NCBI GenBank assembly: GCA_902782465.1
Contig: CACZNH010000005.1
Location: 62,001 to 126,000 of the forward strand
Origin: an uncultured Bacteroidales bacterium
Lineage (GTDB): Bacteria > Bacteroidota > Bacteroidia > Bacteroidales > Muribaculaceae
DNA: 64,000 nt
Direction: 5' to 3'
Shown here: piece by piece, positions 1 to 64,000 of the stretch
How positions within the stretch are numbered: the stretch's first letter is position 1
Layout: each line of letters opens with the position of its first letter
Position numbers and translations under genes: made by a program
Notes under the pieces: generated by a model
Databases searched by the model: none
What the model saw: the letters and a program-made list of their open reading frames with translations, nothing else
Told to the model about the DNA's origin: nothing

Positions 1-2
1 TG

Positions 3-1184
3 ACCATCTTTGTCGCGCCCGACATCAAGGGCTCACGCTCATGGCTGGTCTTTGGCCCCGTGAGCCTGCAGCCTGCCGAGTTTGCCAAGACGGCGACCGC
101 GCTGGCGCTCGCAAAACTGTTCAGCACCTACGGGTTCCAGCTCAACGGGTGGCGCAACTATGCCATCGCCATCGGTATCATCATGCTGCCCATCCTGTGC
201 ATCATCCTGGAGCGAGAGACGGGCTCGGCACTGGTTTACACGGCGCTCATCTTTGTTCTCTACCGCGAGGGCATGTCGGGGTTCGTGCTGTTTGCCGCCC
301 TGATGGCTGTGGTCTATTTTGTCGTCGTGCTCAAGTTTGCCGCCATCACGTTCATGGGCATCCCGTTGGGCATGGTCATCGCCTTCATCATGGTGATGAC
401 GCTCATCGTGGGTATGCTGCTGGTGTATTGCCGCTCATGGATTCTTGGACGCAACGTGCTGCTGGGCTACCTGGCCACTGGAGCGCTGGCGGGCGGTCTG
501 GCTCTGGCGGGTGTCCATGTCAACGGTTATGCCTTCTTCCTGCCCGTCATCGTGCTGTCGCTGCTCTATCTGTTGTGGGGCATGCTGCATGATGACCTGA
601 AGAAAGTACTCATCACGGTATGCTTTGCCGCAGCATCGGTGATGTTCATGTTCACGGTGAATGTCGCCTTCAACAAGGTGCTCGAGCCGCATCAGCAAAA
701 GCGTATCATGGTCACATTGGGTATCGCCGACGACCCGCGCGGAGCAGGCTACAACGTCAACCAGAGCAAAATCGCCATCGGCAGCGGCGGCATCACCGGC
801 AAGGGGTTCCTGCAGGGCACGCAGACCAAGCTGAAATACGTGCCCGAGCAGCACACCGACTTCATCTACTGCACCATCGGTGAGGAGCAGGGCTTCATCG
901 GCAGCGTGGCAGTATTGTTACTGTTCCTGGCGCTCATCCTACGCATTATCACCCTTGCCGAGCGCAACCACTCGACCTTTGCGAGGGTCTATGCCTACTG
1001 CGTCGCGTCCTACCTCATCTTCCACCTAGCCATCAACATCGGCATGGTCATCGGGCTATGCCCTGTCATCGGCATTCCCCTACCCTTCTTCAGCTACGGC
1101 GGCTCGTCGCTGTGGGGCTTCACCTTCCTGCTGTTCATCCTGCTGCGCATCGACGCCGACCGCGGCACCTACGGCACCTGGTAA
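3..1184 (+). CDS. rodA: Rod-shape determining protein RodA (SEDS peptidoglycan polymerase), 5' end outside window
   Basis: C-terminal part of a SEDS-family (RodA/FtsW/SpoVE) polytopic membrane glycosyltransferase that polymerises lipid II for lateral wall growth with a class B PBP. The reading frame is open from the window edge, and the segment GSRSWLVFGPVSLQPAEFAK is the family's conserved loop, so the GTG at 60 is not the start. Further landmarks are the IGSGGITGKGF and EQHTDFIYCTIGEEQG motifs and the terminal IPLPFFSYGGSSL signature. At least seven hydrophobic segments are visible. The Bacteroidetes-type gap between the last two motifs favours RodA over FtsW. It ends 38 nt before a convergent ATPase gene. 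Confidence 0.93.
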   Translation, partial: TIFVAPDIKGSRSWLVFGPVSLQPAEFAKTATALALAKLFSTYGFQLNGWRNYAIAIGIIMLPILCIILERETGSALVYTALIFVLYREGMSGFVLFAALMAVVYFVVVLKFAAITFMGIPLGMVIAFIMVMTLIVGMLLVYCRSWILGRNVLLGYLATGALAGGLALAGVHVNGYAFFLPVIVLSLLYLLWGMLHDDLKKVLITVCFAAASVMFMFTVNVAFNKVLEPHQQKRIMVTLGIADDPRGAGYNVNQSKIAIGSGGITGKGFLQGTQTKLKYVPEQHTDFIYCTIGEEQGFIGSVAVLLLFLALILRIITLAERNHSTFARVYAYCVASYLIFHLAINIGMVIGLCPVIGIPLPFFSYGGSSLWGFTFLLFILLRIDADRGTYGTW

Positions 1185-1222
1185 TCTCTGAATCAGTTTT
1201 CACTATGAGTGTCTCTGCTTTG

Positions 1223-2350
1223 CTATCTTTTTAGCCAGAGGGCAAAGAATCGGTCGTAGACCTGATAGGCACCTTGGGAATCAAGAATCAGTTCCTTTTC
1301 TACCAATGCTTTAGCAGCCGATTTAACGGTGCTTGTCGCACCTAAATGGTGTTTATGGATAAAGGCTTGGCCCATAATCTCTTGAACGGTCCCTTCAATA
1401 GCGATGGCTTTAAGCAATTTAGCTTGGGCAGGAGTAATCAGGCGAAGGAACGTCTGGAACGTAGCCTCATTCTCATCTACAATCTCACTCAACACATTGT
1501 CGACAAGTGATGTTGTTATGGATGACACATTGGACTCATACAGGCGATTTAACAAGACTTGCACATACCATGTATGGCCTGCAAGCTTATCATAGAGATA
1601 ATCAAATGTGTCGGCATCCATCTTTTGATGATGGGTCTTTAATTTAGATATGGCAAACTGACCGTATGACGACTTTGGTATCTCGGCAAGATGCATCATC
1701 TGTGTACTCTGGTAAAATGGACGGTTAGCCGATGCAAACATACTCTCCAACACATGGCGTTGACTGCCCGAGAAAACAAAATTGACTGACGAGAGCCGTT
1801 GAATGTGAGAGCGCAACAGTGCCTCTACATTCTTTTCCTGATAATTGGCTATCGTCTGGAACTCATCAAATACCACAACACACTTTTTTCCTGATTGCTC
1901 TATATAGGAGAATACCTCTACTAAAGAATGCTCTGCCAATTCCGGCTTTACATCTACCGAGAGGGTGGGCACTCCTGTCAGGGAGTCGAAACTCAGCAAT
2001 GGCCGCAATGACTTAAAAAACGTCGATAGTTGCTTAACAATTTTGTCCTCAGTGGTGTCAAGTGTACCAATCACAGCCTTGGCAAGTTCTTCAACCAAAG
2101 ACTTCAAGCTATCGGTCTTGTACAGATCCACATAGAAACATCTCTCCTCGCCCTGCTGTTCCATCAGGTGGAATGCGTGCCAGATAAGTCCTGTCTTGCC
2201 CATGCGACGCGGGCTTATCAGCGTCAAGTTTCTGCCATTACGCAAGGCAGAAATCAGTTTCTGCGTCTCTTGCTCCCTGTCACAGAAATAATCAGGCGAG
2301 ACATATCCCGTTAGCAGGAAAGGATTCTGTGGAATTGTTTTTTTTGTCAT
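1223..2350 (-). CDS. AAA-type ATPase of the archaeal-ATPase-like family (ATPase_2)
   Basis: A 375-residue single-domain P-loop ATPase typical of Bacteroidetes genomes. The N-terminus has the family's NPF..GYVSPDYFCDRE motif, then Walker A as SPRRMGKTGL (about residues 46-55), Walker B as CVVVFDEFQTI (about 158-168), a sensor-like FVFSGSQRH, and a C-terminal winged-helix-like region ending in YDRFFALWLKR. No partner gene is adjacent. The biochemical role of this family is unknown; stress or toxin-like NTPase roles have been suggested but nothing here shows one. The promoter and 5' UTR carry an unusual nested inverted and direct repeat (see 2371-2419). Confidence 0.85.
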   Translation of the reverse strand: MTKKTIPQNPFLLTGYVSPDYFCDREQETQKLISALRNGRNLTLISPRRMGKTGLIWHAFHLMEQQGEERCFYVDLYKTDSLKSLVEELAKAVIGTLDTTEDKIVKQLSTFFKSLRPLLSFDSLTGVPTLSVDVKPELAEHSLVEVFSYIEQSGKKCVVVFDEFQTIANYQEKNVEALLRSHIQRLSSVNFVFSGSQRHVLESMFASANRPFYQSTQMMHLAEIPKSSYGQFAISKLKTHHQKMDADTFDYLYDKLAGHTWYVQVLLNRLYESNVSSITTSLVDNVLSEIVDENEATFQTFLRLITPAQAKLLKAIAIEGTVQEIMGQAFIHKHHLGATSTVKSAAKALVEKELILDSQGAYQVYDRFFALWLKR

Positions 2351-2370
2351 CGTTTCATCACTTTAAGATT

Positions 2371-2419
2371 CATTGCGAAAAGTTCGTTGCGAACTTTTCG
2401 TTGCGAACTTTTCGCAATG
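2371..2419 (-). repeat. Nested inverted/direct repeat in the 5' UTR of the ATPase gene
   Basis: Two perfect 16-bp inverted arms (2371-2386 and 2404-2419) enclose a further copy, and a 14-bp unit TTGCGAACTTTTCG is repeated head to tail at 2387-2400 and 2401-2414. The block lies between the -7 box (2420-2427) and the ATG at 2350, so it would be transcribed. It could be an operator with three half-sites or a leader-RNA hairpin that can fold in two ways. Confidence 0.8.
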
Positions 2420-2427
2420 CAAAAGTA
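2420..2427 (-). promoter_or_regulatory. -7 box of the ATPase promoter
   Basis: TACTTTTG on the minus strand matches the Bacteroidetes sigma-ABfr -7 consensus TAnnTTTG. It is about 70 nt upstream of the ATG and directly next to the repeat block. Confidence 0.6.
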
Positions 2428-2542
2428 TATCATTTCTTCATACCGACAAAGAAAAAACAGAAAAAAGTTATTTTTTGGGAAAGCAAAGCCGCCTGGCCTG
2501 GAGGGGCTTGGCGGCTTGTGGTGGTTGGGGATGACCTGATGG

Positions 2543-2950
2543 TTAGTAGGTCATGCGGGGGTCGAGTTCCTTGGCCTGGTCAATCATCTTCTGGATTTCG
2601 ACCTCGGCGGGAACGCGGCCGCAGAGGTGTTTCTCCTCGTTGACCTCGGCAACCTTAGCAGCGAGGTTGGCAGCCACACGGTGGCGCAGTTCCTTGACGG
2701 TGTCCACGCCGGCAGCCTCGAGCAGTTCGGCGAACTGCGGGCCGATGCCGTTGATGCGGAACAGGTCGGCATGGTTGGTCCACTTGAGAATCAGTTTCTC
2801 ACTGATGCCGGTCTTCTCGGCCAAAGCCTTGCGGCCGGCGGGAGCGGCGCAGCGATCGAGGAGGTCCTCAACAGTGTTGATGCCCTCGGCAATGAGTTTG
2901 GGAGCATACACTTCACCAATACCCTCAATGTCAATAATCTTGTAGTTCAT
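2543..2950 (-). CDS. DUF4332 family tandem helix-hairpin-helix protein
   Basis: A 135-residue protein with two consecutive HhH-like units: IEGIGEVYAPKLIAEGINTVEDLL (seen at residues 8-31, quoted in part) and INGIGPQFAELLEAAGVDTV. This is the layout of DUF4332, predicted to bind nucleic acid non-specifically through its GIG/GIGP hairpins. It has no signal peptide and no catalytic motif. It is transcribed alone, away from the plus-strand ATPase at 3333. The family assignment is confident; the cellular role is not known. Confidence 0.85.
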   Translation of the reverse strand: MNYKIIDIEGIGEVYAPKLIAEGINTVEDLLDRCAAPAGRKALAEKTGISEKLILKWTNHADLFRINGIGPQFAELLEAAGVDTVKELRHRVAANLAAKVAEVNEEKHLCGRVPAEVEIQKMIDQAKELDPRMTY

Positions 2951-3211
2951 AATGATAACACTTTAATATAATAATGAATAATGCGATTTCACACTAATAA
3001 GATTTCACGCCATAAAATTATAAATTTCCCGTAACACCAACAAATAATTCACGTTTTTTTACTTTTATCATAATTCCAGACAAATGTTTAGCATTGCAAA
3101 TATCGCCCAAAAAAACAAAAACACAAAAAATAGCGAAGAAAAACCAAAAACAAACGACTTGACTTCATTTCCACATCAAAGCATCAGAATAAACCATGAG
3201 TCTGACTCTTA

Positions 3212-3296
3212 CCTATGCTTTATGACAAAAATCCATATAGTTGCCTATATTTTGTGACAAAAATTATAGAATTTTGCCTATGTTTTAGGAAAATTT
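3212..3296 (+). repeat. Three direct repeats (32-33 bp period) upstream of the DUF4143 ATPase
   Basis: Copies begin with CCTAT at 3212, 3244 and 3277 and continue as CTTTATGACAAAAAT, ATTTTGTGACAAAAAT and GTTTTAGGAAAATTT. The third is the most degenerate and lies between the candidate -33 (TTTG 3273-3276) and -7 boxes. A spacing of about three helical turns puts all copies on one DNA face, as expected for cooperative repressor binding. Confidence 0.75.
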
Positions 3297-3298
3297 AT

Positions 3299-3306
3299 TA
3301 TCTTTG
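3299..3306 (+). promoter_or_regulatory. -7 box of the DUF4143 ATPase promoter
   Basis: TATCTTTG is a perfect Bacteroidetes -7 box 27 nt upstream of the ATG at 3333. TTTG at 3273-3276 is a possible -33 element (22-nt spacer). Confidence 0.65.
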
Positions 3307-3332
3307 CAGCTGAATTTTAATGGTTTAGCATC

Positions 3333-4670
3333 ATGATACGGCGAGAACTCTTAAACAGACTGCGCCAATGGCGCAATAGTGAACGACACAAACCACTGAT
3401 TCTGAGGGGGGCAAGACAAGTGGGCAAGACAACTCTGGCTAATGAGTTTGGCAAAGAATTTGACACCTATCTCCATCTGAATCTTGAGCGTGAAGAAGAC
3501 GCCGCCATCTTTGAGCGCAGTGATAATGTCAATGTCATCGTGCAATATATCGCTTTGCGTGATGGTAAAACGATTGATTCCCTCGACAATACTCTATTAT
3601 TCATCGATGAGATTCAAAATAGCCCTAAAGCCGTTGCTTTATTGAGGTACTTCTATGAAGACTTGCCGCAATTACATGTGATTGCTGCAGGGTCGCTGCT
3701 GCAATCGCTTATCAAGAGCCATGTATCGTTTCCTGTAGGCCGTATCGAATACCTTTCCTTACGACCCTGCTCATTCTTTGAATTCCTCGCGGCAATGGAC
3801 CGTCAGCCTCTCGTCCAACACATCCGTAACCACGATGTGAATCCACTGTTACACGACCAGTTGATGAGACTGTTTAATACCTATACACTTGTGGGGGGCA
3901 TGCCTGAAGTTGTTATGGAGTATAGCCGTCACAAGGATGTCACACGCTTATCACCCATATATGACACATTGCTGCAGAGCTACAATGAGGATGTGGAAAA
4001 ATATGCTAAGAATCACACCCAAACTCAAGTTATTCGTCACATTCTTAACACAGGATGGACAATGGGCGGCGAAGCCATCAAGTTTAACAACTTTGGCGGC
4101 AGCAACTATGGCAGTCGAGAGGTGCATGAGGCTTTTGAAGTGATGCAGCGAGCCTTCCTGCTCAATCTTGCATATCCAGTGACATCGGTGAATGCGCCAG
4201 CCCTACCCTCACTGCGCCGTTCACCAAAGCTGTTATGGGTGGACACGGGTATCATGAATTTTGCCGCCAATCTGCAATTGGAGTATTTAACCAACCATGA
4301 ACTGCTGGACGTGTGGCGTGGACGAGCTGCAGAGCATATCGTAGCGCAAGAACTGACGGTTTTGTTTGACAAGCATTATCAGCACAACTTAAACTACTGG
4401 GTGCGTGACCAAAAAGGCTCCACTGCCGAAGTCGATTTCATTTGGCAACAAGGCACCAGAATTATACCCATCGAAGTAAAATCAGGCACCAATGCGCACC
4501 TGCGATCACTGCAATCATTCATGCGAACACCCGGCGCCGGGAAACTTGCCATCAGGATTTGGAGCGGTGAACTGAGCGAAGACATTCTTACAACCGATAC
4601 AGGACACCAATTCAAACTCATCAATGTTCCTTTCTACTATTTGGGAGTCCTTGATGATTTCCTGCCTTGA
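3333..4670 (+). CDS. AAA ATPase with C-terminal DUF4143
   Basis: A 445-residue protein of the AAA_14/DUF4143 family. Walker A is GARQVGKTT (residues 26-34) and Walker B is LLFIDEIQ (88-95), followed by the sensor segment HVIAAGSLL. The C-terminal half is DUF4143, ending in EVDFIWQQG...IPIEVKSG, which resembles the D...ExK core of PD-(D/E)XK nucleases. Proteins of this family are abundant and often multi-copy in Bacteroidetes and archaea. Their function is unsettled. The gene is monocistronic, with a strong hairpin 16 nt after the stop and direct repeats over its promoter. Confidence 0.9.
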   Translation: MIRRELLNRLRQWRNSERHKPLILRGARQVGKTTLANEFGKEFDTYLHLNLEREEDAAIFERSDNVNVIVQYIALRDGKTIDSLDNTLLFIDEIQNSPKAVALLRYFYEDLPQLHVIAAGSLLQSLIKSHVSFPVGRIEYLSLRPCSFFEFLAAMDRQPLVQHIRNHDVNPLLHDQLMRLFNTYTLVGGMPEVVMEYSRHKDVTRLSPIYDTLLQSYNEDVEKYAKNHTQTQVIRHILNTGWTMGGEAIKFNNFGGSNYGSREVHEAFEVMQRAFLLNLAYPVTSVNAPALPSLRRSPKLLWVDTGIMNFAANLQLEYLTNHELLDVWRGRAAEHIVAQELTVLFDKHYQHNLNYWVRDQKGSTAEVDFIWQQGTRIIPIEVKSGTNAHLRSLQSFMRTPGAGKLAIRIWSGELSEDILTTDTGHQFKLINVPFYYLGVLDDFLP

Positions 4671-4686
4671 ATCGGCATGATAACAT

Positions 4687-4729
4687 TTGGCGGTTCTTTG
4701 TGCCATTTTTGACACGAAAGAACCGCCAA
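4687..4729. terminator. Long hairpin between convergent genes
   Basis: Arms at 4687-4702 and 4713-4729 pair over 16 bp with a single bulge around an A/T-rich loop. It sits between the stop codons of the plus-strand ATPase and the minus-strand aquaporin. There is no long U-run on either side, so termination is inferred from position. Confidence 0.5.
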
Positions 4730-4750
4730 CATAAATCTAAATCTCAGTAT

Positions 4751-5443
4751 TTACTCCTCGGCTTTCTTGTCGCAGTTGCAGTCGATGATCTTCCAGATGA
4801 GGGCTGCCAGTGCACCACCTACAAAGGGACCGACGATGAATACCCACAGCTGGTTCAGAGCGTCACCACCCTGGAACAGAGCCGGACCGATGGAACGGGC
4901 GGGGTTAACCGAAGTTCCGGTGAAGTGGATACCCACCAGGTGGATGAGAATCAGAGACAGACCGATGGCCAGACCGGCAAAGTTGTTGGTAGCGCCGTTA
5001 GTCTTGGCAGTGGCACCGAGTACTACCAGTACAAAGAGCATGGTCAGCACAATCTCGACAATCAGACCGTTAGTCACACCGAAGGCGCAAGCGTTGGCAC
5101 CGGTACTGGTGGTGATGATGGCGTCGGGGGTTGCCGTACCCACGATACCTGCCAGCACTGCAGCAGCGAGGATGGCACCGATAACCTGGAACACGATGTA
5201 CATACCGCAGTCCTTGGCGCTCATGCGGCCAGACAGGAAGCAACCCAGTGAGATGGCGGGATTGATGTGGCATCCGCTGATGCCGCCGATGGTATAGGCC
5301 ATTGCCACTACAGCAAGACCGAATGCCATTGCCGTACCCACAATCGAAGCGGTGTCACTGCCGCAACCCAGTGCGACAGCTGCTCCACAACCCAGGAACG
5401 TCAGCACAAACGTGCCTACTAATTCAGCTAAATACTTCTTCAT
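4751..5443 (-). CDS. aqpZ: Aquaporin (MIP family)
   Basis: A 230-residue channel of the usual length with six membrane segments and two half-helices carrying the NPA signatures: GCHINPAISLG in the first half and TSVNPARSIGPAL in the second. The Arg after the second NPA is the selectivity-filter arginine. This, together with the short loops, suggests a water-selective AqpZ-type channel rather than a glycerol facilitator, although substrate cannot be proved from sequence. The C-terminus is short and rich in Cys and Lys. It is monocistronic, with a candidate -7 box at 5521-5528. Confidence 0.92.
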   Translation of the reverse strand: MKKYLAELVGTFVLTFLGCGAAVALGCGSDTASIVGTAMAFGLAVVAMAYTIGGISGCHINPAISLGCFLSGRMSAKDCGMYIVFQVIGAILAAAVLAGIVGTATPDAIITTSTGANACAFGVTNGLIVEIVLTMLFVLVVLGATAKTNGATNNFAGLAIGLSLILIHLVGIHFTGTSVNPARSIGPALFQGGDALNQLWVFIVGPFVGGALAALIWKIIDCNCDKKAEE

Positions 5444-5520
5444 AGTTTCAATACTTTAAATATTTGGTTAAACAAGTTGATTTCTTGGTCAATACGTGCA
5501 ATCATTATTTTGAGGATGGC

Positions 5521-5528
5521 AAACTTAG
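5521..5528 (-). promoter_or_regulatory. -7 box for the aquaporin gene
   Basis: TAAGTTTG on the minus strand, about 78 nt upstream of the start, matches TAnnTTTG. Confidence 0.45.
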
Positions 5529-5572
5529 CATTTTTTAAAGAAAAACACAAGAAATTTTGAAAAAATCTTCTT

Positions 5573-5580
5573 AAATTTGC
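5573..5580 (+). promoter_or_regulatory. -7 box for the UDP-glucose dehydrogenase homologue
   Basis: TAAATTTG matches TAnnTTTG and lies 48 nt upstream of the ATG at 5629. Confidence 0.5.
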
Positions 5581-5628
5581 AAATTAATTTCGCATTAAAA
5601 CCCTTCAAGAGGATAATTATAGCAAACT

Positions 5629-6942
5629 ATGAATATCTCGATAGTAGGAACAGGATATGTGGGTCTGCTGAGCGGAACATGCTTTGCCGACCTGGGCGTC
5701 AACGTGACCTGTGTGGACCGTGACAGCCAAAAGATTAACCGCCTCGTGTATGGCGCCATCCCCATCTATGAACCCGGGCTGGACAACATGATTAACCGCA
5801 ATGTCACCGACAAGCGGCTCACCTTCTCGAGCGATTACAAGCAGGGATTCATCGACCAGGACTTCGTCTTCTGCGCCATCGACACCACCCCCAGCGAGGA
5901 CGGCTCGACCGACCTGACACCGATTCTGGAAATCGCCAAGGACTTCGGGCAGAACATCACCCGCTACTGTGTGTTTGTCGTCAAGTCCACCGTGCCCGTT
6001 GGCACCACCCAGCACGTGATGAAAATCATCAGCGAGACGCTGGAAGCCAGGAATGCCAACATCAAGTTTGACGTGGCCTGCAACCCCGACTTCCTGACCG
6101 AGGGCAACGGCATCAAGGACTTCATGAAGCCCGACCGCATCGTCATCGGCACCGAGACCACCACCGCCCGCCAGGCGATGGAGCGCCTGTACCGCACCAT
6201 CCTGATGCACAACAACCGCACGGTCATCTATACCGACACCCGCACTGCCGAGATGATTAAATATGCCGCGACCTCGATGCTCGCCACCCGCGTGAGCTTC
6301 ATGAACGAGATTGCCAACCTGTGCGAGATAGTAGGCGCCGACATTAACGTGGTACGTCACGGCGTGGGTTCCGACAGCCGCATCGGCCCCAAGTACATCT
6401 TCCCGGGCTGCGGCTATGGCGGCACGCTGTTCCCCCAGGACATCAACGACCTGATAAAAATCGGCAGCGAGCACAATCATGAAATGGAAATCCTCAAGGC
6501 GGTGGAGAATGTCAACAACCGCCAGAAGCGCATCCTGTTCAAGAAGCTCAACAACCACTTCAAGGGAGACCTTGAGGGCAAGACCGTTGCCCTGTGGGGC
6601 CTGAGTTTCAAACCCGAGACCGACGACATGAGCGCCGCCCCCGCCATCGACACCATCAACCTGCTCATGGAGGCTGGATGCAATGTGCGCGTCTATGACC
6701 CCGTGGCCATGAACGCTACCAAGCGCCGCTGGAGCAACGTCTATTGCGGTCTGGACATGTATGATGCCGTCAAGGGCGCCGATGCCGTGCTGCTGCTCAC
6801 CGAGTGGCGCCAGTTCCGCATCCCCGCCTGGCAAGCTGTCAAGAGCCTGATGCGCACGCCGGTGGTCATCGACGGCCGCAACGTGTATGACGGCGACGAG
6901 CTGCAGGACATGGGCTTCGACTACTACTGCATCGGACGGTAG
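5629..6942 (+). CDS. UDP-glucose/GDP-mannose dehydrogenase family protein without the catalytic cysteine
   Basis: A full-length 437-residue member of the UDP-glucose 6-dehydrogenase family, with an N-terminal Rossmann motif (VGTGYVGLLSG), the STVPVGTT segment and the C-terminal domain FKPETDDM. Active family members use a Cys in GYGGxCxPKD to carry the thiohemiacetal and thioester. Here that segment is GYGGTLFPQD, with Leu267 at the Cys position and Gln270 at the Lys position. Further changes against the family are Asp154 for the first Glu of PEFLxEG and Thr215 for the Asn of K-x-x-A-N, while Lys211 and Asp271 remain. The frame is intact and codon use matches its neighbours, so this is not decay by frameshift. 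It may be an inactive or repurposed paralogue; the standard annotation 'ugd' should be treated with caution. Confidence 0.85.
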   Translation: MNISIVGTGYVGLLSGTCFADLGVNVTCVDRDSQKINRLVYGAIPIYEPGLDNMINRNVTDKRLTFSSDYKQGFIDQDFVFCAIDTTPSEDGSTDLTPILEIAKDFGQNITRYCVFVVKSTVPVGTTQHVMKIISETLEARNANIKFDVACNPDFLTEGNGIKDFMKPDRIVIGTETTTARQAMERLYRTILMHNNRTVIYTDTRTAEMIKYAATSMLATRVSFMNEIANLCEIVGADINVVRHGVGSDSRIGPKYIFPGCGYGGTLFPQDINDLIKIGSEHNHEMEILKAVENVNNRQKRILFKKLNNHFKGDLEGKTVALWGLSFKPETDDMSAAPAIDTINLLMEAGCNVRVYDPVAMNATKRRWSNVYCGLDMYDAVKGADAVLLLTEWRQFRIPAWQAVKSLMRTPVVIDGRNVYDGDELQDMGFDYYCIGR

Positions 6943-6952
6943 TTATTCTCAA

Positions 6953-6980
6953 GATTAGTGATTAGAGATTAGTGATTAGA
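6953..6980 (+). repeat. Heptad array (4 units, GATTAGT/GATTAGA)
   Basis: Four 7-bp units alternate GATTAGT and GATTAGA between the stop of the dehydrogenase homologue and the ompH-like gene. This is the TTAGNGA version of the TYAGNNN family seen across the window. No inverted right arm is visible. Confidence 0.8.
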
Positions 6981-7015
6981 GAACAAGGATACACATTTAA
7001 TAGATAATAGATAAA

Positions 7016-7519
7016 ATGAAACGTTTTCTCGTCTATACATTGGCCCTGATGCCGCTCATGCTGTTGGCACAGGTCAGAATCGGTATTGTCAACTCACAAC
7101 AGCTTTTTGACCTCATGCCCGAAAAAGCGGCGGCCGAGGCCCAACTCAAGGCACTCAGCGACAGGTATCATGCTGAGCACAACCTGCTGCAAGACGAATT
7201 TGACAAGAAATATGCCGACTACCAGACAATTGCTGCCGACCCCAACACGCCAGAGACCATCAAGGAGCGTCGCGTACAGGAGTTGCAGGAGGGCGACAAG
7301 AAACTGCGCGAGTTTGAACGCATGGTTGCCGATGACCTGGCAGCACGCCGTGAGGCCCTTACCCGCCCCATCGCCGACAAGGTCCAGGCCGCCATCCGCG
7401 CTGCCGGCCAGCAGGGCGCCTTTGACCTGGTACTCGACACCGCTGTCACCCCTGTTGCCTATACAGGTCCCGCCACAGTGGACCTGATGCCCGTGGTCAA
7501 AGCCCTGTTAGGACTTTAA
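7016..7519 (+). CDS. OmpH/Skp-family periplasmic chaperone
   Basis: A 167-residue protein with a signal peptide (MKRFLVYTLALMPLMLLAQ) and then the family start VRIGIVNSQQLFDLMPE. A central charged helical region (about 40-125) would form the Skp tentacle coiled coil, and the C-terminal strand YTGPATVDLMPVVKALLGL is typical of Bacteroidetes OmpH proteins. Skp chaperones unfolded outer-membrane proteins in the periplasm. It stands alone here, away from bamA, so it is probably one of several paralogues. Confidence 0.88.
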   Translation: MKRFLVYTLALMPLMLLAQVRIGIVNSQQLFDLMPEKAAAEAQLKALSDRYHAEHNLLQDEFDKKYADYQTIAADPNTPETIKERRVQELQEGDKKLREFERMVADDLAARREALTRPIADKVQAAIRAAGQQGAFDLVLDTAVTPVAYTGPATVDLMPVVKALLGL

Positions 7520-7625
7520 TCCAACACCTAGGGCTCACTCACAGCAATTATTAAGCTTGGCGTTAAACTTTCAGCGACAGCGTCGGTCTTACGGAAAGCG
7601 TTTTACAAAAAATAATTATGAGACT

Positions 7626-8051
7626 ATGAAGAAGTATTTATTTTTAATGGTCGCATTGCTGACCATGAGTTTCAGTGCCAAGGCCGACCATGACCAGGTG
7701 ATTACCTTTGACCAGTTGCCCGAGGCAGCACAGACATTGCTCAAGCAGTACTTTGCCGGCAAGGTGCCCCTGGTTGTCACCATGGACTGGGATGACTTTA
7801 ACATCGTCTACGAGAGCGGTGAGAAAGTCGAGTTTGACAAGCAAGGCAACTGGAAGGAATTTCAATGCATGGCATCCGGTGTGCCTTCAGAACTGATTCC
7901 CGAGCAAATCAAGAATCACATCAAGGCCACCTTCCCGGGCACTACCATCCTGAAACTTGACCGCAACCGCCGAGGCTATGAGGTGAAGCTCAGCAATGGA
8001 CTGGAGGTTGAATATAACCGAGATTTCCAGGTCATCGACATCGATGACTGA
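7626..8051 (+). CDS. PepSY-like (DUF2874) periplasmic protein
   Basis: A 141-residue exported protein. I chose the ATG at 7626 (MKKYLFLMVALL...FSAKA) because it gives a clean signal peptide; a longer frame upstream does not. The mature protein contains two half-repeats of the PepSY-like fold: DFNIVYESGEKVEFDKQGNWKEF, then GYEVKLSNGLEVEYNRDFQVIDID, each a beta hairpin preceded by a helix (LPEAAQTLLKQYF and VPSELIPEQIKNHI). Bacteroidetes carry many such proteins, which are thought to bind ligands or inhibit partners in the periplasm. It is followed by a paralogue at 8115. Confidence 0.88.
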   Translation: MKKYLFLMVALLTMSFSAKADHDQVITFDQLPEAAQTLLKQYFAGKVPLVVTMDWDDFNIVYESGEKVEFDKQGNWKEFQCMASGVPSELIPEQIKNHIKATFPGTTILKLDRNRRGYEVKLSNGLEVEYNRDFQVIDIDD

Positions 8052-8114
8052 TTTTCATCAAACACCAACTCAGGAGGCCTGCGATAGTGACCTCCTCTTG
8101 TTTTAAATTAAAAT

Positions 8115-8669
8115 ATGATTATGAAATATCTCAAGTTCGCAACATTAGCTTTGTTTATCGGTGCCTTGGCATCGTGCAACAATGGTGGAGACACCGCTCA
8201 AACTCAAAACACAATGCCCGTCGCACAGCAGCAGGTAGCACAGCCTGCCGCACCAGATAGCACAATGGCCCAACAAGCCGCCACCCCGGCAGCTGCTCAG
8301 GCACAAGCCCAGACATCGGCCCTGCCGCAAAACATCGCCGACTTCCTGCAGAAACAATTCCCCGGAGCCACAGTGGCATACGTTGAGACAGATGCCGAGC
8401 ATGGTGGCGTGGAATATGATGTGACGCTCAACGATGGCACCGAGGTCGACTTTGACCGCGCCAATCAGTGGGAACAGGTCGACTGCAAGGTCAAAGCAGT
8501 TCCTGCAGCCCTCGTGCCCGCCGCCATCGCAAGCTATGTCAAGTCCAACAACCAAGGCCTGCCCATCACCAAAATAAGCCGCAAGCCCTATGGCTACGAG
8601 ATTGAACTCAACAACGGCCTGGAGTTGAGATTTGACGCCAACGGCCACTTCGCCGGCATCGACGATTGA
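8115..8669 (+). CDS. PepSY-like lipoprotein, paralogue of the preceding gene
   Basis: A 184-residue protein. The signal peptide ends in the lipobox GALASC, so it should be lipid-anchored. A Q/A/P-rich linker (about residues 30-70) leads to two PepSY-like half-repeats, EYDVTLNDGTEVDFDRANQWEQVDCKV (quoted only to show the pattern in part) and GYEIELNNGLELRFDANG, which closely parallel those of the upstream gene. The start may be ATG 8115 or 8121. The tandem arrangement and similar spacing suggest local duplication followed by divergence into a soluble and an anchored form. A strong terminator follows. Confidence 0.87.
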   Translation: MIMKYLKFATLALFIGALASCNNGGDTAQTQNTMPVAQQQVAQPAAPDSTMAQQAATPAAAQAQAQTSALPQNIADFLQKQFPGATVAYVETDAEHGGVEYDVTLNDGTEVDFDRANQWEQVDCKVKAVPAALVPAAIASYVKSNNQGLPITKISRKPYGYEIELNNGLELRFDANGHFAGIDD

Positions 8670-8704
8670 GCAAATCATGGAATAAACTCCCGCTGTGGTA
8701 AACA

Positions 8705-8739
8705 AAAAAGACCTGCATCGCAATGATGCAGGTCTTTTT
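8705..8739. terminator. Bidirectional intrinsic terminator
   Basis: Perfect 15-bp arms (8705-8719, 8725-8739) with a 5-nt loop, flanked by A5 and T5. It ends the PepSY-like lipoprotein transcript on plus and the tRNA-His transcript on minus. Confidence 0.92.
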
Positions 8740-8742
8740 GTG

Positions 8743-8817
<75 letters not shown>

Positions 8818-8847
8818 ATGTAACGCGTTTTCTTTCAAACGCGGGTG

Positions 8848-8855
8848 CAAAGATA
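8848..8855 (-). promoter_or_regulatory. -7 box for tRNA-His
   Basis: TATCTTTG on the minus strand, 30 nt upstream of the mature tRNA 5' end, is a perfect TAnnTTTG. Confidence 0.6.
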
Positions 8856-8944
8856 ATGCCAATTTTAGAACTGTGCAAGTCTAAATCCAAAAAAACTTTG
8901 ATTTTTTTGTCGGCTGCCGTCTATCCGGTCACGCCAGGAGGGTG

Positions 8945-10135
8945 TCACGCTCCCACGATGACAGCGGGAGCGATGCGTTCGCTGCCCTTGACAAACTCGC
9001 CCATCGAGAAGACGCCGCGCAAGTTGATGTCATTGTCCAGCAGCAAGATATCGGCATCCTTACCACGCTGCAACGACCCCTTGCGGTCATAGATGCCCAT
9101 GATTCTCGCAGGCGTCTCGCTCGCCATGCGCACGGTGTCCTGCAGCGGCACGTCCACCACGCGCACCATGGTCTTGATGAGGCGGTCCATGGTGGCGATG
9201 CTGCCTGCCAAGGCACTGCGGTCCGACAGTTTGCACACCCCGTCCTCGATGATAACGCGCGGGTCGAATGCGTGCTCGCTGTCGCTATCGGTCACGGCGA
9301 GGGCATCAGTACACAGGGCGGTGCGCTCCACACCCTTGATGTGATAGACCAGGTTGAGCAGTGTCGAGGGCACGTGGATGCCGTCGGCAATCACCTCAAC
9401 CTTCATGTCCTGGAGCAGATAGACGCTCTCGACAGTGCCGGCGTGCTTGAACTCGCGCACGTTGTGGAAACCAGGCATACCGTTATAGAAATGGGTGGCG
9501 AGGGTATAGCCTGCGTCCCAGGCGCTCTTGACGTGCTGGTACTCGGCAGCCGTGTGCCCGATGGCGGCGACAATGCCCTTGCTGGTGATGTACTGGCCCA
9601 TTTCGATGGAACCGGGCAACTCGGGAGCGCAGTCCCAACGGCGCAGACAGTCAAAGTCCTCGACAATGTGGCGGTACTCGTTGGGGTCGGGAATGCGGAT
9701 GACCTCGGGCATCTGGGCACCGGCCTTGCTCGGGTTGAAGTAGGGTCCCTCCATGTGCATGCCCATAATGGTCGAGCCCTGCTCGCGCATCAGTTCGTCA
9801 CACGTCTGGCAAGCCTGCTCCATCATGTCGAGCGGCGATGATGACAGGGTGGCAAAGATGGCGGTCGTGCCGTGGCGCAGATGGGTCTTGGCCACAGTCT
9901 CAAAGGCTTCGCGCGTGCATTCCTGGAAGTCGCAGCCGCCACCGCCATGGCAATGCAGGTCGATGCCGCCCGGCACGACGTGCATGGAGTGTGCGTCTAT
10001 CGCCTGATCCATGCCATCCAGCCGACGGCTGCTCTTGCTCACCTCCTTGATGCGGCTGTCCTCGATAATGACCGAGCCGTCGTTAATCCATCCCTCGGGA
10101 GTGAGCACATGACCATTATATATCTGAGTCAACAT
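8945..10135 (-). CDS. nagA: N-acetylglucosamine-6-phosphate deacetylase
   Basis: A 396-residue amidohydrolase that removes acetate from GlcNAc-6-P in amino-sugar catabolism. The start at 10135 gives MLTQIYNGHVLTPEGW, the usual N-terminus; the longer frame upstream runs through the promoter. Metal and catalytic landmarks are PGGIDLHCHG (HxH at residues 61 and 63), MHMEGPYFNPSKAGAQ, AIGHTAA, THFYNGMPGF (the family usually has NAM), IADGIHV and CTDAL. A -7 box TATATTTG lies at 10166-10173. No nagB is adjacent. Confidence 0.95.
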   Translation of the reverse strand: MLTQIYNGHVLTPEGWINDGSVIIEDSRIKEVSKSSRRLDGMDQAIDAHSMHVVPGGIDLHCHGGGGCDFQECTREAFETVAKTHLRHGTTAIFATLSSSPLDMMEQACQTCDELMREQGSTIMGMHMEGPYFNPSKAGAQMPEVIRIPDPNEYRHIVEDFDCLRRWDCAPELPGSIEMGQYITSKGIVAAIGHTAAEYQHVKSAWDAGYTLATHFYNGMPGFHNVREFKHAGTVESVYLLQDMKVEVIADGIHVPSTLLNLVYHIKGVERTALCTDALAVTDSDSEHAFDPRVIIEDGVCKLSDRSALAGSIATMDRLIKTMVRVVDVPLQDTVRMASETPARIMGIYDRKGSLQRGKDADILLLDNDINLRGVFSMGEFVKGSERIAPAVIVGA

Positions 10136-10445
10136 TCCCTGTCTCGTTATCCTGTTTTTACCTTGCAAATATAGACATATTTTTATTAGGTAGAGCGGGT
10201 AGTTACATTTTTTTTGATTTCTTGACAAGAATTTTGAAATATTACACACATTCGGGTCCAGAAACGGTTTGTTTTTGTCTTGATTTTTGTGGTGTTTGTC
10301 AACATGATTAGCCGTTTGGTCACAAAGTGCCGTTATCACATTTTTTTAATTGGATTATTTTGTTTTACTTTGCCGATGCTATCAAAACGCAATTAGCACG
10401 AGTAATGACACATTATTATTATTTTTCAAAAACACCACATTGAAG
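10136..10445. other. Divergent intergenic region
   Basis: This gap holds the nagA promoter on minus (-7 TATATTTG at 10166-10173) and the leader of the DUF4890 gene on plus. It is AT-rich. I see no other gene or repeat. Confidence 0.6.
10166..10173 (-). promoter_or_regulatory. -7 box for nagA
   Basis: TATATTTG on the minus strand, 30 nt upstream of the nagA ATG. Confidence 0.6.
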
Positions 10446-11009
10446 ATGAAAAAGATTGTATTGGTATTGGTCGTTGCCCTGATGGGCACGATGGCGATGA
10501 ACGCCCAGCCGCCCCGCGGCAACGGTTATGTACAGGACCGCGTTGAACAGCTGACCAAGGAACTGGGACTTGACGAAGACCAGAAAGCCCAGGTTGCCGA
10601 GATTCTCAAGGACGGAATGTCACACAAGTGGGGCAAGAGGCCGGAGATGAAGAAAGGCGAAAAGCCCGACAAGGCTAATGCCGACAAGGCCGACCGCACT
10701 GACAAGGCCGACAAGGCCGACAAGATGTCCCGCCGCGACCGCATCATGGAGGAGCACGCTGCCGTTGATGCCAAGATTGTCAAGGTGCTGACCCCGGAGC
10801 AGCGCCAAAAGTATGAGCAGTTCAGGCTCGATGAGCAGAAACGCGAGGGTGACAAGGGCCGCCACCACGGAAAGCGTCCCCACGGAGACCGCCCCAAGAT
10901 GGCTCCCAAGGATGGCGACAACTGCAAGGCCGGCAAGGGCGAAGGCTGCTGCAACAAGCCCCAAGGCCAGGAGCAACCCAATGCTGAGAACGGGAAAGAA
11001 ATTGAGTGA
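10446..11009 (+). CDS. DUF4890 secreted protein (Spy/LTXXQ-like)
   Basis: A 187-residue protein. ATG 10446 gives the signal peptide MKKIVLVLVVALMGTMAMNAQ; the upstream extension is not plausible. The mature part has two helices typical of DUF4890, VEQLTKELGLDEDQKAQV and IVKVLTPEQRQKYEQF, which resemble the LTxEQ helices of the Spy periplasmic chaperone. They are separated by a Lys/Asp-rich stretch with ADKADKADK repeats. A basic, Cys-containing tail (NCKAGKGEGCCNKP) follows. Its role, perhaps envelope stress or metal binding, is inference. A terminator follows at 11043. Confidence 0.85.
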   Translation: MKKIVLVLVVALMGTMAMNAQPPRGNGYVQDRVEQLTKELGLDEDQKAQVAEILKDGMSHKWGKRPEMKKGEKPDKANADKADRTDKADKADKMSRRDRIMEEHAAVDAKIVKVLTPEQRQKYEQFRLDEQKREGDKGRHHGKRPHGDRPKMAPKDGDNCKAGKGEGCCNKPQGQEQPNAENGKEIE

Positions 11010-11042
11010 GAAATGACTTAATCGTGTGTGTGTTTTGAAAGA

Positions 11043-11087
11043 GGCGGGCATTTCCTGGTTTGAAGGACGTGTCCGCCGCCTTTTTTG
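11043..11087 (+). terminator. Intrinsic terminator after the DUF4890 gene
   Basis: Arms GGCGGGCA (11043-11050) and TGTCCGCC (11070-11077) form a stem followed by T6 at 11081-11086. Confidence 0.75.
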
Positions 11088-11231
11088 TCAAATAAGCAGT
11101 CATGCTTTGGCCAGTGTTTATTCTACTCAAAAGGGTAGCCAAAAAGATTAGAAGATGTTAAAATCGTGTCATTTTTAATTAAAAAAGCCCATTGCCACGT
11201 AAAAAAACGGCTTAAAATGGAAAAAAAACGC

Positions 11232-11239
11232 TATCTTTG
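11232..11239 (+). promoter_or_regulatory. -7 box for the starch-synthase-like gene
   Basis: TATCTTTG, 26 nt upstream of the ATG at 11265. Confidence 0.65.
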
Positions 11240-11264
11240 CATTTAAATTAAGAGTAATATCGAC

Positions 11265-12065
11265 ATGGACGTAAAGAAAGTCTTATTCATATCGCAGGAG
11301 ATTGCACCCTATGTGCCCGAGCGTCGCCTGTCCACCGTGGGACGTCTGCTTCCGCAAGGCATCAAGGAACAAGGCATCGAGGAACGCACTTTTATGCCCA
11401 AGTATGGCATGATAGCCGAGCGCAGCAACCAGCTTCACGAGATGATTCGTTTATCGGGTATGAACGTGATTATCGATGACACCGACCATCCCCTCATCAT
11501 CAAGGTAGCCACCCTGCAACAAGCCCATTTCCAGGTGTACTTCATCTATAACGAGGACTACTTCGCCAGCAACCGCATCGACGAGCTGGAGATGAACTGC
11601 ACCCCCGAGGACAATGACGAGCGCAGCATGTTCTTTGTGCGTGCGGTGATTGAGTCCATCCGCAAGATGCGTTGGGTGCCTGACATCATCCAGTGCACGG
11701 GTTGGATTTCGGCATTGGCGCCAGTGTATATCCGCACGCTGTACGGTGACGACCCATCCTTCCGCGAGGCCAAGATTGTGACTGCCCTGTTCAACGACCA
11801 GCTGCCCGGCCCGCTTGATGCCCGGCTGGGCGAGAAAATGCACATGGACGGCATTCCCAAGAACGCCCTCAAGCCCATCACTGGCAAGGAGCTGGACTAT
11901 GACGCCTTGATGGCCTACTCTCTGAAGTATACCGACGCCGTCATTGCCTGTGAGCCCGACATCAGCGCCGGTGTACTCGAAGCCGCCTCGTCCCTGCCCT
12001 GCCTGCAGCTCACGGGTGACGACACGACGTCGGTCAAGGGTTTCTACGATTCGCTGTTTGAATGA
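11265..12065 (+). CDS. Glycogen/starch-synthase-like protein (GT5 N-terminal domain only)
   Basis: A 266-residue protein resembling only the N-terminal Rossmann domain of GT5 glycogen synthases (KKVLFISQEIAPYVPE, then PDIIQCTGWISALAPVYIR). Full GT5 enzymes are about 480 residues and need a C-terminal GT-B domain, which is absent. The ADP-glucose binding KxGGL motif is replaced by RRLSTVGRLLPQGIK. This truncated form is known in Bacteroidetes and is often paired with a DUF4270 gene, as here (83 nt downstream). It is unlikely to synthesise glycogen alone; its function is unknown. Confidence 0.8.
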   Translation: MDVKKVLFISQEIAPYVPERRLSTVGRLLPQGIKEQGIEERTFMPKYGMIAERSNQLHEMIRLSGMNVIIDDTDHPLIIKVATLQQAHFQVYFIYNEDYFASNRIDELEMNCTPEDNDERSMFFVRAVIESIRKMRWVPDIIQCTGWISALAPVYIRTLYGDDPSFREAKIVTALFNDQLPGPLDARLGEKMHMDGIPKNALKPITGKELDYDALMAYSLKYTDAVIACEPDISAGVLEAASSLPCLQLTGDDTTSVKGFYDSLFE

Positions 12066-12148
12066 CGCTCCACCGTTGTTCTGACACCAGCCTTTCATGA
12101 CTTCTTAATTCAATTTGCATTATCATTTCAGGTAATTACAGGAATAAT

Positions 12149-13570
12149 ATGAGACATTCTTTCTGTATGCTGCTGGCGACTGCCGTGTTGCTCATCATGG
12201 GCTCATGCACCGATGAGAACATCGGCGTTTCCATCACCGACAGTGTGTCGTCGGTTATCGAGGACTCATCGTTTGTCATCACCGGTCACTCCGTGCGCAA
12301 CCCCCGTGTGCGCATGAGCACGACCTCCAAGATGCTGGGCCGCATCAGCTCCGATGGTTATGGCCGCCTCACTGCCGAAGCCATCACCATGTGGATGCCC
12401 GCCATAAACATCGACACCGCCGGCGTCAAGTCCGAGTGGATTGACTCATGCCGCCTGAAGCTGCGCGTGCCCGTCAGTGACGGTTTCACGGGCGACTCGC
12501 TGGCCCCCATGCGCCTCTCGGTCTATCGCTTGAACAAGGCGCTGCCCAGCCCCATCTACAGCGACTTTGACCCAACGGGCTACTATGACCCCAACGCCCT
12601 GCTGACCACCGAGTCCTACTCGCCCCTGTCGGGCTGGCTGGAGGTTTCAACCTCCTACCTGACCGGTACGGCCCAATACGATACCGTGCGCGTGATTTCG
12701 GTTCCCATGCCCGTAGAAATCGGCCGCGAGCTGTTCAACATCTATCGCGAACATCCCGAGCGCTTTGAGTCGCCCAATGCATTTGCCGACATATTCCCCG
12801 GCATCTATATCACCAACAGCTACGGCAGCGGCCACGTGGTGAACATCAAGGGCACCGAGTTGGACGTCTATTACCGCAAGCATGTGCAACTGAGCGATAC
12901 CACCGACACGATTTATCCCGCCCAGGCCCAGTCCTATCTGGCGTCCACGCCCGAGGTCGTGTCCGACAACATCATCCGCTACGACGTTGATGACGCCCTC
13001 ACCGAGCTGGCTGACAATGGCGCAGCGCTGATCGTTGCTCCTGCCGGATATGAGGTGCAGCTCCACTTCCCCATCCAGGACATCATCGACAAGTTCAAGG
13101 CCAACGTGGGCACCAACCAGGCCATCATCAACACCCTGTCGCTGGAGTTGCCCGTGACCATCCCTCCCACCCAGTACGACATCCAGCCGCCCACCTACCT
13201 GCTCATGGTCAAGACCAGCAAGAAGGACCAGTTCATCAACGGCGACAGCCTGACGAACAACAAGGACTCTTTCTATGCCCTGTATGACGCGTCAACCAAG
13301 AGTTATACCTTTGGTGGCTTGCGCAATTACGTGCGTGACATCATACAGAACCATGGCGGCATTGCCACCGAGGAGGACATGGAATTTACCATCACGCCTG
13401 TTGACGTGACCACCTACACCTATCCCGCATCCTACTCCTACTATTACACCACAACGTCCAGCTCGATAGTCACCAAGATTTCGCCCATGGTGTCTCGACC
13501 AGCCGTGGCGTGCCTGCAGTTGGACAAGGCGAAATTCAAAATCACCTACAGCAAGCAAATCGTGGACTAA
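12149..13570 (+). CDS. DUF4270 family lipoprotein
   Basis: A 473-residue exported protein. The signal peptide ends at the lipobox IMGSC (Cys about residue 20). The body is beta-rich with the DUF4270 pattern, including an N-terminal SSFVITGHSV region, a ...FNIYREHPERF segment and a C-terminal VVRPAVACLQLDKAKFKITYS-like strand region. DUF4270 proteins are surface or outer-membrane lipoproteins of unknown function and are frequent neighbours of the starch-synthase-like gene. The two genes probably form an operon. A tRNA-Thr gene with its own promoter follows. Confidence 0.88.
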   Translation: MRHSFCMLLATAVLLIMGSCTDENIGVSITDSVSSVIEDSSFVITGHSVRNPRVRMSTTSKMLGRISSDGYGRLTAEAITMWMPAINIDTAGVKSEWIDSCRLKLRVPVSDGFTGDSLAPMRLSVYRLNKALPSPIYSDFDPTGYYDPNALLTTESYSPLSGWLEVSTSYLTGTAQYDTVRVISVPMPVEIGRELFNIYREHPERFESPNAFADIFPGIYITNSYGSGHVVNIKGTELDVYYRKHVQLSDTTDTIYPAQAQSYLASTPEVVSDNIIRYDVDDALTELADNGAALIVAPAGYEVQLHFPIQDIIDKFKANVGTNQAIINTLSLELPVTIPPTQYDIQPPTYLLMVKTSKKDQFINGDSLTNNKDSFYALYDASTKSYTFGGLRNYVRDIIQNHGGIATEEDMEFTITPVDVTTYTYPASYSYYYTTTSSSIVTKISPMVSRPAVACLQLDKAKFKITYSKQIVD

Positions 13571-13614
13571 ACATTTTTCCCGCGTCAAATCTTGTGGGAT
13601 TGGAAAAATAGTGC

Positions 13615-13622
13615 TACCTTTG
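13615..13622 (+). promoter_or_regulatory. -7 box for tRNA-Thr
   Basis: TACCTTTG lies 32 nt upstream of the tRNA, with CTTG at 13591-13594 at the -33 distance (20-nt spacer). Confidence 0.6.
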
Positions 13623-13654
13623 CACCCGCATTGCAAATCATCGCAGTGCATCAA

Positions 13655-13727
13655 GCCGCAATAGCTCAGTCGGTAGAGCATTTCATTCGTAACGAAAAGG
13701 TCGCGGGTTCGAGTCCCGCTCGCGGCT
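13655..13727 (+). tRNA. tRNA-Thr (CGT)
   Basis: A 73-nt cloverleaf with D stem GCTC/GAGC, anticodon loop TTCGTAA (anticodon CGT) and T arm GCGGGTTCGAGTCCCGC. The anticodon stem TTTCA/CGAAA has an A31-C39 mismatch next to the loop, and the acceptor stem has one A-C pair. CCA is not encoded. Despite the mismatches the overall fold is complete. Confidence 0.9.
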
Positions 13728-13737
13728 CCTCTCCAAC

Positions 13738-13780
13738 GAGGGCAGAGAAACAATCCACGTTTCCCTGCCCTCTATTTTTT
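13738..13780 (+). terminator. Intrinsic terminator after tRNA-Thr
   Basis: Arms 13738-13751 and 13759-13772 pair over 14 positions with one A-C mismatch, followed by TATTTTTT. It is also downstream of the minus-strand gene at 13785 and may serve both. Confidence 0.8.
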
Positions 13781-13784
13781 CACC

Positions 13785-14138
13785 TCACGCCATGTCGCCG
13801 GGGATGGCGGTGTTAAAGGCCTCGGGGTTGCGATGAGCACTGATGAAGTCTTCCAGCCTGCCCTTGAGTACCAAGGTCTGCGCGAGATGCCGTTTCTTGT
13901 TGTAGAACGAGTGTACCTCAATGTAGCCCATGCAGGCCATGACCACTGTCGTGGGCAACTCGCAGCAGCACAGGCTCAGCAGTTGGACATCGGTAGGATT
14001 CAACGACGGATGGTTCTCGATGGCCTGGCTGACGATACCGCCATGTGTGAGGTCGGCATAGGTCTTGATGCCCTGCCAGAGCGATTCGGCTAGGCAGAGC
14101 GGTTGTTCCAATGGAAGGACAGGTGTGGTTGAGAACAA
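13785..14138 (-). CDS. Small hypothetical protein resembling a C-terminal HTH segment
   Basis: A 117-residue frame whose codon use (GCC, GGC, ATC, CTG) matches the resident genes, unlike the overlapping plus-strand frame. The segment NPTDVQLLSLCCCELPTTVV, followed by MACMGYIEVHSFYNKKRHLA, resembles the C-terminal helix-turn-helix of Bacteroidales TPR-HTH regulators (pattern: P.L...D..L..L...., then a GY..V.S.Y..K..L helix). If so, the sensor and TPR parts are missing and this is a remnant or a stand-alone DNA-binding unit. The match is by eye and the function is uncertain. Confidence 0.6.
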   Translation of the reverse strand: MFSTTPVLPLEQPLCLAESLWQGIKTYADLTHGGIVSQAIENHPSLNPTDVQLLSLCCCELPTTVVMACMGYIEVHSFYNKKRHLAQTLVLKGRLEDFISAHRNPEAFNTAIPGDMA

Positions 14139-14198
14139 ATTGCATTCACTTTTTGTATAGTTTTAAGGAAAAAAGTTGTCATTATTAATTTTTTGGTT

Positions 14199-14206
14199 TA
14201 ATTTTG
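14199..14206 (+). promoter_or_regulatory. -7 box for the C10 peptidase gene
   Basis: TAATTTTG, about 113 nt upstream of the ATG at 14319, implies a long leader. Confidence 0.45.
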
Positions 14207-14318
14207 CGCCTGTTTTAAATCTAGTATCGCCGCCGCAGTGCGGGGATACTGTTTTTATCACTGAAAAGAAATCGAATATCTAATAATATTATTAACGCAA
14301 CTCTACAATTACACTTTT

Positions 14319-16730
14319 ATGAAGAAATTTTTGCTTTTAGCCTTGACGCTGCTTGCAGCGGTACAGATTTCGGCAGCTCCCGTTGATATGGTATCTGCCC
14401 AAAAGACGGCACAGCTCTTTGTGCAGCAACGCAGTTACAACGGACAACTGCGCGCTCCCCTGTCGGGAAAACTCACACTGGCCCACACCGAGCTGAACAG
14501 CCAGAAGCTGGACCGTGCGGTATTCTACGTCTTCAATACCCCCAACGGATACGTTATCGTGTCGGGTGACGACCGCGCCGAACCTATCCTGGGTTATGGC
14601 GACATGCCGCTGGACATGAACAACATCCCCTGCAACATGCGTGCATGGCTGGGCACCTACAAGGTACAGATTGAGTACCTGCAGGACCATGAGGGCATGG
14701 TGGTCGAGGCTCCGTCGCTGAACGCCCCCTCGCTGCAGATTGCCAACGTTCCTCCCCTGCTGACCGCCCTCTGGGACCAGGAGGCTCCCTACTGGAACCA
14801 GTGCAAAATCAACAACATCCAGTGCCTGACAGGCTGTCCCGCCACGTCGGCAGCGATGGTGTTCTATTACTGGAAATATCCCGACTTTGAAACTCCCGAG
14901 GTTCCTTCCTACCGTTTCAATATGTCGAATGGCTGGAGTTCAAACTATGTGACCGTGCCTGCCCTGCCTCCTGTTACCTTTGATTGGGACAACATGAGGG
15001 ACACCTACACCAGCGGCAGTTACACGACCGTCGAGGGCAATGCCGTTGCCACGCTGATGCGCTATATAGGCCAGGCCGAGCACATGGAATATGGCTCGGA
15101 CGGCAGTGGTGTGGATGCCGACAGTGTACAGCTGATTGTCGATGCGTTCAAGCTCTTCGGCTATGACGAGGAGACCGTGCGCATGGTGAAGAAGACCAGC
15201 TCATACAACGGCGGCACAACCCTGTACACCGACGCTGAGTGGGCAGCCATTATCCAGGAGGAGCTGAGCGAGGAGCGCCCCATCGTGTTCTGCGCCATCA
15301 GCGGCGGCTGGTTTGGCGGTGGTCACGCCTTCAACGTTGACGGCTATGACGCCTCGGCCAACAAGTACCACATCAACTTCGGCTGGAGCGGTTCCTACAA
15401 CAACTACTATGCCCTCAACGCCTTTAACGGCGGTGGCAGCGTGTTCAACCAGTACCAGCAGATGGTAATCGGTATCCAGCCGCCCACCAAGACCCCGCGC
15501 CTGAAACTGAACACCACGACCTTGAACATGGAGTGCTTCAAGGGCCAGTCGGTATCCAGCACCTTCGTACTCAGGGGTATGAACCTGGAGGCTGATGCAA
15601 CGCTGACGCTCGATGACCCCAATGGCGTGTTCACCCTCGACGAGAACACCCTGCCCATGGATGGTGCCAAGGATGGCAAGACCTTCACGGTAACCTACAC
15701 GCCGCTTGCTCCCACTACCTACAGCGCCACCATCACCTGCAGCACTCCCGGCGCCGATGACGTGATGATTACTGTCACGGGTAACTCGCCTTATGAGCTC
15801 TATCGTCCCGAGCTGCTGCCCGCTGATGAGGCAGGTGTTACTGCTACCTCGTTCCGCGCCGACTGGACCGACAACACTCCCACCGAGAATATAGTCAGCT
15901 ACTCGCTGGAGGTGAAGCCTAAGGGTGACATCACGCTGCTCGGCGAGGCCGACTTCAGCGAAGTGCCCCAGGAAAGCACCAACCATGCCTCGGATGCCGC
16001 CAACTATCTGCCCGATGACTGGACCTTTACTGGCAACTTCTTCTACCTTGACGGCGGTTTCATTTCGGCAGGACGCAACTGTATCATCACTGCCAACTGC
16101 AACACGTCGGGCTTTGACAAGGTGAGCGTCATCATCAAGGCCAAGAACTATCCCAAGGGCACCAACACCACGCTGGACATCTACACGTCGGAACAGAGCC
16201 GTACGCTGATTCTTGCAGCCGACGTGAAGACCTATCTGGTTGTCCTCGACGCTGGTGAAGACGGAAAGGTAAACTTCAAATGCGGCTATTATCCCGAGAT
16301 TCAGTCCATCAAGATTTATGGTGGCCTCATCGAGGATGCTGAGCCCTATGCACTGCGTGCTCCGAAGCTGACCGAAGATGACGGCACCATCCTGATTGAG
16401 GGTATTTCGCCTGAGTTGACTTCCTTCAACGTGAGCGGTCTCAATCCCGGCATCACCTACTACTACCACCTGAAGGCCTACTACGTAAACGGCACCGAGA
16501 GCGCTTGGAGCCGCTATCGTGAGGTAACGCTGCTTGAGCAGACCGATATCATGGGTGATGTGGATGGCGATGGCCTGGTAGGTATCGCCGACGTTGCCGC
16601 CCTGATTGACTATCTGGAGAGCGAGGGCACCTTAGAAATCAACCTGCAGGCTGCCGATTTCGACCAGAGTGGTGAAATCAATATCGGTGATATCAGCGCC
16701 TTGATTGACTACCTGCTGAGCATCGAATAG
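14319..16730 (+). CDS. C10 (streptopain-like) cysteine peptidase with C-terminal dockerin
   Basis: An 803-residue secreted protease. It has a signal peptide (MKKFLLLALTLLAAVQISAA), a Spi/pro-domain region (about 25-130: VFNTPNGYVIVSGDDRAEPI), then the C10 catalytic domain with nucleophile Cys173 in CLTGCPATSAAM and catalytic His336 in GGGHAFNVDGYD, followed by HINFGWSG. Two beta-sandwich/Fn3-like regions follow (about 400-740). The last 60 residues are a dockerin-like pair of calcium loops, DVDGDGLVGIADVAALIDYL and DFDQSGEINIGDISALIDYL. It is probably surface-exposed or secreted and involved in protein scavenging. The same dockerin type ends the protein at 35832. Confidence 0.92.
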   Translation: MKKFLLLALTLLAAVQISAAPVDMVSAQKTAQLFVQQRSYNGQLRAPLSGKLTLAHTELNSQKLDRAVFYVFNTPNGYVIVSGDDRAEPILGYGDMPLDMNNIPCNMRAWLGTYKVQIEYLQDHEGMVVEAPSLNAPSLQIANVPPLLTALWDQEAPYWNQCKINNIQCLTGCPATSAAMVFYYWKYPDFETPEVPSYRFNMSNGWSSNYVTVPALPPVTFDWDNMRDTYTSGSYTTVEGNAVATLMRYIGQAEHMEYGSDGSGVDADSVQLIVDAFKLFGYDEETVRMVKKTSSYNGGTTLYTDAEWAAIIQEELSEERPIVFCAISGGWFGGGHAFNVDGYDASANKYHINFGWSGSYNNYYALNAFNGGGSVFNQYQQMVIGIQPPTKTPRLKLNTTTLNMECFKGQSVSSTFVLRGMNLEADATLTLDDPNGVFTLDENTLPMDGAKDGKTFTVTYTPLAPTTYSATITCSTPGADDVMITVTGNSPYELYRPELLPADEAGVTATSFRADWTDNTPTENIVSYSLEVKPKGDITLLGEADFSEVPQESTNHASDAANYLPDDWTFTGNFFYLDGGFISAGRNCIITANCNTSGFDKVSVIIKAKNYPKGTNTTLDIYTSEQSRTLILAADVKTYLVVLDAGEDGKVNFKCGYYPEIQSIKIYGGLIEDAEPYALRAPKLTEDDGTILIEGISPELTSFNVSGLNPGITYYYHLKAYYVNGTESAWSRYREVTLLEQTDIMGDVDGDGLVGIADVAALIDYLESEGTLEINLQAADFDQSGEINIGDISALIDYLLSIE

Positions 16731-16772
16731 TAAGATGAACGTTATCGGGGACACAGTCCCCCTGGCATAAGA

Positions 16773-16818
16773 CAAGGCATCGGACTCCCGTGTGAGAATC
16801 CGATGCCTTGCTTTTTTT
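16773..16818 (+). terminator. Intrinsic terminator after the C10 peptidase
   Basis: Perfect 12-bp arms (16773-16784, 16799-16810) followed by CTTTTTTT. Confidence 0.92.
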
Positions 16819-16835
16819 ATGATATGCCGATCTGA

Positions 16836-17489
16836 TTACATGCCGCAGGCTCTCATCAGAATCATAATGAACATGACGATGAGCAGCCAGGTGAAACAGC
16901 CCATGCGACGAGGTTGAGGCCTGCCCTGCCCCATCGTTTGCCGCGGTGCGTAGTCGTAGAGTCCCCTGTGGGGAATCAGAATCTGGCGGGGGCCGCCGTT
17001 GTTGTACGGCCCGATGACACCGGCTGCCTCAAGCTGGCGAATGAGCTCAGCCGCACGCTCATCGCTGATGCCGAAACGGTCACGCAGCATCATCGGCGTG
17101 ATGGCGCTGCACGTCATCAGGAACTTCACCGCCTCGTTGTAGAGCGGGTCGCCGTCGGGGATGGGCGGCGGCAGCACGGTAGCGTCCTCGACGGGTGTAA
17201 CGGCATCAGGGACAGGAGGCGGTGCAGCGGGGGCGTCAAAGCTGGTGCCGCAGTTGGGGCAGAAGTGGGTGCCGCTGTTCGCCTCGTGGCCGCACACGGG
17301 ACAGTTGATGGTGCGGGACGGCTCGACGGTGGTGTCCAGCTTCAGGTCCTCGCTGGGGATATAGGCATAGTCCCCGATAATCTGAAGCTGACACAGGCAC
17401 TGCGGGCAGACGACCTTATACTCGCTGTTGATGAGCACCTCGGTACTCAGTTCCATCGTCTTGCCGCATTTGGGACAGGTATATTTCAT
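16836..17489 (-). CDS. Zinc-ribbon / FtsK-gamma-like winged helix / tail-anchored membrane protein
   Basis: A 217-residue protein with an unusual layout. Residues 1-35 form a CPKCGK...CPQC zinc ribbon (MJ0042-like), and residues 63-80 a second ribbon, CPVCGHE...HFCPNCG. A Pro/Ala linker follows, then LYNEAVKFLMTCSAITPMML...RAAELIRQLEAAGVIGP (about 118-165), which matches the gamma winged-helix domain of FtsK that reads KOPS/SRS DNA sites. The C-terminus is a single membrane helix (CFTWLLIVMFIMILMRACGM). There is no motor domain. The minus-strand -7 box TACCTTTG is at 17518-17525. Its function is unknown. Confidence 0.8.
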   Translation of the reverse strand: MKYTCPKCGKTMELSTEVLINSEYKVVCPQCLCQLQIIGDYAYIPSEDLKLDTTVEPSRTINCPVCGHEANSGTHFCPNCGTSFDAPAAPPPVPDAVTPVEDATVLPPPIPDGDPLYNEAVKFLMTCSAITPMMLRDRFGISDERAAELIRQLEAAGVIGPYNNGGPRQILIPHRGLYDYAPRQTMGQGRPQPRRMGCFTWLLIVMFIMILMRACGM

Positions 17490-17517
17490 AATCGTCAGTC
17501 GGTTTTATATTCCTTTG

Positions 17518-17525
17518 CAAAGGTA
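17518..17525 (-). promoter_or_regulatory. -7 box for the zinc-ribbon protein gene
   Basis: TACCTTTG on the minus strand, 28 nt upstream of the start. Confidence 0.55.
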
Positions 17526-17652
17526 GTGAATCCTGCGCATTCCATCAAGTCCCTGCAAGAATCGTGCCGCAGGCATAATTACACCCATTAGACGCAGGGT
17601 GAGCAGAAAAGGGTTCGTTTTCAGCAAAATATTTACGATATTTTTTTAATTA

Positions 17653-17684
17653 TTTGCATTTTTTGATTTTAGTTACTACTTTTG
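17653..17684 (+). promoter_or_regulatory. Promoter of the porin-lipoprotein operon
   Basis: TTTG at 17653-17656 (-33) and TACTTTTG at 17677-17684 (-7), separated by 20 nt, form a textbook Bacteroidetes promoter about 80 nt upstream of the porin. Confidence 0.7.
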
Positions 17685-17764
17685 CCACGTAACCGCATGA
17701 AGATAACAGATAATAACCAAAATCGATAGAATTATGTTATATATAAACCTTTAAACTACATGTT

Positions 17765-19144
17765 ATGAGTAAAAAATTATTGACATTGATGGTTGGGCTT
17801 GCCATCTCCCTGACGGGAAGTGTATGGGCCCAAGACATCGAAGAACAAGATCAAGAGGTGACCTACAACCAATATGGTGTAAAGGTTGACCGTGAGGCGC
17901 TCCATGCCGAGCAGCGCAACAACATCCTGGTGCTCGAATCCAAGAGCAAGAAGTACAAACTGTGGTTTGATAACCGCGTGCAAGTGGATGGTGCCATGTT
18001 CTTTGGCAAAAACCATTCTGACTACAATCCCATCGGCAACGGCGCTTCCATCAGGCGCGCCCGTTTTGCCATCAAGGCCCAAGTGACCCCCGACTGGTAT
18101 GGTGAGATTGACATGGACATGGCCGACGGCCAGTTCGAGCTCAAGGACGCTATCATCGAGTATGATGGTCTGGAGCATTTCGCTTTCAAGGCCGGTAACT
18201 TCAAGGAGGACTTCTCGATGGAGCAGACGACGACTTCACGTTATCTGACCTTCATGGAGCGCCCGATGGTGTGCAAGGCGCTGGTGCCCTCACGCCACAT
18301 CGGTCTGCAGGGCGAATACCTGCTTGACCACTTCCGCGCATCGCTGGGTGTTTTCTTCCAGACGATTGCCGGCACCGAGGAGTTAACCAACGTCCAGGAC
18401 AACAACAAGGACTTCGGTCGCAACCAGGGTTACTCGTTCACGGGTAAGTTGGGTTATATGCCCTACAGCAAGGACCGTCATCACGGCCTGTACCTGGGTG
18501 GTAAGGGTTCTTACCGCACGCCCAAGACCGACGTTGCCACCAACGAGTACGGCGGTCTGCGTCTGAGCACCCGCAACGCCACGAGCATCAACCGCAAGAA
18601 ATACCTTGATACCGATGTGATTCCTGATGTTGACCACGAGTGGCTCTATGGTCTGGAGGGTGCTGCCTACTACGGCCCCGCACGCATCCAGAGCGAGTGG
18701 ATTCGCGACCATGTGAAGGCTGCTAAGGACAGTTACAACTTCGGTGGCTGGTATGTGCATGCTTCCTGCCTGTTGCTTGGTGGCCAGCAGCGCTTCAACG
18801 TTGCCGAGGGCGAGTTTACCCAACCGTCCACCGGCCGCAAGTGGGGTGACATCGAGTTGGCCCTGCGCTACGACTATCTGAACCTGAACGATGCCGACAT
18901 CTACGGTGGTTCGGGCGAGAATTTCACCGCCGGTCTGAACTTCTATTTGGGTAACTCTGTCAAGATTGTTCTCAATTACCAATACAGCAACAATGACCGC
19001 TATGCCAACGGCAAGGGCAAGCTCTTCATCGGCCATGATGCCACCGGAGCTCCCACAACCGACTATACCAAGGCCGTTGAAGCCAAGGGCAAGGGCGGCG
19101 TCAGCTACCACATGCTTGGTCTGCGTTTTGAGATTGACTTCTAA
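17765..19144 (+). CDS. OprO/OprP-type outer-membrane porin
   Basis: A 459-residue beta-barrel protein of the phosphate-selective porin family. It has a signal peptide (to VWAQ, residue 22) and the family landmarks NRVQVDGAMFF, IRRARFAIKAQVTPDWYGEIDMDMADG, FKAGNFKEDFSMEQ and MVCKALVPSRHIGLQGEYLL. It ends in an aromatic C-terminal strand, LRFEIDF, as expected for BAM recognition. Anion specificity is inferred from the family only. A co-transcribed lipoprotein follows after 29 nt. Confidence 0.9.
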   Translation: MSKKLLTLMVGLAISLTGSVWAQDIEEQDQEVTYNQYGVKVDREALHAEQRNNILVLESKSKKYKLWFDNRVQVDGAMFFGKNHSDYNPIGNGASIRRARFAIKAQVTPDWYGEIDMDMADGQFELKDAIIEYDGLEHFAFKAGNFKEDFSMEQTTTSRYLTFMERPMVCKALVPSRHIGLQGEYLLDHFRASLGVFFQTIAGTEELTNVQDNNKDFGRNQGYSFTGKLGYMPYSKDRHHGLYLGGKGSYRTPKTDVATNEYGGLRLSTRNATSINRKKYLDTDVIPDVDHEWLYGLEGAAYYGPARIQSEWIRDHVKAAKDSYNFGGWYVHASCLLLGGQQRFNVAEGEFTQPSTGRKWGDIELALRYDYLNLNDADIYGGSGENFTAGLNFYLGNSVKIVLNYQYSNNDRYANGKGKLFIGHDATGAPTTDYTKAVEAKGKGGVSYHMLGLRFEIDF

Positions 19145-19173
19145 TCGACAACCACTTTAAAGAAATTACGACA

Positions 19174-20016
19174 ATGAAAAAGATACAATTAGCACTCATG
19201 CTCCTGGCCACAATGCTGCTGGCCACATCATGTGTAAAGGATAATGTGTATGAGGGACCGTCAAAGATTGAGTCCGTCACGATGACGCCCGAGGCTCCCA
19301 CCTCGTTCGATGACGTTGTGGTTACTGTAGCCGTTTCGGGCCTGCAAGGTGTGAAAAGTGCAACGCTGAATTATAACGCCGCCGGCCAAAAAGCCAGCGT
19401 GCCCATGAACGGCACCGGCAACATCTGGACGGCTACGATTCCCGCCCAGCCCGACGGCACCAAGGTGACCTATACCGTTACTATTGTCAACGATGCCGAT
19501 TACACCAGCGTTTCGCCCGAGAAGGAATATACCGTTGGCGACAAGCCCTCGGACTTCACCAAACTGGTGCTGAATGAGCTCTATGGTGCTGCCGACAACG
19601 ATGCCGAGAAATTCATCGAGCTGTACAACAACGGCGACGACCCCATCAAGCTGAAAGACGTTGTCATCAAGAAGGACGAGGGCGTTGCATGGACTGGACT
19701 GGCCGGTGAGGTCATCATGGGTCACAGCTTCTTCACCATCGTGGGCGCCAAGGGTACCACCGAGCGTGGCATCAGCAGCGGTTTCTCGAGCAAGAAGAGC
19801 GTGCTCATCGAGCTCTATGACCCCAACAACAACCTCATTGACAAGTTCCAGCGCGGCGAGAAGGAAGACGCCTGGGGCAACCAGTCGCTGGCCAAGGTGA
19901 GCGGTTCGTGGAGCCGTTGCCCCAACGGCACGGGTAAGTTCATGATTACCGACGTGACCTCGCTGGGCGAGAAGAATCCCGACACCGGTACCGAGGATCC
20001 TACCGTAGTACAATAA
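19174..20016 (+). CDS. Lipoprotein with Ig-like and lamin-tail domains
   Basis: A 280-residue protein with lipobox LLATSC (Cys about residue 20). Residues 32-125 form an Ig-like beta-sandwich (PTSFDDVVVTVAVSGLQGVKSA). Residues 130-265 look like a lamin-tail domain (LVLNELYGAADNDAEKFIELYNNG...). Lamin-tail domains in bacteria occur on secreted and surface proteins and may bind DNA or glycans. It lies 29 nt after the porin and probably works with it at the outer membrane. The stop codon adjoins a heptad repeat element. Confidence 0.85.
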   Translation: MKKIQLALMLLATMLLATSCVKDNVYEGPSKIESVTMTPEAPTSFDDVVVTVAVSGLQGVKSATLNYNAAGQKASVPMNGTGNIWTATIPAQPDGTKVTYTVTIVNDADYTSVSPEKEYTVGDKPSDFTKLVLNELYGAADNDAEKFIELYNNGDDPIKLKDVVIKKDEGVAWTGLAGEVIMGHSFFTIVGAKGTTERGISSGFSSKKSVLIELYDPNNNLIDKFQRGEKEDAWGNQSLAKVSGSWSRCPNGTGKFMITDVTSLGEKNPDTGTEDPTVVQ

Positions 20017-20115
20017 GGCTTTAGGCTTTAGGTGTTAGGCTTTAGGTGTTAGGCATTAGCGGGCATCCGCATCCCTAAAACCTAATGCCTGATGCCTAAC
20101 ACCTAAAGCCTGACA
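20016..20115. repeat. Symmetric heptad element (6 + core + 6)
   Basis: The left arm is six heptads at 20016-20057 (TTAGGCT, TTAGGTG, TTAGGCA types). The core GGCATCCGC is at 20062-20070. The right arm is six inverted heptads at 20074-20115 (CCTAAAA, CCTAATG, CCTGATG, CCTAACA, CCTAAAG, CCTGACA). The arms use the same words in a different order, so it is not a simple perfect palindrome. Confidence 0.9.
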
Positions 20116-20152
20116 TCAAGAATTGTTTAACTTAAAAATAATACTGTTTAAA

Positions 20153-20797
20153 ATGGCAAAAGAAGAATTAAAGATTGGTGAAATCTCGAAACCCCGTTTT
20201 GAGTTCCGCAGCTTCGGCCGCTGCTTCTGCGAACCGGCCAAGCGCATGGCACGCCTCAGTGTTCCCGTGCCCGAGAAGGTGTGGGAGCGCCACAGCACCG
20301 AGACCTATATCGTGAGCCGCACCAACGATGTGAACAACACCAAAATCCGCAACGGCAAGATGGACATCAAGACCTATGTGCAAACCGTTGACGGCCTGGA
20401 GCAGTGGAATCCCCTGATGAAGGGTGAATTCCCCATCGCCGCCCAGGTGCTGCGCGACGAGGTCTTCCCCGCCTTCAAGGTGGACGGCATGCCCGAGCTC
20501 ACCAAGGACACCTATACCCTCGAGGAATTCCTGGGCATGATTGACGCCCATCCCGACCTGCAGGCCGTCAGCGTGGAGAAAATCCGCTATGGCTACATGG
20601 TCAACGACACCATCTGCGAGACGGGTGACGTATATATCAACGGCGCCCTGGTCAAGACCATCAACTCAGAGTCGACTGAGGTCGAGGACATCAAGAAGAC
20701 GCTCGCCGACCTGGGTCTCGAGGGCGTTGAGAACATCAACTACCTGCAGGCCATCAAGCGTGTCATCGGCATGATTAACAAACCCTTAGCAAACTAA
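20153..20797 (+). CDS. Uncharacterised CYTH-like (triphosphate tunnel) protein
   Basis: A 214-residue cytoplasmic protein that I cannot match firmly to a named family. The pattern ETYIVS...NTKIRNGKMDIKTYVQ...GLEQWNPLMKGEFPI, with alternating basic and acidic strands, resembles the N-terminal strands of CYTH/TTM enzymes. The next gene, 6 nt away, is an unambiguous CYTH protein. It may be a divergent partner. The chosen ATG at 20153 starts MAKEELKIGEISKPRFEFRSFG; the upstream frame has no support. The two genes and the DASS transporter share direction and close spacing. Confidence 0.75.
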   Translation: MAKEELKIGEISKPRFEFRSFGRCFCEPAKRMARLSVPVPEKVWERHSTETYIVSRTNDVNNTKIRNGKMDIKTYVQTVDGLEQWNPLMKGEFPIAAQVLRDEVFPAFKVDGMPELTKDTYTLEEFLGMIDAHPDLQAVSVEKIRYGYMVNDTICETGDVYINGALVKTINSESTEVEDIKKTLADLGLEGVENINYLQAIKRVIGMINKPLAN

Positions 20798-20803
20798 ACT
20801 GTC

Positions 20804-21274
20804 ATGGCAAAAGAAATCGAAAGAAAGTTTTTGGTCAAGGGTGATTTCAAGAGCGAGGCCTTCAAGGCCACACGCATCATCCAGGGTTACCTGAGCTCGG
20901 TGCCCGAGCGCACCGTGCGCGTCCGTGTCAAGGGCGACAAGGGGTTCATCACCATCAAGGGCATCGGCAATGCCAGCGGTGCCAGCCGCTATGAGTGGGA
21001 GAAGGAAATCCCCGTCGAAGAAGTCAAGGAACTGCTGCTCATCTGCGAGCCCGGCGTGATTGACAAGACCCGTTATCTGGTTAAGGCCGGTGAATACACC
21101 TTCGAGGTCGACGAGTTCTACGGCGACAACGAGGGGCTCATCGTTGCCGAGGTGGAGCTGCCCGACGAGAATGCGGCCTTTGAGCGTCCCGCCTGGCTGG
21201 GCGAGGAGGTCACCGGCGACAGCCGCTACTACAACTCCATGCTCATGAAGAATCCCTTCAAGACCTGGAAATAA
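20804..21274 (+). CDS. CYTH domain protein (triphosphate tunnel metalloenzyme)
   Basis: A 156-residue protein starting with the CYTH signature EIERKFLVKG. It continues with alternating charged strands (RTVRVRVKGDKGFITIKG, YEWEKEIPVEEV, DKTRYLVKAGEYTFEVDEFYG, LIVAEVELPDE) that build the tunnel. Small bacterial CYTH proteins hydrolyse inorganic tripolyphosphate or other triphosphates with Mg or Mn. The exact substrate is not visible. It lies 6 nt after the CYTH-like gene. Confidence 0.92.
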   Translation: MAKEIERKFLVKGDFKSEAFKATRIIQGYLSSVPERTVRVRVKGDKGFITIKGIGNASGASRYEWEKEIPVEEVKELLLICEPGVIDKTRYLVKAGEYTFEVDEFYGDNEGLIVAEVELPDENAAFERPAWLGEEVTGDSRYYNSMLMKNPFKTWK

Positions 21275-21285
21275 CCGTTAACCTC

Positions 21286-21367
21286 TAGTTTTCAGTCTTC
21301 AGTTGAATGCGGATGCCGCTGACAACTGAAGACTGACAACTGACAACTGAAAACTGACAACTGAAAT
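21286..21367. repeat. Heptad element (3 + core + 7) reaching the DASS start codon
   Basis: Left heptads TAGTTTT, CAGTCTT and CAGTTGA (21286-21306), the core in reverse orientation GCGGATGCC (21309-21317), and seven right heptads CTGACAA/CTGAAAA types (21319-21367). The last unit, CTGAAAT, includes the first two bases of the ATG at 21366. Confidence 0.9.
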
Positions 21368-23084
21368 GGCTGAGGAGCAAATCGACCAGCAGCAGGCCTT
21401 TGACCCGCTGGACATGAACAACTACCGGATTGAGAAACTGCCCAAGATGCAGAAGTCCGGCTTCGAGAGAATCTTGCAGCGCATCGGTGCGCCGCTGGCT
21501 ATCCTGGCCTTTGTCCTGATTTATTGGGTGGCGGACATCCCGTTCATCAACCGCATTGACACCAACCAGGAGACCACGACGCTCACCGAGTCGGCCATGA
21601 AGCGCTATGACCAGATAGCTGAGACGCAACTCAAGGAATTGAAGACCCCTGACGGTGAGCAGGTCAAAGCCGATGAGCTCACCGGGCAGCAACAGACTCA
21701 AATCACTGATGCCGCCCACAACCGCTTCATCCGCATCAACTATGCGATGCTGGCCATCTTTGTCGCAGCGATTATCCTGTGGATCAGCGAGGCGATTCCC
21801 AACTACCTCACGTCGCTGCTTGTCATCCTGTCGATTGTGCTCACGGGAGTCACCACCGATAAGACCGCCTATGCCCAGCTGGGACATCCGGTGATGTGGC
21901 TCAACATCCTGTCGTTCATCCTGGCCAGTATGCTGGTTAAAACGCAGGTGGCCAAGCGGTTTGCCCTCTGGTTTGTACTCCGCTTCGGCAAGAACGCCAG
22001 CGGCATCATGATCAGCTTTATCGTCATCAACCTGGTGCTCTCGGCATTCATCTCGGCCACGACGGCCAAGGCGGCCATCCTGCTGCCCATCTTCATGGTC
22101 ATCGCAGCCATCTATGGCGCCACGGGCGGCAAGAACCGCAACAACTTCGGCCGCAACCTGATTTTGCAGAACCTGTTTCAAATCAACCTTGGCGCCAACT
22201 CGTTCCTGACCGGTTCGGGTGCCACGCTGCTGGCAGGCTCCATCATCGCCGGGGCCATGGGATGGGGCGCGTTCAGTTATCAGGATTGGTTCAAGGTAGC
22301 CTTCCCGATGAACGTGCTGCTGATTTTCATCGCCTGGTTTGTGGGTTCCAGGATTTACTTCCCTCTCAAGCCCGAGGAGCGCGTGCCACAGATTGCGGGC
22401 GGCATGGACCGCCTGCGTGACGAGCTCAAGAAACTGGGCAAAATGCGGACCGATGAATACAAGGCCATCGCTATCTTCCTGGTTGTGCTCCTGCTGTGGG
22501 CCACCGACAAGCAGCATGGCATCAACCAGACGGCGGTGGCGTTCATGGGTGCTGTGGTGGCACTGTTGCCGGGTATCGGCATCGTCAAGTGGAACGATGT
22601 GGACATCCCCTGGCACCTGCTGCTGTTCTCGGCGGGCGCCTATACGCTGGGGGCGGGCCTTGACGCCACGGGCTTGTCGGGCACGATGGTCGAGGCGTTG
22701 TTTGCCGGCCTGGGCATCACGCAATCCACCCCGTTCTGGACCATTTACCTCATCCTGACAGCGGGCATCCTGCTGTTCTCGCTCGTCTTCGAGTCCAAGA
22801 CGATGTTGACGCTCATCTTCATCCCCATCGCCATCGGCGTGGCGCAAAAGAACGGCTACCCCATCATGAGCCTGGCCTTCCCCGTGGCGCTGCTGGTGGG
22901 CCACGTCTATGTGCTACCCTTCAACAGCAAGCCCGCGGCGCTGCTCTACACCACCAACCAGTACAGCTGGAGCGACACGTTCAAGTTCGGCATCACCATG
23001 ATGTTCATCAGTTGGCTGATGATCATTGTGTGGGGAGAGACCGTGCTGCGGTGGTATGGATACACCAGCGGCGTGTTCTTCTAG
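21366..23084 (+). CDS. DASS/SLC13-family sodium-anion symporter
   Basis: A 572-residue polytopic membrane protein of the divalent anion:Na+ symporter family. It has an N-terminal cytoplasmic tail, a first membrane helix, and an extracytoplasmic insert (about 60-120). The paired repeats contain WISEAIP, ANSFLTGSGATLLAG (an SNT-like hairpin), AVVALLPGIGIVKWNDV and, in the second repeat, LPFNSKPAALLYTTNQYSW. Substrates in this family are dicarboxylates, sulfate or phosphate. The canonical SNT motifs are diverged, so I cannot choose one. Its coupling to CYTH genes would fit phosphate or sulfate, but that is inference. Confidence 0.85.
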   Translation: MAEEQIDQQQAFDPLDMNNYRIEKLPKMQKSGFERILQRIGAPLAILAFVLIYWVADIPFINRIDTNQETTTLTESAMKRYDQIAETQLKELKTPDGEQVKADELTGQQQTQITDAAHNRFIRINYAMLAIFVAAIILWISEAIPNYLTSLLVILSIVLTGVTTDKTAYAQLGHPVMWLNILSFILASMLVKTQVAKRFALWFVLRFGKNASGIMISFIVINLVLSAFISATTAKAAILLPIFMVIAAIYGATGGKNRNNFGRNLILQNLFQINLGANSFLTGSGATLLAGSIIAGAMGWGAFSYQDWFKVAFPMNVLLIFIAWFVGSRIYFPLKPEERVPQIAGGMDRLRDELKKLGKMRTDEYKAIAIFLVVLLLWATDKQHGINQTAVAFMGAVVALLPGIGIVKWNDVDIPWHLLLFSAGAYTLGAGLDATGLSGTMVEALFAGLGITQSTPFWTIYLILTAGILLFSLVFESKTMLTLIFIPIAIGVAQKNGYPIMSLAFPVALLVGHVYVLPFNSKPAALLYTTNQYSWSDTFKFGITMMFISWLMIIVWGETVLRWYGYTSGVFF

Positions 23085-23116
23085 GCACTGCGGCAGGTTA
23101 CCGTCAAGACAAAAGG

Positions 23117-23143
23117 CAGCCCTGAGGGAATCCCTCAGGGCTG
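23117..23143. terminator. Hairpin between convergent genes
   Basis: Arms of 13 bp (23117-23129, 23131-23143) form a near-perfect palindrome between the DASS transporter and the minus-strand DUF2795 gene. It probably terminates both. Confidence 0.7.
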
Positions 23144-23175
23144 TCGTTATTTCCATTTCCTCTCTCGCGGGGACA

Positions 23176-23400
23176 TCAGTACTCGTCAGGGTCAAAGAAG
23201 AAGTCATCGTCGTTGGTCGGATAGTCGGGCCAGATGTCCTCGATGGACTCATAGGTATCGCCCTCGTCTTCAATCTCCTGCAGGTTCTCGATGACCTCGA
23301 GAGGTGCGCCACTGCGCACGGCATAGTCGATGAGCTCGGCCTTGGTAGCGGGCCAAGGAGCATCCTCGAGTTTTGTTGCCAGTTCAAGTGTCCAATACAT
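23176..23400 (-). CDS. DUF2795 family small protein
   Basis: A 74-residue acidic protein with the DUF2795 pattern ATKAELIDYAVRSGAPLEVIENLQ, a short helical domain, followed by a Asp/Glu/Phe-rich tail. Such proteins are widespread and conserved in Bacteroidetes; the function is unknown. A minus-strand -7 box TACTTTTG is at 23456-23463. Confidence 0.85.
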   Translation of the reverse strand: MYWTLELATKLEDAPWPATKAELIDYAVRSGAPLEVIENLQEIEDEGDTYESIEDIWPDYPTNDDDFFFDPDEY

Positions 23401-23455
23401 AGTCTTGTTGTGCTAGTTTTTCTTTTATGAAATTATCCTGTTTTTTAAAATTGCG

Positions 23456-23463
23456 CAAAAGTA
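23456..23463 (-). promoter_or_regulatory. -7 box for the DUF2795 gene
   Basis: TACTTTTG on the minus strand, 55 nt upstream of the start and next to a heptad element. Confidence 0.5.
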
Positions 23464-23510
23464 ATATAATTTTTCAGATACTGTTAAAATTTTGGGGACT
23501 TTTTTTGAGT

Positions 23511-23572
23511 CGTTAGACGTTAGGTAGCATTCGCTAACTCCTAACTCCTAACGGCCGCGCCTTGGCGCGGCC
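23511..23572. repeat. Heptad element with variant core and GC-rich palindrome
   Basis: Left heptads CGTTAGA and CGTTAGG (23511-23524), variant core GCATTCGC (23527-23534), right heptads TAACTCC twice and TAACGGC, then the palindrome GGCCGCGC-CTTG-GCGCGGCC (23553-23572). The palindrome ends directly at the stop codon of the cobalamin adenosyltransferase gene. A diverged copy of the palindrome is in the element at 45948. Confidence 0.85.
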
Positions 23573-24127
23573 CTACGCTTCCTTGTCCCAATAGATTTCC
23601 TCGACCTGATTGGTGATGTTGTTGTAGCGGGCGAAGACAAAGAAGAAGTCACTCAGCCTGTTCAGGTACTCCAGCACCAGCGGCTCGACAGGGGCGGTGC
23701 GGCTGAGCGTGACCACGCGGCGCTCGGCACGGCGGGTGACGGTGCGGCAGCGGTCGGCCTGTGCCGACAGGCGCGTGCCTCCGGGGAGGATGAAGCCGCG
23801 CATGGGCGGCAGGTCCTCGCTCATCGCGTCCATCATGTGCTCGAGGGCGGCGACATCGTCCTGCGTCAAGCCATACAGGGTGGCGTCGCGCGCATCGTTG
23901 GCCAGGTAGGCCCCGATGTTGAATAGCTTGTTCTGCGCCTTGCGCAGCAGGGCGATAATGTCCTGGTCATCAAGTTTGGTGCTGTGCAACAGCACGCCGA
24001 TGTTGGAATTCAGCTCATCGACGGTGCCATAGGCCTCGACCCTGACATCGTCCTTGCTCACGCGGTTGCCGCTTACCAGCGACGTGGTACCGGCATCACC
24101 GGTACGGGTATAAACTTTTCCGTTCAT
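23573..24127 (-). CDS. PduO-type cob(I)alamin adenosyltransferase
   Basis: A 184-residue enzyme that transfers adenosyl from ATP to cob(I)alamin to make adenosylcobalamin. The ATP-binding N-terminus is intact (VYTRTGDAGTTSL, RVSKDDVRVEAYGTVDELNS). The second motif is ILPGGTRLSAQADRCRTVTRRAER, in which the usual A-H-x-A-R-T reads as ADRCRT. The C-terminus LVLEYLNRLSDFFFVFARYNN is typical. The likely consumer is methylmalonyl-CoA mutase, whose GTPase chaperone MeaB is encoded at 55957. A 12-unit heptad array starts 7 bp upstream of the start codon. Confidence 0.92.
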   Translation of the reverse strand: MNGKVYTRTGDAGTTSLVSGNRVSKDDVRVEAYGTVDELNSNIGVLLHSTKLDDQDIIALLRKAQNKLFNIGAYLANDARDATLYGLTQDDVAALEHMMDAMSEDLPPMRGFILPGGTRLSAQADRCRTVTRRAERRVVTLSRTAPVEPLVLEYLNRLSDFFFVFARYNNITNQVEEIYWDKEA

Positions 24128-24133
24128 TGTTAT

Positions 24134-24244
24134 TCAGTTTTCAGTTTTCAGTTTTCAGTCTTCAGTTTTCATTCTTCAGTTGTCAGTTTTCAGTTTTCAG
24201 TTGTCAGTTGTCAGTTGAGTACGGAGGCCGCTGACAACTGACAA
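24134..24244. repeat. Largest heptad array (12 + core + 2)
   Basis: Twelve TCAGTTN-type heptads run without a phase break from 24134 to 24217 (one unit is TCATTCT), followed by a core-like TACGGAGGCCGC and two inverted heptads CTGACAA (24231-24244). It starts 7 bp upstream of the adenosyltransferase ATG, so it would form that gene's 5' leader. Confidence 0.92.
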
Positions 24245-24284
24245 CTGGATTGGCTGATGCATCAAAAACCGTGCCAGCCCTTGG

Positions 24285-25394
24285 TCAGAACTTGAAGAGG
24301 TCGCAGAAAATGATGGCCACCGCCCATTCATAGGGACGGACATCACAGTAGCCGAGCGTCTTTGAGTTCTGCTTCATGTCAATGCGTCCTCCGGCGTGTA
24401 CCTCGGCGACGGTGGCGTTGGAGCCGGGAACCGAGATGGAGCCGCCGCTGGTCACCGTGCACACCTTGTTGCCACGGACATAAATGTCACCGCTGTTGAT
24501 GCGCCCGATGGTGCTGCCCGAGCCGTCCTTGATGTCCCCGCTGCCCTTGGGGAGCTGGCCAATCTTCTTGTGTGAACTGTTATAGACCACACCGTCGGCG
24601 TCCACAAAGCCGCGGCTGCCGTTCTTCTCGATGGTCCATTCCTTGACCTTCTGGGACTTGCTATTGCTGCTGCTAGCCTTCTTGCCGCTGGCCGCAGTGG
24701 TGCTTGACGGATTAGCCTTGGCTCTTGCCTCTGCCTCCTGGGCAGCCTTCAGGCGGGCTTCCTCGGCTTGTTTACGCTCCTGCTCGATGCGCAGTTTTTC
24801 CTGTTTAATCTTTGCCCTGGCATTAGCGATGCCCTGCTTGTCAAACAGGATGCCGAAGTAGATATAGGCTACCACCTGCTTGTCAATGCCTGGAGCCTTG
24901 CCGAAGGTCACACCCTCGAGCGTCACGTTGCCTGCATCGTCGATGTGGCCGATGGCCTCGCCGTCCATCATCACGTCGCCATTAGCCGCCAGGGTGAGGT
25001 AAGAGACCGTGGCGTGGCAGTTGACCACGCCGCCGTCATGCAACTCGCCGACCTTGGTGCCGTCGTCAAACATGATGTCGCCGTTTTTCTCGATGGTGTA
25101 GATGACGTTCTTGCCGCTGCGCTTGCCCTCCTTGTGCAGGTCGTCGAAGACGATTTTGCGGCCGTTGCTGCGGTAAAAACCCCTGTGGGCATCATTATAG
25201 TAGAAATCCACGTCGCCGTTGGCCTTCTTGATTTCCTCATCAACTTTTTCCTTGGCTTCCTTACCCTTGTTGACAACTTCCTTGCCCTTGTTGACGGCAT
25301 TTTTGCCCTTATTGATAAGACCGCCCAACTGTGCCTGTGCCGGCAGGCAACATAACAATGCGGCTATCAGCATGATAAATCCTGTCTTTTTCAT
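24285..25394 (-). CDS. Secreted protein with repeated short beta-hairpin motifs
   Basis: A 369-residue protein. ATG 25394 gives a clear signal peptide (MKKTGFIMLIAALLCCLPAQAQ). A Lys-rich helical stretch with NKGKxxV repeats (about 28-60) leads to many short units of the form GD(I/V)xxDGxxIGxI across both halves, separated by an Ala/Glu/Lys coiled coil (about 205-255) and a Ser-rich linker. The repeats suggest a beta-solenoid-like fold; I cannot name the family. The last residues, EWAVAIIFCDLFKF, are hydrophobic. Probably periplasmic or outer-membrane associated. Confidence 0.75.
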   Translation of the reverse strand: MKKTGFIMLIAALLCCLPAQAQLGGLINKGKNAVNKGKEVVNKGKEAKEKVDEEIKKANGDVDFYYNDAHRGFYRSNGRKIVFDDLHKEGKRSGKNVIYTIEKNGDIMFDDGTKVGELHDGGVVNCHATVSYLTLAANGDVMMDGEAIGHIDDAGNVTLEGVTFGKAPGIDKQVVAYIYFGILFDKQGIANARAKIKQEKLRIEQERKQAEEARLKAAQEAEARAKANPSSTTAASGKKASSSNSKSQKVKEWTIEKNGSRGFVDADGVVYNSSHKKIGQLPKGSGDIKDGSGSTIGRINSGDIYVRGNKVCTVTSGGSISVPGSNATVAEVHAGGRIDMKQNSKTLGYCDVRPYEWAVAIIFCDLFKF

Positions 25395-25535
25395 ATCATT
25401 ATAATTTAGTGGGTTAAGTATACTGTTACTGTGGCGAAGATACAAAAAATGAATGGATTCACCGCATTTTTCATAAAAAAGTGATTTCATCCATTAAAAA
25501 AACGCCATTTCCCACCCGAGGCAGCAAACGGCCGT

Positions 25536-26891
25536 TTATAACAATAGGGCCGCAGCGAGCGCAATCAGGGCAATGGCGGTGATGCCCATGACCAGTGTCA
25601 TCAGCGTCATCGTGCGGTAACCATCGCGGGGCTTGATGCCACCGAAACCTGTCACTACCCAGAAGTAGCTGTCGTTGGCATGCGACACGGTCATCGCACC
25701 GGCACCGATGGCCATCACCACAAGCGCCGCTGCCAGGGGACTGGTGAAACCCAGGGCGTTCATCATCGACCCCGAGTCGCTGAACATGCCCATCATGCTC
25801 GCAGTGGTGGTGATGGCCACAGTCGAGGAACCCTGGGCCGACTTCAGGATGGCAGCGATGAGGAAGGGGAACACGACGCCCAGCACCTTGAGCGAGTCGC
25901 CCCAGTCCTTGATGACATCGACAAATCCGCTCGCCACGACCACAGCACCCAGCACACCACCAGCAGCGGTGATAAAGATGATGGGACCTGCTGTCTTGAG
26001 CGACACCTGGGTGATGTCGTTGAAGCTACCCAGCATTCGACCGTGCATCAGCATCGGCAGGCAAGACAACATAGCAATCATCATGGCAATAACGGGTTTG
26101 CCCAGGAAGGTGAGCACTGTAGTAACGCCTTCGGGCAACGTCACCAGCGACGCCACACTGCCCAGTGCCATCAGCACGATGGGCAACACGATGGGCAGGA
26201 AGGCCAACGTGGCGCTGCAACGGCAGGTTTGGCTATCGTCACCCTGTTGTACTTCGGTCGATTCGGCTGGCTCGACGCGCTTGCCGACATAACCCGCAAA
26301 GAAGTAGGCGGGAATCAGTGACAAGAGCGAAATCACAACGCCCAAGCCGATGACGAGCAACAGATTGTTTTCCAGCCCCACCATGCCAGCTGCCGCTACG
26401 GGGCCTGGCGTGGGTGGGATGAATACATGCGAGGCAAACAGGCCTGCCGCGAGGGCCAGCATCAACGGCACGGGCGAGATGCCCGAGCGTCGCGCCAACG
26501 ACTTGCCGATGGGACTCACGAGCACAAATCCGCTGTCGCAAAACACCGGTATCGACACAATCCACCCGATGAGCATCATCGCCAAGCGAGGAGACCGCTT
26601 ACCCACCACGCGCTCGACAGCACGCGCCATCGCCACAGCGCCACCGGTATGTTCCAGCACGCTGCCAATCAACGTGCCAAAGATAATGACCAGGGCAATG
26701 CCGCTGAACACACTCCCGAAACCCTTGCCGATGACATCAGGAATGTCCTTGAAGGGAACACCCAGCAACGCCGCCAGCAACAATGCCGTGCCCAACATTG
26801 CCAAGAACGGGTGAACCTTAAACCGCGCGATAGCGACGACCATCAAGATGATTGCCGCCGTAAATATCAGTAATGTTCCCATCGTTGTCAT
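25536..26891 (-). CDS. gntP: GntP-family gluconate:H+ symporter
   Basis: A 451-residue permease of the GntP family with 12 or more membrane segments. Landmarks are IVSIPVFCDSGFVLVSPI, HVFIPPTPGPVAAAGMVGL, AAILKSAQGSSTVAITTTA and a final ANDSYFWVV...GFGGIKPRDGYR. Members transport gluconate or related sugar acids, and fructuronate or idonate are possible. No gluconate kinase or dehydratase is adjacent, so the substrate is open. It is downstream of a heptad array that fills its leader. Confidence 0.92.
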   Translation of the reverse strand: MTTMGTLLIFTAAIILMVVAIARFKVHPFLAMLGTALLLAALLGVPFKDIPDVIGKGFGSVFSGIALVIIFGTLIGSVLEHTGGAVAMARAVERVVGKRSPRLAMMLIGWIVSIPVFCDSGFVLVSPIGKSLARRSGISPVPLMLALAAGLFASHVFIPPTPGPVAAAGMVGLENNLLLVIGLGVVISLLSLIPAYFFAGYVGKRVEPAESTEVQQGDDSQTCRCSATLAFLPIVLPIVLMALGSVASLVTLPEGVTTVLTFLGKPVIAMMIAMLSCLPMLMHGRMLGSFNDITQVSLKTAGPIIFITAAGGVLGAVVVASGFVDVIKDWGDSLKVLGVVFPFLIAAILKSAQGSSTVAITTTASMMGMFSDSGSMMNALGFTSPLAAALVVMAIGAGAMTVSHANDSYFWVVTGFGGIKPRDGYRTMTLMTLVMGITAIALIALAAALLL

Positions 26892-26900
26892 TATAAATTG

Positions 26901-26956
26901 TAAGTTTTATGTTTTAAGTTTTATGTTTTAAGTTTTATGTTTTAAGTACGATTACC
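26901..26956. repeat. Alternating heptad array upstream of gntP
   Basis: Six full heptads alternate TAAGTTT and TATGTTT from 26901 to 26942, with a seventh partial unit leading into the core TACGATTAC (26947-26955). The same core follows the array at 27521. No clear right arm. Confidence 0.85.
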
Positions 26957-26968
26957 AATGCATGCCTC

Positions 26969-27511
26969 CTAACTGATAATTGTAGCAGATAGCGTATTGA
27001 GCAAGGCGACGGGTGTGGTGGCGACGAGGGTGCGGGTAAGGTCCTTGCCGCGGGCAAATGGGGTGCGGGTAAGGTCGGCGAGTTGTCGGATGGTGGCATC
27101 AAACATGCCGTCCAAATCGGCTACAATGATGGGGCGGTTGTCGTCATCGCCGATGCACATCACGCACAGGGTGGAAATCCACTCGTCAAGGGTGCCGACG
27201 CCACCTGGCAGGACGACAAAGACGTCGCCCATCTCAATCATGCGCTGCTTGCGGTCGGCAAGGTCACGGGTGGTGACCACCTCGTCACACAAGGGATCGA
27301 GACGATACCGAAACATCTCGGGGATAATGCCCGTGCAACGTCCACCCGCCTTATGGACAGCTGTGGCGGTCGCGTGCATTAGGCCGGCATTCACCCCGCC
27401 ATAGACGAGCGTGTGGCCGTTCTCTCCTATCCATTGGCCCAATGTGGCTGCCAACTGCTGATATTTCTCCTCCAGCCCGTCCTGAGCACTGCAATAAACG
27501 ACGATGTTCAT
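26969..27511 (-). CDS. LOG family protein (TIGR00730; cytokinin riboside phosphoribohydrolase-like)
   Basis: A 180-residue Rossmann-fold protein with the LOG active-site motif LPGGVGTLDEW (PGGxGTxxE) and the preceding RKQRMIEMGDVFV. LOG proteins hydrolyse N6-modified or plain nucleoside monophosphates to free base and ribose 5-phosphate. In gut bacteria the natural substrate is uncertain and may be AMP. It lies in the minus-strand run between gntP and birA, separated from both by heptad elements. Confidence 0.88.
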   Translation of the reverse strand: MNIVVYCSAQDGLEEKYQQLAATLGQWIGENGHTLVYGGVNAGLMHATATAVHKAGGRCTGIIPEMFRYRLDPLCDEVVTTRDLADRKQRMIEMGDVFVVLPGGVGTLDEWISTLCVMCIGDDDNRPIIVADLDGMFDATIRQLADLTRTPFARGKDLTRTLVATTPVALLNTLSATIIS

Positions 27512-27514
27512 ATT

Positions 27515-27631
27515 TTAGAGTTTTTAGTTTTAAGTTTTTAGTTTTAAGTACGATTACTATCGCCTAACGCCTAACGCCTAATGCCTAATGCCTAACACCT
27601 AACACCTAACGCCTAACGCCTACCACCTATA
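27515..27631. repeat. Heptad element with two different arm vocabularies (4-5 + core + 10)
   Basis: The left arm is built of TTAGTTT/TAAGTTT heptads (27521-27548, with an out-of-phase unit before it). The core TACGATTAC is at 27549-27557. The right arm is ten inverted heptads GCCTAAC/GCCTAAT/ACCTAAC (27562-27631). The last right heptad contains the birA stop codon (27627-27629). The two arms differ in sequence, so this is not a simple hairpin. Confidence 0.9.
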
Positions 27632-28379
27632 AGCTAATGCCTTCGATGATGTGCTTGACTTGCTTGAAGAGGTAGTCGCGGGTGGTGCCGTCCTCGTGGC
27701 GCAGAGTGAGGGTGCCGTCGGGGGCGATGCCTGCCACAATCGCCATAAATCGATTGCCCTCTGCGTCCTCAAAGGGGTAGATCATGCCGTCGTTGCGATA
27801 CAAGGCAGCCATATAGCGCTGATGCAGGTCACGACGGGCATTCTCACCGTCAAGCGAAGCCACCAGTTCCTCAATGCGGAAGCAAACCTTGCGTAAGATG
27901 GCTTCCAGGTCATGTTCATGGCCCGTGATATTGATGAGCGACACAGGATTGGGCGCATCGCTGAGAAACCGTTGCTGGTTGACGTTGATGCCGATGCCCA
28001 CAATGCAGTGGGCAATATCACTGCCATCCAGAGAATTTTCCAGCAGCATTCCGCACACTTTCTTGTCCCGCCAATAGACATCGTTGGGCCACTTGACGGA
28101 AAAGCCATTTCCAGCCTCAGCCGACAAAACCTCGACAACCGCTAGGGCTGCCGCCTCGCTCAGGTAGAACTGGTCACGTGCTTTGACAGGCGGACGCTTG
28201 AGCAGATGAGAGAACGTCAGGTTTTTGCCTTCCTCACTCTCCCATGAGTTACCTTTTTGGCCTCGGCCTGCCGTTTGGCAAGGGGTATAAATCACCGTAC
28301 CGCCTGGCAGCGTTGCTGCCAAGCGGGACAGGTAAGTGTTGGTGCTTGCCGTCTGGCTGACCTTCAAGTAATGCGGCAT
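27627..28379 (-). CDS. birA: Biotin--[acetyl-CoA-carboxylase] ligase, catalytic domain only
   Basis: A 250-residue enzyme that makes biotinyl-AMP and biotinylates carboxyl-carrier proteins. Motifs are ASTNTYL at the N-terminus, TAGRGQKGNSWESEEGKNLTFS, VKWPNDVYWRDKKVCGML and GIGINVNQ. The N-terminal DNA-binding domain of E. coli BirA is absent, so it is not a repressor. It starts 2 nt after tsaE and is surely co-transcribed with it. Its TAG stop lies inside a heptad. Confidence 0.94.
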   Translation of the reverse strand: MPHYLKVSQTASTNTYLSRLAATLPGGTVIYTPCQTAGRGQKGNSWESEEGKNLTFSHLLKRPPVKARDQFYLSEAAALAVVEVLSAEAGNGFSVKWPNDVYWRDKKVCGMLLENSLDGSDIAHCIVGIGINVNQQRFLSDAPNPVSLINITGHEHDLEAILRKVCFRIEELVASLDGENARRDLHQRYMAALYRNDGMIYPFEDAEGNRFMAIVAGIAPDGTLTLRHEDGTTRDYLFKQVKHIIEGISL

Positions 28380-28381
28380 GG

Positions 28382-28822
28382 TCAGGCGGTGGGGATGGTC
28401 ATCTTGAGTGTCCGGCTGTTGTCATCGTTTACCGTGATATCCACACGCACGGTATCGTCGGGCAGCAGGCCGTCGATGCGCTCGGGCCACTCGATAAAGC
28501 ACAGAGCTCCGCTGTCAAAGTAGTCCTCGGCGCCCAGGTCAACTGCCTCTTCCTCCTTCTCCAGGCGGTAGCAGTCGAAGTGGTAAATCAGTTCGGCTGT
28601 CGCGTCGCTGCGATACTCGTTGATGATGGCAAACGAGGGCGAATTGGTGACATCGCTTTCCACGCCCAGCTGCTTGCACAACGCGTTGATAAATGTGGTC
28701 TTGCCTGCGCCCATCTCGCCATAGAAAGCATAGACGGTCAAGTCGCCCATTTCGGTCATAAACTTGTAGGCAGCCTCTTCAAGGGCCTCCAGATTAGGAA
28801 TCGGTATCTCGATTGTTTTCAT
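28382..28822 (-). CDS. tsaE: tRNA threonylcarbamoyladenosine biosynthesis ATPase TsaE
   Basis: A 146-residue P-loop protein with Walker [20 protein letters not shown], switch segment [10 protein letters not shown] and [21 protein letters not shown], then the TsaE motif [16 protein letters not shown]. TsaE drives the TsaBD-dependent t6A37 modification of ANN-decoding tRNAs. It overlaps functionally with nothing nearby; birA follows after 2 nt, and porX lies upstream across a heptad and hairpin element. Confidence 0.95.
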
Positions 28823-28826
28823 ATTC

Positions 28827-28919
28827 TAGTTGTAAGTTTTAAGCAAGATTACTCACTCCACTCTACTCTCTCCACTCTCCACGCTACTCCACTTCAAGTT
28901 TCGGGCTACGAAACTTGAA
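28827..28919. repeat. Heptad element plus hairpin between porX and tsaE
   Basis: Left heptads TAGTTGT, AAGTTTT and AAGCAAG (28827-28847), GATTAC core (28847-28852), then five right heptads of the CTCTCCA/CTCTACT type (28854-28888). A perfect 11-bp hairpin (28893-28903 with 28909-28919, 5-nt loop) follows directly after the porX stop. Confidence 0.8.
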
Positions 28920-30464
28920 TTACTTGGGTGAGAGGGTCACGATGGGCACGAGCATCTCTTCCATCGAGATGCCGCCATGCTGGAACGTGTCGTTATAATA
29001 GGAAACGTAGTAGTTGTAGTTGTTGGGATAGGCAAAGAAGTCCCTGTTCATCGCGAAGATGTATGTGCTCGAGATGTTGGGGGCAGGCAGACCCACTCGC
29101 TTGGGTTGCTTGATTTCATACACCTGCTTGCCGTTGTAGGTCAGGCTCTTGCCCACCTTGTAGCGCAGGTTGGTGTTGATGTTCTTGTCACCGATGACAT
29201 TGATGGGGCGGTCCACCTTGATGGTACCATGGTCGGTGGTGAGCACCACCTTGTAGCCGTTATCGGCCATCAGCTTGAAGATATCCAGCACATTGGAGTT
29301 CTTGAACCAGGATACGGTCACCGAGCGATAAGCCTCGTCGCTGTTGGCGAGCTCACGAATCATCTTGGACTCGGTGCGGGCATGCGACAGCATATCCACA
29401 AAGTTGAACACCAGCACGTTAAGCTCATAGTTCTTGAACATGCCGAAGTTCTGCATCAACTTCTCGCCTGCTGCGCTGTCATTCATCTTGCAGTAGGAGA
29501 AATGCACCTTGCGGCGGTAACGGTCGAGCAATGTCTGGATAAGCGGTGCCTCGTTCAGGTTCTTGCCCTCTTCACTCTCCTCATCGACCCACAAATCGGG
29601 GAACATCTTCTCGATATCCACCGGCATCAGTCCCGAGAAGATGGCGTTGCGGGCATACTGCGTGGCAGTGGGCAAAATGGTGGTATAGAGTTCCTCGCTC
29701 TCGACATTGTAGTAATCGGCAAGCAGGGGGCTCACGATTCTCCACTGGTCAAGCCTGAAGTTGTCGATGACAACGAAGCACACCTTCTCACCCTTGTCAA
29801 GCAATGGCAACACCTTGGTCTTGAACAACTCGTTGCTGCGCAAGGGGTGCTCGGGCTGTGTCATCCAGTTCTCGTAGTTGCGCTTGACAAATTTGGCAAA
29901 AGCGTTATTGGCATCCACCTTCTGCATCCTGAGCATTTCGTCCATGTTGGTATCGGTGCTCGACAAGGTGAGTTCCCAGCGCACAAGCGTGGAGTACAGC
30001 TCATACCAGTCTTCGATGGTCTGAGCCGAGTTAATCATCTGCCCGATGCGCATGAATTCCTGCTGGTAGTCACCCGTCACTTTCTCGGCAATAAGGGCAT
30101 CGCTGTGCAGGTTCTTCTTGATGGAAGACAAAATCTGCATCGGGTTGACAGGCTTGATGAGGTAGTCGGCAATCTCGCCGCCAATGGCCTGGTTCATGAT
30201 GTTTTCCTCCTCGCTCTTGGTAATCATGATGACGGGAACGTTGGGTTGCATGATTTTGATGCGCTGCAGGGCTTCAAGTCCGCTGATACCCGGCATGTTC
30301 TCGTCCAGGATGATGAGGTTGAAAATCTCGTTGCTCAGCATGTCGATAGCGTCGCGGCCGTTGGTGACGGTTTCCACCTCGTATCCCTTGTTCTCGAGAA
30401 ACAGGATGTGGGGCTTCAACAGGTCGATTTCGTCATCGGCCCAGAGAATTCTTTCTTTGCTCAT
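28920..30464 (-). CDS. porX: PorX: response regulator with PglZ/alkaline-phosphatase-like domain
   Basis: A 514-residue regulator of the type IX secretion system. Residues 1-125 are a CheY-like receiver with acidic pocket Asp10/Asp11, phospho-acceptor Asp54 in IILDENMPG and Lys in MITKSEEE. The rest is an alkaline-phosphatase-superfamily PglZ domain with zinc-site residues in VIDNFRLDQW and TTDHGTI and the candidate nucleophile Thr in ILPTATQYARN. PorX hydrolyses (oligo)nucleotides and controls T9SS genes with PorY and SigP. The gene next to it, 21 nt upstream of its start, is porW, another T9SS component. Confidence 0.96.
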   Translation of the reverse strand: MSKERILWADDEIDLLKPHILFLENKGYEVETVTNGRDAIDMLSNEIFNLIILDENMPGISGLEALQRIKIMQPNVPVIMITKSEEENIMNQAIGGEIADYLIKPVNPMQILSSIKKNLHSDALIAEKVTGDYQQEFMRIGQMINSAQTIEDWYELYSTLVRWELTLSSTDTNMDEMLRMQKVDANNAFAKFVKRNYENWMTQPEHPLRSNELFKTKVLPLLDKGEKVCFVVIDNFRLDQWRIVSPLLADYYNVESEELYTTILPTATQYARNAIFSGLMPVDIEKMFPDLWVDEESEEGKNLNEAPLIQTLLDRYRRKVHFSYCKMNDSAAGEKLMQNFGMFKNYELNVLVFNFVDMLSHARTESKMIRELANSDEAYRSVTVSWFKNSNVLDIFKLMADNGYKVVLTTDHGTIKVDRPINVIGDKNINTNLRYKVGKSLTYNGKQVYEIKQPKRVGLPAPNISSTYIFAMNRDFFAYPNNYNYYVSYYNDTFQHGGISMEEMLVPIVTLSPK

Positions 30465-30485
30465 GTGTTTGGTTTTATGTTTTTG

Positions 30486-33400
30486 TTAGTTGTTCTTCTT
30501 TTGGGGCCTTACAGACCTGCCCTGAGGCCTGTCCTGAGCGGGCTGGCTGGGCTGGCTTGCCTGACCGGAGGCATTGGTGTCCCCAGCAGGACTGGCGTTG
30601 GAGTCGCTGGAGGGATTTGCAGGACTGGTTTGACCAGAGTCATTAGACGGGTCGGTAGGGTTGGAATTATCCTGATTCTTGCCCTTATCGTTGGCCTTTC
30701 CCTTGTCCTTGTTCTTATCTTTGGCCTTATTCTGCTGGCGCTCGGCCTGACGCTCCTTGCGTTCCTGGTCGCGCTCCTTTTGGCGCTGCTTGCGCTCCTG
30801 GTCGCGGGCCTTGGCATCCTCCTTGCGCTGCTTAGCCTTCTCCTTGCGTTCGCGCTCGCGTTCTTTAGCCTTTTCTTTGCGTTCTTTTTCACGCTCCTTG
30901 GCCTGCTGCTTGCGCTCTTTGATTTTGTCCTTGCGGGCCTGTTCCTTAGCCTTCTTGGCATCCTTCTTGGCCTGCTCAGCAGCCTTGTAGGCAGCCTTAG
31001 CCGAATCTTCACGCCACTTGTAATGGAAGTCACGCTCTTTCTCTTTCTCCTTCTCGGCCTGCTCGATGGAGTCTTGCTCGGCAATCTCGGCTATGCGGTC
31101 GAGTTTGCGCTGGTACTTCTGCTCCTTCTTGATGCTGTCCTCAATCTGCTTCTGGCGCTTGGCCTCGGCCTTCTCTCGTTCCTTTGCTTCACGTTCGAGC
31201 TGCTTGAGGTGCTCTTCCTCGGCACGCTCCTGGGCCTTGCGTTCCTTGTCGCTCAAGGTTGTAGTCTGAGAGCCGGAAACGGTGGGCTTATTGCGGTAAT
31301 CACTCGCCTTGATTTGCTTGCGTTCAGCCTCTTGACGGGCTTTTTCCTCTGCCTCTTGACGAGCCTTCTCCTCGGCTTCGAGGCGGGCCTTCTCGGCGGC
31401 TTCTGCCTCCAGACGAGCCTTCTCCTCAGCCTCTTCAAGTGCCTTGGCCTCGGCATCACGTTTGGCAATTTCGGCAGCTTCACGCTCCATCTGCTCGGCC
31501 TCCAGGCGTTCCTTCTCCCTCAATACGGCAGCTTCACGCTCGGCCTCGGCTTGAGCCTTGGCCTGTGCCTCGTCAAGTTCTTTCTTCTCCAGGTCACTGT
31601 GTTCCTTGTCGTTCTTCTCCTCCAGATAGTTGAAGTAGTCCTCAAAGGTGCGGCCCTCGTTCAACAGCAGGTTGAAGTTGTCCACGCTGATGATGACATA
31701 GTGAACCTGCCGCGGGATATTGATGGTATTATCCTGCTCAAACAGGGTGCGGTAGTGTGTGGCTTCCTTGAAGTTGTCCATACCCTTTACTACCATCAGT
31801 CCCAGTTCACCGAAGTTCATCTGCTCAATATCATAGTCCTTGACCTTGAAGGCGTTGAAGTTGTGGCGTGCCACCTCATAGAGGAGCATGTTGCCGTTCA
31901 CGCTGTCCATCGGATAGAGCAGGATGAATACCTGAGGCTTGTCATTATCCTCGGCAAATGGCGTGAACGTCTTCTCCAATGCCTGCGGTGTGGTATCGTT
32001 GCTCAAGCGTGTGGTCCATAGCATGCCACGCAAGTTGCTGCCGCCACCCTCGAGACGTCGTCCCTGGTTGAGCTGCTTGACTATCTCGGAGGCCGTAGGA
32101 GTAATGTCGGTCTGCGGATAACGCTGCAACATGTCCTTGAGAGTCTCTTTGAACTTCTCGTGGTCCTTCTCGGTGAGATAGCTCAAGGCGTCAATGAACA
32201 TGAACTTGGGCATAATCTTGGACAGCGGATACTTGCGCATCATCTCGGCATAGGCATTATGCACTGCCCCATGGTTGTTGGCGAGATAGTTGGCATATGC
32301 CGCCTCATACATGTTCTCCTGGTCACGGTTCATGTTCTTGAGGTTCTCCAGATAGTTGGGGTCCTGCATTGCCATGCCGTACTTGGATTCAGGGAAGTTG
32401 ATGAGGATGCTGTCCCGATAGGGGTCCGCATCACGCTCCTGCCCGTTGCGCATGAACATCATATACATATTATAGAACACGTCCAGGCGGTAGGTGTTGT
32501 CGGGGTATTTCTCCAGCAGCTCGTTGAACTCATAGGCGGCTGCATCATAGTCCTCCATCTTGTCCTTGAGGATGGTACCCATGTTGTACAAGCCTTCCTG
32601 GATGATTTCGTGGGCTGCCTGGATGTCCTCCTCGGTCTTGGGAATCTGCTTGAAATAGTATTCCTCGCAGTGGGGGTCATCGGCACGTTTGAGCGCTTCA
32701 AGGTCCACCTTAATGGTGTCACCGGTAATGACATCCACCATAACGCTGTCCTGCAATGCCGCCATGAGGCTGTCGGCCTCCTCATCGTTGAACGAGAAGG
32801 TGGTCTTATTGCGGCGGCGCCAGTTGTCTTCCAGTTTGCGGCTGCCCCACAGTTTCTGGAACTGGGTCTTTCCGGCATTTTTGGTGGCGGTGTTATAGAA
32901 GTACCACGAGTTGTCGGTATTCATGACATAGGTCGATGGCGCGTTGGCCTTGTCCTGGATGGCACTACCCTTGGCGTTTTGCTGCTCCAGATATTCCTCA
33001 CGTGCGGCGGCCTCGGCCTCCTCTTTCTCTTTCTTCTTGAGTTCTTCGATAATCTTGGTGATGACTTCCCTTTGCTCTTCGGGGGTCATCGCTGCCAACT
33101 TGAGCAGCGAGTCCTGCAGGGTGACGTTCTGGGAATAAACGGCAAGTTCGTCAAGCACATCGCTGCGCTTCTTGAGCATCTTATAGTTGGGATAGTCCTC
33201 GTTGACCAGGGGAATCGCCTCGGCATAGCAGGGCTGCGCGTCATCATACTGGCGTCGGTCGAAATAGATACCGCCCAGCGTCAACTGGGAAATGGCCTTG
33301 TCCACACCGTTGCGGGTACTCTTCTCGGCGGCGAGCTTGTAGTTCTCGATGGCATTTGTCGTGTCACCGTGAGAGAGGTACAGGTTGCCGATGGCATAGT

Positions 33401-34373
33401 AAACCTGGTCCAGATAGTCCTTGTTGCGGTCATAGCGCGTCATGCGCTTCAGAGCCTTCACCTCGCTGGCGATGTTGGCTCCCTCATACACCGCACTCTG
33501 CTTGATGCGCGCGTTGAATTTGGTGCGGTAGGTCGAGCCGCTGCTGCTGCCCGCCTGTTTGTAGGCGAGGTAAGCTTTGTGTTTGTCGCCAATCTGCTCA
33601 TAGAGTTGCCCCAGGATGAAGCTCATGCGCACCTTCTCATTGCCCTTAAAACCCTTGATGGCCTGTTCAAGGTATGGGATGGCGGCCTCGGCCTCGTGTG
33701 ACTTGATGTAATAGTCGGCAAAGGCGGCGTTAGCGAGGCCGCGCACTTTTTTATTAGTAATCTCGTCCAGGTGGACGCGTGAGAGCACGTTGTCGGCCTC
33801 GGTGGTCCACCCCATTGCACAGTAGCACAAGGCCTCACGCACCTGGGATTCCTGCACCAGGTCCTTCTTCCATGTGAAGTGTCGGGCGATGTAGCGGAAG
33901 GTAGCTGCGGCATCCAGGAAGTCGCCCTTCATATACTGCGATTTGGCCAGCAGATACCATGCATTGTGCAGATAGGGGTTGTACTCGTCACGGTCGAGCC
34001 ATTCCTGGTATTTGGCATCGCGGCCCTTACCGCTCTTGCGCTTGGGTTTCTTCTTGATGGAGTGTAGCGTGATAGCCTTCTCCATTTTCTCGATGGTGCG
34101 CTCAAAGCTGCCCGAGGGCTGTGGTGCCTTGGGGTTGGCGCGGGCTTCGGCAGGATGCATGTAGAGCTGTTGCGAATAGTCATCCTCGTAGCCGTCCATC
34201 ATGGCCTTGAGTTGCTCATCATAGTTGGCCTTGCCGTGGAAATAGACATTGTACTTGGTTGTGAAGGACTGCCAGAAACGCGAGCCAGCGGTGTTGGTCT
34301 TGTTGCTGCAAGCAGCAAACATAACCAGCATCGCTATCATCATTAACGGTATGAATCGTCGTGTCCTGTTCAA
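30486..34373 (-). CDS. porW: PorW/SprE: type IX secretion TPR lipoprotein
   Basis: A lipoprotein of about 1295 residues. I prefer the TTG at 34373, which gives NRTRRFIPLMMIAMLVMFAAC with a charged n-region and lipid Cys22; the ATG at 34343 would lose the charges. After the anchor comes the SprE/PorW hallmark SRFWQSFTTKYNVYFHG. TPR repeats follow over about 60-440 and 640-830. The last 400 residues are an extreme Lys/Glu/Arg/Ala coiled coil ending in a Asn/Pro/Ser/Gln-rich tail. PorW links the PorK/N rings to the Sov translocon. The tail is much longer and more repetitive than I would expect for the family. Confidence 0.93.
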   Translation of the reverse strand: MNRTRRFIPLMMIAMLVMFAACSNKTNTAGSRFWQSFTTKYNVYFHGKANYDEQLKAMMDGYEDDYSQQLYMHPAEARANPKAPQPSGSFERTIEKMEKAITLHSIKKKPKRKSGKGRDAKYQEWLDRDEYNPYLHNAWYLLAKSQYMKGDFLDAAATFRYIARHFTWKKDLVQESQVREALCYCAMGWTTEADNVLSRVHLDEITNKKVRGLANAAFADYYIKSHEAEAAIPYLEQAIKGFKGNEKVRMSFILGQLYEQIGDKHKAYLAYKQAGSSSGSTYRTKFNARIKQSAVYEGANIASEVKALKRMTRYDRNKDYLDQVYYAIGNLYLSHGDTTNAIENYKLAAEKSTRNGVDKAISQLTLGGIYFDRRQYDDAQPCYAEAIPLVNEDYPNYKMLKKRSDVLDELAVYSQNVTLQDSLLKLAAMTPEEQREVITKIIEELKKKEKEEAEAAAREEYLEQQNAKGSAIQDKANAPSTYVMNTDNSWYFYNTATKNAGKTQFQKLWGSRKLEDNWRRRNKTTFSFNDEEADSLMAALQDSVMVDVITGDTIKVDLEALKRADDPHCEEYYFKQIPKTEEDIQAAHEIIQEGLYNMGTILKDKMEDYDAAAYEFNELLEKYPDNTYRLDVFYNMYMMFMRNGQERDADPYRDSILINFPESKYGMAMQDPNYLENLKNMNRDQENMYEAAYANYLANNHGAVHNAYAEMMRKYPLSKIMPKFMFIDALSYLTEKDHEKFKETLKDMLQRYPQTDITPTASEIVKQLNQGRRLEGGGSNLRGMLWTTRLSNDTTPQALEKTFTPFAEDNDKPQVFILLYPMDSVNGNMLLYEVARHNFNAFKVKDYDIEQMNFGELGLMVVKGMDNFKEATHYRTLFEQDNTINIPRQVHYVIISVDNFNLLLNEGRTFEDYFNYLEEKNDKEHSDLEKKELDEAQAKAQAEAEREAAVLREKERLEAEQMEREAAEIAKRDAEAKALEEAEEKARLEAEAAEKARLEAEEKARQEAEEKARQEAERKQIKASDYRNKPTVSGSQTTTLSDKERKAQERAEEEHLKQLEREAKEREKAEAKRQKQIEDSIKKEQKYQRKLDRIAEIAEQDSIEQAEKEKEKERDFHYKWREDSAKAAYKAAEQAKKDAKKAKEQARKDKIKERKQQAKEREKERKEKAKERERERKEKAKQRKEDAKARDQERKQRQKERDQERKERQAERQQNKAKDKNKDKGKANDKGKNQDNSNPTDPSNDSGQTSPANPSSDSNASPAGDTNASGQASQPSQPAQDRPQGRSVRPQKKNN

Positions 34374-34423
34374 ATCCGTCGGTTTAGTGCAATAGTATCT
34401 ATATAAACGCAGTGTGCAGCATT

Positions 34424-34873
34424 TTATTGCCCAATGGCATCCCGATGTTCGGCGGCAAGCTGCAAAAATTCCTGTCGGATAGCGGCTGGCATCACCAGTC
34501 CGCGGTGCTGGATACTCTGTCCCCACCCCAACAGGTCAGCGGGTTGCAGGGTGTAGAGCACATCACGCCACTGCTCCTGTTCCTCGTCGCTGTAGCCGTC
34601 TGCACCACGTCCGGCAAAGGCGTCCAGCTCCTCATCATCATAATAGGTTATTTCGCTGCGGCAGGCACCTTCGAGAATCTGTTCGCTGGGGCAAATCGTC
34701 CGCAGGCCGCAGCTCTCGTCAACACAGCCTTGAGCGGGTGGATCATCAGGGGCATCCTGTTTGGTATCATCCACCGTTTCCTCTCCTTTGTGCTGATAAA
34801 ACAGGCGGTCGATGAGCCATACAATGGCCCCACCCACCACCAGTATCGTCAACAGTAAAATCGCCGGTTTCAT
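34424..34873 (-). CDS. Conserved Bacteroidetes single-pass membrane protein upstream of porW
   Basis: A 149-residue protein with an N-terminal membrane helix (AILLLTILVVGGAIVWLI), an acidic linker, and a Cys motif CVDESCGLRTIC...GAC that could bind metal or form disulfides. A helical domain, YYDDEELDAFAGRGADGYSD, continues to EQWRDVLYTLQPADLLGW. Such proteins are conserved next to T9SS genes in Bacteroidales but I know no function. Some databases label relatives 'phospholipase' without basis. The stop lies 50 nt before the porW TTG, consistent with an operon. Confidence 0.8.
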   Translation of the reverse strand: MKPAILLLTILVVGGAIVWLIDRLFYQHKGEETVDDTKQDAPDDPPAQGCVDESCGLRTICPSEQILEGACRSEITYYDDEELDAFAGRGADGYSDEEQEQWRDVLYTLQPADLLGWGQSIQHRGLVMPAAIRQEFLQLAAEHRDAIGQ

Positions 34874-34908
34874 ATGATCAGTTATTTGCCTGTATTGTTT
34901 CTTGTCTC

Positions 34909-35496
34909 TTAAACGAGGGTTCCTTCGTCGGCAAAGGTCAGCAGAGGGGTGTCACCACTGGAGTTGCCATAGGCGACGAGGCGGTAAGTCGAGCGTTCAG
35001 GCTCGGCCTGCAGCAGGCGGTTGACTTTTTCCTCGCCGTTGCAGTTACGGGTCTTGAAACGGCCTGTCAGCCTGCCGTCGGCATCCACCTCAATCTCGGT
35101 AGCCAGCACGGCGTGTGCACCCTGCTGCAAACACCATGGTTCTACCCACTCGCGGATGCTCGCCGAGACGACATAGACCGTGTCACCGCTAGCCAGATGC
35201 TCTTGCAGGCGTTTGATGACAAGCTCGTTGCGCATACCCTCAATTCCGCTCGAGTAGGCCTGTCCAAGGGTCTGGAAACGCTTGTATTCCCATCCCTTGA
35301 AAAAGTGGGCGAAAACCTGCTCCTTGGCTTTGTCACCAGGATACAGCCGCAGTTTCATCAGCACCAGCAGGGGGCTGTAGAGCAGAAAACCCGCAAGAAA
35401 GCGCGGCGTGCCTGCAGCATACCTGATGAAGTCGGGAAACGAATCCCTGGTGGTCAGCGTCCCGTCGAAGTCAAACGCAGCAATGGTCTTTTTCAT
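34909..35496 (-). CDS. HAD-superfamily IB phosphatase (SerB-like)
   Basis: A 195-residue phosphatase. ATG 35496 gives MKKTIAAFDFDGTLTTRDSF with the HAD nucleophile Asp in DFDGTLT. Motif II is VVSASIREWVEPW and motif IV YGNSSGDTPLL. The cap is a short helical insert (LLYSPLLVLMKLRLYPGDKAKEQVF), as in subfamily IB phosphoserine or lipid-phosphate phosphatases. Substrate unknown. A -7 box TATCTTTG lies at 35518-35525, only about 22 nt upstream, so the leader is very short. It probably begins the operon to porW and porX. Confidence 0.9.
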   Translation of the reverse strand: MKKTIAAFDFDGTLTTRDSFPDFIRYAAGTPRFLAGFLLYSPLLVLMKLRLYPGDKAKEQVFAHFFKGWEYKRFQTLGQAYSSGIEGMRNELVIKRLQEHLASGDTVYVVSASIREWVEPWCLQQGAHAVLATEIEVDADGRLTGRFKTRNCNGEEKVNRLLQAEPERSTYRLVAYGNSSGDTPLLTFADEGTLV

Positions 35497-35517
35497 TTTC
35501 TTGAATCCCGTTGGTAC

Positions 35518-35525
35518 AAAGATAC
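35518..35525 (-). promoter_or_regulatory. -7 box for the HAD phosphatase / T9SS gene run
   Basis: TATCTTTG on the minus strand, a perfect TAnnTTTG, just upstream of the HAD gene that leads into the porW-porX block. Confidence 0.6.
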
Positions 35526-35831
35526 ATTGAATAGTTGGTGGCACGGCGATTTGCCGATTGTTTAACACCATTTCACACAATGCAGAGGGTTATCATCATT
35601 TAAAATGACACGTCGTTTTCAGGCTTCAAAGATACAATTATTTTTGCATCCATAGAAAACTGAGCAAGGAAATGGCGCGCAGAGACCTATCAACATAGGG
35701 AAATTTAAGTCAATTTACTATACTTTTTATTCGTTATATGTCATTGGAACGCTAGATTTATTGTATATTTGAAACATGCAATCAAGCAAATATTCAATCT
35801 CTTAATTTATTAACTTTTAAATCCCAACAAA
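35526..35831. other. Divergent intergenic region
   Basis: No coding signal. On plus, TATTTTTG (35639-35646) and TATATTTG (35764-35771) both fit a -7 box; the second lies 60 nt upstream of the truncated dockerin gene. The AT-rich leader after it looks like a normal Bacteroidetes 5' UTR. Confidence 0.55.
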
Positions 35832-36650
35832 ATGAGTTGGCTCGACTCCAACTTTGCTGACCGTCAAGCCATCAGTGCCTCGCCTGCAACGCTCGACATC
35901 TCGTCGTTGCCCGCTGGCCTGCACTGGTTCACGATGCGCGTCAAGGACGACCTGGGCCAGTGGAGTCCTGCTATGACCCAGGCATTCATTATTCCTCATG
36001 AGATAGACAACAGCATCGGCACTCAGATTCAACGCGTTGAGGTGTGGTTCGACAACAACTATACCGAGCGCATCGCCATCGGCGCCTCGCCTGCTACGCT
36101 AGACATCTCGTCACTGCCGGCCGGCCTGCACTCCTTGACCATCCGTGCCCAGGATGAATTGGGCAGGTGGAGCCCGCAGAAGACGAAGTTTTTCATCATT
36201 CCCCACAATGTTGTGGAGGAAGACGTGGAACTCGTGCATTACTGCTACTGGTTTGACGACGATACTGAGCACCTGGTGGTCGGCACGCTTCCCGTGAGCG
36301 GCAAGACCGAGGCAGGCGTGATAGAGGTTGACAAGGCTAACGTGCCTAGCGGCCAGCACACCATCTACTGGATGATTGGCGACAGCAAGGGCGCGTGGGC
36401 CGGCTATAACGGTGAAATCAACTCGATGGCGTTCTATAACCCGCGTGGCGACGCCGACATGAACGGAAGTGTTGGCATCAGCGATGTGGCAATGCTCATC
36501 GACTACCTCCTCTATGGCCCCCCTACGGGTGTGGCTATGGACATGGACGCTGCCGACTGTGACTTCTCGGGTAGCATCGGCATCAGCGACGTGGCGATGC
36601 TCATCGACTACCTCCTCTTAGGTTATTGGGTGAATAACCCACCGCAATAA
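35832..36650 (+). CDS. Dockerin-terminated repeat protein lacking a signal peptide (probably N-terminally truncated)
   Basis: A 272-residue protein with two copies of a repeat, W(F/L)D...(A/T)SPATLDISSLPAGLH, then R.(D/E)LG.WSP, at about 3-55 and 72-125. A third diverged unit and a C-terminal dockerin follow: RGDADMNGSVGISDVAMLIDYL and DCDFSGSIGISDVAMLIDYL. These are features of secreted proteins, yet the frame opens with MSWLDSNFADRQAIS inside the first repeat, and the upstream frame is closed by a TAA at 35811 with no signal peptide. It is probably the 3' remnant of a longer gene or a cassette that lost its export signal. Confidence 0.75.
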   Translation: MSWLDSNFADRQAISASPATLDISSLPAGLHWFTMRVKDDLGQWSPAMTQAFIIPHEIDNSIGTQIQRVEVWFDNNYTERIAIGASPATLDISSLPAGLHSLTIRAQDELGRWSPQKTKFFIIPHNVVEEDVELVHYCYWFDDDTEHLVVGTLPVSGKTEAGVIEVDKANVPSGQHTIYWMIGDSKGAWAGYNGEINSMAFYNPRGDADMNGSVGISDVAMLIDYLLYGPPTGVAMDMDAADCDFSGSIGISDVAMLIDYLLLGYWVNNPPQ

Positions 36651-36675
36651 CAAAGGCTAGAGGCGCTACCTCTTG

Positions 36676-36700
36676 AAACCCGCTGGAAGGCGGGTTTTTT
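36676..36700 (+). terminator. Intrinsic terminator after the dockerin protein
   Basis: AAACCCGC (36676-36683), a 6-nt loop, GCGGGTTT (36690-36697), then T-run. A second small palindrome, GCCATGCC-GA-GGCATGGC, follows at 36705-36722. Confidence 0.88.
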
Positions 36701-36802
36701 ATTAGCCATGCCGAGGCATGGCCGAGAGACTACGTTTTTATATAAATAATGTTAAATAATGTGAAAGAATCTTTTGTTTTATACCCATTATCACATTGAA
36801 TA

Positions 36803-36833
36803 TTGCGTGTATGCGAGAAAAAGAGTACTTTTG
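36803..36833 (+). promoter_or_regulatory. Promoter of the rimP-nusA-infB operon
   Basis: TTG at 36803-36805 (-33) and TACTTTTG at 36826-36833 (-7), 20 nt apart; the leader to rimP is about 50 nt. Confidence 0.65.
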
Positions 36834-36892
36834 CGCCAGCATTCGTGAGAGGGGGCATCCGGGCTTCCTCGTTTTTATTATAATTTGAGATA

Positions 36893-37357
36893 ATGATTGA
36901 CAAGACCGCACTGGAACAAGTAATCAACGAGGCGCTCGAGGGCACCAAGATGTACCTGGTCACCATCAAGGTGAGCAAGGACAACGTGATTGACGTCGCT
37001 CTGGACAGCGACGAGGACATTACCATCGATGACTGTGTGGCAGTCAATGATGCCGTGCTTGCCGCCTTTGACCGCGATGTGGAGGACTATGAGTTGACCG
37101 TGGGTTCCTACGGCATCACCTCTCCCCTGCTGCTCCCACGCCAGTACCAGAAGAACGTGGGCTATGAGGTCGAGGTCCTGACCGCCGACGGCCGCAAACT
37201 CAAGGGTATCCTGGCGGCAGCCGATGACGAAGGTTTCACCCTCACGATGACCGTGAAGCGCAAGCTCGAGGGCAAGAAGCGCCCCGAACTGGTCGAGGAG
37301 CAGGAGCGATTCAACTACAGTGACATTAGACAAACAAAAAATATCATCAAAATTTAG
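36893..37357 (+). CDS. rimP: Ribosome maturation factor RimP
   Basis: A 154-residue protein of the RimP family needed for 30S maturation. The N-terminal alpha/beta domain has VIDVALDSDEDITIDDCVAVNDAV and the junction DYELTVGSYGITSPL, the Bacteroidetes form of the SPG(L/I)xRPL motif. The C-terminal SH3-like domain begins at GYEVEVLTADGRKLKG. First gene of the classical rimP-nusA-infB operon. Its TAG stop codon is the first three bases of a heptad array. Confidence 0.95.
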   Translation: MIDKTALEQVINEALEGTKMYLVTIKVSKDNVIDVALDSDEDITIDDCVAVNDAVLAAFDRDVEDYELTVGSYGITSPLLLPRQYQKNVGYEVEVLTADGRKLKGILAAADDEGFTLTMTVKRKLEGKKRPELVEEQERFNYSDIRQTKNIIKI

Positions 37358-37436
37358 TTCTCAGTCGTCAGTTCTCAGTTGTCAGCGGCATCCGCTTTCA
37401 TCTGAAAACTGAAAACTGAAAACTGAAAACTGAAAA
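37355..37436. repeat. Heptad element inside the rimP-nusA junction (4 + core + 5)
   Basis: Left heptads TAGTTCT, CAGTCGT, CAGTTCT, CAGTTGT (37355-37382), core GGCATCCGC (37387-37395), right heptads CTGAAAA five times (37102 offset: 37402-37436). The first left heptad contains the rimP TAG stop. The element is within a transcript known in bacteria to be one operon. Confidence 0.92.
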
Positions 37437-37445
37437 CGAAGATTT

Positions 37446-38702
37446 ATGGCTAAAAGAGAAGAAGCGGTGAACATGACCGCACAGTTTGCCGAGTTCAAGG
37501 AACTCAAGGACATCGACAAGACCACGCTCATCAGCGTGCTCGAGGAGTCGTTCCGCAGCGTGTTGTCCAAGATGTTCGGCAACGACGACAACTTTGACGT
37601 GATTGTCAACCCTGACAAGGGAGACTGTGAGATTTACCAGAACCTGGAAGTCGTCGAGGACGGCGAGGTGGAAAATCCCAACAAGCAGATTTCCCTGAGT
37701 GACGCACAGGCCGATGACGACCCCGACTGTGAGGTAGGCGAGGAACACACCCGCAAGATTGACTTCACCAAGTTTGGCCGTCGCGCCATCCTCAACCTGC
37801 GCCAAACCTTAGCCAGCAAGATACTTGACCTCCAGAAGGATGCCATCTACAACAAGTTCAAGGCCCTTGAAGGACAGCTTGTCGCCGGTGAGGTCTATCA
37901 GGTGTGGAAACGTGAGGTGCTCCTGCTTGATGATGACAAGAACGAGCTGCTCCTGCCCAAGGAGGAACAGATTCCCACCGACATCTACCGCAAGGGCGAT
38001 GTCGTGCGTGCCGTCATCGAGAAGGTGGACAACACCAACAACAATCCCAAGATTATCGTGTCACGCACGAGCCAGAACTTCCTGCGCCGCCTGTTCGAGC
38101 AGGAAGTGCCCGAGATTCACGACGGACTCATCGTCATCCGCGCCGTTGCCCGCATCCCCGGTGAGCGTGCCAAGATTGCCGTCGAGAGTTATGATGACCG
38201 CATTGACCCCGTTGGTGCCTGTGTCGGTGTCAAGGGTGCCCGCATCCACGGCATCGTACGCGAGCTGCGCAACGAGAACATCGACGTCATCAACTTCACC
38301 AACAATCCCCAGCTGCTCATCCAGCGTGCCCTCAGCCCCGCCAAAATCTCGTCCATCCGCTTGGATGAGGCGAACAAGCACGCCGAGGTATTCCTGCGTC
38401 CCGAGGAGGTATCGCTCGCCATCGGTAAGGGCGGCTTGAACATCAAGTTGGCCAGCATCCTGACAGGATTCAGCATCGACGTTTACCGCGATGTCGAGAC
38501 CGAGGGAGAAGAGGACATCTACCTCGACGAGTTCAAGGACGAGGTAGACGAGTGGGTAATCGAGGCACTCAAGAATGTGGGCCTTGCCACCGCCAAGTCG
38601 GTATTGCGCACCCCGCGTGAGGACATCATCGACCGTGCTGACCTCGAAGAGGACACCGTGGACAATCTGCTCGCTGTACTCCGCGCCGAGTTTGAGGACT
38701 AA
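37446..38702 (+). CDS. nusA: Transcription termination/antitermination factor NusA
   Basis: A 418-residue NusA with an N-terminal RNAP-binding domain (1-130), an S1 domain (about 130-200: LVAGEVYQVWKREVLLLD), and tandem KH domains (GLIVIRAVARIPGERAKIAVES, VGACVGVKGARIHGIVREL, EEVSLAIGKGGLNIKLAS). It ends shortly after KH2 with an acidic extension and a single HhH-like segment, the usual form in Bacteroidetes, which lack the E. coli AR domains. It controls pausing, termination and antitermination. Confidence 0.96.
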   Translation: MAKREEAVNMTAQFAEFKELKDIDKTTLISVLEESFRSVLSKMFGNDDNFDVIVNPDKGDCEIYQNLEVVEDGEVENPNKQISLSDAQADDDPDCEVGEEHTRKIDFTKFGRRAILNLRQTLASKILDLQKDAIYNKFKALEGQLVAGEVYQVWKREVLLLDDDKNELLLPKEEQIPTDIYRKGDVVRAVIEKVDNTNNNPKIIVSRTSQNFLRRLFEQEVPEIHDGLIVIRAVARIPGERAKIAVESYDDRIDPVGACVGVKGARIHGIVRELRNENIDVINFTNNPQLLIQRALSPAKISSIRLDEANKHAEVFLRPEEVSLAIGKGGLNIKLASILTGFSIDVYRDVETEGEEDIYLDEFKDEVDEWVIEALKNVGLATAKSVLRTPREDIIDRADLEEDTVDNLLAVLRAEFED

Positions 38703-38806
38703 ACCTCACCCAACCAGATTCATCAGTTTTCATTAACTACACTATAATTAGATAATATATATCAGCCGAAAGCATATTGCCGAAGCCAACCGATAAAAGA
38801 CAATAT

Positions 38807-41608
38807 ATGCCGATAAAGATCAGTAAAGTCATCAAAGATTTGAACGTGGGTAGGCAGACCATCGAAGAGTTCCTCCACAAGAAAGGCATCGAAATCGACG
38901 CCAGCATCAACGCGCGCATCCAGGACGATGTCTATGAAATGCTCGTGAAGGAATTCAAGCCCGATATGGACCTCAAGAGCAAATCGGAAAAAATGGCCTC
39001 CGAGCGACAGAAAGAGAAAGCTAAGCACAGCGCAACCAAGGAAACACAGGAAATCAAGACCGTGATTCCGGGGCAGAAGCCCAAAGTCGTCGGAAAAATC
39101 GAGTTGGATGCCAAGGGGAATCCCAAGACGGCAGCCAAGGCCGAACCCGAAGCGCCCAAACAGGACCAGAAGAAAGCTAAGCCTGCTCCTGTCGAGACAC
39201 CTGCCCCCAAGGCAGATGCAGCACCTGTTGTCGAGCCCGAGCCCGTAAAGGAACCCGAGCCCAAACAGGAAGAGCCTGCACCCGTTCAGGAAACGCCCGT
39301 TCAGATCGAACAGCCCGAAGCACCCTCGACGCCGCAGCCCGAGCCTGCCGCCATCGAGGAGGTCGAGACGCACCCCGACGAGCCCGACGTCTTCAAGCCC
39401 GTATCGGAGACCGTGAGCGGACCACAGCTCAAGGTCGTTGGTAAAATCGAGCTGAGCTCGCTCAACCAGCAGACCAGGCCCCGCAAGAAGACCAAGGAGG
39501 AGCGCCGCAACGAGCGCATCGCCAAGGCTGAAGGCACCAAGCGCAAACGCAAACGCATCGGCAAGGAGAAGGTTGATATCGAGCAGGCCGGCAACCAGCC
39601 CGCCGCACAGCCGCAGGGCAAGTCACGCAGTGGTGCCAAGGATGACCAGGGCAGCAAGCGCGGCAAGGACAAGAAGGGCAACCGCAGGCCCTTGCGTCCC
39701 GAGGTGAGCGAGGAGGACGTTCAGCGCCAGATGAAGGAGACGCTGGCACGCCTCACCGCCAAGAACACCAAGAAGGCCGCCGCAACGCGCCGTCGCGAGA
39801 AACGCGAGGAGATGCGCGAAGAGATGCGTGAGGAAGCCGCACTGGCAGCAGCCCAGAGCAAAATCCTGAAGCTCACCGAGTTCGTTACCGCCAATGACTT
39901 GGCCAGCATGATGAATGTGCCCATCAACAAGGTCATCGCCACCTGTATGAACCTGGGCGTCATGGTGAGCATCAACCAGCGACTCGATGCCGAGACCATC
40001 AACATTGTGGCCGATGAGTTCGGCTTCAAGACCGAATACACGAGTGCCGAGGTGGCCGAGGCCATCAGCGAGGAAGAGGACCGTCCCGAAGACCTCGTGC
40101 AGCGTCCGCCCGTGGTGACCGTCATGGGTCACGTTGACCACGGTAAGACCTCGTTGCTCGACTACATCCGCAACTCTAACGTGATTGCCGGTGAGGCCGG
40201 TGGTATCACGCAGCACATCGGTGCCTATAACGTGAAGCTGCCCAACGGCCGCCGCATCACCTTCCTGGATACCCCTGGTCACGAGGCCTTCACCGCTATG
40301 CGTGCCCGTGGTGCCAAGGTGACCGACATCGTTATCGTGATTGTCGCTGCCGATGACAACGTGATGCCGCAGACCGTCGAGGCGTTGAACCACGCGTCGG
40401 CAGCAGGCGTGCCCATCATCTTTGCCATCAACAAGATTGATAAGCCCAGCGCCAACCCCGAGAAGATCAAGGAAGAGCTGGCCAATATGAACTACCTCGT
40501 CGAGGATTGGGGTGGCAAGTACCAGAGCCAGGATATTTCGGCCAAGAAGGGTATCGGCGTCAGCGAACTGATGGAGAAGGTGCTGCTCGAGGCCGACATG
40601 CTCGACCTCAAGGCCAACCCCAACCGCAAGGCGACGGGTTCCATCATCGAGTCGTCGCTGGACAAGGGCCGCGGCTATATCGCCACCGTGCTCATCGACA
40701 ACGGTACGCTCCACGTGGGCGACATCGTGCTGGCAGGTACCCACTTCGGTAAGGTAAAGGCCATGTTCAACGAGCGTAACCAGCGCATCACCGAGAGCGG
40801 TCCCTCGACCCCGGCTCTGATTCTGGGTCTGAATGGCGCTCCCACCGCCGGTGACAAGTTCAATGTCATGGACACCGACCAGGAGGCCCGCCAGATTGCC
40901 AACAAGCGCGAGCAGCTGCAGCGCGAGCAGAGCCGCCGCACCCAGCACCGTGTCAGCCTCGAGGATATCGGCCGCCGCCGTGCACTGGGTGAGTTCCATG
41001 AGCTCAACTGTATCGTCAAGGGTGACGTGGATGGCTCCATCGAGGCCCTTAGCGACTCGCTCATCAAGCTCTCCACCCCCGAGGTGCAGGTCAACGTCAT
41101 CCACAAGGCCGTGGGTGCCATCACCGAGAGCGACGTTACCCTGGCAGCTGCCAGCGACGCCTACATCATCGGCTTCCAGGTGCGCCCGTCGGCTTCGGCC
41201 AAACGTGCCGCCGAGCAGGAAGGCGTGGACATCCGTCTGTACTCCATCATCTATGACGCCATCGAGGAGGTCAAGAGCGCTATGGAGGGTATGCTCCAGC
41301 CCGACATCAAGGAAGAGGTTACCGGCAGCGCCGAGGTGCGTCAGGTTTACCACATCAGCAAGGTCGGCACCATCGCCGGCGCCATGGTGGTCGAGGGCAA
41401 AATCAAGCGCGGCAGCAAGGTGCGCGTGATTCGCGACGGTATCGTTATCCACACCGGCGAACTCGCATCGCTCAAGCGCTTCAAGGACGATGCCAAGGAG
41501 GTTACCAGCGGCTTTGACTGCGGTTTGAGCCTCAAGTCCTACAACGACCTGCAGGAGATGGACATCATCGAGGCCTTTGAGGAAATCGAGGTCCACAAGA
41601 CCCTGTAA
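38807..41608 (+). CDS. infB: Translation initiation factor IF-2
   Basis: A 933-residue GTPase that delivers fMet-tRNA to the 30S subunit. ATG 38807 gives [27 protein letters not shown], the normal Bacteroidetes start. The N-terminal half is low-complexity Pro/Glu/Lys/Ala, then a basic helix [19 protein letters not shown]. The G domain starts near residue 430 with [28 protein letters not shown] and NKIDKP. Domains II to IV follow to the end ([19 protein letters not shown]). Third gene of the operon. Confidence 0.97.
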
Positions 41609-41610
41609 TT

Positions 41611-41645
41611 AGGCTTTAGGCTTTATGCCTTAGGCTTTAGGTGTT
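41611..41645 (+). repeat. Heptad array between infB and folK (5 units)
   Basis: AGGCTTT, AGGCTTT, ATGCCTT, AGGCTTT, AGGTGTT in phase from 41611 to 41645, starting 2 nt after the infB stop and ending 6 nt before the folK ATG. No core or right arm. Confidence 0.85.
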
Positions 41646-41651
41646 TGACTC

Positions 41652-42110
41652 ATGAACTATTACCTGAATATAGGTAGCAACATAGGCAACCGGCGCGATA
41701 ACCTCTATCGCGCCGTTGTTGCATTAGCGGCTGGCACGGGCGGCTGTGCCGTCTCGAGCATCGTCGAGAGCGAGCCGTGGGGATTTGAGAGCGAGAACCG
41801 CTTTATGAACTTGGGCGTCAGCCTGGTCAGCGACATCGACCCTCACGAGATGCTCGACCGCATCCACGACATCGAGCGCCGCCTGGGCAGCGCCTCGCAC
41901 CGCGACGAGCAGGGCGGTTACATCGACCGCCTGGTGGATATCGACATCGTCGCCATCGACGACCTCGTCATCGACACCCCCACCCTGCAGGTTCCCCACC
42001 CTCACCTGCCCGACCGCGACTTCTTCCTCCTCCCCATGACGCAACTCGCCCCCGACTGGCGCCACCCCATCACCCACCTCACCCCCGCCCAAATGCTCGA
42101 AAACCTCTGA
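41652..42110 (+). CDS. folK: 2-amino-4-hydroxy-6-hydroxymethyldihydropteridine pyrophosphokinase (HPPK)
   Basis: A 152-residue folate-pathway enzyme transferring pyrophosphate from ATP to the pterin alcohol. Family landmarks: YYLNIGSNIGNRRDNLYRAV, ESEPWGFESENRFMNLGVSL, IERRLGSAS, RLVDIDIVAIDDLVIDTPTLQVPHPHLPDRDFFLLPMTQLAP (quoted in pieces: RLVDIDIV, PHPHLPDRDFFL). Co-directional with the infB operon, 43 nt downstream across a heptad array. Confidence 0.95.
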   Translation: MNYYLNIGSNIGNRRDNLYRAVVALAAGTGGCAVSSIVESEPWGFESENRFMNLGVSLVSDIDPHEMLDRIHDIERRLGSASHRDEQGGYIDRLVDIDIVAIDDLVIDTPTLQVPHPHLPDRDFFLLPMTQLAPDWRHPITHLTPAQMLENL

Positions 42111-42523
42111 CTTTATTTCAAATGATTGGTGTCCGGTAAAATAGTAGAGTAATTACAAATGGGCTTAGCTAGGTACATCAGGCCGACGGCCTAATGAGGG
42201 TGTTGCAAAACAATCGCCTAAAACTCTTATCGTGCTGACGCACGAAAAATCACAACAAATCATATATAAATCACAACAAATAAATAATTGACTTTGTGGT
42301 GATTTGTTATCGATTTGTTTGGATTTTTGCCCGCTTGCGGACATCCATGTGTCAGAGCCATTAATTAGCGCCATAGCATGAGTTTTGACCCTACGCTCTC
42401 ATCAAGCAAAAAAGGCTGTCACTTAACTCCTGTCGACCTTTTTCAGCGCAGATGACAACTTATTTAGTAACGATGTAAACTAACCTGTCTAATACTGTTA
42501 ACCTTGTTTAGGAAATGTTTTTT

Positions 42524-42588
42524 AATGCGAATTTCACGAATTTATTAATTGGATTCGTGTCATTTGCCTCATTCGTGTAATTCGCATT
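42524..42588. repeat. Inverted element with 9-bp period
   Basis: Outer arms 42524-42541 and 42571-42588 are 18-bp inverted repeats with one mismatch. Inside, units of nine bases can be read: CGAATTTCA, CGAATTTAT on the left and ATTCGTGTC, ATTTGCCTC, ATTCGTGTA, ATTCGCATT on the right (42553-42588). Confidence 0.8.
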
Positions 42589-42655
42589 AGCCCCGCAGGG
42601 CCCCTAAAGCCTAAAACCTAAAACCTAAAGCCTAATTCGCATTAGCCCCGCAGGG
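42578..42655. repeat. Direct 23-bp repeats flanking four heptads
   Basis: The 23-bp sequence starting TAATTCGCATTAGCCCCGCA occurs at 42578-42600 and 42633-42655. Between them are CCTAAAG, CCTAAAA, CCTAAAA, CCTAAAG (42603-42630). The left copy is shared with the end of the 9-bp-period element. Confidence 0.85.
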
Positions 42656-42742
42656 TTCAGGGCCAAATAGCTATATCATTGCCTTTTTTCTTCAATTTAA
42701 CATTTTTTAACGGGGGGGGTAGTTGTTTCGGCCCTAATGATA

Positions 42743-42750
42743 TAATTTTG
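42743..42750 (+). promoter_or_regulatory. -7 box for the T9SS cargo gene
   Basis: TAATTTTG, 73 nt upstream of the ATG at 42824, with a G-run and TTG further upstream. Confidence 0.5.
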
Positions 42751-42823
42751 TGCTTTGATGGGTGTTTTTATGCACTATTGACTTTTCTATTAACATTATA
42801 AACCACTTAAAAACAGTTTTTTT

Positions 42824-43282
42824 ATGAAGAAATTCTTACTCAGTTTAACCCTTATGGTAGCTTCACTGGCTGCATGGGCTGAGGCGGGTTTCTACGTGAT
42901 GGACAATCAAGGTGTTTGTGTCGAGTACGTGTTCTTGGATCAACCGTCCTGGACATTTGAGGGCAACAACCTTGTGATCACCACCGTAGAAAGTTCCGTC
43001 GAATATCCCATGGACGATGTGGCTCAAATCGTCTTTGACGATATCGTTCACACAGGACTCAATGAGGTCAAAGTTGACGAGATGATCCGTTTCGTTAACG
43101 GTGGCGTTGAATTGGCAGGCTTCGCTGCCAACACGGTGGTCACCGTCTATAACCTGCAAGGCCAGCAAGTGGCGACCTACCGCACTGGCAAAGCCGGTTC
43201 ACTCAGCCTCAGCCTTGACGGCCTGGATCAGGGCATTTACATTATCAAAGCAAACAAATCAACCATTAAAATCAAGAAATGA
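42824..43282 (+). CDS. Small secreted protein with T9SS C-terminal sorting domain
   Basis: A 152-residue protein with signal peptide MKKFLLSLTLMVASLAAWA and a short mature region. Its last 75 residues match a type A T9SS sorting domain: NTVVTVYNLQGQQVATYRTG, LDGLDQGIYIIKANKSTIKIKK (motifs VYNLQGQ, GIYI and a Lys tail). It is therefore a likely substrate of the secretion system whose PorX and PorW are encoded at 28.9-34.4 kb. The cargo part is only about 75 residues. Its stop overlaps the next start (ATGA). Confidence 0.85.
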   Translation: MKKFLLSLTLMVASLAAWAEAGFYVMDNQGVCVEYVFLDQPSWTFEGNNLVITTVESSVEYPMDDVAQIVFDDIVHTGLNEVKVDEMIRFVNGGVELAGFAANTVVTVYNLQGQQVATYRTGKAGSLSLSLDGLDQGIYIIKANKSTIKIKK

Positions 43283-43872
43283 CAATGAAGAAGATTATAT
43301 GCATGTTGGCTATGGCATTGCTCGCCATCGGAGCAGCCCAAGCCCAAGAACAAGTGAGAAAAATGGTCGTTCGCCAGAATGATGGTCAAGAAATGCGATT
43401 CAAAACGGAAAATGTTGAGGAAGTAACCTTCGAGGAGGTTGCTATTCCCACTACTGTCGAGGAGGCCGAAGCCACGCTGGTTGGCTATTGGAAATGCAAT
43501 AATCCATTTTTATCCTTTGTCCTCGGCGAGAATATCAATTATGTTGAAAGCACCGCCTTCTTGATTGTTACTGAGGATCTTGAGATATTGTTGGGATATA
43601 AAGCAGTTGATTATTTGCCCAATGAGTATGCTGGAAAAATTTTGGTTTTTGAATCCTTTGGCAACGAAATAATTGTTAATAGTGACGATCCGACAATGGG
43701 TGATTTTTTTAGATATGATTATGATACGGAAGGGACGGCGCTATCTTTTATGAACTTGGATCAAAACAGTTTTGATGCTCATTTTGAGAGTTATGTTGAA
43801 GATGGGCCTACTTCTATACAGGATGGGACCTTCTATCGTGTTGAACCGTTTGAGTACATTATCGATGAATGA
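43279..43872 (+). CDS. Secreted hypothetical protein, coupled to the T9SS cargo gene
   Basis: A 197-residue protein with a signal peptide (MKKIICMLAMALLAIGAAQAQ from 43285; ATG 43279 is the overlapping start). After it comes VRKMVVRQNDGQEMRFKTENVEEVTFEE, a strand-turn motif common at the N-terminus of Bacteroidetes secreted proteins and echoed in the previous gene (YPMDDVAQIVFDD). The remainder is acidic, of lower GC than its neighbours, and unrecognised. The 4-nt overlap indicates translational coupling. It has no sorting domain of its own. Confidence 0.75.
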   Translation: MTMKKIICMLAMALLAIGAAQAQEQVRKMVVRQNDGQEMRFKTENVEEVTFEEVAIPTTVEEAEATLVGYWKCNNPFLSFVLGENINYVESTAFLIVTEDLEILLGYKAVDYLPNEYAGKILVFESFGNEIIVNSDDPTMGDFFRYDYDTEGTALSFMNLDQNSFDAHFESYVEDGPTSIQDGTFYRVEPFEYIIDE

Positions 43873-44182
43873 TGGTCTAATGAAAAATAGTTTCTTAAAG
43901 TGACCTTAATGTATACAAGAGCGCTGCCCTTCCTCTGAGGGTTGCGCTCTGCGTTGGTGCGGTTTCAATCGGCATTCAGTTACTTCCCGCAGGTGAAATA
44001 ACTCACTTCGCTAACGCTCAGCGAGTTATTTCACCTACGATTACTCAGATGGCCGCCCTTTGGGCGTCTCTATAGGCCCATTCAAACTTGTATTTTGGTG
44101 CGGTTGCCCTGTAAAAGTGCTGTATTGGTTGGCATTTACAATGATTTATCGTATCTTTGCCTGACTGCTAACGGCATCATCA
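43873..44182. other. Intergenic region with two hairpins
   Basis: A terminator-like hairpin (43918-43930 with 43938-43950; two central mismatches, no U-run) follows the secreted protein. A perfect 14-bp inverted repeat AGGTGAAATAACTC / GAGTTATTTCACCT lies at 43991-44004 and 44023-44036, followed by the ACGATTAC core also seen beside heptad arrays, then GGCCGCCCTTTGGGCG. The -7 box TATCTTTG (44152-44159) belongs to the Fic gene. Confidence 0.7.
44152..44159 (+). promoter_or_regulatory. -7 box for the Fic gene
   Basis: TATCTTTG, 24 nt upstream of ATG 44183; TTGG at 44129-44132 is a possible -33 element. Confidence 0.6.
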
Positions 44183-45061
44183 ATGGCACAGAAAATATCA
44201 TTCAGGTTTTATAATGACCAAGAAGTTAGAGCCTCTTGGAACAGTGACGAGAATACGTGGTATTTCTCCATAGTGGATATTGTGGCTGCTATTACCGGCA
44301 GCCCGCGTCCACGCGTTTACTGGGGAACCTTAAAAAGTCGATTAAAAGCAAAAGGAAGTGAGTTGTATTCAAATTGTGTACAACTGAAAATGCCTTCAAG
44401 AGACGGCAAGAAGTATAACACCGACTGCATTGCTGCTGAACATATTAAAGCCCTTGTGCGCACTATTCCAAGCAAAAATGCTGACCATTTCCTTGACTGG
44501 TTCACCTACAGTGATAATTCCATTGATGGTCAAAGCAGGAAAAAAGCTTATGCCTTGTGGGAGAGCGGTCTGATGGACAGTATTGAGGTGGGCACCACGA
44601 GGGGATTGCAGCAAATCCATGCCTACCTGTTCGGTGGACTGTATGACTTTGCAGGACAGATACGCACTGTGACAATTTCTAAAGGCGATTTCACCTTTTG
44701 TCGCGCACAATTTCTGCCCCAAGCCCTCAAGGACATCGACCGTATGGCCGACGATACCTTTGATGAGATTGTTGCCAAATATGTCGAAATGAACGTGGCC
44801 CATCCGTTTATGGAGGGCAATGGACGCAGCACACGCTTGTGGCTCGACTTGTTGATGAAGCACAGGATAGGGCTGTGTGTTGACTGGAGCCGCATTGCCA
44901 AGCGTGACTACCTCAATGCCATGATACTCAGTGCCACAGATTCAGCTCCACTCCATGCTTTGCTGAAAGGAGCCCTCACCGACAAAATCAATGACCGCGA
45001 GCTATTCTTGAAAGGCATCGATTACTCATACTACTACGAGCAAGAAGATTACTTGCCGTAG
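44183..45061 (+). CDS. BRO-N / Fic fusion (class III-type Fic AMP-transferase)
   Basis: A 292-residue protein. Residues 1-105 resemble a BRO-N/antirepressor DNA-binding domain (ENTWYFSIVDIVAAITGS, YWGTLKSRLKAKG, AEHIKALVRTIPSKNA). Residues 130-260 are a Fic domain with the complete motif HPFMEGNGRSTR (catalytic His207) and flap region TVTISKGDFTF. The C-terminus SYYYEQ (Ser282, Glu286) corresponds to the class III inhibitory helix SxxxE(G/N), with Gln at the last position. This suggests autoinhibited AMP or UMP transfer. No antitoxin gene adjoins. Its 3' end overlaps the convergent AraC gene by 13 nt. Confidence 0.88.
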   Translation: MAQKISFRFYNDQEVRASWNSDENTWYFSIVDIVAAITGSPRPRVYWGTLKSRLKAKGSELYSNCVQLKMPSRDGKKYNTDCIAAEHIKALVRTIPSKNADHFLDWFTYSDNSIDGQSRKKAYALWESGLMDSIEVGTTRGLQQIHAYLFGGLYDFAGQIRTVTISKGDFTFCRAQFLPQALKDIDRMADDTFDEIVAKYVEMNVAHPFMEGNGRSTRLWLDLLMKHRIGLCVDWSRIAKRDYLNAMILSATDSAPLHALLKGALTDKINDRELFLKGIDYSYYYEQEDYLP

Positions 45062-45942
45062 TTGTTGGCTTTGCGGTAGTGGTTGGGGGAGAGGCCCAGG
45101 TGCTTGCGAACGTATTTGCCGAAGAAGGAGAGGTTGTCGAAACCCATCTCGGTGGCAATTTCCTTGATGCTCATGTCGCTGTAGAGCAGCAGTTGCTTGA
45201 TGCGGCTCACGACGGCGGTGGCGATGAGGTCGCTGGCAGTCTGTTCGCTGTGCTTGCGGCACACGCTGGTGAGGTATTTGGGTGAGACACACAGTTCGTC
45301 GGCGTATGACTTGACGCTGCGATTGACGCTGGTGTTGTCGGCCAGCAGGAGAATGAAGCGCCTGTAGATGCGGTCACCCTGGCGCAGCATGTCGTCATTA
45401 TTCTGGTCGAGGTGCTTGTTGATGTTGGACAGCAGGTCGTAGGCAAAGCAGCGGATGATGTCGCGCATCGTCTGGCTGCCGAAGTTCATCTCGGGGTGGT
45501 CCATCTTGAACACCAACAGGTCGTAATACTTGACCAGCAAGTCTATTTCGTCCTGTCCCATCTCTATAACAGGGTTGGCGAGGAGATGCATCACCGACTG
45601 CATCAGGCTCTTATTGATGAACGTGAAGCCCATATCGGCACTCATGATGCAGATGCGGCAACGGAAGTCATCGCTATGCTCCACATTAGTGATGATGGCC
45701 TTACGGTCAACAACGAGCGAGCTGTTCTTGTTCACAGTGTGTACTGTACCGTTGAGATTCAGCGTCAATGTGCCGTCAATCACCAGCACATAGACAATGA
45801 AATTCACCTGGAACTTCTTCAACAACCCTGGAATGGACGTGATGTTGTCGGCAAAGAACACTTCTCCGTCGCTATACTTCAGGTTATGGTACATCAGTGG
45901 CACGTCACTGAGGTCAATCTGTGCAATCCTGTTTTGACTCAT
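45049..45942 (-). CDS. AraC-family transcriptional regulator
   Basis: A 297-residue regulator with an N-terminal cupin-like sensor domain (about 1-150: FIVYVLVIDGTLTLNLNGTVHTV) and a C-terminal double HTH: SVKSYADELCVSPKYLTSVCRKHSEQTASD, then YSDMSIKEIATEMGFDNLSFFGKYVRKHLGLSPNHYRK (listed in short: IKEIATEMGFDN, SFFGKYVRKHLG). This is the common Bacteroidetes form. Targets unknown; the Fic gene is convergent, and the heptad element at 45948 fills its leader. Confidence 0.93.
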   Translation of the reverse strand: MSQNRIAQIDLSDVPLMYHNLKYSDGEVFFADNITSIPGLLKKFQVNFIVYVLVIDGTLTLNLNGTVHTVNKNSSLVVDRKAIITNVEHSDDFRCRICIMSADMGFTFINKSLMQSVMHLLANPVIEMGQDEIDLLVKYYDLLVFKMDHPEMNFGSQTMRDIIRCFAYDLLSNINKHLDQNNDDMLRQGDRIYRRFILLLADNTSVNRSVKSYADELCVSPKYLTSVCRKHSEQTASDLIATAVVSRIKQLLLYSDMSIKEIATEMGFDNLSFFGKYVRKHLGLSPNHYRKANNYGK

Positions 45943-45947
45943 TGTTT

Positions 45948-46034
45948 TCAGTTTTCAGTTTTCAGTTTTCAGTTTTCAGCGGCATCCGCTTACTGACGGC
46001 CACGCCAAGGCGAGGCCCTACAACTGAAAACTGA
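45948..46034. repeat. Heptad element with core and GC-rich palindrome (5 + core + 2)
   Basis: Five TCAGTTT heptads (45948-45979), core GGCATCCGC (45981-45989), then a diverged GC palindrome GGCCACGCC-AA-GGCGAGGCC (45998-46017) followed by CTAC, and two right heptads (46021-46034). The palindrome corresponds to the one at 23553. Confidence 0.88.
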
Positions 46035-46098
46035 ATCTATTATGGCTGCGAAGATACCGCTATTTTTGTACAAATGCAAGAAGAATCTACTAAACAGC

Positions 46099-46133
46099 AA
46101 AAAAAGACCGATGCAGCATTTACTGCATCGGCC
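46099..46133 (-). terminator. Intrinsic terminator for tRNA-Pro
   Basis: Arms 46108-46116 and 46123-46131 with a 6-nt loop; on the minus strand it is followed by a U-run (complement of A-run at 46099-46105). Confidence 0.85.
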
Positions 46134-46143
46134 CTTGCTTGAG

Positions 46144-46217
46144 TCGGGGTGAGAAGACTCGAACTTCCGGCCTCCACGTCCCGAACGTGGCGCGCTAACC
46201 AACTGTGCTACACCCCG
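46144..46217 (-). tRNA. tRNA-Pro (CGG)
   Basis: Minus-strand cloverleaf: acceptor CGGGGTG/CACCCCG, anticodon stem CCACG/CGTGG with loop TTCGGGA (anticodon CGG), discriminator A73. CCA not encoded. -7 box TATCTTTG at 46236-46243. Confidence 0.95.
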
Positions 46218-46235
46218 AAGCTCATTTGAGCGGTG

Positions 46236-46243
46236 CAAAGATA
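46236..46243 (-). promoter_or_regulatory. -7 box for tRNA-Pro
   Basis: TATCTTTG on the minus strand, 18 nt upstream of the mature tRNA. Confidence 0.55.
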
Positions 46244-46378
46244 CTGCTATTTTTCATTATAACGAGCATTTCAACGAAAAATATTTCTCCACATTGAAAC
46301 AGAACCACCGATTTGGGGCTTTATCGGGGCCGCCAAACCGGTGGTTAATGTAATGGTTTTCAGCGTCGCACCTAGCAG

Positions 46379-49300
46379 TTATGCGATGCCCCTGCCGTGG
46401 CAGTTCTTGTATTTCTTGCCGCTGCCGCACGGGCACGGGTCGTTGCGTCCAATCTTGGGACCCTCGTTGCGGATGGGGCCTGTGGGACCCTGCGGACGGG
46501 GACCGACGGGTGCCGCATTGGGACGGCTGGGGTCAGGCTCACCGCCGCGGCCCTCGCTGTAACGTGGACGGCGCTGCTGCGGCTCGTTGTCGGATACGTT
46601 CTGTTGGGGCGGTGCCTCGGGAATCTGGCCACGCATGAGGATGGCGATGGACTTGCCGTTCATCACTGCCACCATCTGCTTGAAGATGTTGAAGGCCTCG
46701 GTCTTGTAGATAACCAGCGGGTCTTTCTGCTCGTAGCTGGCGTTCTGCACGCTCTGGCGCAACTGGTCCATCTCACGCAGGTGCTCTTTCCAGTTCTCGT
46801 CGATGGTGAGCAGCATGACTGCCTTCTGCCATGACTTGGTGAGCGACTTGCAATGGGTGTCGGCAGCTTCCTTGATATCGATGACGATACCGAAGGTGCG
46901 CTTGCCGTCGGTGATGGGCACGCGGATGAGACCCTGGGTCTCGATACCGTTGGCCTGCTGCTCGGCAACAATCTGTTGGATGATGGGGTCAGCGACCTCA
47001 CTCAGGCGTTCCATCTTGCGGTTGAAGGCCTTGAGCACGGCATCGTACAGGATTTCCTGCTTCTTGCCGTCGTCCATGCGGCGATAATCCTCTTCCTCGA
47101 AGGGGGTCTCGATGGCGTAGGTCTTCAGGACGTTCATCTTGAAGTCCTCGTAGTCGTCGGGACCGTACTTCTCGACCATATCCTCGACGCTGTCGTAGAG
47201 GGTGTTGATGATATCCAGACCGATGCGCTCACCGATGAGGGCGTGGTGGCGGCGGGTGTAAATCACCTTGCGCTGCGCGTTCATCACGTCGTCATACTCG
47301 AGCAGGTGCTTACGGATACCGAAGTTGTTCTCCTCGACGCGCTTCTGGGCGTTCTCGATGCTCTTGGTCACCATGTTGCTCTCGATGGCCTCGCCGTCCT
47401 TGAGTCCCAGGCGGTCGAGCGTCTTGACAACGCTCTCGCTGGCGAACAGACGCATCAGCTTATCCTCGAACGACACGAAGAATACCGAAGAACCCGGGTC
47501 ACCTTGACGACCGGCACGGCCTCGCAGCTGGCGGTCCACACGACGTGACTCGTGGCGCTCGGTACCGATGATGGCAAGACCGCCTGCCTCCTTAACGGCG
47601 GGCGTAAGCTTGATATCGGTACCACGACCTGCCATGTTGGTGGCGATGGTCACAACACCCTTGCCGTCGATGGACTGACCTGCCTGGGCGACGATGTCGG
47701 CCTCCTTCTGGTGCAGCTTGGCGTTGAGGACGTTGTGCGGGATATGGCGCATGCTGAGCATACGGCTCAACCTCTCACTGATTTCCACACTGGTGGTACC
47801 CACCAGGGTGGGACGTCCCGAGTTGCGCATCGCCTCAATCTCGGCAATCACAGCATTGTATTTCTCCTTCTCGGTCTTGTACACACGGTCAGCCATATCC
47901 TTGCGGATAACGGGTCTGTTGGTGGGGATGGTCACGACATCCAGTTTGTAGATGTCCCAGAACTCACCAGCCTCGGTCTCGGCGGTACCGGTCATACCAG
48001 CCAGCTTGTGGTACATGCGGAAGTAGTTCTGCAGCGTGATGGTGGCGAACGTCTGGGTAGCGGCCTCGACGTTCACACCCTCCTTGGCCTCGATGGCCTG
48101 GTGCAGACCGTCACTGTAGCGACGGCCTTCCATCACACGACCCGTCTGCTCATCGACAATCTTCACCTTGCCCTCAGCATCGACGATGTACTCGTCGTCG
48201 CGGTTGAACAGGGTGTAAGCCTTGAGCAACTGGGTCACGGTGTGTACACGCTCGGCCTTCACCGAGTAGTTGGCGAGCAGTTCGTCCTTCTTGTTGGTCT
48301 TATCCTCGTCGCTGAGGGGCTCATTGGTCACTGCCGACAGCTGGGCGGCAATGTCGGGAAGGATGAAGAACTCGGGGTCGTCGGTGCCCTTGGTGAGCAC
48401 GTCGATACCCTTATCGGTCATCTCCACCGAGTTGTTCTTCTCGTCGATGATGAAGAACAGGGGGTCGGTCACCGTGGGCATCTCGCGGTTGTTGTCCTGC
48501 ATGTAGAAGGCCTCGGTCTTGAGCATGGCGTTCTTGACGCCCTCCTCGCTCAGGTACTTGATGAGGGGCTTGTACTTGGGCAGACCCTTGAAGGCGCGAT
48601 AGAGTCGCAGGGTACCTTCCTTGACGGTGGCGGGGTCGTCGCTGGCCATCATCTTCTTGGCATCGGCGAGCAAGCCGGTCACCAACTGTCGCTGTGCGTT
48701 ATAAACGCGCTCCACATTGGGCTTGTAATCATTGAACATCTGGTCCTCACCCTTGGGCACGGGACCAGAGATGATCAACGGGGTACGGGCATCATCAATG
48801 AGCACACTGTCGACCTCATCGACGATGGCGAAGTTGTGGGGGCGCTGTACCATATCCTCGGGACGCATCGCCATGTTGTCGCGCAGGTAGTCGAAACCGA
48901 ACTCACTGTTGGTACCGAATGTGATGTCGCAGTTGTAGGCATCACGACGCTGGGTCGAGTTGGGCTCGGTCTTGTCGATACACGACACGGTCATGCCGTG
49001 GAACATGTACAACGGACCCATCCACTCGCTATCGCGCTTGGCCAGGTAGTCGTTGACGGTAACGACGTGGACGCCGTTGCCGGTCAAGCCGTTGAGGAAC
49101 ACAGGCAGGGTAGCCACCAGGGTTTTACCTTCACCGGTCGCCATCTCGGCAATCTTACCCTGATGCAGGACGATACCACCGATGAGCTGTACGTCATAGT
49201 GTACCATGTCCCACTTCATGTCGTTGCCGCCGGCAAGCCAGTGGTTGGTGTAAATGGCCTTGTCGCCGTCGATGGTGACGAAGTCCTTGCCCTGTGCTGC

Positions 49301-49714
49301 CAGGTCACGGTCGAGCTGGGTAGCAGTTACGGTGATGGTCTCGTTCTCGGCAAAGCGGCGTGCCGTGGATTTCACGATGGCAAACACGGTGGGAAGCACC
49401 TCGTTGAGCTTGTCCTCGAGGATGTCAAGGATTTCCTTCTGGATATCATCGACTTTCTTCCACAGCGGTTCACGCTCCTCATAGTCGAGGGTTTCGATTT
49501 CGGCCTTGATACGGTCGATTTCGTCGCGTTTATCCTTTACCGACTCGTTCAGGTATGCACGGATGTCGGCAGTGCGCTGGCGCAGGCTGTCGATGTCCAG
49601 GGCGTCAATCTCAGGATAAATCGCTTTGATTTGGTTAACAATGGGCGTGATCTTCTTGAGGTCGCGCGTTGACTTGTTACCAAACATTGATTTCAATAAG
49701 TCACTAAGTGCCAT
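46379..49714 (-). CDS. secA: Preprotein translocase ATPase SecA
   Basis: A 1111-residue SecA. ATG 49714 gives [22 protein letters not shown]; the extension upstream crosses the promoter. Nucleotide-binding motifs are [16 protein letters not shown] and [16 protein letters not shown], with [12 protein letters not shown] in NBD2. Preprotein cross-linking and helical scaffold domains follow, and the C-terminal zinc-binding SEC-C motif [16 protein letters not shown] is present. The protein is longer than E. coli SecA through inserts in NBD1 typical of Bacteroidetes. Powers Sec export, the step before T9SS or lipoprotein sorting. Confidence 0.97.
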
Positions 49715-49761
49715 TTCTTGATTTTGTTGTATGTATTTTTTGTTTTTTATTTTCCAAACGG

Positions 49762-49769
49762 CAAAGATA
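49762..49769 (-). promoter_or_regulatory. -7 box for secA
   Basis: TATCTTTG on the minus strand, 47 nt upstream of the chosen ATG; it supports that start over the longer frame. Confidence 0.6.
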
Positions 49770-49848
49770 CACTTTTTTAGCCGATTAGCAGCTAAAAAGT
49801 GGCGATAAAAAGCCAAGTGTGCTGAAAAAGAGGGGTTTCAGGAGGATT

Positions 49849-51087
49849 TCAGGCGGTGGGGCCGCGCGTAGTCTGGCCAAGGAGCCACACGTTGGTGAGC
49901 GAACGCGTCACCAGTGCCGTCATCAGCGGAAAGAAAGCGAAATTGCCGACCTGCGGTTGCCAGGGCCATGCCAGCATCAGCAACGCCACAATCAGGGCGT
50001 TAAAGGCATGCAGCCAGCGCGCCGCAGGACGTGTTTTCCTGAACCAGGGCAGCACGGCAAGCAACAGCAACAGCGGGTGCAGCCACACGATGTTGATGTT
50101 GGGCGACGTTGCCTCGTGGGTCGAGAAGAAAATGAGGAAAAACAGGATGCAGCCGGCCAGTCCGGCAATGGTGAACAGAATGGTGTCGAACCACCGCGAC
50201 ACGTCGCGGCGGCGCCAGTCACGGCACGACACAAGCAAGGTCACCGCCAGTACGAGCAGGGCCATGGCCATTGGAGAAAAATACCAGGGCGTCGGGGGAC
50301 GGACGTTGCCCTCGGTGCTCTTGTCGATGGGCACGGTCGTCGCTTTGACCAGAGGAACATTCACGCTGTCGGTGGTGACGGTGGCTCCCGCCACGGCATC
50401 CATGAGCAGCATGGGAATGAACATCGTGGCACGCTGGTCCAGGACAGTATCCACGTCCCAGCCCAGCACCAGGTCGATGCCGAAGCGTTCCCAGGCGTAA
50501 TTGCGGCAGTAGTGTGCCAAAATGTCACGATAGGTGACAGTCGTGTCGCCCATCGCGGGATATTGCAGTCCCTCGCCCGCCGCCATCTCGATGATGTCAC
50601 GGGGGCGGGTCGAGCAGTTGTCGCTCAAGAATTTATAGCGATATGTTCTGTTCTCGGGCAGGGCATTGTTCCACAGGAAATCCCTGACGGCTATCGCCCT
50701 GTCCTGCGGCAGGTTCAGTTCCTGCTCCACCATGCGGCGCTGCTCCATGCCCATGGTGGCATAGACCCGAGGAACAGGTTGGCAAATATAGTCTGTCTTG
50801 CCCAGCATGAACCGCCACATGAATGCAGGAGCCTGGAAATCAAACACTCCGTAATTGAAATACAGGTCGATGGGGCCTTGCTGGATGCGTATCTCGCTGT
50901 GTCCCCAGATGTTGTGCGGCTCGCTGCCGGGATAAAAGGTGACAAGGCTCACATGCACCGAATCATCCTCTTGCATGACTGCCGGACCAGCAGGGCGTTG
51001 CGTCATGGGCAGGGCGTCAAGCGTCCCTGTTGCACACAGGGCGCACAACACCGTGGTCAGACAATATTTGCGTAGCAGAGGCTGCAT
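49849..51087 (-). CDS. DUF4105 / Lnb-type membrane protein (possible lipoprotein N-acyltransferase)
   Basis: A 412-residue protein: signal peptide, then a periplasmic domain (about 40-250) with DUF4105 motifs HVSLVTFYPGSEPHNIWGHSEIRI, NYGVFDFQAPAFMWRFMLGKTDY and FLSDNCSTRPRDIIE, then five C-terminal membrane helices. The GHSEIRI His and the DNCSTR Cys fit a papain-like arrangement. A DUF4105 protein in Bacteroides has been reported as Lnb, which N-acylates lipoproteins where Lnt is absent. Whether this paralogue has that activity is inference. It is in a minus-strand run between cutC and secA. Confidence 0.8.
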   Translation of the reverse strand: MQPLLRKYCLTTVLCALCATGTLDALPMTQRPAGPAVMQEDDSVHVSLVTFYPGSEPHNIWGHSEIRIQQGPIDLYFNYGVFDFQAPAFMWRFMLGKTDYICQPVPRVYATMGMEQRRMVEQELNLPQDRAIAVRDFLWNNALPENRTYRYKFLSDNCSTRPRDIIEMAAGEGLQYPAMGDTTVTYRDILAHYCRNYAWERFGIDLVLGWDVDTVLDQRATMFIPMLLMDAVAGATVTTDSVNVPLVKATTVPIDKSTEGNVRPPTPWYFSPMAMALLVLAVTLLVSCRDWRRRDVSRWFDTILFTIAGLAGCILFFLIFFSTHEATSPNINIVWLHPLLLLLAVLPWFRKTRPAARWLHAFNALIVALLMLAWPWQPQVGNFAFFPLMTALVTRSLTNVWLLGQTTRGPTA

Positions 51088-51096
51088 ATGAAGTCC

Positions 51097-51117
51097 TTAG
51101 TTTTTAGTCCTCAGTCT
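51097..51117. repeat. Short heptad array (3 units)
   Basis: TTAGTTT, TTAGTCC, TCAGTCT in phase at 51097-51117, in the leader of the DUF4105 gene, followed by AAGCAAGAATAA, which resembles the AAGCAAGATTAC sequence at 28841. Confidence 0.7.
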
Positions 51118-51157
51118 TTGGTTTCAAGCAAGAATAATGCCAAATTCTTGACACAGG

Positions 51158-51916
51158 CTAGTCCAGCAACTGGGCGATGGTGTCCTGGACGCGAAGCGCT
51201 GTGGTATAGTCGAGGGCAGCCTCGTTGGCGCCCGGACGGCCCATGTACAGGTTGGGGTTGACATATTGCATGGCACTGCGGAACGACTCACGCGCCGAGA
51301 AATGGAACTCGTGCAGACCCGTCAGCTGATACAACTCACGGATGTTTTGCTCGGTCACGCCGCTGCCCGCCATCAGAATGATGCGCCCTGCCGCCTGCCG
51401 GTTCAGGCGAGCCAGCAGATTGGCACCCTGTATGGCCTTGGGCTGCTGGCCCGAAGTGAGGATGCGGTCAAAGCCCAACTCAATGATGGTTTCCAAGGCC
51501 TGCTCGGGGTCGGCAGCACGGTCAAAGGCACGGTGGCACGTCACGCTCATGCCAGCGGCACATTCCATCAGATAGCGGTTTTTCTCCACATCGACGGTGC
51601 CGTCGGCATTCAGGCAGCCAAATACCACGCCGTCAACGCCCAACTCGCGGCACGCAGCGATGTCTGCCGCCATGCGCTCCACTTCCAGGTCGGTGTACAG
51701 GAAGTCGCCGCCACGCGGACGGATAATGACATGGAGGCGCGTCGTCGTCAACACACGTCGCGCCACCTTGATTTCACCATAGCTGGGGGTCGTGCCGCCC
51801 TCGGGAATGCCGGCACATAGTTCCACGCGGTCTGCCCCACCCTGCTGTGCTGCCAAACAGGATTCTACCCCGTTGGCACACACCTCAACCATGAAATCTT
51901 CACGTTTCATGTTCAA
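51158..51916 (-). CDS. cutC: CutC family protein
   Basis: A 252-residue TIM-barrel protein. Signature segments: VEVCANGVESCLAAQQGGADRVELC, GGTTPSYGEIKVAR, VIIRPRGGDFLYTDLEV, DGVVFGCLNADGTVD, VTCHRAFDRAADPEQALETII, LTSGQQPKAIQG and MAGSGVTEQNI. Historically linked to copper homeostasis, though the true reaction is not established. It lies 44 nt after the GYF_2/CD225 gene. ATG 51916 or 51910 may be used. Confidence 0.94.
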   Translation of the reverse strand: MNMKREDFMVEVCANGVESCLAAQQGGADRVELCAGIPEGGTTPSYGEIKVARRVLTTTRLHVIIRPRGGDFLYTDLEVERMAADIAACRELGVDGVVFGCLNADGTVDVEKNRYLMECAAGMSVTCHRAFDRAADPEQALETIIELGFDRILTSGQQPKAIQGANLLARLNRQAAGRIILMAGSGVTEQNIRELYQLTGLHEFHFSARESFRSAMQYVNPNLYMGRPGANEAALDYTTALRVQDTIAQLLD

Positions 51917-51960
51917 GAGTTTCTAGTAGTCGGCAAATGCCAACTATTATTATCTATACT

Positions 51961-52644
51961 TTAAAAGCCGTAGAGCGAGCCGACGGTGCCTTCCTGAATC
52001 TGCTGCCACAGGCTGGGGTCATTCATGATGCGGAAACCCTGGATGAGAGACCAAACCACGCAGACAGCTGCAGTAATCAGCACCCACGTCTTGGCTGTCG
52101 AGGAATCCTTGGCAGCTCCAGTGGCATCACCCTTCATGAACTTGGTCTTCACGCCCATGGCCTTGAAGATGGCATAGGCACCGGTCGCAATGCCCACATA
52201 GTTGAAGCAGCACAACAGACAAGCCACGGTGGCGATAATCGCCTCGGTGAGCCAGGTCTTGGGCATCACGCCATTAGTCTGCTGGTTGCTGGGGCCGTAT
52301 TGGGGCGGTGCATAGGGCTGGTTGGGCTGGTTGTAGGGCGTGCCGGTCGTCGTGGGCTGCGTCTGGTTGCCGAAGGGCGGCACCTGGGGCAGTGGTGATG
52401 TCTGGCCACCCACGGGAGGCATCTGCGGCATGGTCACGTCGATGCCACCAGTGTTTACCGGAGGTGTAGGCGTGTAAGGCGTGCCTGACAGCAGGGCCAT
52501 CAGTTCGGGGACCTGGCTTGCCGAGGTCCAACTGGGCATGCCCTCGCCCCACACGAGCGAGTTGACGGTCAAGCCGTGCATCAACAGTTCATTGGCTTCA
52601 AAGGGGCCTGCCGGCTGCCCGTTTTCTGCAATATAGTATCTCAT
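51961..52644 (-). CDS. GYF_2 and CD225/dispanin-type membrane protein
   Basis: A 227-residue protein. Residues 1-55 form a GYF_2 (DUF4339) domain (YYIAENGQPAGPFEANELL, SLVWGEGMPSWTSASQVPEL). A Pro/Gln/Thr-rich linker spans 56-125. The C-terminal part has two membrane segments in a CD225/dispanin-like layout (WLTEAIIATVACLLCCFNYVGIATGAYAI and TWVLITAAVCVVWSLIQG). GYF_2 is thought to bind proline-rich peptides. The next gene upstream has the same N-terminal domain. Confidence 0.85.
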   Translation of the reverse strand: MRYYIAENGQPAGPFEANELLMHGLTVNSLVWGEGMPSWTSASQVPELMALLSGTPYTPTPPVNTGGIDVTMPQMPPVGGQTSPLPQVPPFGNQTQPTTTGTPYNQPNQPYAPPQYGPSNQQTNGVMPKTWLTEAIIATVACLLCCFNYVGIATGAYAIFKAMGVKTKFMKGDATGAAKDSSTAKTWVLITAAVCVVWSLIQGFRIMNDPSLWQQIQEGTVGSLYGF

Positions 52645-52650
52645 AATTTT

Positions 52651-52678
52651 TAGTTTTAAGTTGTGAGTTTTAAGTTTT
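52651..52678. repeat. Heptad array (4 units)
   Basis: TAGTTTT, AAGTTGT, GAGTTTT, AAGTTTT in phase from 52651 to 52678, immediately upstream of the GYF_2/CD225 gene. Confidence 0.75.
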
Positions 52679-52692
52679 CGCCTAATCTGTGG

Positions 52693-53628
52693 CTATTTGC
52701 CCAGGTTGTCAATCTGCTGCTTGGCCCATTCCTTGGCCATGCGGATAGCCTCTTGAGCCATCTGGTTGACCATGCTGTCCATGCCCTCGGGAATCTCGAT
52801 GCCCATGACACTGTCGGGCAGCACGCGGGGGTCAGGAACCATCTCCTCGTCCTGCTGCTCATCACCCTCCTCGTCTTGGGGAGCAGGTGCGGGCGGCGGG
52901 GTGATTCTATGGTTGGCCTCGTAGTCGTCCATGGCCTTGCTCCATGCCTTCTCGATATCTTCCTTGCCGAAGGTGAACACGTGGCCGAACGCGCCCAGGG
53001 AAACCATCTTCTCCTCGCCCTCGCCGATGCTCATGCGGCCCACCGAGCAAACGAGATAGTTCTTCACATCCAGATAGTTGGAAATCACCTTGTCGGTACC
53101 AAAGCCCGTGAGTTGCTTCAACGCCTTGTTAATCAGGTCACCAAACACACCGCCAACGCCGGTGATGCTGCCCAGATTCTCGTCAACCTTGTCATCCACC
53201 CAGGCCTTGGTCACCTCCTGGATGGCGGCCTCGTGGTCGGCACGGTTGGGACAGGTGAACACCATCGTGGCAAAGAGGATGGCCAGTATCAATGCGGCAA
53301 TCAGCCATGGCGTACAACCACGCTTCTTGGGCTCGGCATCTACTGGGTAACGGGGCGGCACTTGGGGAGAATTGTAGCTCGGAGGGGTAGCGGGCTCATA
53401 GGGCTGCCCCATCGTCGGCTGATTCTCGGCAGCGCGGGCGGTCTGCTGCGATGCCTCAAACTCTGCCCGCTGCAACACTGCGGTCAACTCGGGGATGTCG
53501 CCAGCCTGCTGCCAGTCGGCCATACCCGGAGCCCACACTTCACTTTCAGGGGTCAGTCCCTGCTGGGCCAACTCCTCGACGGTAAACGGACCTTCCTGTT
53601 TTCCGTTTCTAATCAGATGAAATTCCAT
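52693..53628 (-). CDS. GYF_2 membrane protein with DUF4359-like domain
   Basis: A 311-residue protein. GYF_2 domain at 1-55 (FHLIRNGKQEGPFTVEELAQQG, SEVWAPGMADWQQAGDIPEL), Pro-rich linker, a single membrane helix (about 107-125: PWLIAALILAILFATMVF), then a DUF4359-like domain starting CPNRADHEAAIQEV and containing NYLVCSVGRMSIGEGEEKMVSLGAFGHVF. A helical Asp/Glu/Pro-rich tail follows. The last part of the DUF4359-like domain is also the end of the small protein at 53739. Same transcription unit as its neighbours by direction and spacing. Confidence 0.82.
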   Translation of the reverse strand: MEFHLIRNGKQEGPFTVEELAQQGLTPESEVWAPGMADWQQAGDIPELTAVLQRAEFEASQQTARAAENQPTMGQPYEPATPPSYNSPQVPPRYPVDAEPKKRGCTPWLIAALILAILFATMVFTCPNRADHEAAIQEVTKAWVDDKVDENLGSITGVGGVFGDLINKALKQLTGFGTDKVISNYLDVKNYLVCSVGRMSIGEGEEKMVSLGAFGHVFTFGKEDIEKAWSKAMDDYEANHRITPPPAPAPQDEEGDEQQDEEMVPDPRVLPDSVMGIEIPEGMDSMVNQMAQEAIRMAKEWAKQQIDNLGK

Positions 53629-53656
53629 AATTCTATTCAGTTTTCAATTTATATTG

Positions 53657-53739
53657 AGGCTTTAGGTTTTAGGCTTTAGGTGGCATCCGCTAACGCCTAA
53701 CGCCTAATGCCTAACGCCTAATGCTTAATGCCTAACGCC
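53657..53739. repeat. Heptad element (3 + core + 7) abutting a stop codon
   Basis: Left heptads AGGCTTT, AGGTTTT, AGGCTTT (53657-53677), core GGCATCCGC (53682-53690), seven right heptads TAACGCC/TAATGCC (53691-53739). The stop codon of the gene at 53739 begins on the last base of the array. Confidence 0.9.
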
Positions 53740-54095
53740 TACTTCAGTCCTGTGCAAAAAACGTGCCCAAATGCGCCGAGCGACACATTTTGCTCCTTGC
53801 CCTGCAGGGTGACGGTACCCACGTTGCACAGCCAGAAGTATTTAAGCTTCAGCGTCTTGGCCACTTCCTCCATCGCAGTCTTACGGGCCTCCTCAGGATT
53901 CTGTTTGGCTTGGTTCACAAACTCGGCATTCTTGCCCTCAAAGTCCCAGCACACGATGGCGGTGCTGTCCAATCCGCCTGCCACAGCGGCCTTGACAATC
54001 TCGTCGGCGATGGCTGCTTTGTGCTTCTCGGCCGTCGGCTTTGTGAAGTACATAATCAACGCCAGAATAACTAATATGGCAAGTAATTTCCTCAT
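53739..54095 (-). CDS. DUF4359-like small membrane-anchored protein
   Basis: A 118-residue protein. ATG 54095 gives an N-terminal membrane helix (MRKLLAILVILALIMYF) followed by TKPTAEKHKAAIADEIV, the CP..E.H..AI-type start of DUF4359. It ends YFWLCNVGTVTLQGKEQNVSLGAFGHVF, nearly the same as the GYF_2 protein at 52693. It is therefore a stand-alone version of that domain. -7 box TATATTTG at 54149-54156. Function unknown. Confidence 0.82.
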   Translation of the reverse strand: MRKLLAILVILALIMYFTKPTAEKHKAAIADEIVKAAVAGGLDSTAIVCWDFEGKNAEFVNQAKQNPEEARKTAMEEVAKTLKLKYFWLCNVGTVTLQGKEQNVSLGAFGHVFCTGLK

Positions 54096-54148
54096 ATCTC
54101 CATACAGATTTATGCCCCAACCGGGGACGGTTTGTAATTCTATGGTCA

Positions 54149-54156
54149 CAAATATA
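54149..54156 (-). promoter_or_regulatory. -7 box for the DUF4359-like / GYF_2 gene cluster
   Basis: TATATTTG on the minus strand, 53 nt upstream of the ATG at 54095. Confidence 0.5.
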
Positions 54157-54243
54157 CATTATTTATTATAAATCCACCCCTTCAACTTCCAATTTTATAT
54201 TTTTTAACAAATTCTCTCTACCCTGCATTCTTTATTTTCGTCC

Positions 54244-54373
54244 ACAGATTACACAGATTAAACAGATTGACATCCGTATCCAAAATCTTCAACTACAGAT
54301 TAATCTGATAAATCTGATTGGCTGCCGCGCTCGTTCTTCTTGTCACCGAATTAGTCGAATTCATCGAATTCCA
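54244..54373. repeat. Two arrays with 9-bp period
   Basis: First set: ACAGATTAC, ACAGATTAA, ACAGATTGA (54244-54270) with inverted partners AATCTGATA, AATCTGATT (54302-54319). Second set: CGAATTAGT, CGAATTCAT, CGAATTCCA (54347-54373). Between them is a GCGC-containing spacer. The 9-bp period and inverted layout match the element at 42524. Confidence 0.8.
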
Positions 54374-54613
54374 CTCGTCCCTATTCGCTACTCAGACTGC
54401 AGGGGCTACTCACGTCAAAAAGCAACGAGGCTGTTCTCCCTCCATATTTCACAGCCAATTGATTCTCAACGGCATTTCCTCTCCCCGCAAAACCAAAAAA
54501 AATCGGGGGGGCTGTTAACGAAGTGTTAAAAGCACATCTCGGCGCCTCCGCTGCAAAGATAAAACAGCACCTTCTTCCCCCACCATGTCAAAAAGCATTT
54601 TTCAGTTGAAAAC

Positions 54614-54690
54614 AAAAAAGAACGAGACGTTGTCCCGCTCTTGATGTTTTCACAACGGAATAATCCTTATTGTGAATTGCTTCAAATTTG
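54614..54690 (-). ncRNA. Candidate small RNA with two hairpins
   Basis: A promoter-to-terminator unit of about 77 nt with no frame. The -7 box TATCTTTG is at 54696-54703 (minus). Hairpin 1 pairs 54649-54655 with 54670-54676 (TTCACAA/TTGTGAA). The 3' hairpin pairs 54618-54628 with 54632-54642 and is followed by U6. The two irregular positions in that stem are A-C on the plus strand but U-G wobble pairs on the minus strand, which supports minus-strand transcription. Not a family I recognise. Confidence 0.6.
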
Positions 54691-54695
54691 TCCTG

Positions 54696-54703
54696 CAAAG
54701 ATA
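54696..54703 (-). promoter_or_regulatory. -7 box for the candidate small RNA
   Basis: TATCTTTG on the minus strand, perfect TAnnTTTG, about 7 nt from the predicted RNA start and far from any minus-strand coding start. Confidence 0.6.
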
Positions 54704-54776
54704 CAAATTTGAAAGTTCTCCACACATAACTTTTCAAAACAACTGAAAAGTCTGATATTTCTGAAAGGCATCCGCG

Positions 54777-54892
54777 TTTGATCATTTAAACGACAAGAAA
54801 GACAATAAATACAACTATAACAACTTGAACAATAATCAATTAAATTGTTTATAGTTGTTTGAGTTGTATTTATCTTATTGGAGGCGGATGAC
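54777..54892. repeat. Inverted element with 9-bp period and GGCATCCGC ends
   Basis: Inner arms 54805-54825 and 54853-54873 are 21-bp inverted repeats with two mismatches, built of nine-base units (TACAACTAT, AACAACTTG, AACAATAAT and inverted ATTGTTTAT, AGTTGTTTG, AGTTGTATT). The outer ends are GGCATCCGC (54777-54785) and GCGGATGAC (54884-54892), an inverted copy with one mismatch. The layout is MITE-like, but I see no target-site duplication. Confidence 0.75.
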
Positions 54893-54925
54893 TATCTGAA
54901 TTATCAGAATAATCTTTTGTTTGAA

Positions 54926-55462
54926 TCAGGTGGACTGGTTGAGGCGGGTGAGGGTGGCGAAGTAGATCATGTCGATTTCTTCGTAGGAGAAGTCGGCGCT
55001 GAAGAATTTGCCGGTCTTGAGTTTCAGGCAGTCGGAGAGACGTTGCAGGGCCTGTTCGAACATCTGCTGGTGGTCGAAGGCCAACGGCGGCAGCTGGTCG
55101 ATGCTGAACCAGCGTGCCACACGGGCATCGTCGCCGCCCTGTACGTCCTGGACGCGCGTGAGGGTGAAATAGGCAATGGTGATAACGCGTTCACGCGGGT
55201 CACGGTCGGGCTTGGCAAAGGCGCCCAGCTGCTCGATGTTGGTCACCTGGAGTCCTGTCTCTTCACTCAGTTCGCGCTGTGCACCGTCGGGGGCATCCTC
55301 GTCGATTTTAAGGAACCCGCCGGGAAATGCCCAGCAGCCCTTGTAGGGTTCGACGCCGCGTTCAATAAGCAGCACGTTGAGGTGCAGGCCGTCATAGCCG
55401 AAGACGACACAGTCGGTGGTCACGGCGGGATGGGGATAGCGATAGCAAAAGTTACCTTCCAT
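54926..55462 (-). CDS. Nudix hydrolase
   Basis: A 178-residue Nudix protein with the complete box GGFLKIDEDAPDGAQRELSEETGL (G at the start, REL.EE.G at the end). The N-terminus YPHPAVTTDCVVFGYDG and the WAFPGGF segment resemble ADP-ribose or NrtR-type Nudix domains, but there is no C-terminal winged helix, so an enzymatic role such as ADP-ribose or NUDP-sugar hydrolysis is more likely. Substrate cannot be set. It starts 12 nt after the lipoprotein gene at 55475 ends and probably shares its transcript. Confidence 0.92.
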   Translation of the reverse strand: MEGNFCYRYPHPAVTTDCVVFGYDGLHLNVLLIERGVEPYKGCWAFPGGFLKIDEDAPDGAQRELSEETGLQVTNIEQLGAFAKPDRDPRERVITIAYFTLTRVQDVQGGDDARVARWFSIDQLPPLAFDHQQMFEQALQRLSDCLKLKTGKFFSADFSYEEIDMIYFATLTRLNQST

Positions 55463-55474
55463 AGGACATCATCA

Positions 55475-55960
55475 TTATTTCTCGAGGTAGAAAATCTGCA
55501 TTTCCCGGGTGCTGGCAGGCTTGTCGATGGCCACTGCGGTAAAGGGCACCATCGAGTGGGACATCTTGTCGCCCTTCTTGACATGGTAGCTGAACACCAT
55601 GCAGTCGTTGTCCGTCACCTTGACGTTGACGGGCTTGACGGATGTCGCGCGCTTGGTCTCGGGCAGGATGATGGCCACGACATACTGCTTTTTCCAGTTG
55701 ATTTCGGTGGGCAGGCCGCCCATCGTGGCTGCCATGCCGAAGAAGGCCTCAAAGTCGCGCTTGTTGTCGATGATGAGGCGCTGCTGCTTGGAGCAGTCCA
55801 CATCGTTGCGCACAAAGTAATTCTCCAACGTGGTATAATGGATGGGAGTGGCAACGTCGTCGATTTTCTGTGCCGCATACATTTTGTCCATGAAGGAGCA
55901 GCTGCTGCACAACACGAGCAACAGGGTGCCCAGGGCGAGAGTGATGGTCAGATGTTTCAT
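55475..55960 (-). CDS. Lipoprotein of unknown function
   Basis: A 161-residue protein with lipobox LCSSC (Cys about residue 21), a helical segment, and a beta-rich domain (NYFVRNDVDCSKQQRLIIDNKRDFEAFFGMAATMGG, then YVVAIILPETKRATSVKPVNVKV; patterns given in part). The layout is weakly similar to PrcB-like domains. The start overlaps the meaB stop by 4 nt, so the two are translationally coupled, although no functional link is obvious. Confidence 0.8.
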   Translation of the reverse strand: MKHLTITLALGTLLLVLCSSCSFMDKMYAAQKIDDVATPIHYTTLENYFVRNDVDCSKQQRLIIDNKRDFEAFFGMAATMGGLPTEINWKKQYVVAIILPETKRATSVKPVNVKVTDNDCMVFSYHVKKGDKMSHSMVPFTAVAIDKPASTREMQIFYLEK

Positions 55961-57111
55961 TGCTTGAATTTTTCGTTAGTGATTTTGTCGTAAAAGAAGT
56001 TGAGGACGTCGCTGGCGGCGACAAACGAGGTCTGCTTGCCCGCAAGCACGGTGTCCTCCTTGATGTTGAGCAGTCGCTCGATTTCAGGGTCGAAGTAGAA
56101 ACGCGCCAGCAGCTGCTCGTTGATGGTCTCGCGCATCCAGTAGCGCTCCTGCTCGTGGCGCTTCTCGTCGAAGTAGCCGCTGGCCTTGACGTGGGCAAAG
56201 TAGCGGTCGATCATGTCCCATACCTTGTCGATGTCCAGGTCGTAGTAGCCCGAGTAGGTAATTACCTCGGGCAGGAAGCCGCTGGGAGGCAGCGGATAGA
56301 GGTGTAGGGCGTTGCGGAACTGGGCCGCGGCGAGTTTGGCGCGCTCGATGTTGTCGCCGTCACACTTGTTGATGACGATGCCGTCGGCCATCTCCATGAT
56401 GCCGCGCTTGATGCCCTGCAGCTCGTCGCCCGTGCCGGCCAGCTGGATGAGCAGGAAGTAGTCCACCATCGAGTGGACGGCAATCTCGCTCTGTCCCACG
56501 CCGACGGTCTCGACAAAGATGGTGTCATAGCCCGCAGCCTCGCACAGCACGATGGTCTCGCGCGTCTTGCGTGCCACGCCGCCCAGTGATCCGGCCGAGG
56601 GGGAAGGGCGGATGAACACGTCGGGCTCGACGGCGAGGCGTTCCATGCGCGTCTTGTCGCCCAGGATGGAGCCTTTGGAGCGCTCGCTGCTGGGGTCGAT
56701 GGCCAGGACCGCCAGTTTGTGGCCCTGCTTGATGACGTGCATACCGAAAGCGTCAATCGAGGTGCTCTTGCCCGCGCCGGGAACTCCCGTGATGCCGATG
56801 CGGCGCGAGTTGCCCGTGTAGGGCAGGCACTTCTCGATGACCTCTTGGGCGATGATTTGGTGCTCGGCGTTGCGGCTCTCGACGAGCGTCACCGCCTGCC
56901 CCAGCACGGCACGGTCACCCTTCAGGATGCCCTCGACAAACTCGGCAGGCGTGAGTTGTGGTTTGCGCTTGCGTTTCAGGTAAGGGTTGACGGTGGGCAT
57001 CTGCTCCACGCCGCTGTTCACCTGCAGCCCTGCGTACTGGTCATCGTTTTCGGGATGCTGCATCGAGGGGCATTCCTCGGTATTGTGTTGTACTATCTTT
57101 GTTTTAGCCAT
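55957..57111 (-). CDS. meaB: Methylmalonyl-CoA mutase-associated GTPase MeaB
   Basis: A 384-residue G3E GTPase that loads and protects adenosylcobalamin on methylmalonyl-CoA mutase. Motifs: Walker A GITGVPGAGKSTSIDAFG, switch DPSSERSKGSILGDKTRM, ETVGVGQSEIAVHSMVDYFLL, and the base motif NKCDGDN. A 60-residue N-terminal extension and a C-terminal helical arm (about 305-384) are normal for the family. The mutase genes are not in the window; the adenosyltransferase at 23573 could supply the cofactor. Confidence 0.96.
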   Translation of the reverse strand: MAKTKIVQHNTEECPSMQHPENDDQYAGLQVNSGVEQMPTVNPYLKRKRKPQLTPAEFVEGILKGDRAVLGQAVTLVESRNAEHQIIAQEVIEKCLPYTGNSRRIGITGVPGAGKSTSIDAFGMHVIKQGHKLAVLAIDPSSERSKGSILGDKTRMERLAVEPDVFIRPSPSAGSLGGVARKTRETIVLCEAAGYDTIFVETVGVGQSEIAVHSMVDYFLLIQLAGTGDELQGIKRGIMEMADGIVINKCDGDNIERAKLAAAQFRNALHLYPLPPSGFLPEVITYSGYYDLDIDKVWDMIDRYFAHVKASGYFDEKRHEQERYWMRETINEQLLARFYFDPEIERLLNIKEDTVLAGKQTSFVAASDVLNFFYDKITNEKFKQ

Positions 57112-57114
57112 ATT

Positions 57115-57142
57115 TCAGTTGTCAGTTTTCAGTTGTCAGTTG
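57115..57142. repeat. Heptad array (4 units) containing a stop codon
   Basis: TCAGTTG, TCAGTTT, TCAGTTG, TCAGTTG in phase at 57115-57142. The minus-strand TGA stop of the DUF1573 gene is 57136-57138, the first three bases of the last unit. The array also fills the leader of meaB. Confidence 0.9.
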
Positions 57143-58230
57143 TCGATGAGGCCGACCAGGCGGATGGTCTGGTTGGGGTTATCGGGATCGTTGCACATGA
57201 GCGTGAGCGGCACGTTGAGCAGGTTGTCCTGCACCAGCCCGGTGTTGACGGTCACGGTGACGGTTGCCGTCTTGCCGCGCTTGACCTGACCGCGGTTGCA
57301 GCTCACGGTAACACCCTCGTCGTCGGGCACCCACACGCGACGGATGGCGAGCGGCGAGCGGCCCTTGTTGGTCACGGTAAACGTGCGGGAAACGGTCTCG
57401 CCACGCTTCATGGCGCCGAAGTCGATGCGGTCGTCACAGTCCACGGCCACCATCGGCGCGTCGGCCCGCTCCTTGTCGGTGAGGCGGTCAAAGCCCTCGG
57501 TCACCTGCGCCAGCACCTCGATGCCGAGGTTGCTCGACAGGGCGGCATCGCCATGCAGGGGTCGGCACGACAGGGTAAGCGTGTCGGTATTGAGTCCCCA
57601 CAGCGGTGCGTGGGCGGTGTAGTAATGCACCATGAGGGTCGCCAGCTGTGCCGGAGGCACGGTGTCGGGGATGACCGACGGGCGGATGTGAGGCTTGGCG
57701 CCTTCCACGGTAACAAGCAGCGTGTCGGTCGAGGCGTTGTAGGCGCTCAGGTACAGCATCTTGTGCGTTCCCTTCTCGATATCCCCAAACGGGACGAAAC
57801 CCTGGCTAACACGCAACGCGCCTGCCCGCAAGGGATAGCGCTGGTCGAGGGTGGCATCGGTGGGAATCACGTCGCCCACAATTTCCAGGGTGGTGCGCCG
57901 CGGGATGGTGTTGGTGTGAATAATCACTTCCTTGCTGAACTCGCCAGGGCGTCCTGACGGGTTATAGCTGATGCCCACCAGGGCGGTGTCGCCCGGCTCG
58001 ATGGGCGCCTCGGGGTAGTTGATGCCCGTGCAGCCGCAGCCAGCCTGCGCCTTGACGATGAGCAACGGCTCGTTGCCGGTGTTCACCACCCGCATGGTGC
58101 AAGTGACCTTGCCGTCCTTCTCCAGGATGACGCCAAAGTCGTGCTTCCGCTCCAGCCACGTCGCTTGAGGCTGGGCGGCAGCAAGCATCGCCGTCAGCAG
58201 CAGTATTATTATGGTCAGGGCACGTCTCAC
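57136..58230 (-). CDS. DUF1573 multi-domain exported protein
   Basis: A 364-residue protein with signal peptide MRRALTIIILLLTAMLAAA and DUF1573 at 25-110 (HDFGVILEKDGKVTCTMRVVNTG, then AGCGCTGINYPEAPIEPGD, with the conserved CGCT motif). A second, diverged ASH/Ig-like domain lies near 130-230, and a third at about 270-360 (IDFGAMKRGETVSRTFTVTNKG). These resemble periplasmic or surface immunoglobulin-like repeats. The start overlaps the stop of the single-domain DUF1573 gene by 4 nt. Its last codons come from a heptad. Confidence 0.88.
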   Translation of the reverse strand: MRRALTIIILLLTAMLAAAQPQATWLERKHDFGVILEKDGKVTCTMRVVNTGNEPLLIVKAQAGCGCTGINYPEAPIEPGDTALVGISYNPSGRPGEFSKEVIIHTNTIPRRTTLEIVGDVIPTDATLDQRYPLRAGALRVSQGFVPFGDIEKGTHKMLYLSAYNASTDTLLVTVEGAKPHIRPSVIPDTVPPAQLATLMVHYYTAHAPLWGLNTDTLTLSCRPLHGDAALSSNLGIEVLAQVTEGFDRLTDKERADAPMVAVDCDDRIDFGAMKRGETVSRTFTVTNKGRSPLAIRRVWVPDDEGVTVSCNRGQVKRGKTATVTVTVNTGLVQDNLLNVPLTLMCNDPDNPNQTIRLVGLIDN

Positions 58231-58625
58231 TTCTTGGGGATGACGGTGCCCTCGATACGCAACGTCACGGTGCGTTCCTTGCCGTTGGTCTTGACTTTGA
58301 CGCTCTTCTTGAAGGCGCCGGGACGGCCGATGGGGCTGTAAGTCACCTTGATTTTGCCCTTCTTGCCCGGCTTGATGGGCTTGGAGGGATATTCAGGACG
58401 TGTGCAGCCGCACGAGGCCACCGCGTCGATAATCAACAGCGGCTTGTCGCCCGTGTTGGTGAACTCAAAGGTGCAGCTCACGGGGCCTTTCGCCTCCTGG
58501 ATGGTGCCGAAGTCATGGCTCAAGGTCGCAAACGTCGCCTCGGCCTGCTTGTCGTCGGCCACGGCACTCAACGTCACCAGACAGATGGCGAATATCGCCA
58601 TAAAAAACCGTTTAGTCATTGTCAT
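58227..58625 (-). CDS. DUF1573 exported protein, single domain
   Basis: A 132-residue protein with a signal peptide (MTKRFFMAIFAICLVTLSAVA) and one DUF1573 domain with LSHDFGTIQEAKGPVSCTFEFTNTG, ASCGCTRPEYPSKPIKPG and a GRPGAFKKSV strand. It is coupled to the longer DUF1573 gene by a 4-nt overlap; they probably derive from duplication and act together in the periplasm. -7 box TAACTTTG at 58653-58660. Confidence 0.92.
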   Translation of the reverse strand: MTMTKRFFMAIFAICLVTLSAVADDKQAEATFATLSHDFGTIQEAKGPVSCTFEFTNTGDKPLLIIDAVASCGCTRPEYPSKPIKPGKKGKIKVTYSPIGRPGAFKKSVKVKTNGKERTVTLRIEGTVIPKK

Positions 58626-58652
58626 TGTTCAATTGGTGTTAAGTCTAACCTG

Positions 58653-58660
58653 CAAAGTTA
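58653..58660 (-). promoter_or_regulatory. -7 box of the DUF1573-meaB-Nudix gene run
   Basis: TAACTTTG on the minus strand, 27 nt upstream of the first gene; the tight overlaps downstream suggest one transcript through meaB. Confidence 0.55.
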
Positions 58661-58740
58661 GGAACATTTTTTGGTGACGCAAACTGAAAGGCGGGAAATT
58701 AATATTATTTATATCATGATGAGCAAAAAACAGCTCATTA

Positions 58741-58772
58741 TTTGTATAATTCGGTAATCCTGTCTATCTTTG
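58741..58772 (+). promoter_or_regulatory. Promoter of the DUF2059-like gene
   Basis: TTTG at 58741-58744 (-33) and TATCTTTG at 58765-58772 (-7), 20 nt apart. Confidence 0.7.
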
Positions 58773-58818
58773 CAAGATACAATTGAAACTTAAAAATATC
58801 TAAATAACACAATCCATT

Positions 58819-59751
58819 ATGAAAAAGACAAGATTAATTATTGCACTGCTGGTGATGCTGGTTGCCGCCAACGGCTATGCCCAGGACAGTTATCGCGAGG
58901 CCGTGAAGCAGTACCTGAATGTGGATGAGCAGTTCGAACAGAGCAAAGCCGCCATGGAGACTTTGAAGATGTTGTTCGTCAACGATGACAAGGTGGACCT
59001 TGACCAGTTGAACGAACGTTATCTCAAAGAGCAATTTGTGGATGATTACTCGGAACATCTGATACCCTTATTGCAGGCTAGAAACATAACGGAAGCCGAC
59101 TTGCAGGAAGTTTACTCACTGCTTTCCACACCCCAGGGCAAGACTTATTCAGCCCATATGGTGGAATGGCAAAAAGAGGTACGTCGCGAGATGATGAAGC
59201 CCATGTTTGACATGTTTGAGGCAATCTATGACATGGAGCAGCCTGGAGAGGCACTCAACCTACAGCCAATTCAACCCAATGCCGACATCGATGCCGCCTT
59301 TGCCACAAAGATGAAGAAGATACTGGATGACTTATCTCTCGTTCAGACATTGATGGAGAAAATGGATGAGCTCTCTTCGGCTGATTCCCGGGATGAGACG
59401 AGCCAAAACATTAGAGACTGGTTAAAGGACAATGTGCCCGTCATTGCACTGAATGCGGCTTATGTCAAGTTAACTGACGAAGATCTGGATTACGTCCAAA
59501 TGCTTCTCACCAAGGAGTCCTTTTGTAAATTCAAGGATTTCTCCAACATCAGTGCTGATGAATTAAATTCAACCGCCATGTTTACAAAGTATTTGGAGTG
59601 GATGAAGGCACAGGGCGCAACGGTTAACGAGGATCCCGCTGCTGCCATGGAATTTTTAAAGGCTTTGATGGGCGATGAAGGTATTGACTTTAATTTTGAC
59701 AATAATGAGTATATCGATGATATCGACCTGGGCGACCGCAAGTCCAACTAG
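58819..59751 (+). CDS. DUF2059-like exported protein
   Basis: A 310-residue secreted, helical, acidic protein with signal peptide MKKTRLIIALLVMLVAANGYAQ. Two regions match the DUF2059 pattern: residues 40-120 (YLNVDEQFEQSKAAMETL...DDYSEHLIPLLQARNITEADLQEVYSLLSTPQGKTY, in part) and a weaker one at 155-255. DUF2059 proteins are periplasmic, of unknown role. The C-terminus is Asp/Asn-rich. It stands alone. Confidence 0.82.
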   Translation: MKKTRLIIALLVMLVAANGYAQDSYREAVKQYLNVDEQFEQSKAAMETLKMLFVNDDKVDLDQLNERYLKEQFVDDYSEHLIPLLQARNITEADLQEVYSLLSTPQGKTYSAHMVEWQKEVRREMMKPMFDMFEAIYDMEQPGEALNLQPIQPNADIDAAFATKMKKILDDLSLVQTLMEKMDELSSADSRDETSQNIRDWLKDNVPVIALNAAYVKLTDEDLDYVQMLLTKESFCKFKDFSNISADELNSTAMFTKYLEWMKAQGATVNEDPAAAMEFLKALMGDEGIDFNFDNNEYIDDIDLGDRKSN

Positions 59752-59841
59752 CAGGTGCATGATTAGCGATATTTCTTAAAAACTCATGTTTCGGCGTTGA
59801 AAATCCGAGATTTATCTCGCAGTTACCGAAACAGGTCCCAC

Positions 59842-59875
59842 CAGCCGCTGTCCGAGTAATCGATGACAGCGGCTG
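59842..59875. terminator. Hairpin downstream of the DUF2059-like gene
   Basis: CAGCCGCTGTC (59842-59852) and GACAGCGGCTG (59865-59875) form a perfect 11-bp stem, 12-nt loop. No U-run, so termination is uncertain. Confidence 0.45.
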
Positions 59876-59946
59876 ATGTCACATATAGACAGATGGTTTT
59901 TTAGCCATTTTTTTGCAATAATTGGAGCGTGTAATGGCTTTTTTTG

Positions 59947-59954
59947 TAAATTTG
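59947..59954 (+). promoter_or_regulatory. -7 box for the tricorn-like protease
   Basis: TAAATTTG, 25 nt upstream of ATG 59980. Confidence 0.5.
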
Positions 59955-59979
59955 CGGGATTAAACCCAAATAAAGTACA

Positions 59980-62900
59980 ATGATGAAAAGAATCCTGTTT
60001 ATCCTTGCCGCGGTGACGGCGATGACGGCAATGGCCGACACGCCGATGTGGATGCGTTTTGCCCGCATCTCTCCTGACGGCAACAAGATTGCGTTCTGCT
60101 ACAAGGGTGACATCTATGTGGTGTCCTCGACCGGCGGACAGGCTGTGCAGCTCACCTCACAGTCGAGTTATGAATCCATGCCCGTGTGGTCGCCCGACGG
60201 CACGTTGCTGGCCTTTGCCAGCGACCGCAAGGGCAACAACGACATCTTTGTGATGCCCGCCACCGGCGGCCAGCCCAAGCAGCTCACGCGCAACAGCGCC
60301 GCCGAGACGCCGTGGACCTTCAGCCCCGACGGCAAGTACATCTACTACAGCGCCTCGATTCAGGACCCCGCCAGCAGCATGCTGTTCCCCAGCGGCCGCC
60401 TGACCGAGGTCTACAAGGTGCCCGTTGAGGGAGGCCGCGCCACACGCGAGCTGGGCACTCCCGCCGAGTACATCACGTGGGACAAAACAGGCGACTACTT
60501 CGTCTATCAGGACCGCAAGGGCGGCGAGGATGAGTACCGCAAGCACCACACCTCGTCCATCACGCGCGACATCTGGCGCTATGATGCCCGCACCGGTCAT
60601 CACACCAACCTGACCGACATCGGCGGCGAGGACCGCAATCCCGTCCTCAGTCCCGACGGCAAGACCGTCTATTTCCTGAGCGAGCGCGATGGCGGCTCGA
60701 TGAACGTGTATTCGTTCCCCATCGACCGTCACAGCCAGCTCACTGCAGTGACCCACTTCACCGTTAACCCCGTGCGCTTCCTGTCCATCGCCGACAACGG
60801 CATGCTGTGCTTCACCCAGGACGGTGAGCTCTACACCATGCGCCAGGGCAGTCAGCCCCGCAAGGTGGACATCAGCCTGTGGCACGACGATACTGACCAG
60901 ATCCAGAACCTGTCGTTCACACGCGGCGCTACCGATGCCGCTGTGTCGCCCGACGGCAAGATGGTCGCCTTTGTCGTTCGCGGTGAGGTCTTTGTGACCT
61001 CGGTGGAATACAGCACCACCAAGCGCATCACCAACACCCCGCAGGCCGAGAACTGGGTATCGTGGGGCGCCGACAACCGCACGCTGGCCTATGCCACCGA
61101 GCGCAACGGCAACTGGGAACTCGTGCTGGCCACTATGGACCGCAAGGATGACCCAAACTTTGCCAACGCCACCATCATCAAGGAGGAAATCCTGCTGCCC
61201 TCGACCACCGTGGAGCGCACCCGTCCCTGCCTGTCGCCCGACGGCAAGAAGCTGGCCTTTATCGAGGACCGCTTCTCGCTCATGGTGTACGACCTCAAGA
61301 CCAAGCAGGTAACCCAGGTGACCGACGGCTCGACCTGGTATGAGACCAACGGCGAATTCAACTACAGCTGGTCGCCCGACGGCAAGTGGTTTGCCCTCGA
61401 GTTCATCGGCAACCAGCGCGACCCCTATACCGACATCGGTATCGTGTCGGCCAACGGCGGCCCCATCACCAACATCACCGGCAGTGCCTACATCAGCGAG
61501 GATCCCCGCTGGGTGATGGAGGGCAACGCCATCATGTTCCACAGCAACCGTTACGGTATGCGCAGCCACGCCTCATGGGGCTCGCAGGACGACGTCTTCC
61601 TGGCCTTTGTCAACCAGGAGGCGCTGGACCGCTACAACCTCAACAAGGAGGACTATGAGCTGCTGACCGAGGCCGAGAAGGAGGCCAAGAAGGCCGACGA
61701 GAAGAAAGCTGAGGAAACCAAGAACAGCAAGAAGAAAGGCAAAGGCGCTGCCGCAGCGCCCAAGGCCGATGACAAATCCATCAAGGTCGAACTCGACGGC
61801 ATCGAGGACCGCATCGTGCGCGTGACGCCCAACTCCAGCAGTATCTCGGGCTGCATGATTACCCCCGACGGCGAGTCGCTCTACTACCTGTCGGCCTTTG
61901 AGAAAGGTTATGACCTGTGGAAGATGGACCTGCGCAAGCACGAGACCAAGCTGCTCAACAAGCTGGGTGGCGGCGGTGCCGACATTCAGGCCAGCAAGGA
62001 CGGCAAGACGCTGTTTGTGCTGGGCAGCAGCAAGATGCAGAAACTCACCGTGTCGAGTGACAAGCTCGCCAGCATCGACTACAAGGCCGACATGAAGATG
62101 GACCTGTTTGCCGAGCGCGAGTACATGCTCAACCATGTGGACAAGCAGATTGAGAAGCGTTTCTACAACCTCAACTACCACGGCTGCGACTGGAAGGCCA
62201 ACGTGGAGACCTACCGCAAGTTCTTGCCCCACATCAACAACAACCAGGACTTTGCCGACCTGCTCAGTGAGCTGCTGGGCGAGCTCAACGCCTCGCACAC
62301 CGGTGGCCGCTACTATCCCACCAGCGGTGAGGCCACGAGCGACCTGGGTCTCATCTACGACTGGAGCTACACCGGCAACGGACTCCTGGTGGACGAGGTC
62401 ATCGAGGGCGGTCCCCTGGCCAAGGCCAAGAGCCAAATCAAGCCCGGCGTTGTCCTTGAGCAAATCAACGGCACCTACATCAACCTGGAGAACGACTACA
62501 CCGAGCTGCTCAACGGCCAGGCCGGCAAGAAGGTTCTGCTCTCGCTGTTCAACCCCAACACCGGCAAGCGCTGGGAAGAGGTGGTGAAGCCCATCAGCAA
62601 GGGCGCCTTGAGCGAACTGATGTACAAGCGCTGGGTAAAACGCAACGCCCACATCGTGGACAGCCTGTCGGGCGGTCGCCTGGGCTATGTCCACCTGGAG
62701 TCGATGAACGACGCCAGCTACCGCGACATCTACAGTGACGTGCTGGGTAAGTACAACAAGCGCGACGGTATCGTCATCGACACCCGCTTCAACGGCGGTG
62801 GTCGCCTGCATGAGGACATCGAAATCCTGTTCAGCGGCAAGAAGTACTTCACCCAGGTGGTGCGCGGCCGTGAGGCGTGCGACATGCCCAGCCGCCGCTG

Positions 62901-63234
62901 GAACAAGCCCAGCATCATGCTGCAGTGCGAGGCCAACTACAGTAACGCCCACGGCACGCCCTGGGTTTACAGCCACGACGGATTGGGCAAGCTTGTGGGT
63001 ATGCCCGTTCCCGGCACGATGACCAGCGTGTCGTGGGAGCGCCTGCAGGACTCGTCGCTCATCTTCGGCATCCCCATCATCGGCTACCTGCTGCCCGAGG
63101 GCAACTACCTCGAGAACACGCAGCTTGAACCGGACATCAAGGTTGCCAATAATCCCGAGACCGTGATCAACGGTGAAGACCTGCAGCTCAAGGCTGCCGT
63201 CGAGGAACTGATGCGTGAGTGCGGACTGAAATAA
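59980..63234 (+). CDS. Tricorn-like S41 protease
   Basis: A 1084-residue exported protein. After the signal peptide comes a WD40/TolB-like beta-propeller pair (about 20-550; repeated SPDGxxIxF and WSPDG motifs), a Lys/Ala/Glu linker (about 560-600), a further propeller region, a tricorn C1 domain, a PDZ domain (about 780-870: GLIYDWSYTGNGLLVDEVIEGGPLAKA) and the S41 peptidase core (GIVIDTRFNGGGRLHEDIEILFSG). The active-site segment reads ANYSNAHG where classical tricorn has YSxSD, so the nucleophile environment is altered. Probably periplasmic peptide degradation. Confidence 0.92.
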   Translation: MMKRILFILAAVTAMTAMADTPMWMRFARISPDGNKIAFCYKGDIYVVSSTGGQAVQLTSQSSYESMPVWSPDGTLLAFASDRKGNNDIFVMPATGGQPKQLTRNSAAETPWTFSPDGKYIYYSASIQDPASSMLFPSGRLTEVYKVPVEGGRATRELGTPAEYITWDKTGDYFVYQDRKGGEDEYRKHHTSSITRDIWRYDARTGHHTNLTDIGGEDRNPVLSPDGKTVYFLSERDGGSMNVYSFPIDRHSQLTAVTHFTVNPVRFLSIADNGMLCFTQDGELYTMRQGSQPRKVDISLWHDDTDQIQNLSFTRGATDAAVSPDGKMVAFVVRGEVFVTSVEYSTTKRITNTPQAENWVSWGADNRTLAYATERNGNWELVLATMDRKDDPNFANATIIKEEILLPSTTVERTRPCLSPDGKKLAFIEDRFSLMVYDLKTKQVTQVTDGSTWYETNGEFNYSWSPDGKWFALEFIGNQRDPYTDIGIVSANGGPITNITGSAYISEDPRWVMEGNAIMFHSNRYGMRSHASWGSQDDVFLAFVNQEALDRYNLNKEDYELLTEAEKEAKKADEKKAEETKNSKKKGKGAAAAPKADDKSIKVELDGIEDRIVRVTPNSSSISGCMITPDGESLYYLSAFEKGYDLWKMDLRKHETKLLNKLGGGGADIQASKDGKTLFVLGSSKMQKLTVSSDKLASIDYKADMKMDLFAEREYMLNHVDKQIEKRFYNLNYHGCDWKANVETYRKFLPHINNNQDFADLLSELLGELNASHTGGRYYPTSGEATSDLGLIYDWSYTGNGLLVDEVIEGGPLAKAKSQIKPGVVLEQINGTYINLENDYTELLNGQAGKKVLLSLFNPNTGKRWEEVVKPISKGALSELMYKRWVKRNAHIVDSLSGGRLGYVHLESMNDASYRDIYSDVLGKYNKRDGIVIDTRFNGGGRLHEDIEILFSGKKYFTQVVRGREACDMPSRRWNKPSIMLQCEANYSNAHGTPWVYSHDGLGKLVGMPVPGTMTSVSWERLQDSSLIFGIPIIGYLLPEGNYLENTQLEPDIKVANNPETVINGEDLQLKAAVEELMRECGLK

Positions 63235-63246
63235 CGTAAAAACCAT

Positions 63247-63273
63247 GTGGGGCCCTTTTGGGTCCCACTTTTT
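63247..63273 (+). terminator. Intrinsic terminator after the tricorn-like gene
   Basis: GTGGGGCCC (63247-63255), TTTT, GGGTCCCAC (63260-63268), then T-run; 9-bp stem with one G-T. It is only 13 nt from the stop and 17 nt from the next start. Confidence 0.8.
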
Positions 63274-63289
63274 AAATACCTATACTATT

Positions 63290-63586
63290 ATGATGGACTT
63301 TATCACCAACAACCTGACCGACATCATTGGTTACACTGCGTCGATTTGCATGATTCTGGGTTACATGCCCCAGGCCATTTACACTATCCGCACCCATGAT
63401 ACCGATGGTATTGCCTTGCCTACCTTTCTGATGATGGGACTGGGTAGCACCTTTTTTGCCATCCAGGGCCTGATGCTCAAGAACTGGCCCCTGTTCATCA
63501 CCAATGTCATTACGACGGTCTCGAGTGCTATTGTATTCGGCATCAAGATGTACAATGACTATTTCAAGAAAGACCGCGACAAGTGA
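63290..63586 (+). CDS. SemiSWEET (PQ-loop) transporter
   Basis: A 98-residue membrane protein with a single three-helix bundle (IIGYTASICMILGYMPQAIYTI, TFLMMGLGSTFFAIQGLML, LFITNVITTVSSAIVFGIKMY) and the PQ-loop MPQ. SemiSWEETs dimerise to move sugars down a gradient; sucrose or glucose are typical. ATG 63290 is used; a frame opening at 63245 runs through the terminator. Charged tail KKDRDK. Confidence 0.9.
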   Translation: MMDFITNNLTDIIGYTASICMILGYMPQAIYTIRTHDTDGIALPTFLMMGLGSTFFAIQGLMLKNWPLFITNVITTVSSAIVFGIKMYNDYFKKDRDK

Positions 63587-63666
63587 GTGTCTCACCGAGG
63601 TCCCAAACCGATGGAGCCGGAGACATAAAATAATGCGTTTTTCTTTGGAAACTCGAAAAATAGGTG

Positions 63667-63674
63667 TAATTTTG
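63667..63674 (+). promoter_or_regulatory. -7 box of the last gene
   Basis: TAATTTTG lies 96 nt upstream of ATG 63770. The leader contains two AAATTTCGTT copies and the palindrome CGAAATTTCG. Confidence 0.4.
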
Positions 63675-63769
63675 AGCAAATTTCGTTGGTGCTCAAGTAT
63701 TTGAGCTCGAAATTTCGTTAAATTAACCTAATTATTGAGATAATCAATAACTTAATATATGATGAATTT

Positions 63770-64000
63770 ATGAGACTTAAACTATTTCTGTTATTAGCCC
63801 TCTTTGCCACCCTGCCCACGCTGGCTCAGCTCACGGGTGTGCAAGGTATGGTGATTGACGCAAAGAGCGGTCTGCCCGTAGCCGGTGCTACCGTTCTGCT
63901 CGACAATCAGGGCAATGCTGCCACGACAGGAGCCGACGGTGCATTCATCATCGACGACGCCTATCCTGGCACCGATCAGCTGCTCGTTCTGGCCTATGGC
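63770..64000 (+). CDS. Outer-membrane or surface protein with carboxypeptidase-regulatory-like domain, 3' end outside window
   Basis: The first 77 codons only. Signal peptide MRLKLFLLLALFATLPTLAQ is followed by LTGVQGMVIDAKSGLPVAGATVLLDNQG and DGAFIIDDAYPGTDQL, the CarboxypepD_reg-like/Ig fold found at the N-terminus of TonB-dependent receptors and other Bacteroidetes surface proteins. Which of these it is cannot be told from this fragment. ATG 63770 is chosen because the in-frame ATGs at 63759-63764 run into a stop. Confidence 0.85.
   Translation, partial: MRLKLFLLLALFATLPTLAQLTGVQGMVIDAKSGLPVAGATVLLDNQGNAATTGADGAFIIDDAYPGTDQLLVLAYG

What the first reader, a model, noticed from the sequence alone, without database searches (positions are those of the whole stretch)
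6953..57142. A window-wide family of intergenic tandem arrays with a strict 7-bp period (TYAGNNN)
At least sixteen gaps carry arrays with a 7-bp period, although their sequences look unrelated at first (TCAGTTT, TTAGGCT, TTAGTGA, TAAGTTT, TAGAGTG). All reduce to TYAGNNN or AAGNNNN on one arm and its inverse NNNCTRA on the other. Positions: 6953-6980, 20016-20115, 21286-21367, 23511-23572, 24134-24244, 26901-26956, 27515-27631, 28827-28888, 37355-37436, 41611-41645, 42603-42630, 45948-46034, 51097-51117, 52651-52678, 53657-53739, 57115-57142. The period is shared while the three variable bases are not. That suggests a process that generates or maintains seven-base units, rather than copies of one mobile sequence. 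I know no named repeat class with this description.
Basis: seen in the sequence. Interest (0 to 1): 0.88.

Follow-up and report, generated by a model that had tools for sequence, protein, structure and literature searches.

The report
Seven-base repeats between operon genes
In this uncultured gut bacterium, many gaps between neighbouring genes of one operon are filled by runs of seven-base units, often two mirror-image runs around a small shared core, that come and go quickly between related species and may help separate one gene's stop from the next gene's start.

Summary
The strict 7-bp period is nearly all intergenic; the unit is THAG plus three bases, or its inverse. Arrays favour gaps between co-directional genes (97 of 451 sampled; 8 of 71 convergent, 5 of 69 divergent). 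In the sense direction the TYAGNNN arm starts at the upstream stop codon and the NNNCTRA arm ends at the next start. A third to a half of array gaps hold both arms. Two cores recur at many loci (11-mer 41 times, 13-mer 16), so 'not copies of one sequence' is half right. In core-I gaps the two arms match in words; two-arm gaps fold, single-arm gaps do not fold more than gaps without arrays. One orthologous gap is 3-23 bp in some relatives and 56-115 bp, often array, in others; genomes have word 'dialects'. Heptad arrays before start codons (TAACTGA) and heptad hairpins are known, so this is a new variant of a known kind. I favour copied core elements whose arms grow by 7-bp slippage and that act as spacers in polycistronic mRNA. 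Copying, slippage and mRNA action are inferred; a tolerated selfish repeat is not excluded.

The parts
6953..6979 (+). Stop-side arm only, (TTAGTGA/TTAGAGA)4, 10 bp after the stop of the gene ending at 6942
20021..20113 (+). Two-arm element: TTAGGCT/TTAGGTG arm from the stop codon, core with GGCATCCGC, then CCTAA arm
   Evidence: the G023 gap has period-7 CTAGGGT units instead
21291..21364 (+). Two-arm element, TCAGTTN arm, core I (21309-21319 on the minus strand), AACTGA arm ending at the ATG of the symporter gene
   Evidence: sister species G023 has a terminator-like hairpin (by eye) in this gap
23511..23572 (-). Two short arms TTAGGAG / CTAAC around GCGAATGC, next to a GGCCGCGCCAAGGCGCGGCC palindrome
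   Evidence: no array in the G023 gap
24134..24244 (-). Two-arm element with a 12-unit AACTGA arm ending 7 bp before an ATG
26901..26947 (-). Start-side array of TAAGTTT/TATGTTT units (CTTAAAA-type in sense)
27515..27631 (-). Chimeric element: TTAGGCG-type stop-side arm, core II (27552-27564), ACTTAAA/ACTAAAA start-side arm
   Evidence: sister species keeps a core-II-like segment with other words
28827..28888 (-). Irregular CTCCACT run; period 7 found but the THAG motif is not met
   Evidence: absent from the motif list
37355..37436 (+). Two-arm element with core I (37385-37395) filling the rimP-nusA gap
   Evidence: orthologous gap 3-23 bp in 16 of 46 loci, 11 bp in G023
41611..41645 (+). Stop-side arm only, TTAGGCT units, in a 43-bp gap that is 1 bp in sister species G023
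42603..42630 (+). CCTAAAR array in a 743-bp gap
45948..46034 (-). Two-arm element, core I (45979-45989), with an inserted GGCC..GCCAAGGC..GGCC palindrome
51097..51117 (-). Three units TTAGTTT/TTAGTCC/TCAGTCT
   Evidence: (period 14)
52651..52678 (-). Start-side AAAACTT array just before an ATG
53657..53739 (-). Two-arm TTAGGCG / CCTAAAG element around GCGGATGCC
57115..57142 (-). Start-side CAACTGA array ending at ATGGCTAAA

Best explanation
They are intercistronic repeat elements. A short dispersed core (type I GCGG-CAT-CCGC, type II GGCGATAGTAATCGTAC) is copied into gaps between genes of one operon, and its flanks grow into two inverse arrays by gain and loss of 7-bp units, with one arm often missing or swapped. 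In the polycistronic mRNA they would act as a spacer between stop and next start: the stop-side arm (TTAGNNN) offers stop codons in all three frames, the start-side arm (AAACTGA) is A-rich, and where both arms are present they fold into a long imperfect hairpin closed by the core. Shown: position, orientation, arm matching (not for core II), recurrent cores, turnover, dialects. Inferred: copying of cores, slippage as the source of the unit, that the gaps are operon-internal, and the effect on mRNA.
For: Own genome, 27% sample: arrays in co-directional gaps 97 of 451, convergent 8 of 71, divergent 5 of 69; for gaps of 50-400 bp 81/255, 6/48, 4/54 (p 0.005, 0.0002). A runs nearer the stop in 59 of 62, B runs nearer the start in 58 of 72; order A-B in 33 gaps, B-A in 1. 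B arrays lie within 30 bp of 54 of 451 co-directional starts but 1 of 138 divergent starts; gaps with a promoter-like TAnnTTTG have arrays in 12 of 74, those without in 69 of 181. Words of the two arms match within a gap (47 gaps, 0 of 10,000 permutations as high; 23 core-I gaps 0 of 10,000). Two-arm gaps fold (z<-2 in 71% of 38; 29% of 119 co-directional gaps without arrays). In the rimP-nusA gap 9 type-I sequences show 6 pairs with changes on both sides (11 of 500 shuffles reach it) and 9 such cells (0 of 500); gaps there without a three-unit run still fold (L080 z -4.2, L081 -4.5, L093 -3.9). Stop-side arms carry an in-sense stop in 53 of 62 (start-side arms read in mirror 39 of 72); start-side variable bases are 71% A against 29% for stop-side arms in mirror. 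Cores recur. Six sister genomes: A runs nearer the stop 26 of 30, B runs nearer the start 28 of 40.
Against: 62 of 97 array gaps have >=3-unit runs of one orientation only (47 of 97 if two-unit runs count), and single-arm gaps fold no more than gaps without arrays (22% of 27 against 29% of 119). Core-II gaps show no arm matching (9 gaps, 9,433 of 10,000), and five core-II-type sequences of one gap show no covariation beyond shuffles. The co-directional preference is weak in six sister genomes: 48 of 294 co-directional gaps against 13 of 89 others; at 50-400 bp 39/168 against 8/65, p 0.07, with stretches of four genomes chosen at listed matches. In G024 the order B-A also occurs (4 of 10 array gaps are BA or ABA). 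Rapid change, also before nusA, fits neutrality as well as function. G255 shows only start-type runs, in 4 of 89 co-directional gaps, and G065 none in 41.
Confidence: 0.43

Rival explanations
1. Selfish or neutral interspersed repeats (REP/MITE-like): cores spread as mobile or gene-converted copies, and copies survive only where they break neither promoter, terminator nor gene, that is, mostly in operon-internal gaps. Position preferences then reflect purifying selection, not a role.
For: Recurrent cores; volatile copy number within the genus, 0 to 681 four-unit matches in 61 genomes; depletion in promoter and terminator gaps; word dialects per genome; fast change at orthologous gaps.
Against: No RAYT link: the number of PF01797 matches of any length does not track heptad counts (Spearman 0.29, p 0.16, 25 genomes), and neither of the two RAYT-like genes examined (of five PF01797 matches) has heptads or the exact cores within 1.5 kb. 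In two gaps the array runs from stop to start although the sister's gap is only 1 or 11 bp, which random insertion would rarely hit. Stop-side and start-side arms differ in composition.
Confidence: 0.37
2. Purely local slippage: any stop- or start-adjacent TAG/TGA-containing heptad is expanded in place by polymerase slippage with a 7-bp preference, with no dispersal and no function.
For: Strict 7-bp register; TAG stop codons enriched at array gaps (33 of 97 against 31 of 324), as if the stop seeds or is supplied by the array.
Against: Shared cores at unlinked loci, matched inverse arms, and 88 of 113 segments with TYAG where 11% is expected of random heptads.
Confidence: 0.08
3. Translation-regulator or ribosome binding sites before start codons, as proposed for TAACTGA repeats in Beggiatoaceae (PMC4679880).
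For: Start-side arms end within 14 bp of the ATG in 49 of 72 runs, most often at 5 bp; A-rich units suit a phylum without Shine-Dalgarno signals (PMC6847099, abstract). Single-arm arrays need no hairpin.
Against: B arrays are near 54 of 451 co-directional starts but 1 of 138 divergent starts (six sisters 27 of 294 and 2 of 82), so they are not a general 5'-leader signal; it leaves the stop-side arm unexplained.
Confidence: 0.1
4. Intrinsic terminators or assembly artefacts.
For: Two-arm gaps fold (71% with z<-2), though less often than convergent gaps without arrays (82% of 28); the sister species has a terminator-like hairpin in one such gap.
Against: TTTTT within 20 bp after the last start-side unit in only 2 of 47 two-arm gaps; arrays are rare in convergent gaps; heptads occur in a single-contig genome.
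Confidence: 0.02

Closest known systems
TAACTGA direct repeats of marine Beggiatoaceae, some Cyanobacteria and five Bacteroidetes (MacGregor 2015, PMC4679880; abstract, sections 9, 10 with 11-12, 24, and passages read)
   Same: Heptads of the form NNNCTGA, intergenic, in the BOGUAY genome most often just before a start codon; one Bacteroidetes set lies right after a stop in reverse orientation; relatives can have shorter gaps without repeats; indels mostly in 7-nt steps between two Cyanothece strains.
   Different: There one word is studied, related heptads are rarely repeated in that genome, one of 170 sets is inverted, and the repeats are not predicted to form RNA structure; here many words of a degenerate THAG motif, two inverse arms, recurrent cores and stop-to-start coverage.
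Heptanucleotide repeats GGGNATC of Xanthomonas and Nostoc (PMC4692102; passages read)
   Same: Heptads spread over the genome, over-represented in non-coding DNA, closer to the 5' neighbouring ORF, mostly between ORFs of one direction, very variable between relatives.
   Different: G-quadruplex words; no core and no inverse partner mentioned in the passages I read.
Cyanobacterial STRR repeats and the P6b heptads of the Nostoc tRNA-Leu intron (PMC3488679, one passage read; STRR definition recalled)
   Same: Degenerate heptads of one RNA that base-pair into a hairpin and vary by repeat number.
   Different: Inside an intron, not between operon genes.
REP/BIME elements with RAYT transposases (PMC2817692 seen in a search listing only; definition recalled)
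   Same: Extragenic, palindromic, many copies, variable between strains.
   Different: Arms are 7-bp tandem arrays of varying words; no RAYT linkage found here.
BrickBuilt minisatellite-MITE of Porphyromonas gingivalis (PMC4596501, abstract read)
   Same: Bacteroidales intergenic element with a tandem repeat between parts that carry small inverted ends.
   Different: 23-nt unit, 19 copies in one strain, 49-591 nt from genes, with promoter activity.

Membership tests
Intergenic heptanucleotide tandem repeats (LSSR/STRR/TAACTGA kind) | Tandem 7-nt units, dispersed in many intergenic places | tested here: met
   117 period-7 segments, 113 intergenic, in 27% of the genome
TAACTGA direct repeats | The word TAACTGA itself dominates and related heptads are rare as repeats | tested here: not met
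   Commonest start-side words are AAACTGA, CAACTGA and AAACTAA; TAACTGA is not among the 25 commonest
TAACTGA direct repeats | NNNCTGA-type heptads ending just before start codons | tested here: met
   58 of 72 B runs (CTDA units) nearer the start, median 9.5 bp
REP/BIME | Conserved palindromic unit in many extragenic copies | tested here: inconclusive
   Core I 41 exact 11-mer copies (control 4); of 30 fetched, 15 are within 4 mismatches over 27 bp, and several of the rest look like coding sequence by eye
REP/BIME | Associated RAYT gene flanked by the repeats | tested here: not met
   No heptads or exact cores within 1.5 kb of two RAYT-like genes (the other three PF01797 matches were not looked at); no count correlation over 25 genomes
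Intrinsic terminator | Hairpin followed by a T run, at transcript ends | tested here: not met
   TTTTT follows in 2 of 47 two-arm gaps; convergent gaps 8 of 71; transcript ends themselves not testable
Known Rfam RNA family | Match above gathering score | tested here: not met
   Window: three tRNAs only

The most novel reading that the evidence does not exclude
A genome-wide, heptad-registered intercistronic signal system: a trans-acting RNA-binding factor, or an enzyme that adds or copies seven-base units, reads or writes TYAGNNN/NNNCTRA arms between the stop of one cistron and the start of the next, and its changing specificity explains why the genomes compared in this genus each have their own dialect shared by unlinked loci.
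Probability: 0.15. Interest if true: 0.88.

Novelty: new variant of a known kind. Interest (0 to 1): 0.6.

Why it matters
Why seven is a favoured unit of long bacterial simple repeats is an open question. Here one genus offers many orthologous gaps in all states (empty, one arm, two arms, other hairpin), closely related species that differ in them, and shared cores. That makes origin (slippage against copying), concerted change of words, and any effect on coupled translation in a phylum without Shine-Dalgarno signals directly testable.

Tried and rejected
RAYT transposase as the mover: PF01797 counts do not correlate with heptad counts and no arrays flank the two genes looked at. First arm test by duplex energy: 263 of 5,000 permutations were as good as the true pairing (about p 0.05); it is confounded by arm length and was replaced by the word-match test. 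General translation enhancer: not supported by the divergent-start comparison. Terminator: 2 of 47 two-arm gaps have a T run. Known RNA family: none in the window. Covariation in the core-II set: no signal. Distant genomes: G199 gave 1 period-7 segment in 100 kb, G256 none in 15 kb, and G255 start-type runs only, so the two-arm layout is shown only within the genus. REP survey PMC12306157: one passage seen, nothing on heptads. Gene calls are my own codon-usage caller, so start positions and 'co-directional' labels are approximate; operons were not tested by transcripts.

Literature: searches list no paper whose title or abstract start describes paired heptad arms from stop to start; the library lacks most subscription journals.
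Full report
Check of the observation. TRF gives period 7 (once 14) at all 16 listed places, and reading them in sevens shows the units. My motif scan (three or more THAG+3 units, or the inverse) marks 15 window gaps; 28827-28888 fails it. Genome-wide the 3-unit TYAGNNN pattern occurs 467+581 times against 40+35 for its reversed control. In 859,732 bp (27% of 3,130,512 bp), 117 motif-free period-7 segments were found, 113 intergenic, against 1 to 6 at periods 8, 10, 11 and 13 and 18 at period 9; 88 of 113 contain TYAG, and 16 of the other 25 contain TAAG. The lag test on 464 kb supports the claim at lags 7, 14 and 21, though lag 3 is higher still in z.

Anatomy. In this genome arrays favour gaps between co-directional genes: 97 of 451, against 8 of 71 convergent and 5 of 69 divergent; all 15 window gaps are co-directional. 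Read in the sense of the genes, TYAGNNN arms start a median 3.5 bp from the upstream stop (nearer the stop in 59 of 62) and NNNCTRA arms end a median 9.5 bp from the next start (nearer the start in 58 of 72). Layouts by runs of three or more units: A-B 33, B only 35, A only 26, A-A-B 1, B-B 1, B-A 1; counting two-unit runs, 47 of 97 gaps hold one orientation only. TAG stops are enriched at these gaps (33 of 97 against 31 of 324), as if the array often supplies the stop. B arrays lie within 30 bp of 54 of 451 co-directional starts but 1 of 138 divergent ones; A arrays within 30 bp of 55 of 451 co-directional and 7 of 142 convergent stops; arrays are rarer in gaps with a promoter-like TAnnTTTG, a motif recalled for the phylum (12 of 74 against 69 of 181). 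This points to operon-internal gaps, which transcripts would have to confirm.

Replication in relatives. Six sister genomes: A runs nearer the stop 26 of 30, B runs nearer the start 28 of 40, but G024 also has B-A orders. The gap preference is weak there: 48 of 294 co-directional gaps against 13 of 89 others; at 50-400 bp 39 of 168 against 8 of 65 (p 0.07). B arrays lie near 27 of 294 co-directional and 2 of 82 divergent starts. Stretches of four of the six were chosen at listed matches, so frequencies are biased.

Two cores. GCGGCATCCGC occurs 41 times (control 1+3) and GGCGAYAGTAATC 16 times (control 0) in the genome. Of 30 core-I loci fetched, 15 are within 4 mismatches of a 27-bp consensus; the other 15 include sequences that look coding and elements with other words or partial matches. 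All 16 core-II loci are within 5 mismatches of a 37-bp consensus that runs into the ACTTAAA or ACTGAAA arm, while the left side varies; three (L202, L204, L210) look by eye like complete inverted forms. In 47 A-B gaps the arms share words more than permuted pairs (1.82 against 1.33 of 4 positions, 0 of 10,000); this holds for 23 core-I gaps (0 of 10,000) and 15 others (33 of 10,000) but not for 9 core-II gaps (9,433 of 10,000). Pairing at TYAG is complete by selection of the units; it falls to 0.28 (TCAG) or 0.20 (TTAG) at the seventh base, so the helix is often interrupted once per heptad.

Structure. Among gaps of 50-180 bp, two-arm co-directional gaps fold with z below -2 in 71% of 38, single-arm ones in 22% of 27, those without arrays in 29% of 119; convergent gaps without arrays in 82% of 28; the one convergent two-arm gap does not (z 0.3). 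So in co-directional gaps hairpins belong to two-arm copies. They are not terminator-like: TTTTT follows in 2 of 47.

Turnover. The window's array at 37355-37436 fills the rimP-nusA gap (Pfam). In 46 loci (30 of 58 matching genomes, plus 16 named records; 42 different) this gap is 3-23 bp in 16, a heptad array in 15 and other filling in 15; at least 6 changes between empty and filled are needed on a nusA tree, of which starred branches force 2. The nearest named relative (98% NusA) carries a different word family in the same gap. Of the window's array gaps, six had both flanks in G023: two hold heptads of other words there and four none (88 and 11 bp at rimP-nusA, 43 and 1 bp at 41608, 172 and 79 bp at 23400, and a terminator-like hairpin before the symporter gene). 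Of 27 distinct filled rimP-nusA gaps folded, 21 have z below -2 and one prints -2.0. Nine type-I sequences, chosen by their core and folded on the window's structure, give 6 pairs with both-side changes (11 of 500 shuffles reach it), 9 such cells (0 of 500) and covariation 0.141 (1 of 500), but no excess of further pair types (414 of 500); five type-II sequences give no signal.

Dialects and spread. In 61 genus genomes four-unit counts run from 0 to 681, and 52 have at least one. Words are more alike within than between seven genomes (A arms 11 of 5,000 permutations, B arms 1 of 5,000; own arrays capped at 20 per arm). Across the phylum 211 of 395 genomes have a four-unit match, but the reversed control is also high in some, so other heptad motifs exist. 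Two-arm architecture outside the genus is not shown.

Mechanism. Shown: place, direction, cores, matching, turnover, dialects. Inferred: copying of the core element, 7-bp slippage of the arms, and action in mRNA. Stop-side arms carry in-sense stops in 53 of 62 arrays against 39 of 72 for start-side arms read in mirror; start-side arms show no such difference (61 of 72 against 52 of 62). Start-side variable bases are 71% A against 29%. That fits a stop curtain and an A-rich landing zone in a phylum lacking Shine-Dalgarno signals (PMC6847099, abstract), but purifying selection on a tolerated repeat could give the same.

Known relatives. TAACTGA repeats (PMC4679880) are the nearest; the heptads of Xanthomonas and Nostoc (PMC4692102, passages) and the heptad hairpin in the Nostoc intron (PMC3488679, one passage) show that both heptad arrays and heptad hairpins are known. 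The proposal that seven reflects polymerase contact is Mrazek's, seen as cited in those papers. What I have not seen in print (searches in Tried and rejected) is the paired arms around shared cores from stop to start.

Noticed in passing
23553-23572 and about 45997-46017: Another small palindrome of the form GGCC-nCGCCAAGGCGn-GGCC is embedded beside heptad arms here, and a similar one lies in the own-genome gap at C1:135831; possibly a third core.
   Followed up: no
L001 around 12,363-12,576 and L014 around 16,697-16,792 (own genome C1 and C2): A GACGCAAGATTTTGCGTCTCTAC hairpin occurs in both gaps next to heptads.
   Followed up: no
L075, L077, L098 (rimP-nusA gap): An 84-bp filling without heptads but with predicted hairpins; L075 and L077 differ in the stem sequence. 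Perhaps a decayed or different element in the same slot.
   Followed up: partly
L115 (Muribaculaceae record JAIEAO010000058.1, rimP-nusA gap): A relative with 74% NusA identity also has heptads (TTAGGAG and ACTTCTC) in the same gap.
   Followed up: no
G317, G212, G447 and others: The reversed control pattern (GAYT heptads) is common in some Bacteroidota genomes, so heptad arrays with other motifs exist.
   Followed up: no
2369-2414: Tandem 14-bp TTCGTTGCGAA-containing units between genes, a different intergenic repeat.
   Followed up: no
G029 (same order, another family): 37 four-unit matches on at least seven contigs, with words such as TCAGCTC and TTAGCGT.
   Followed up: no
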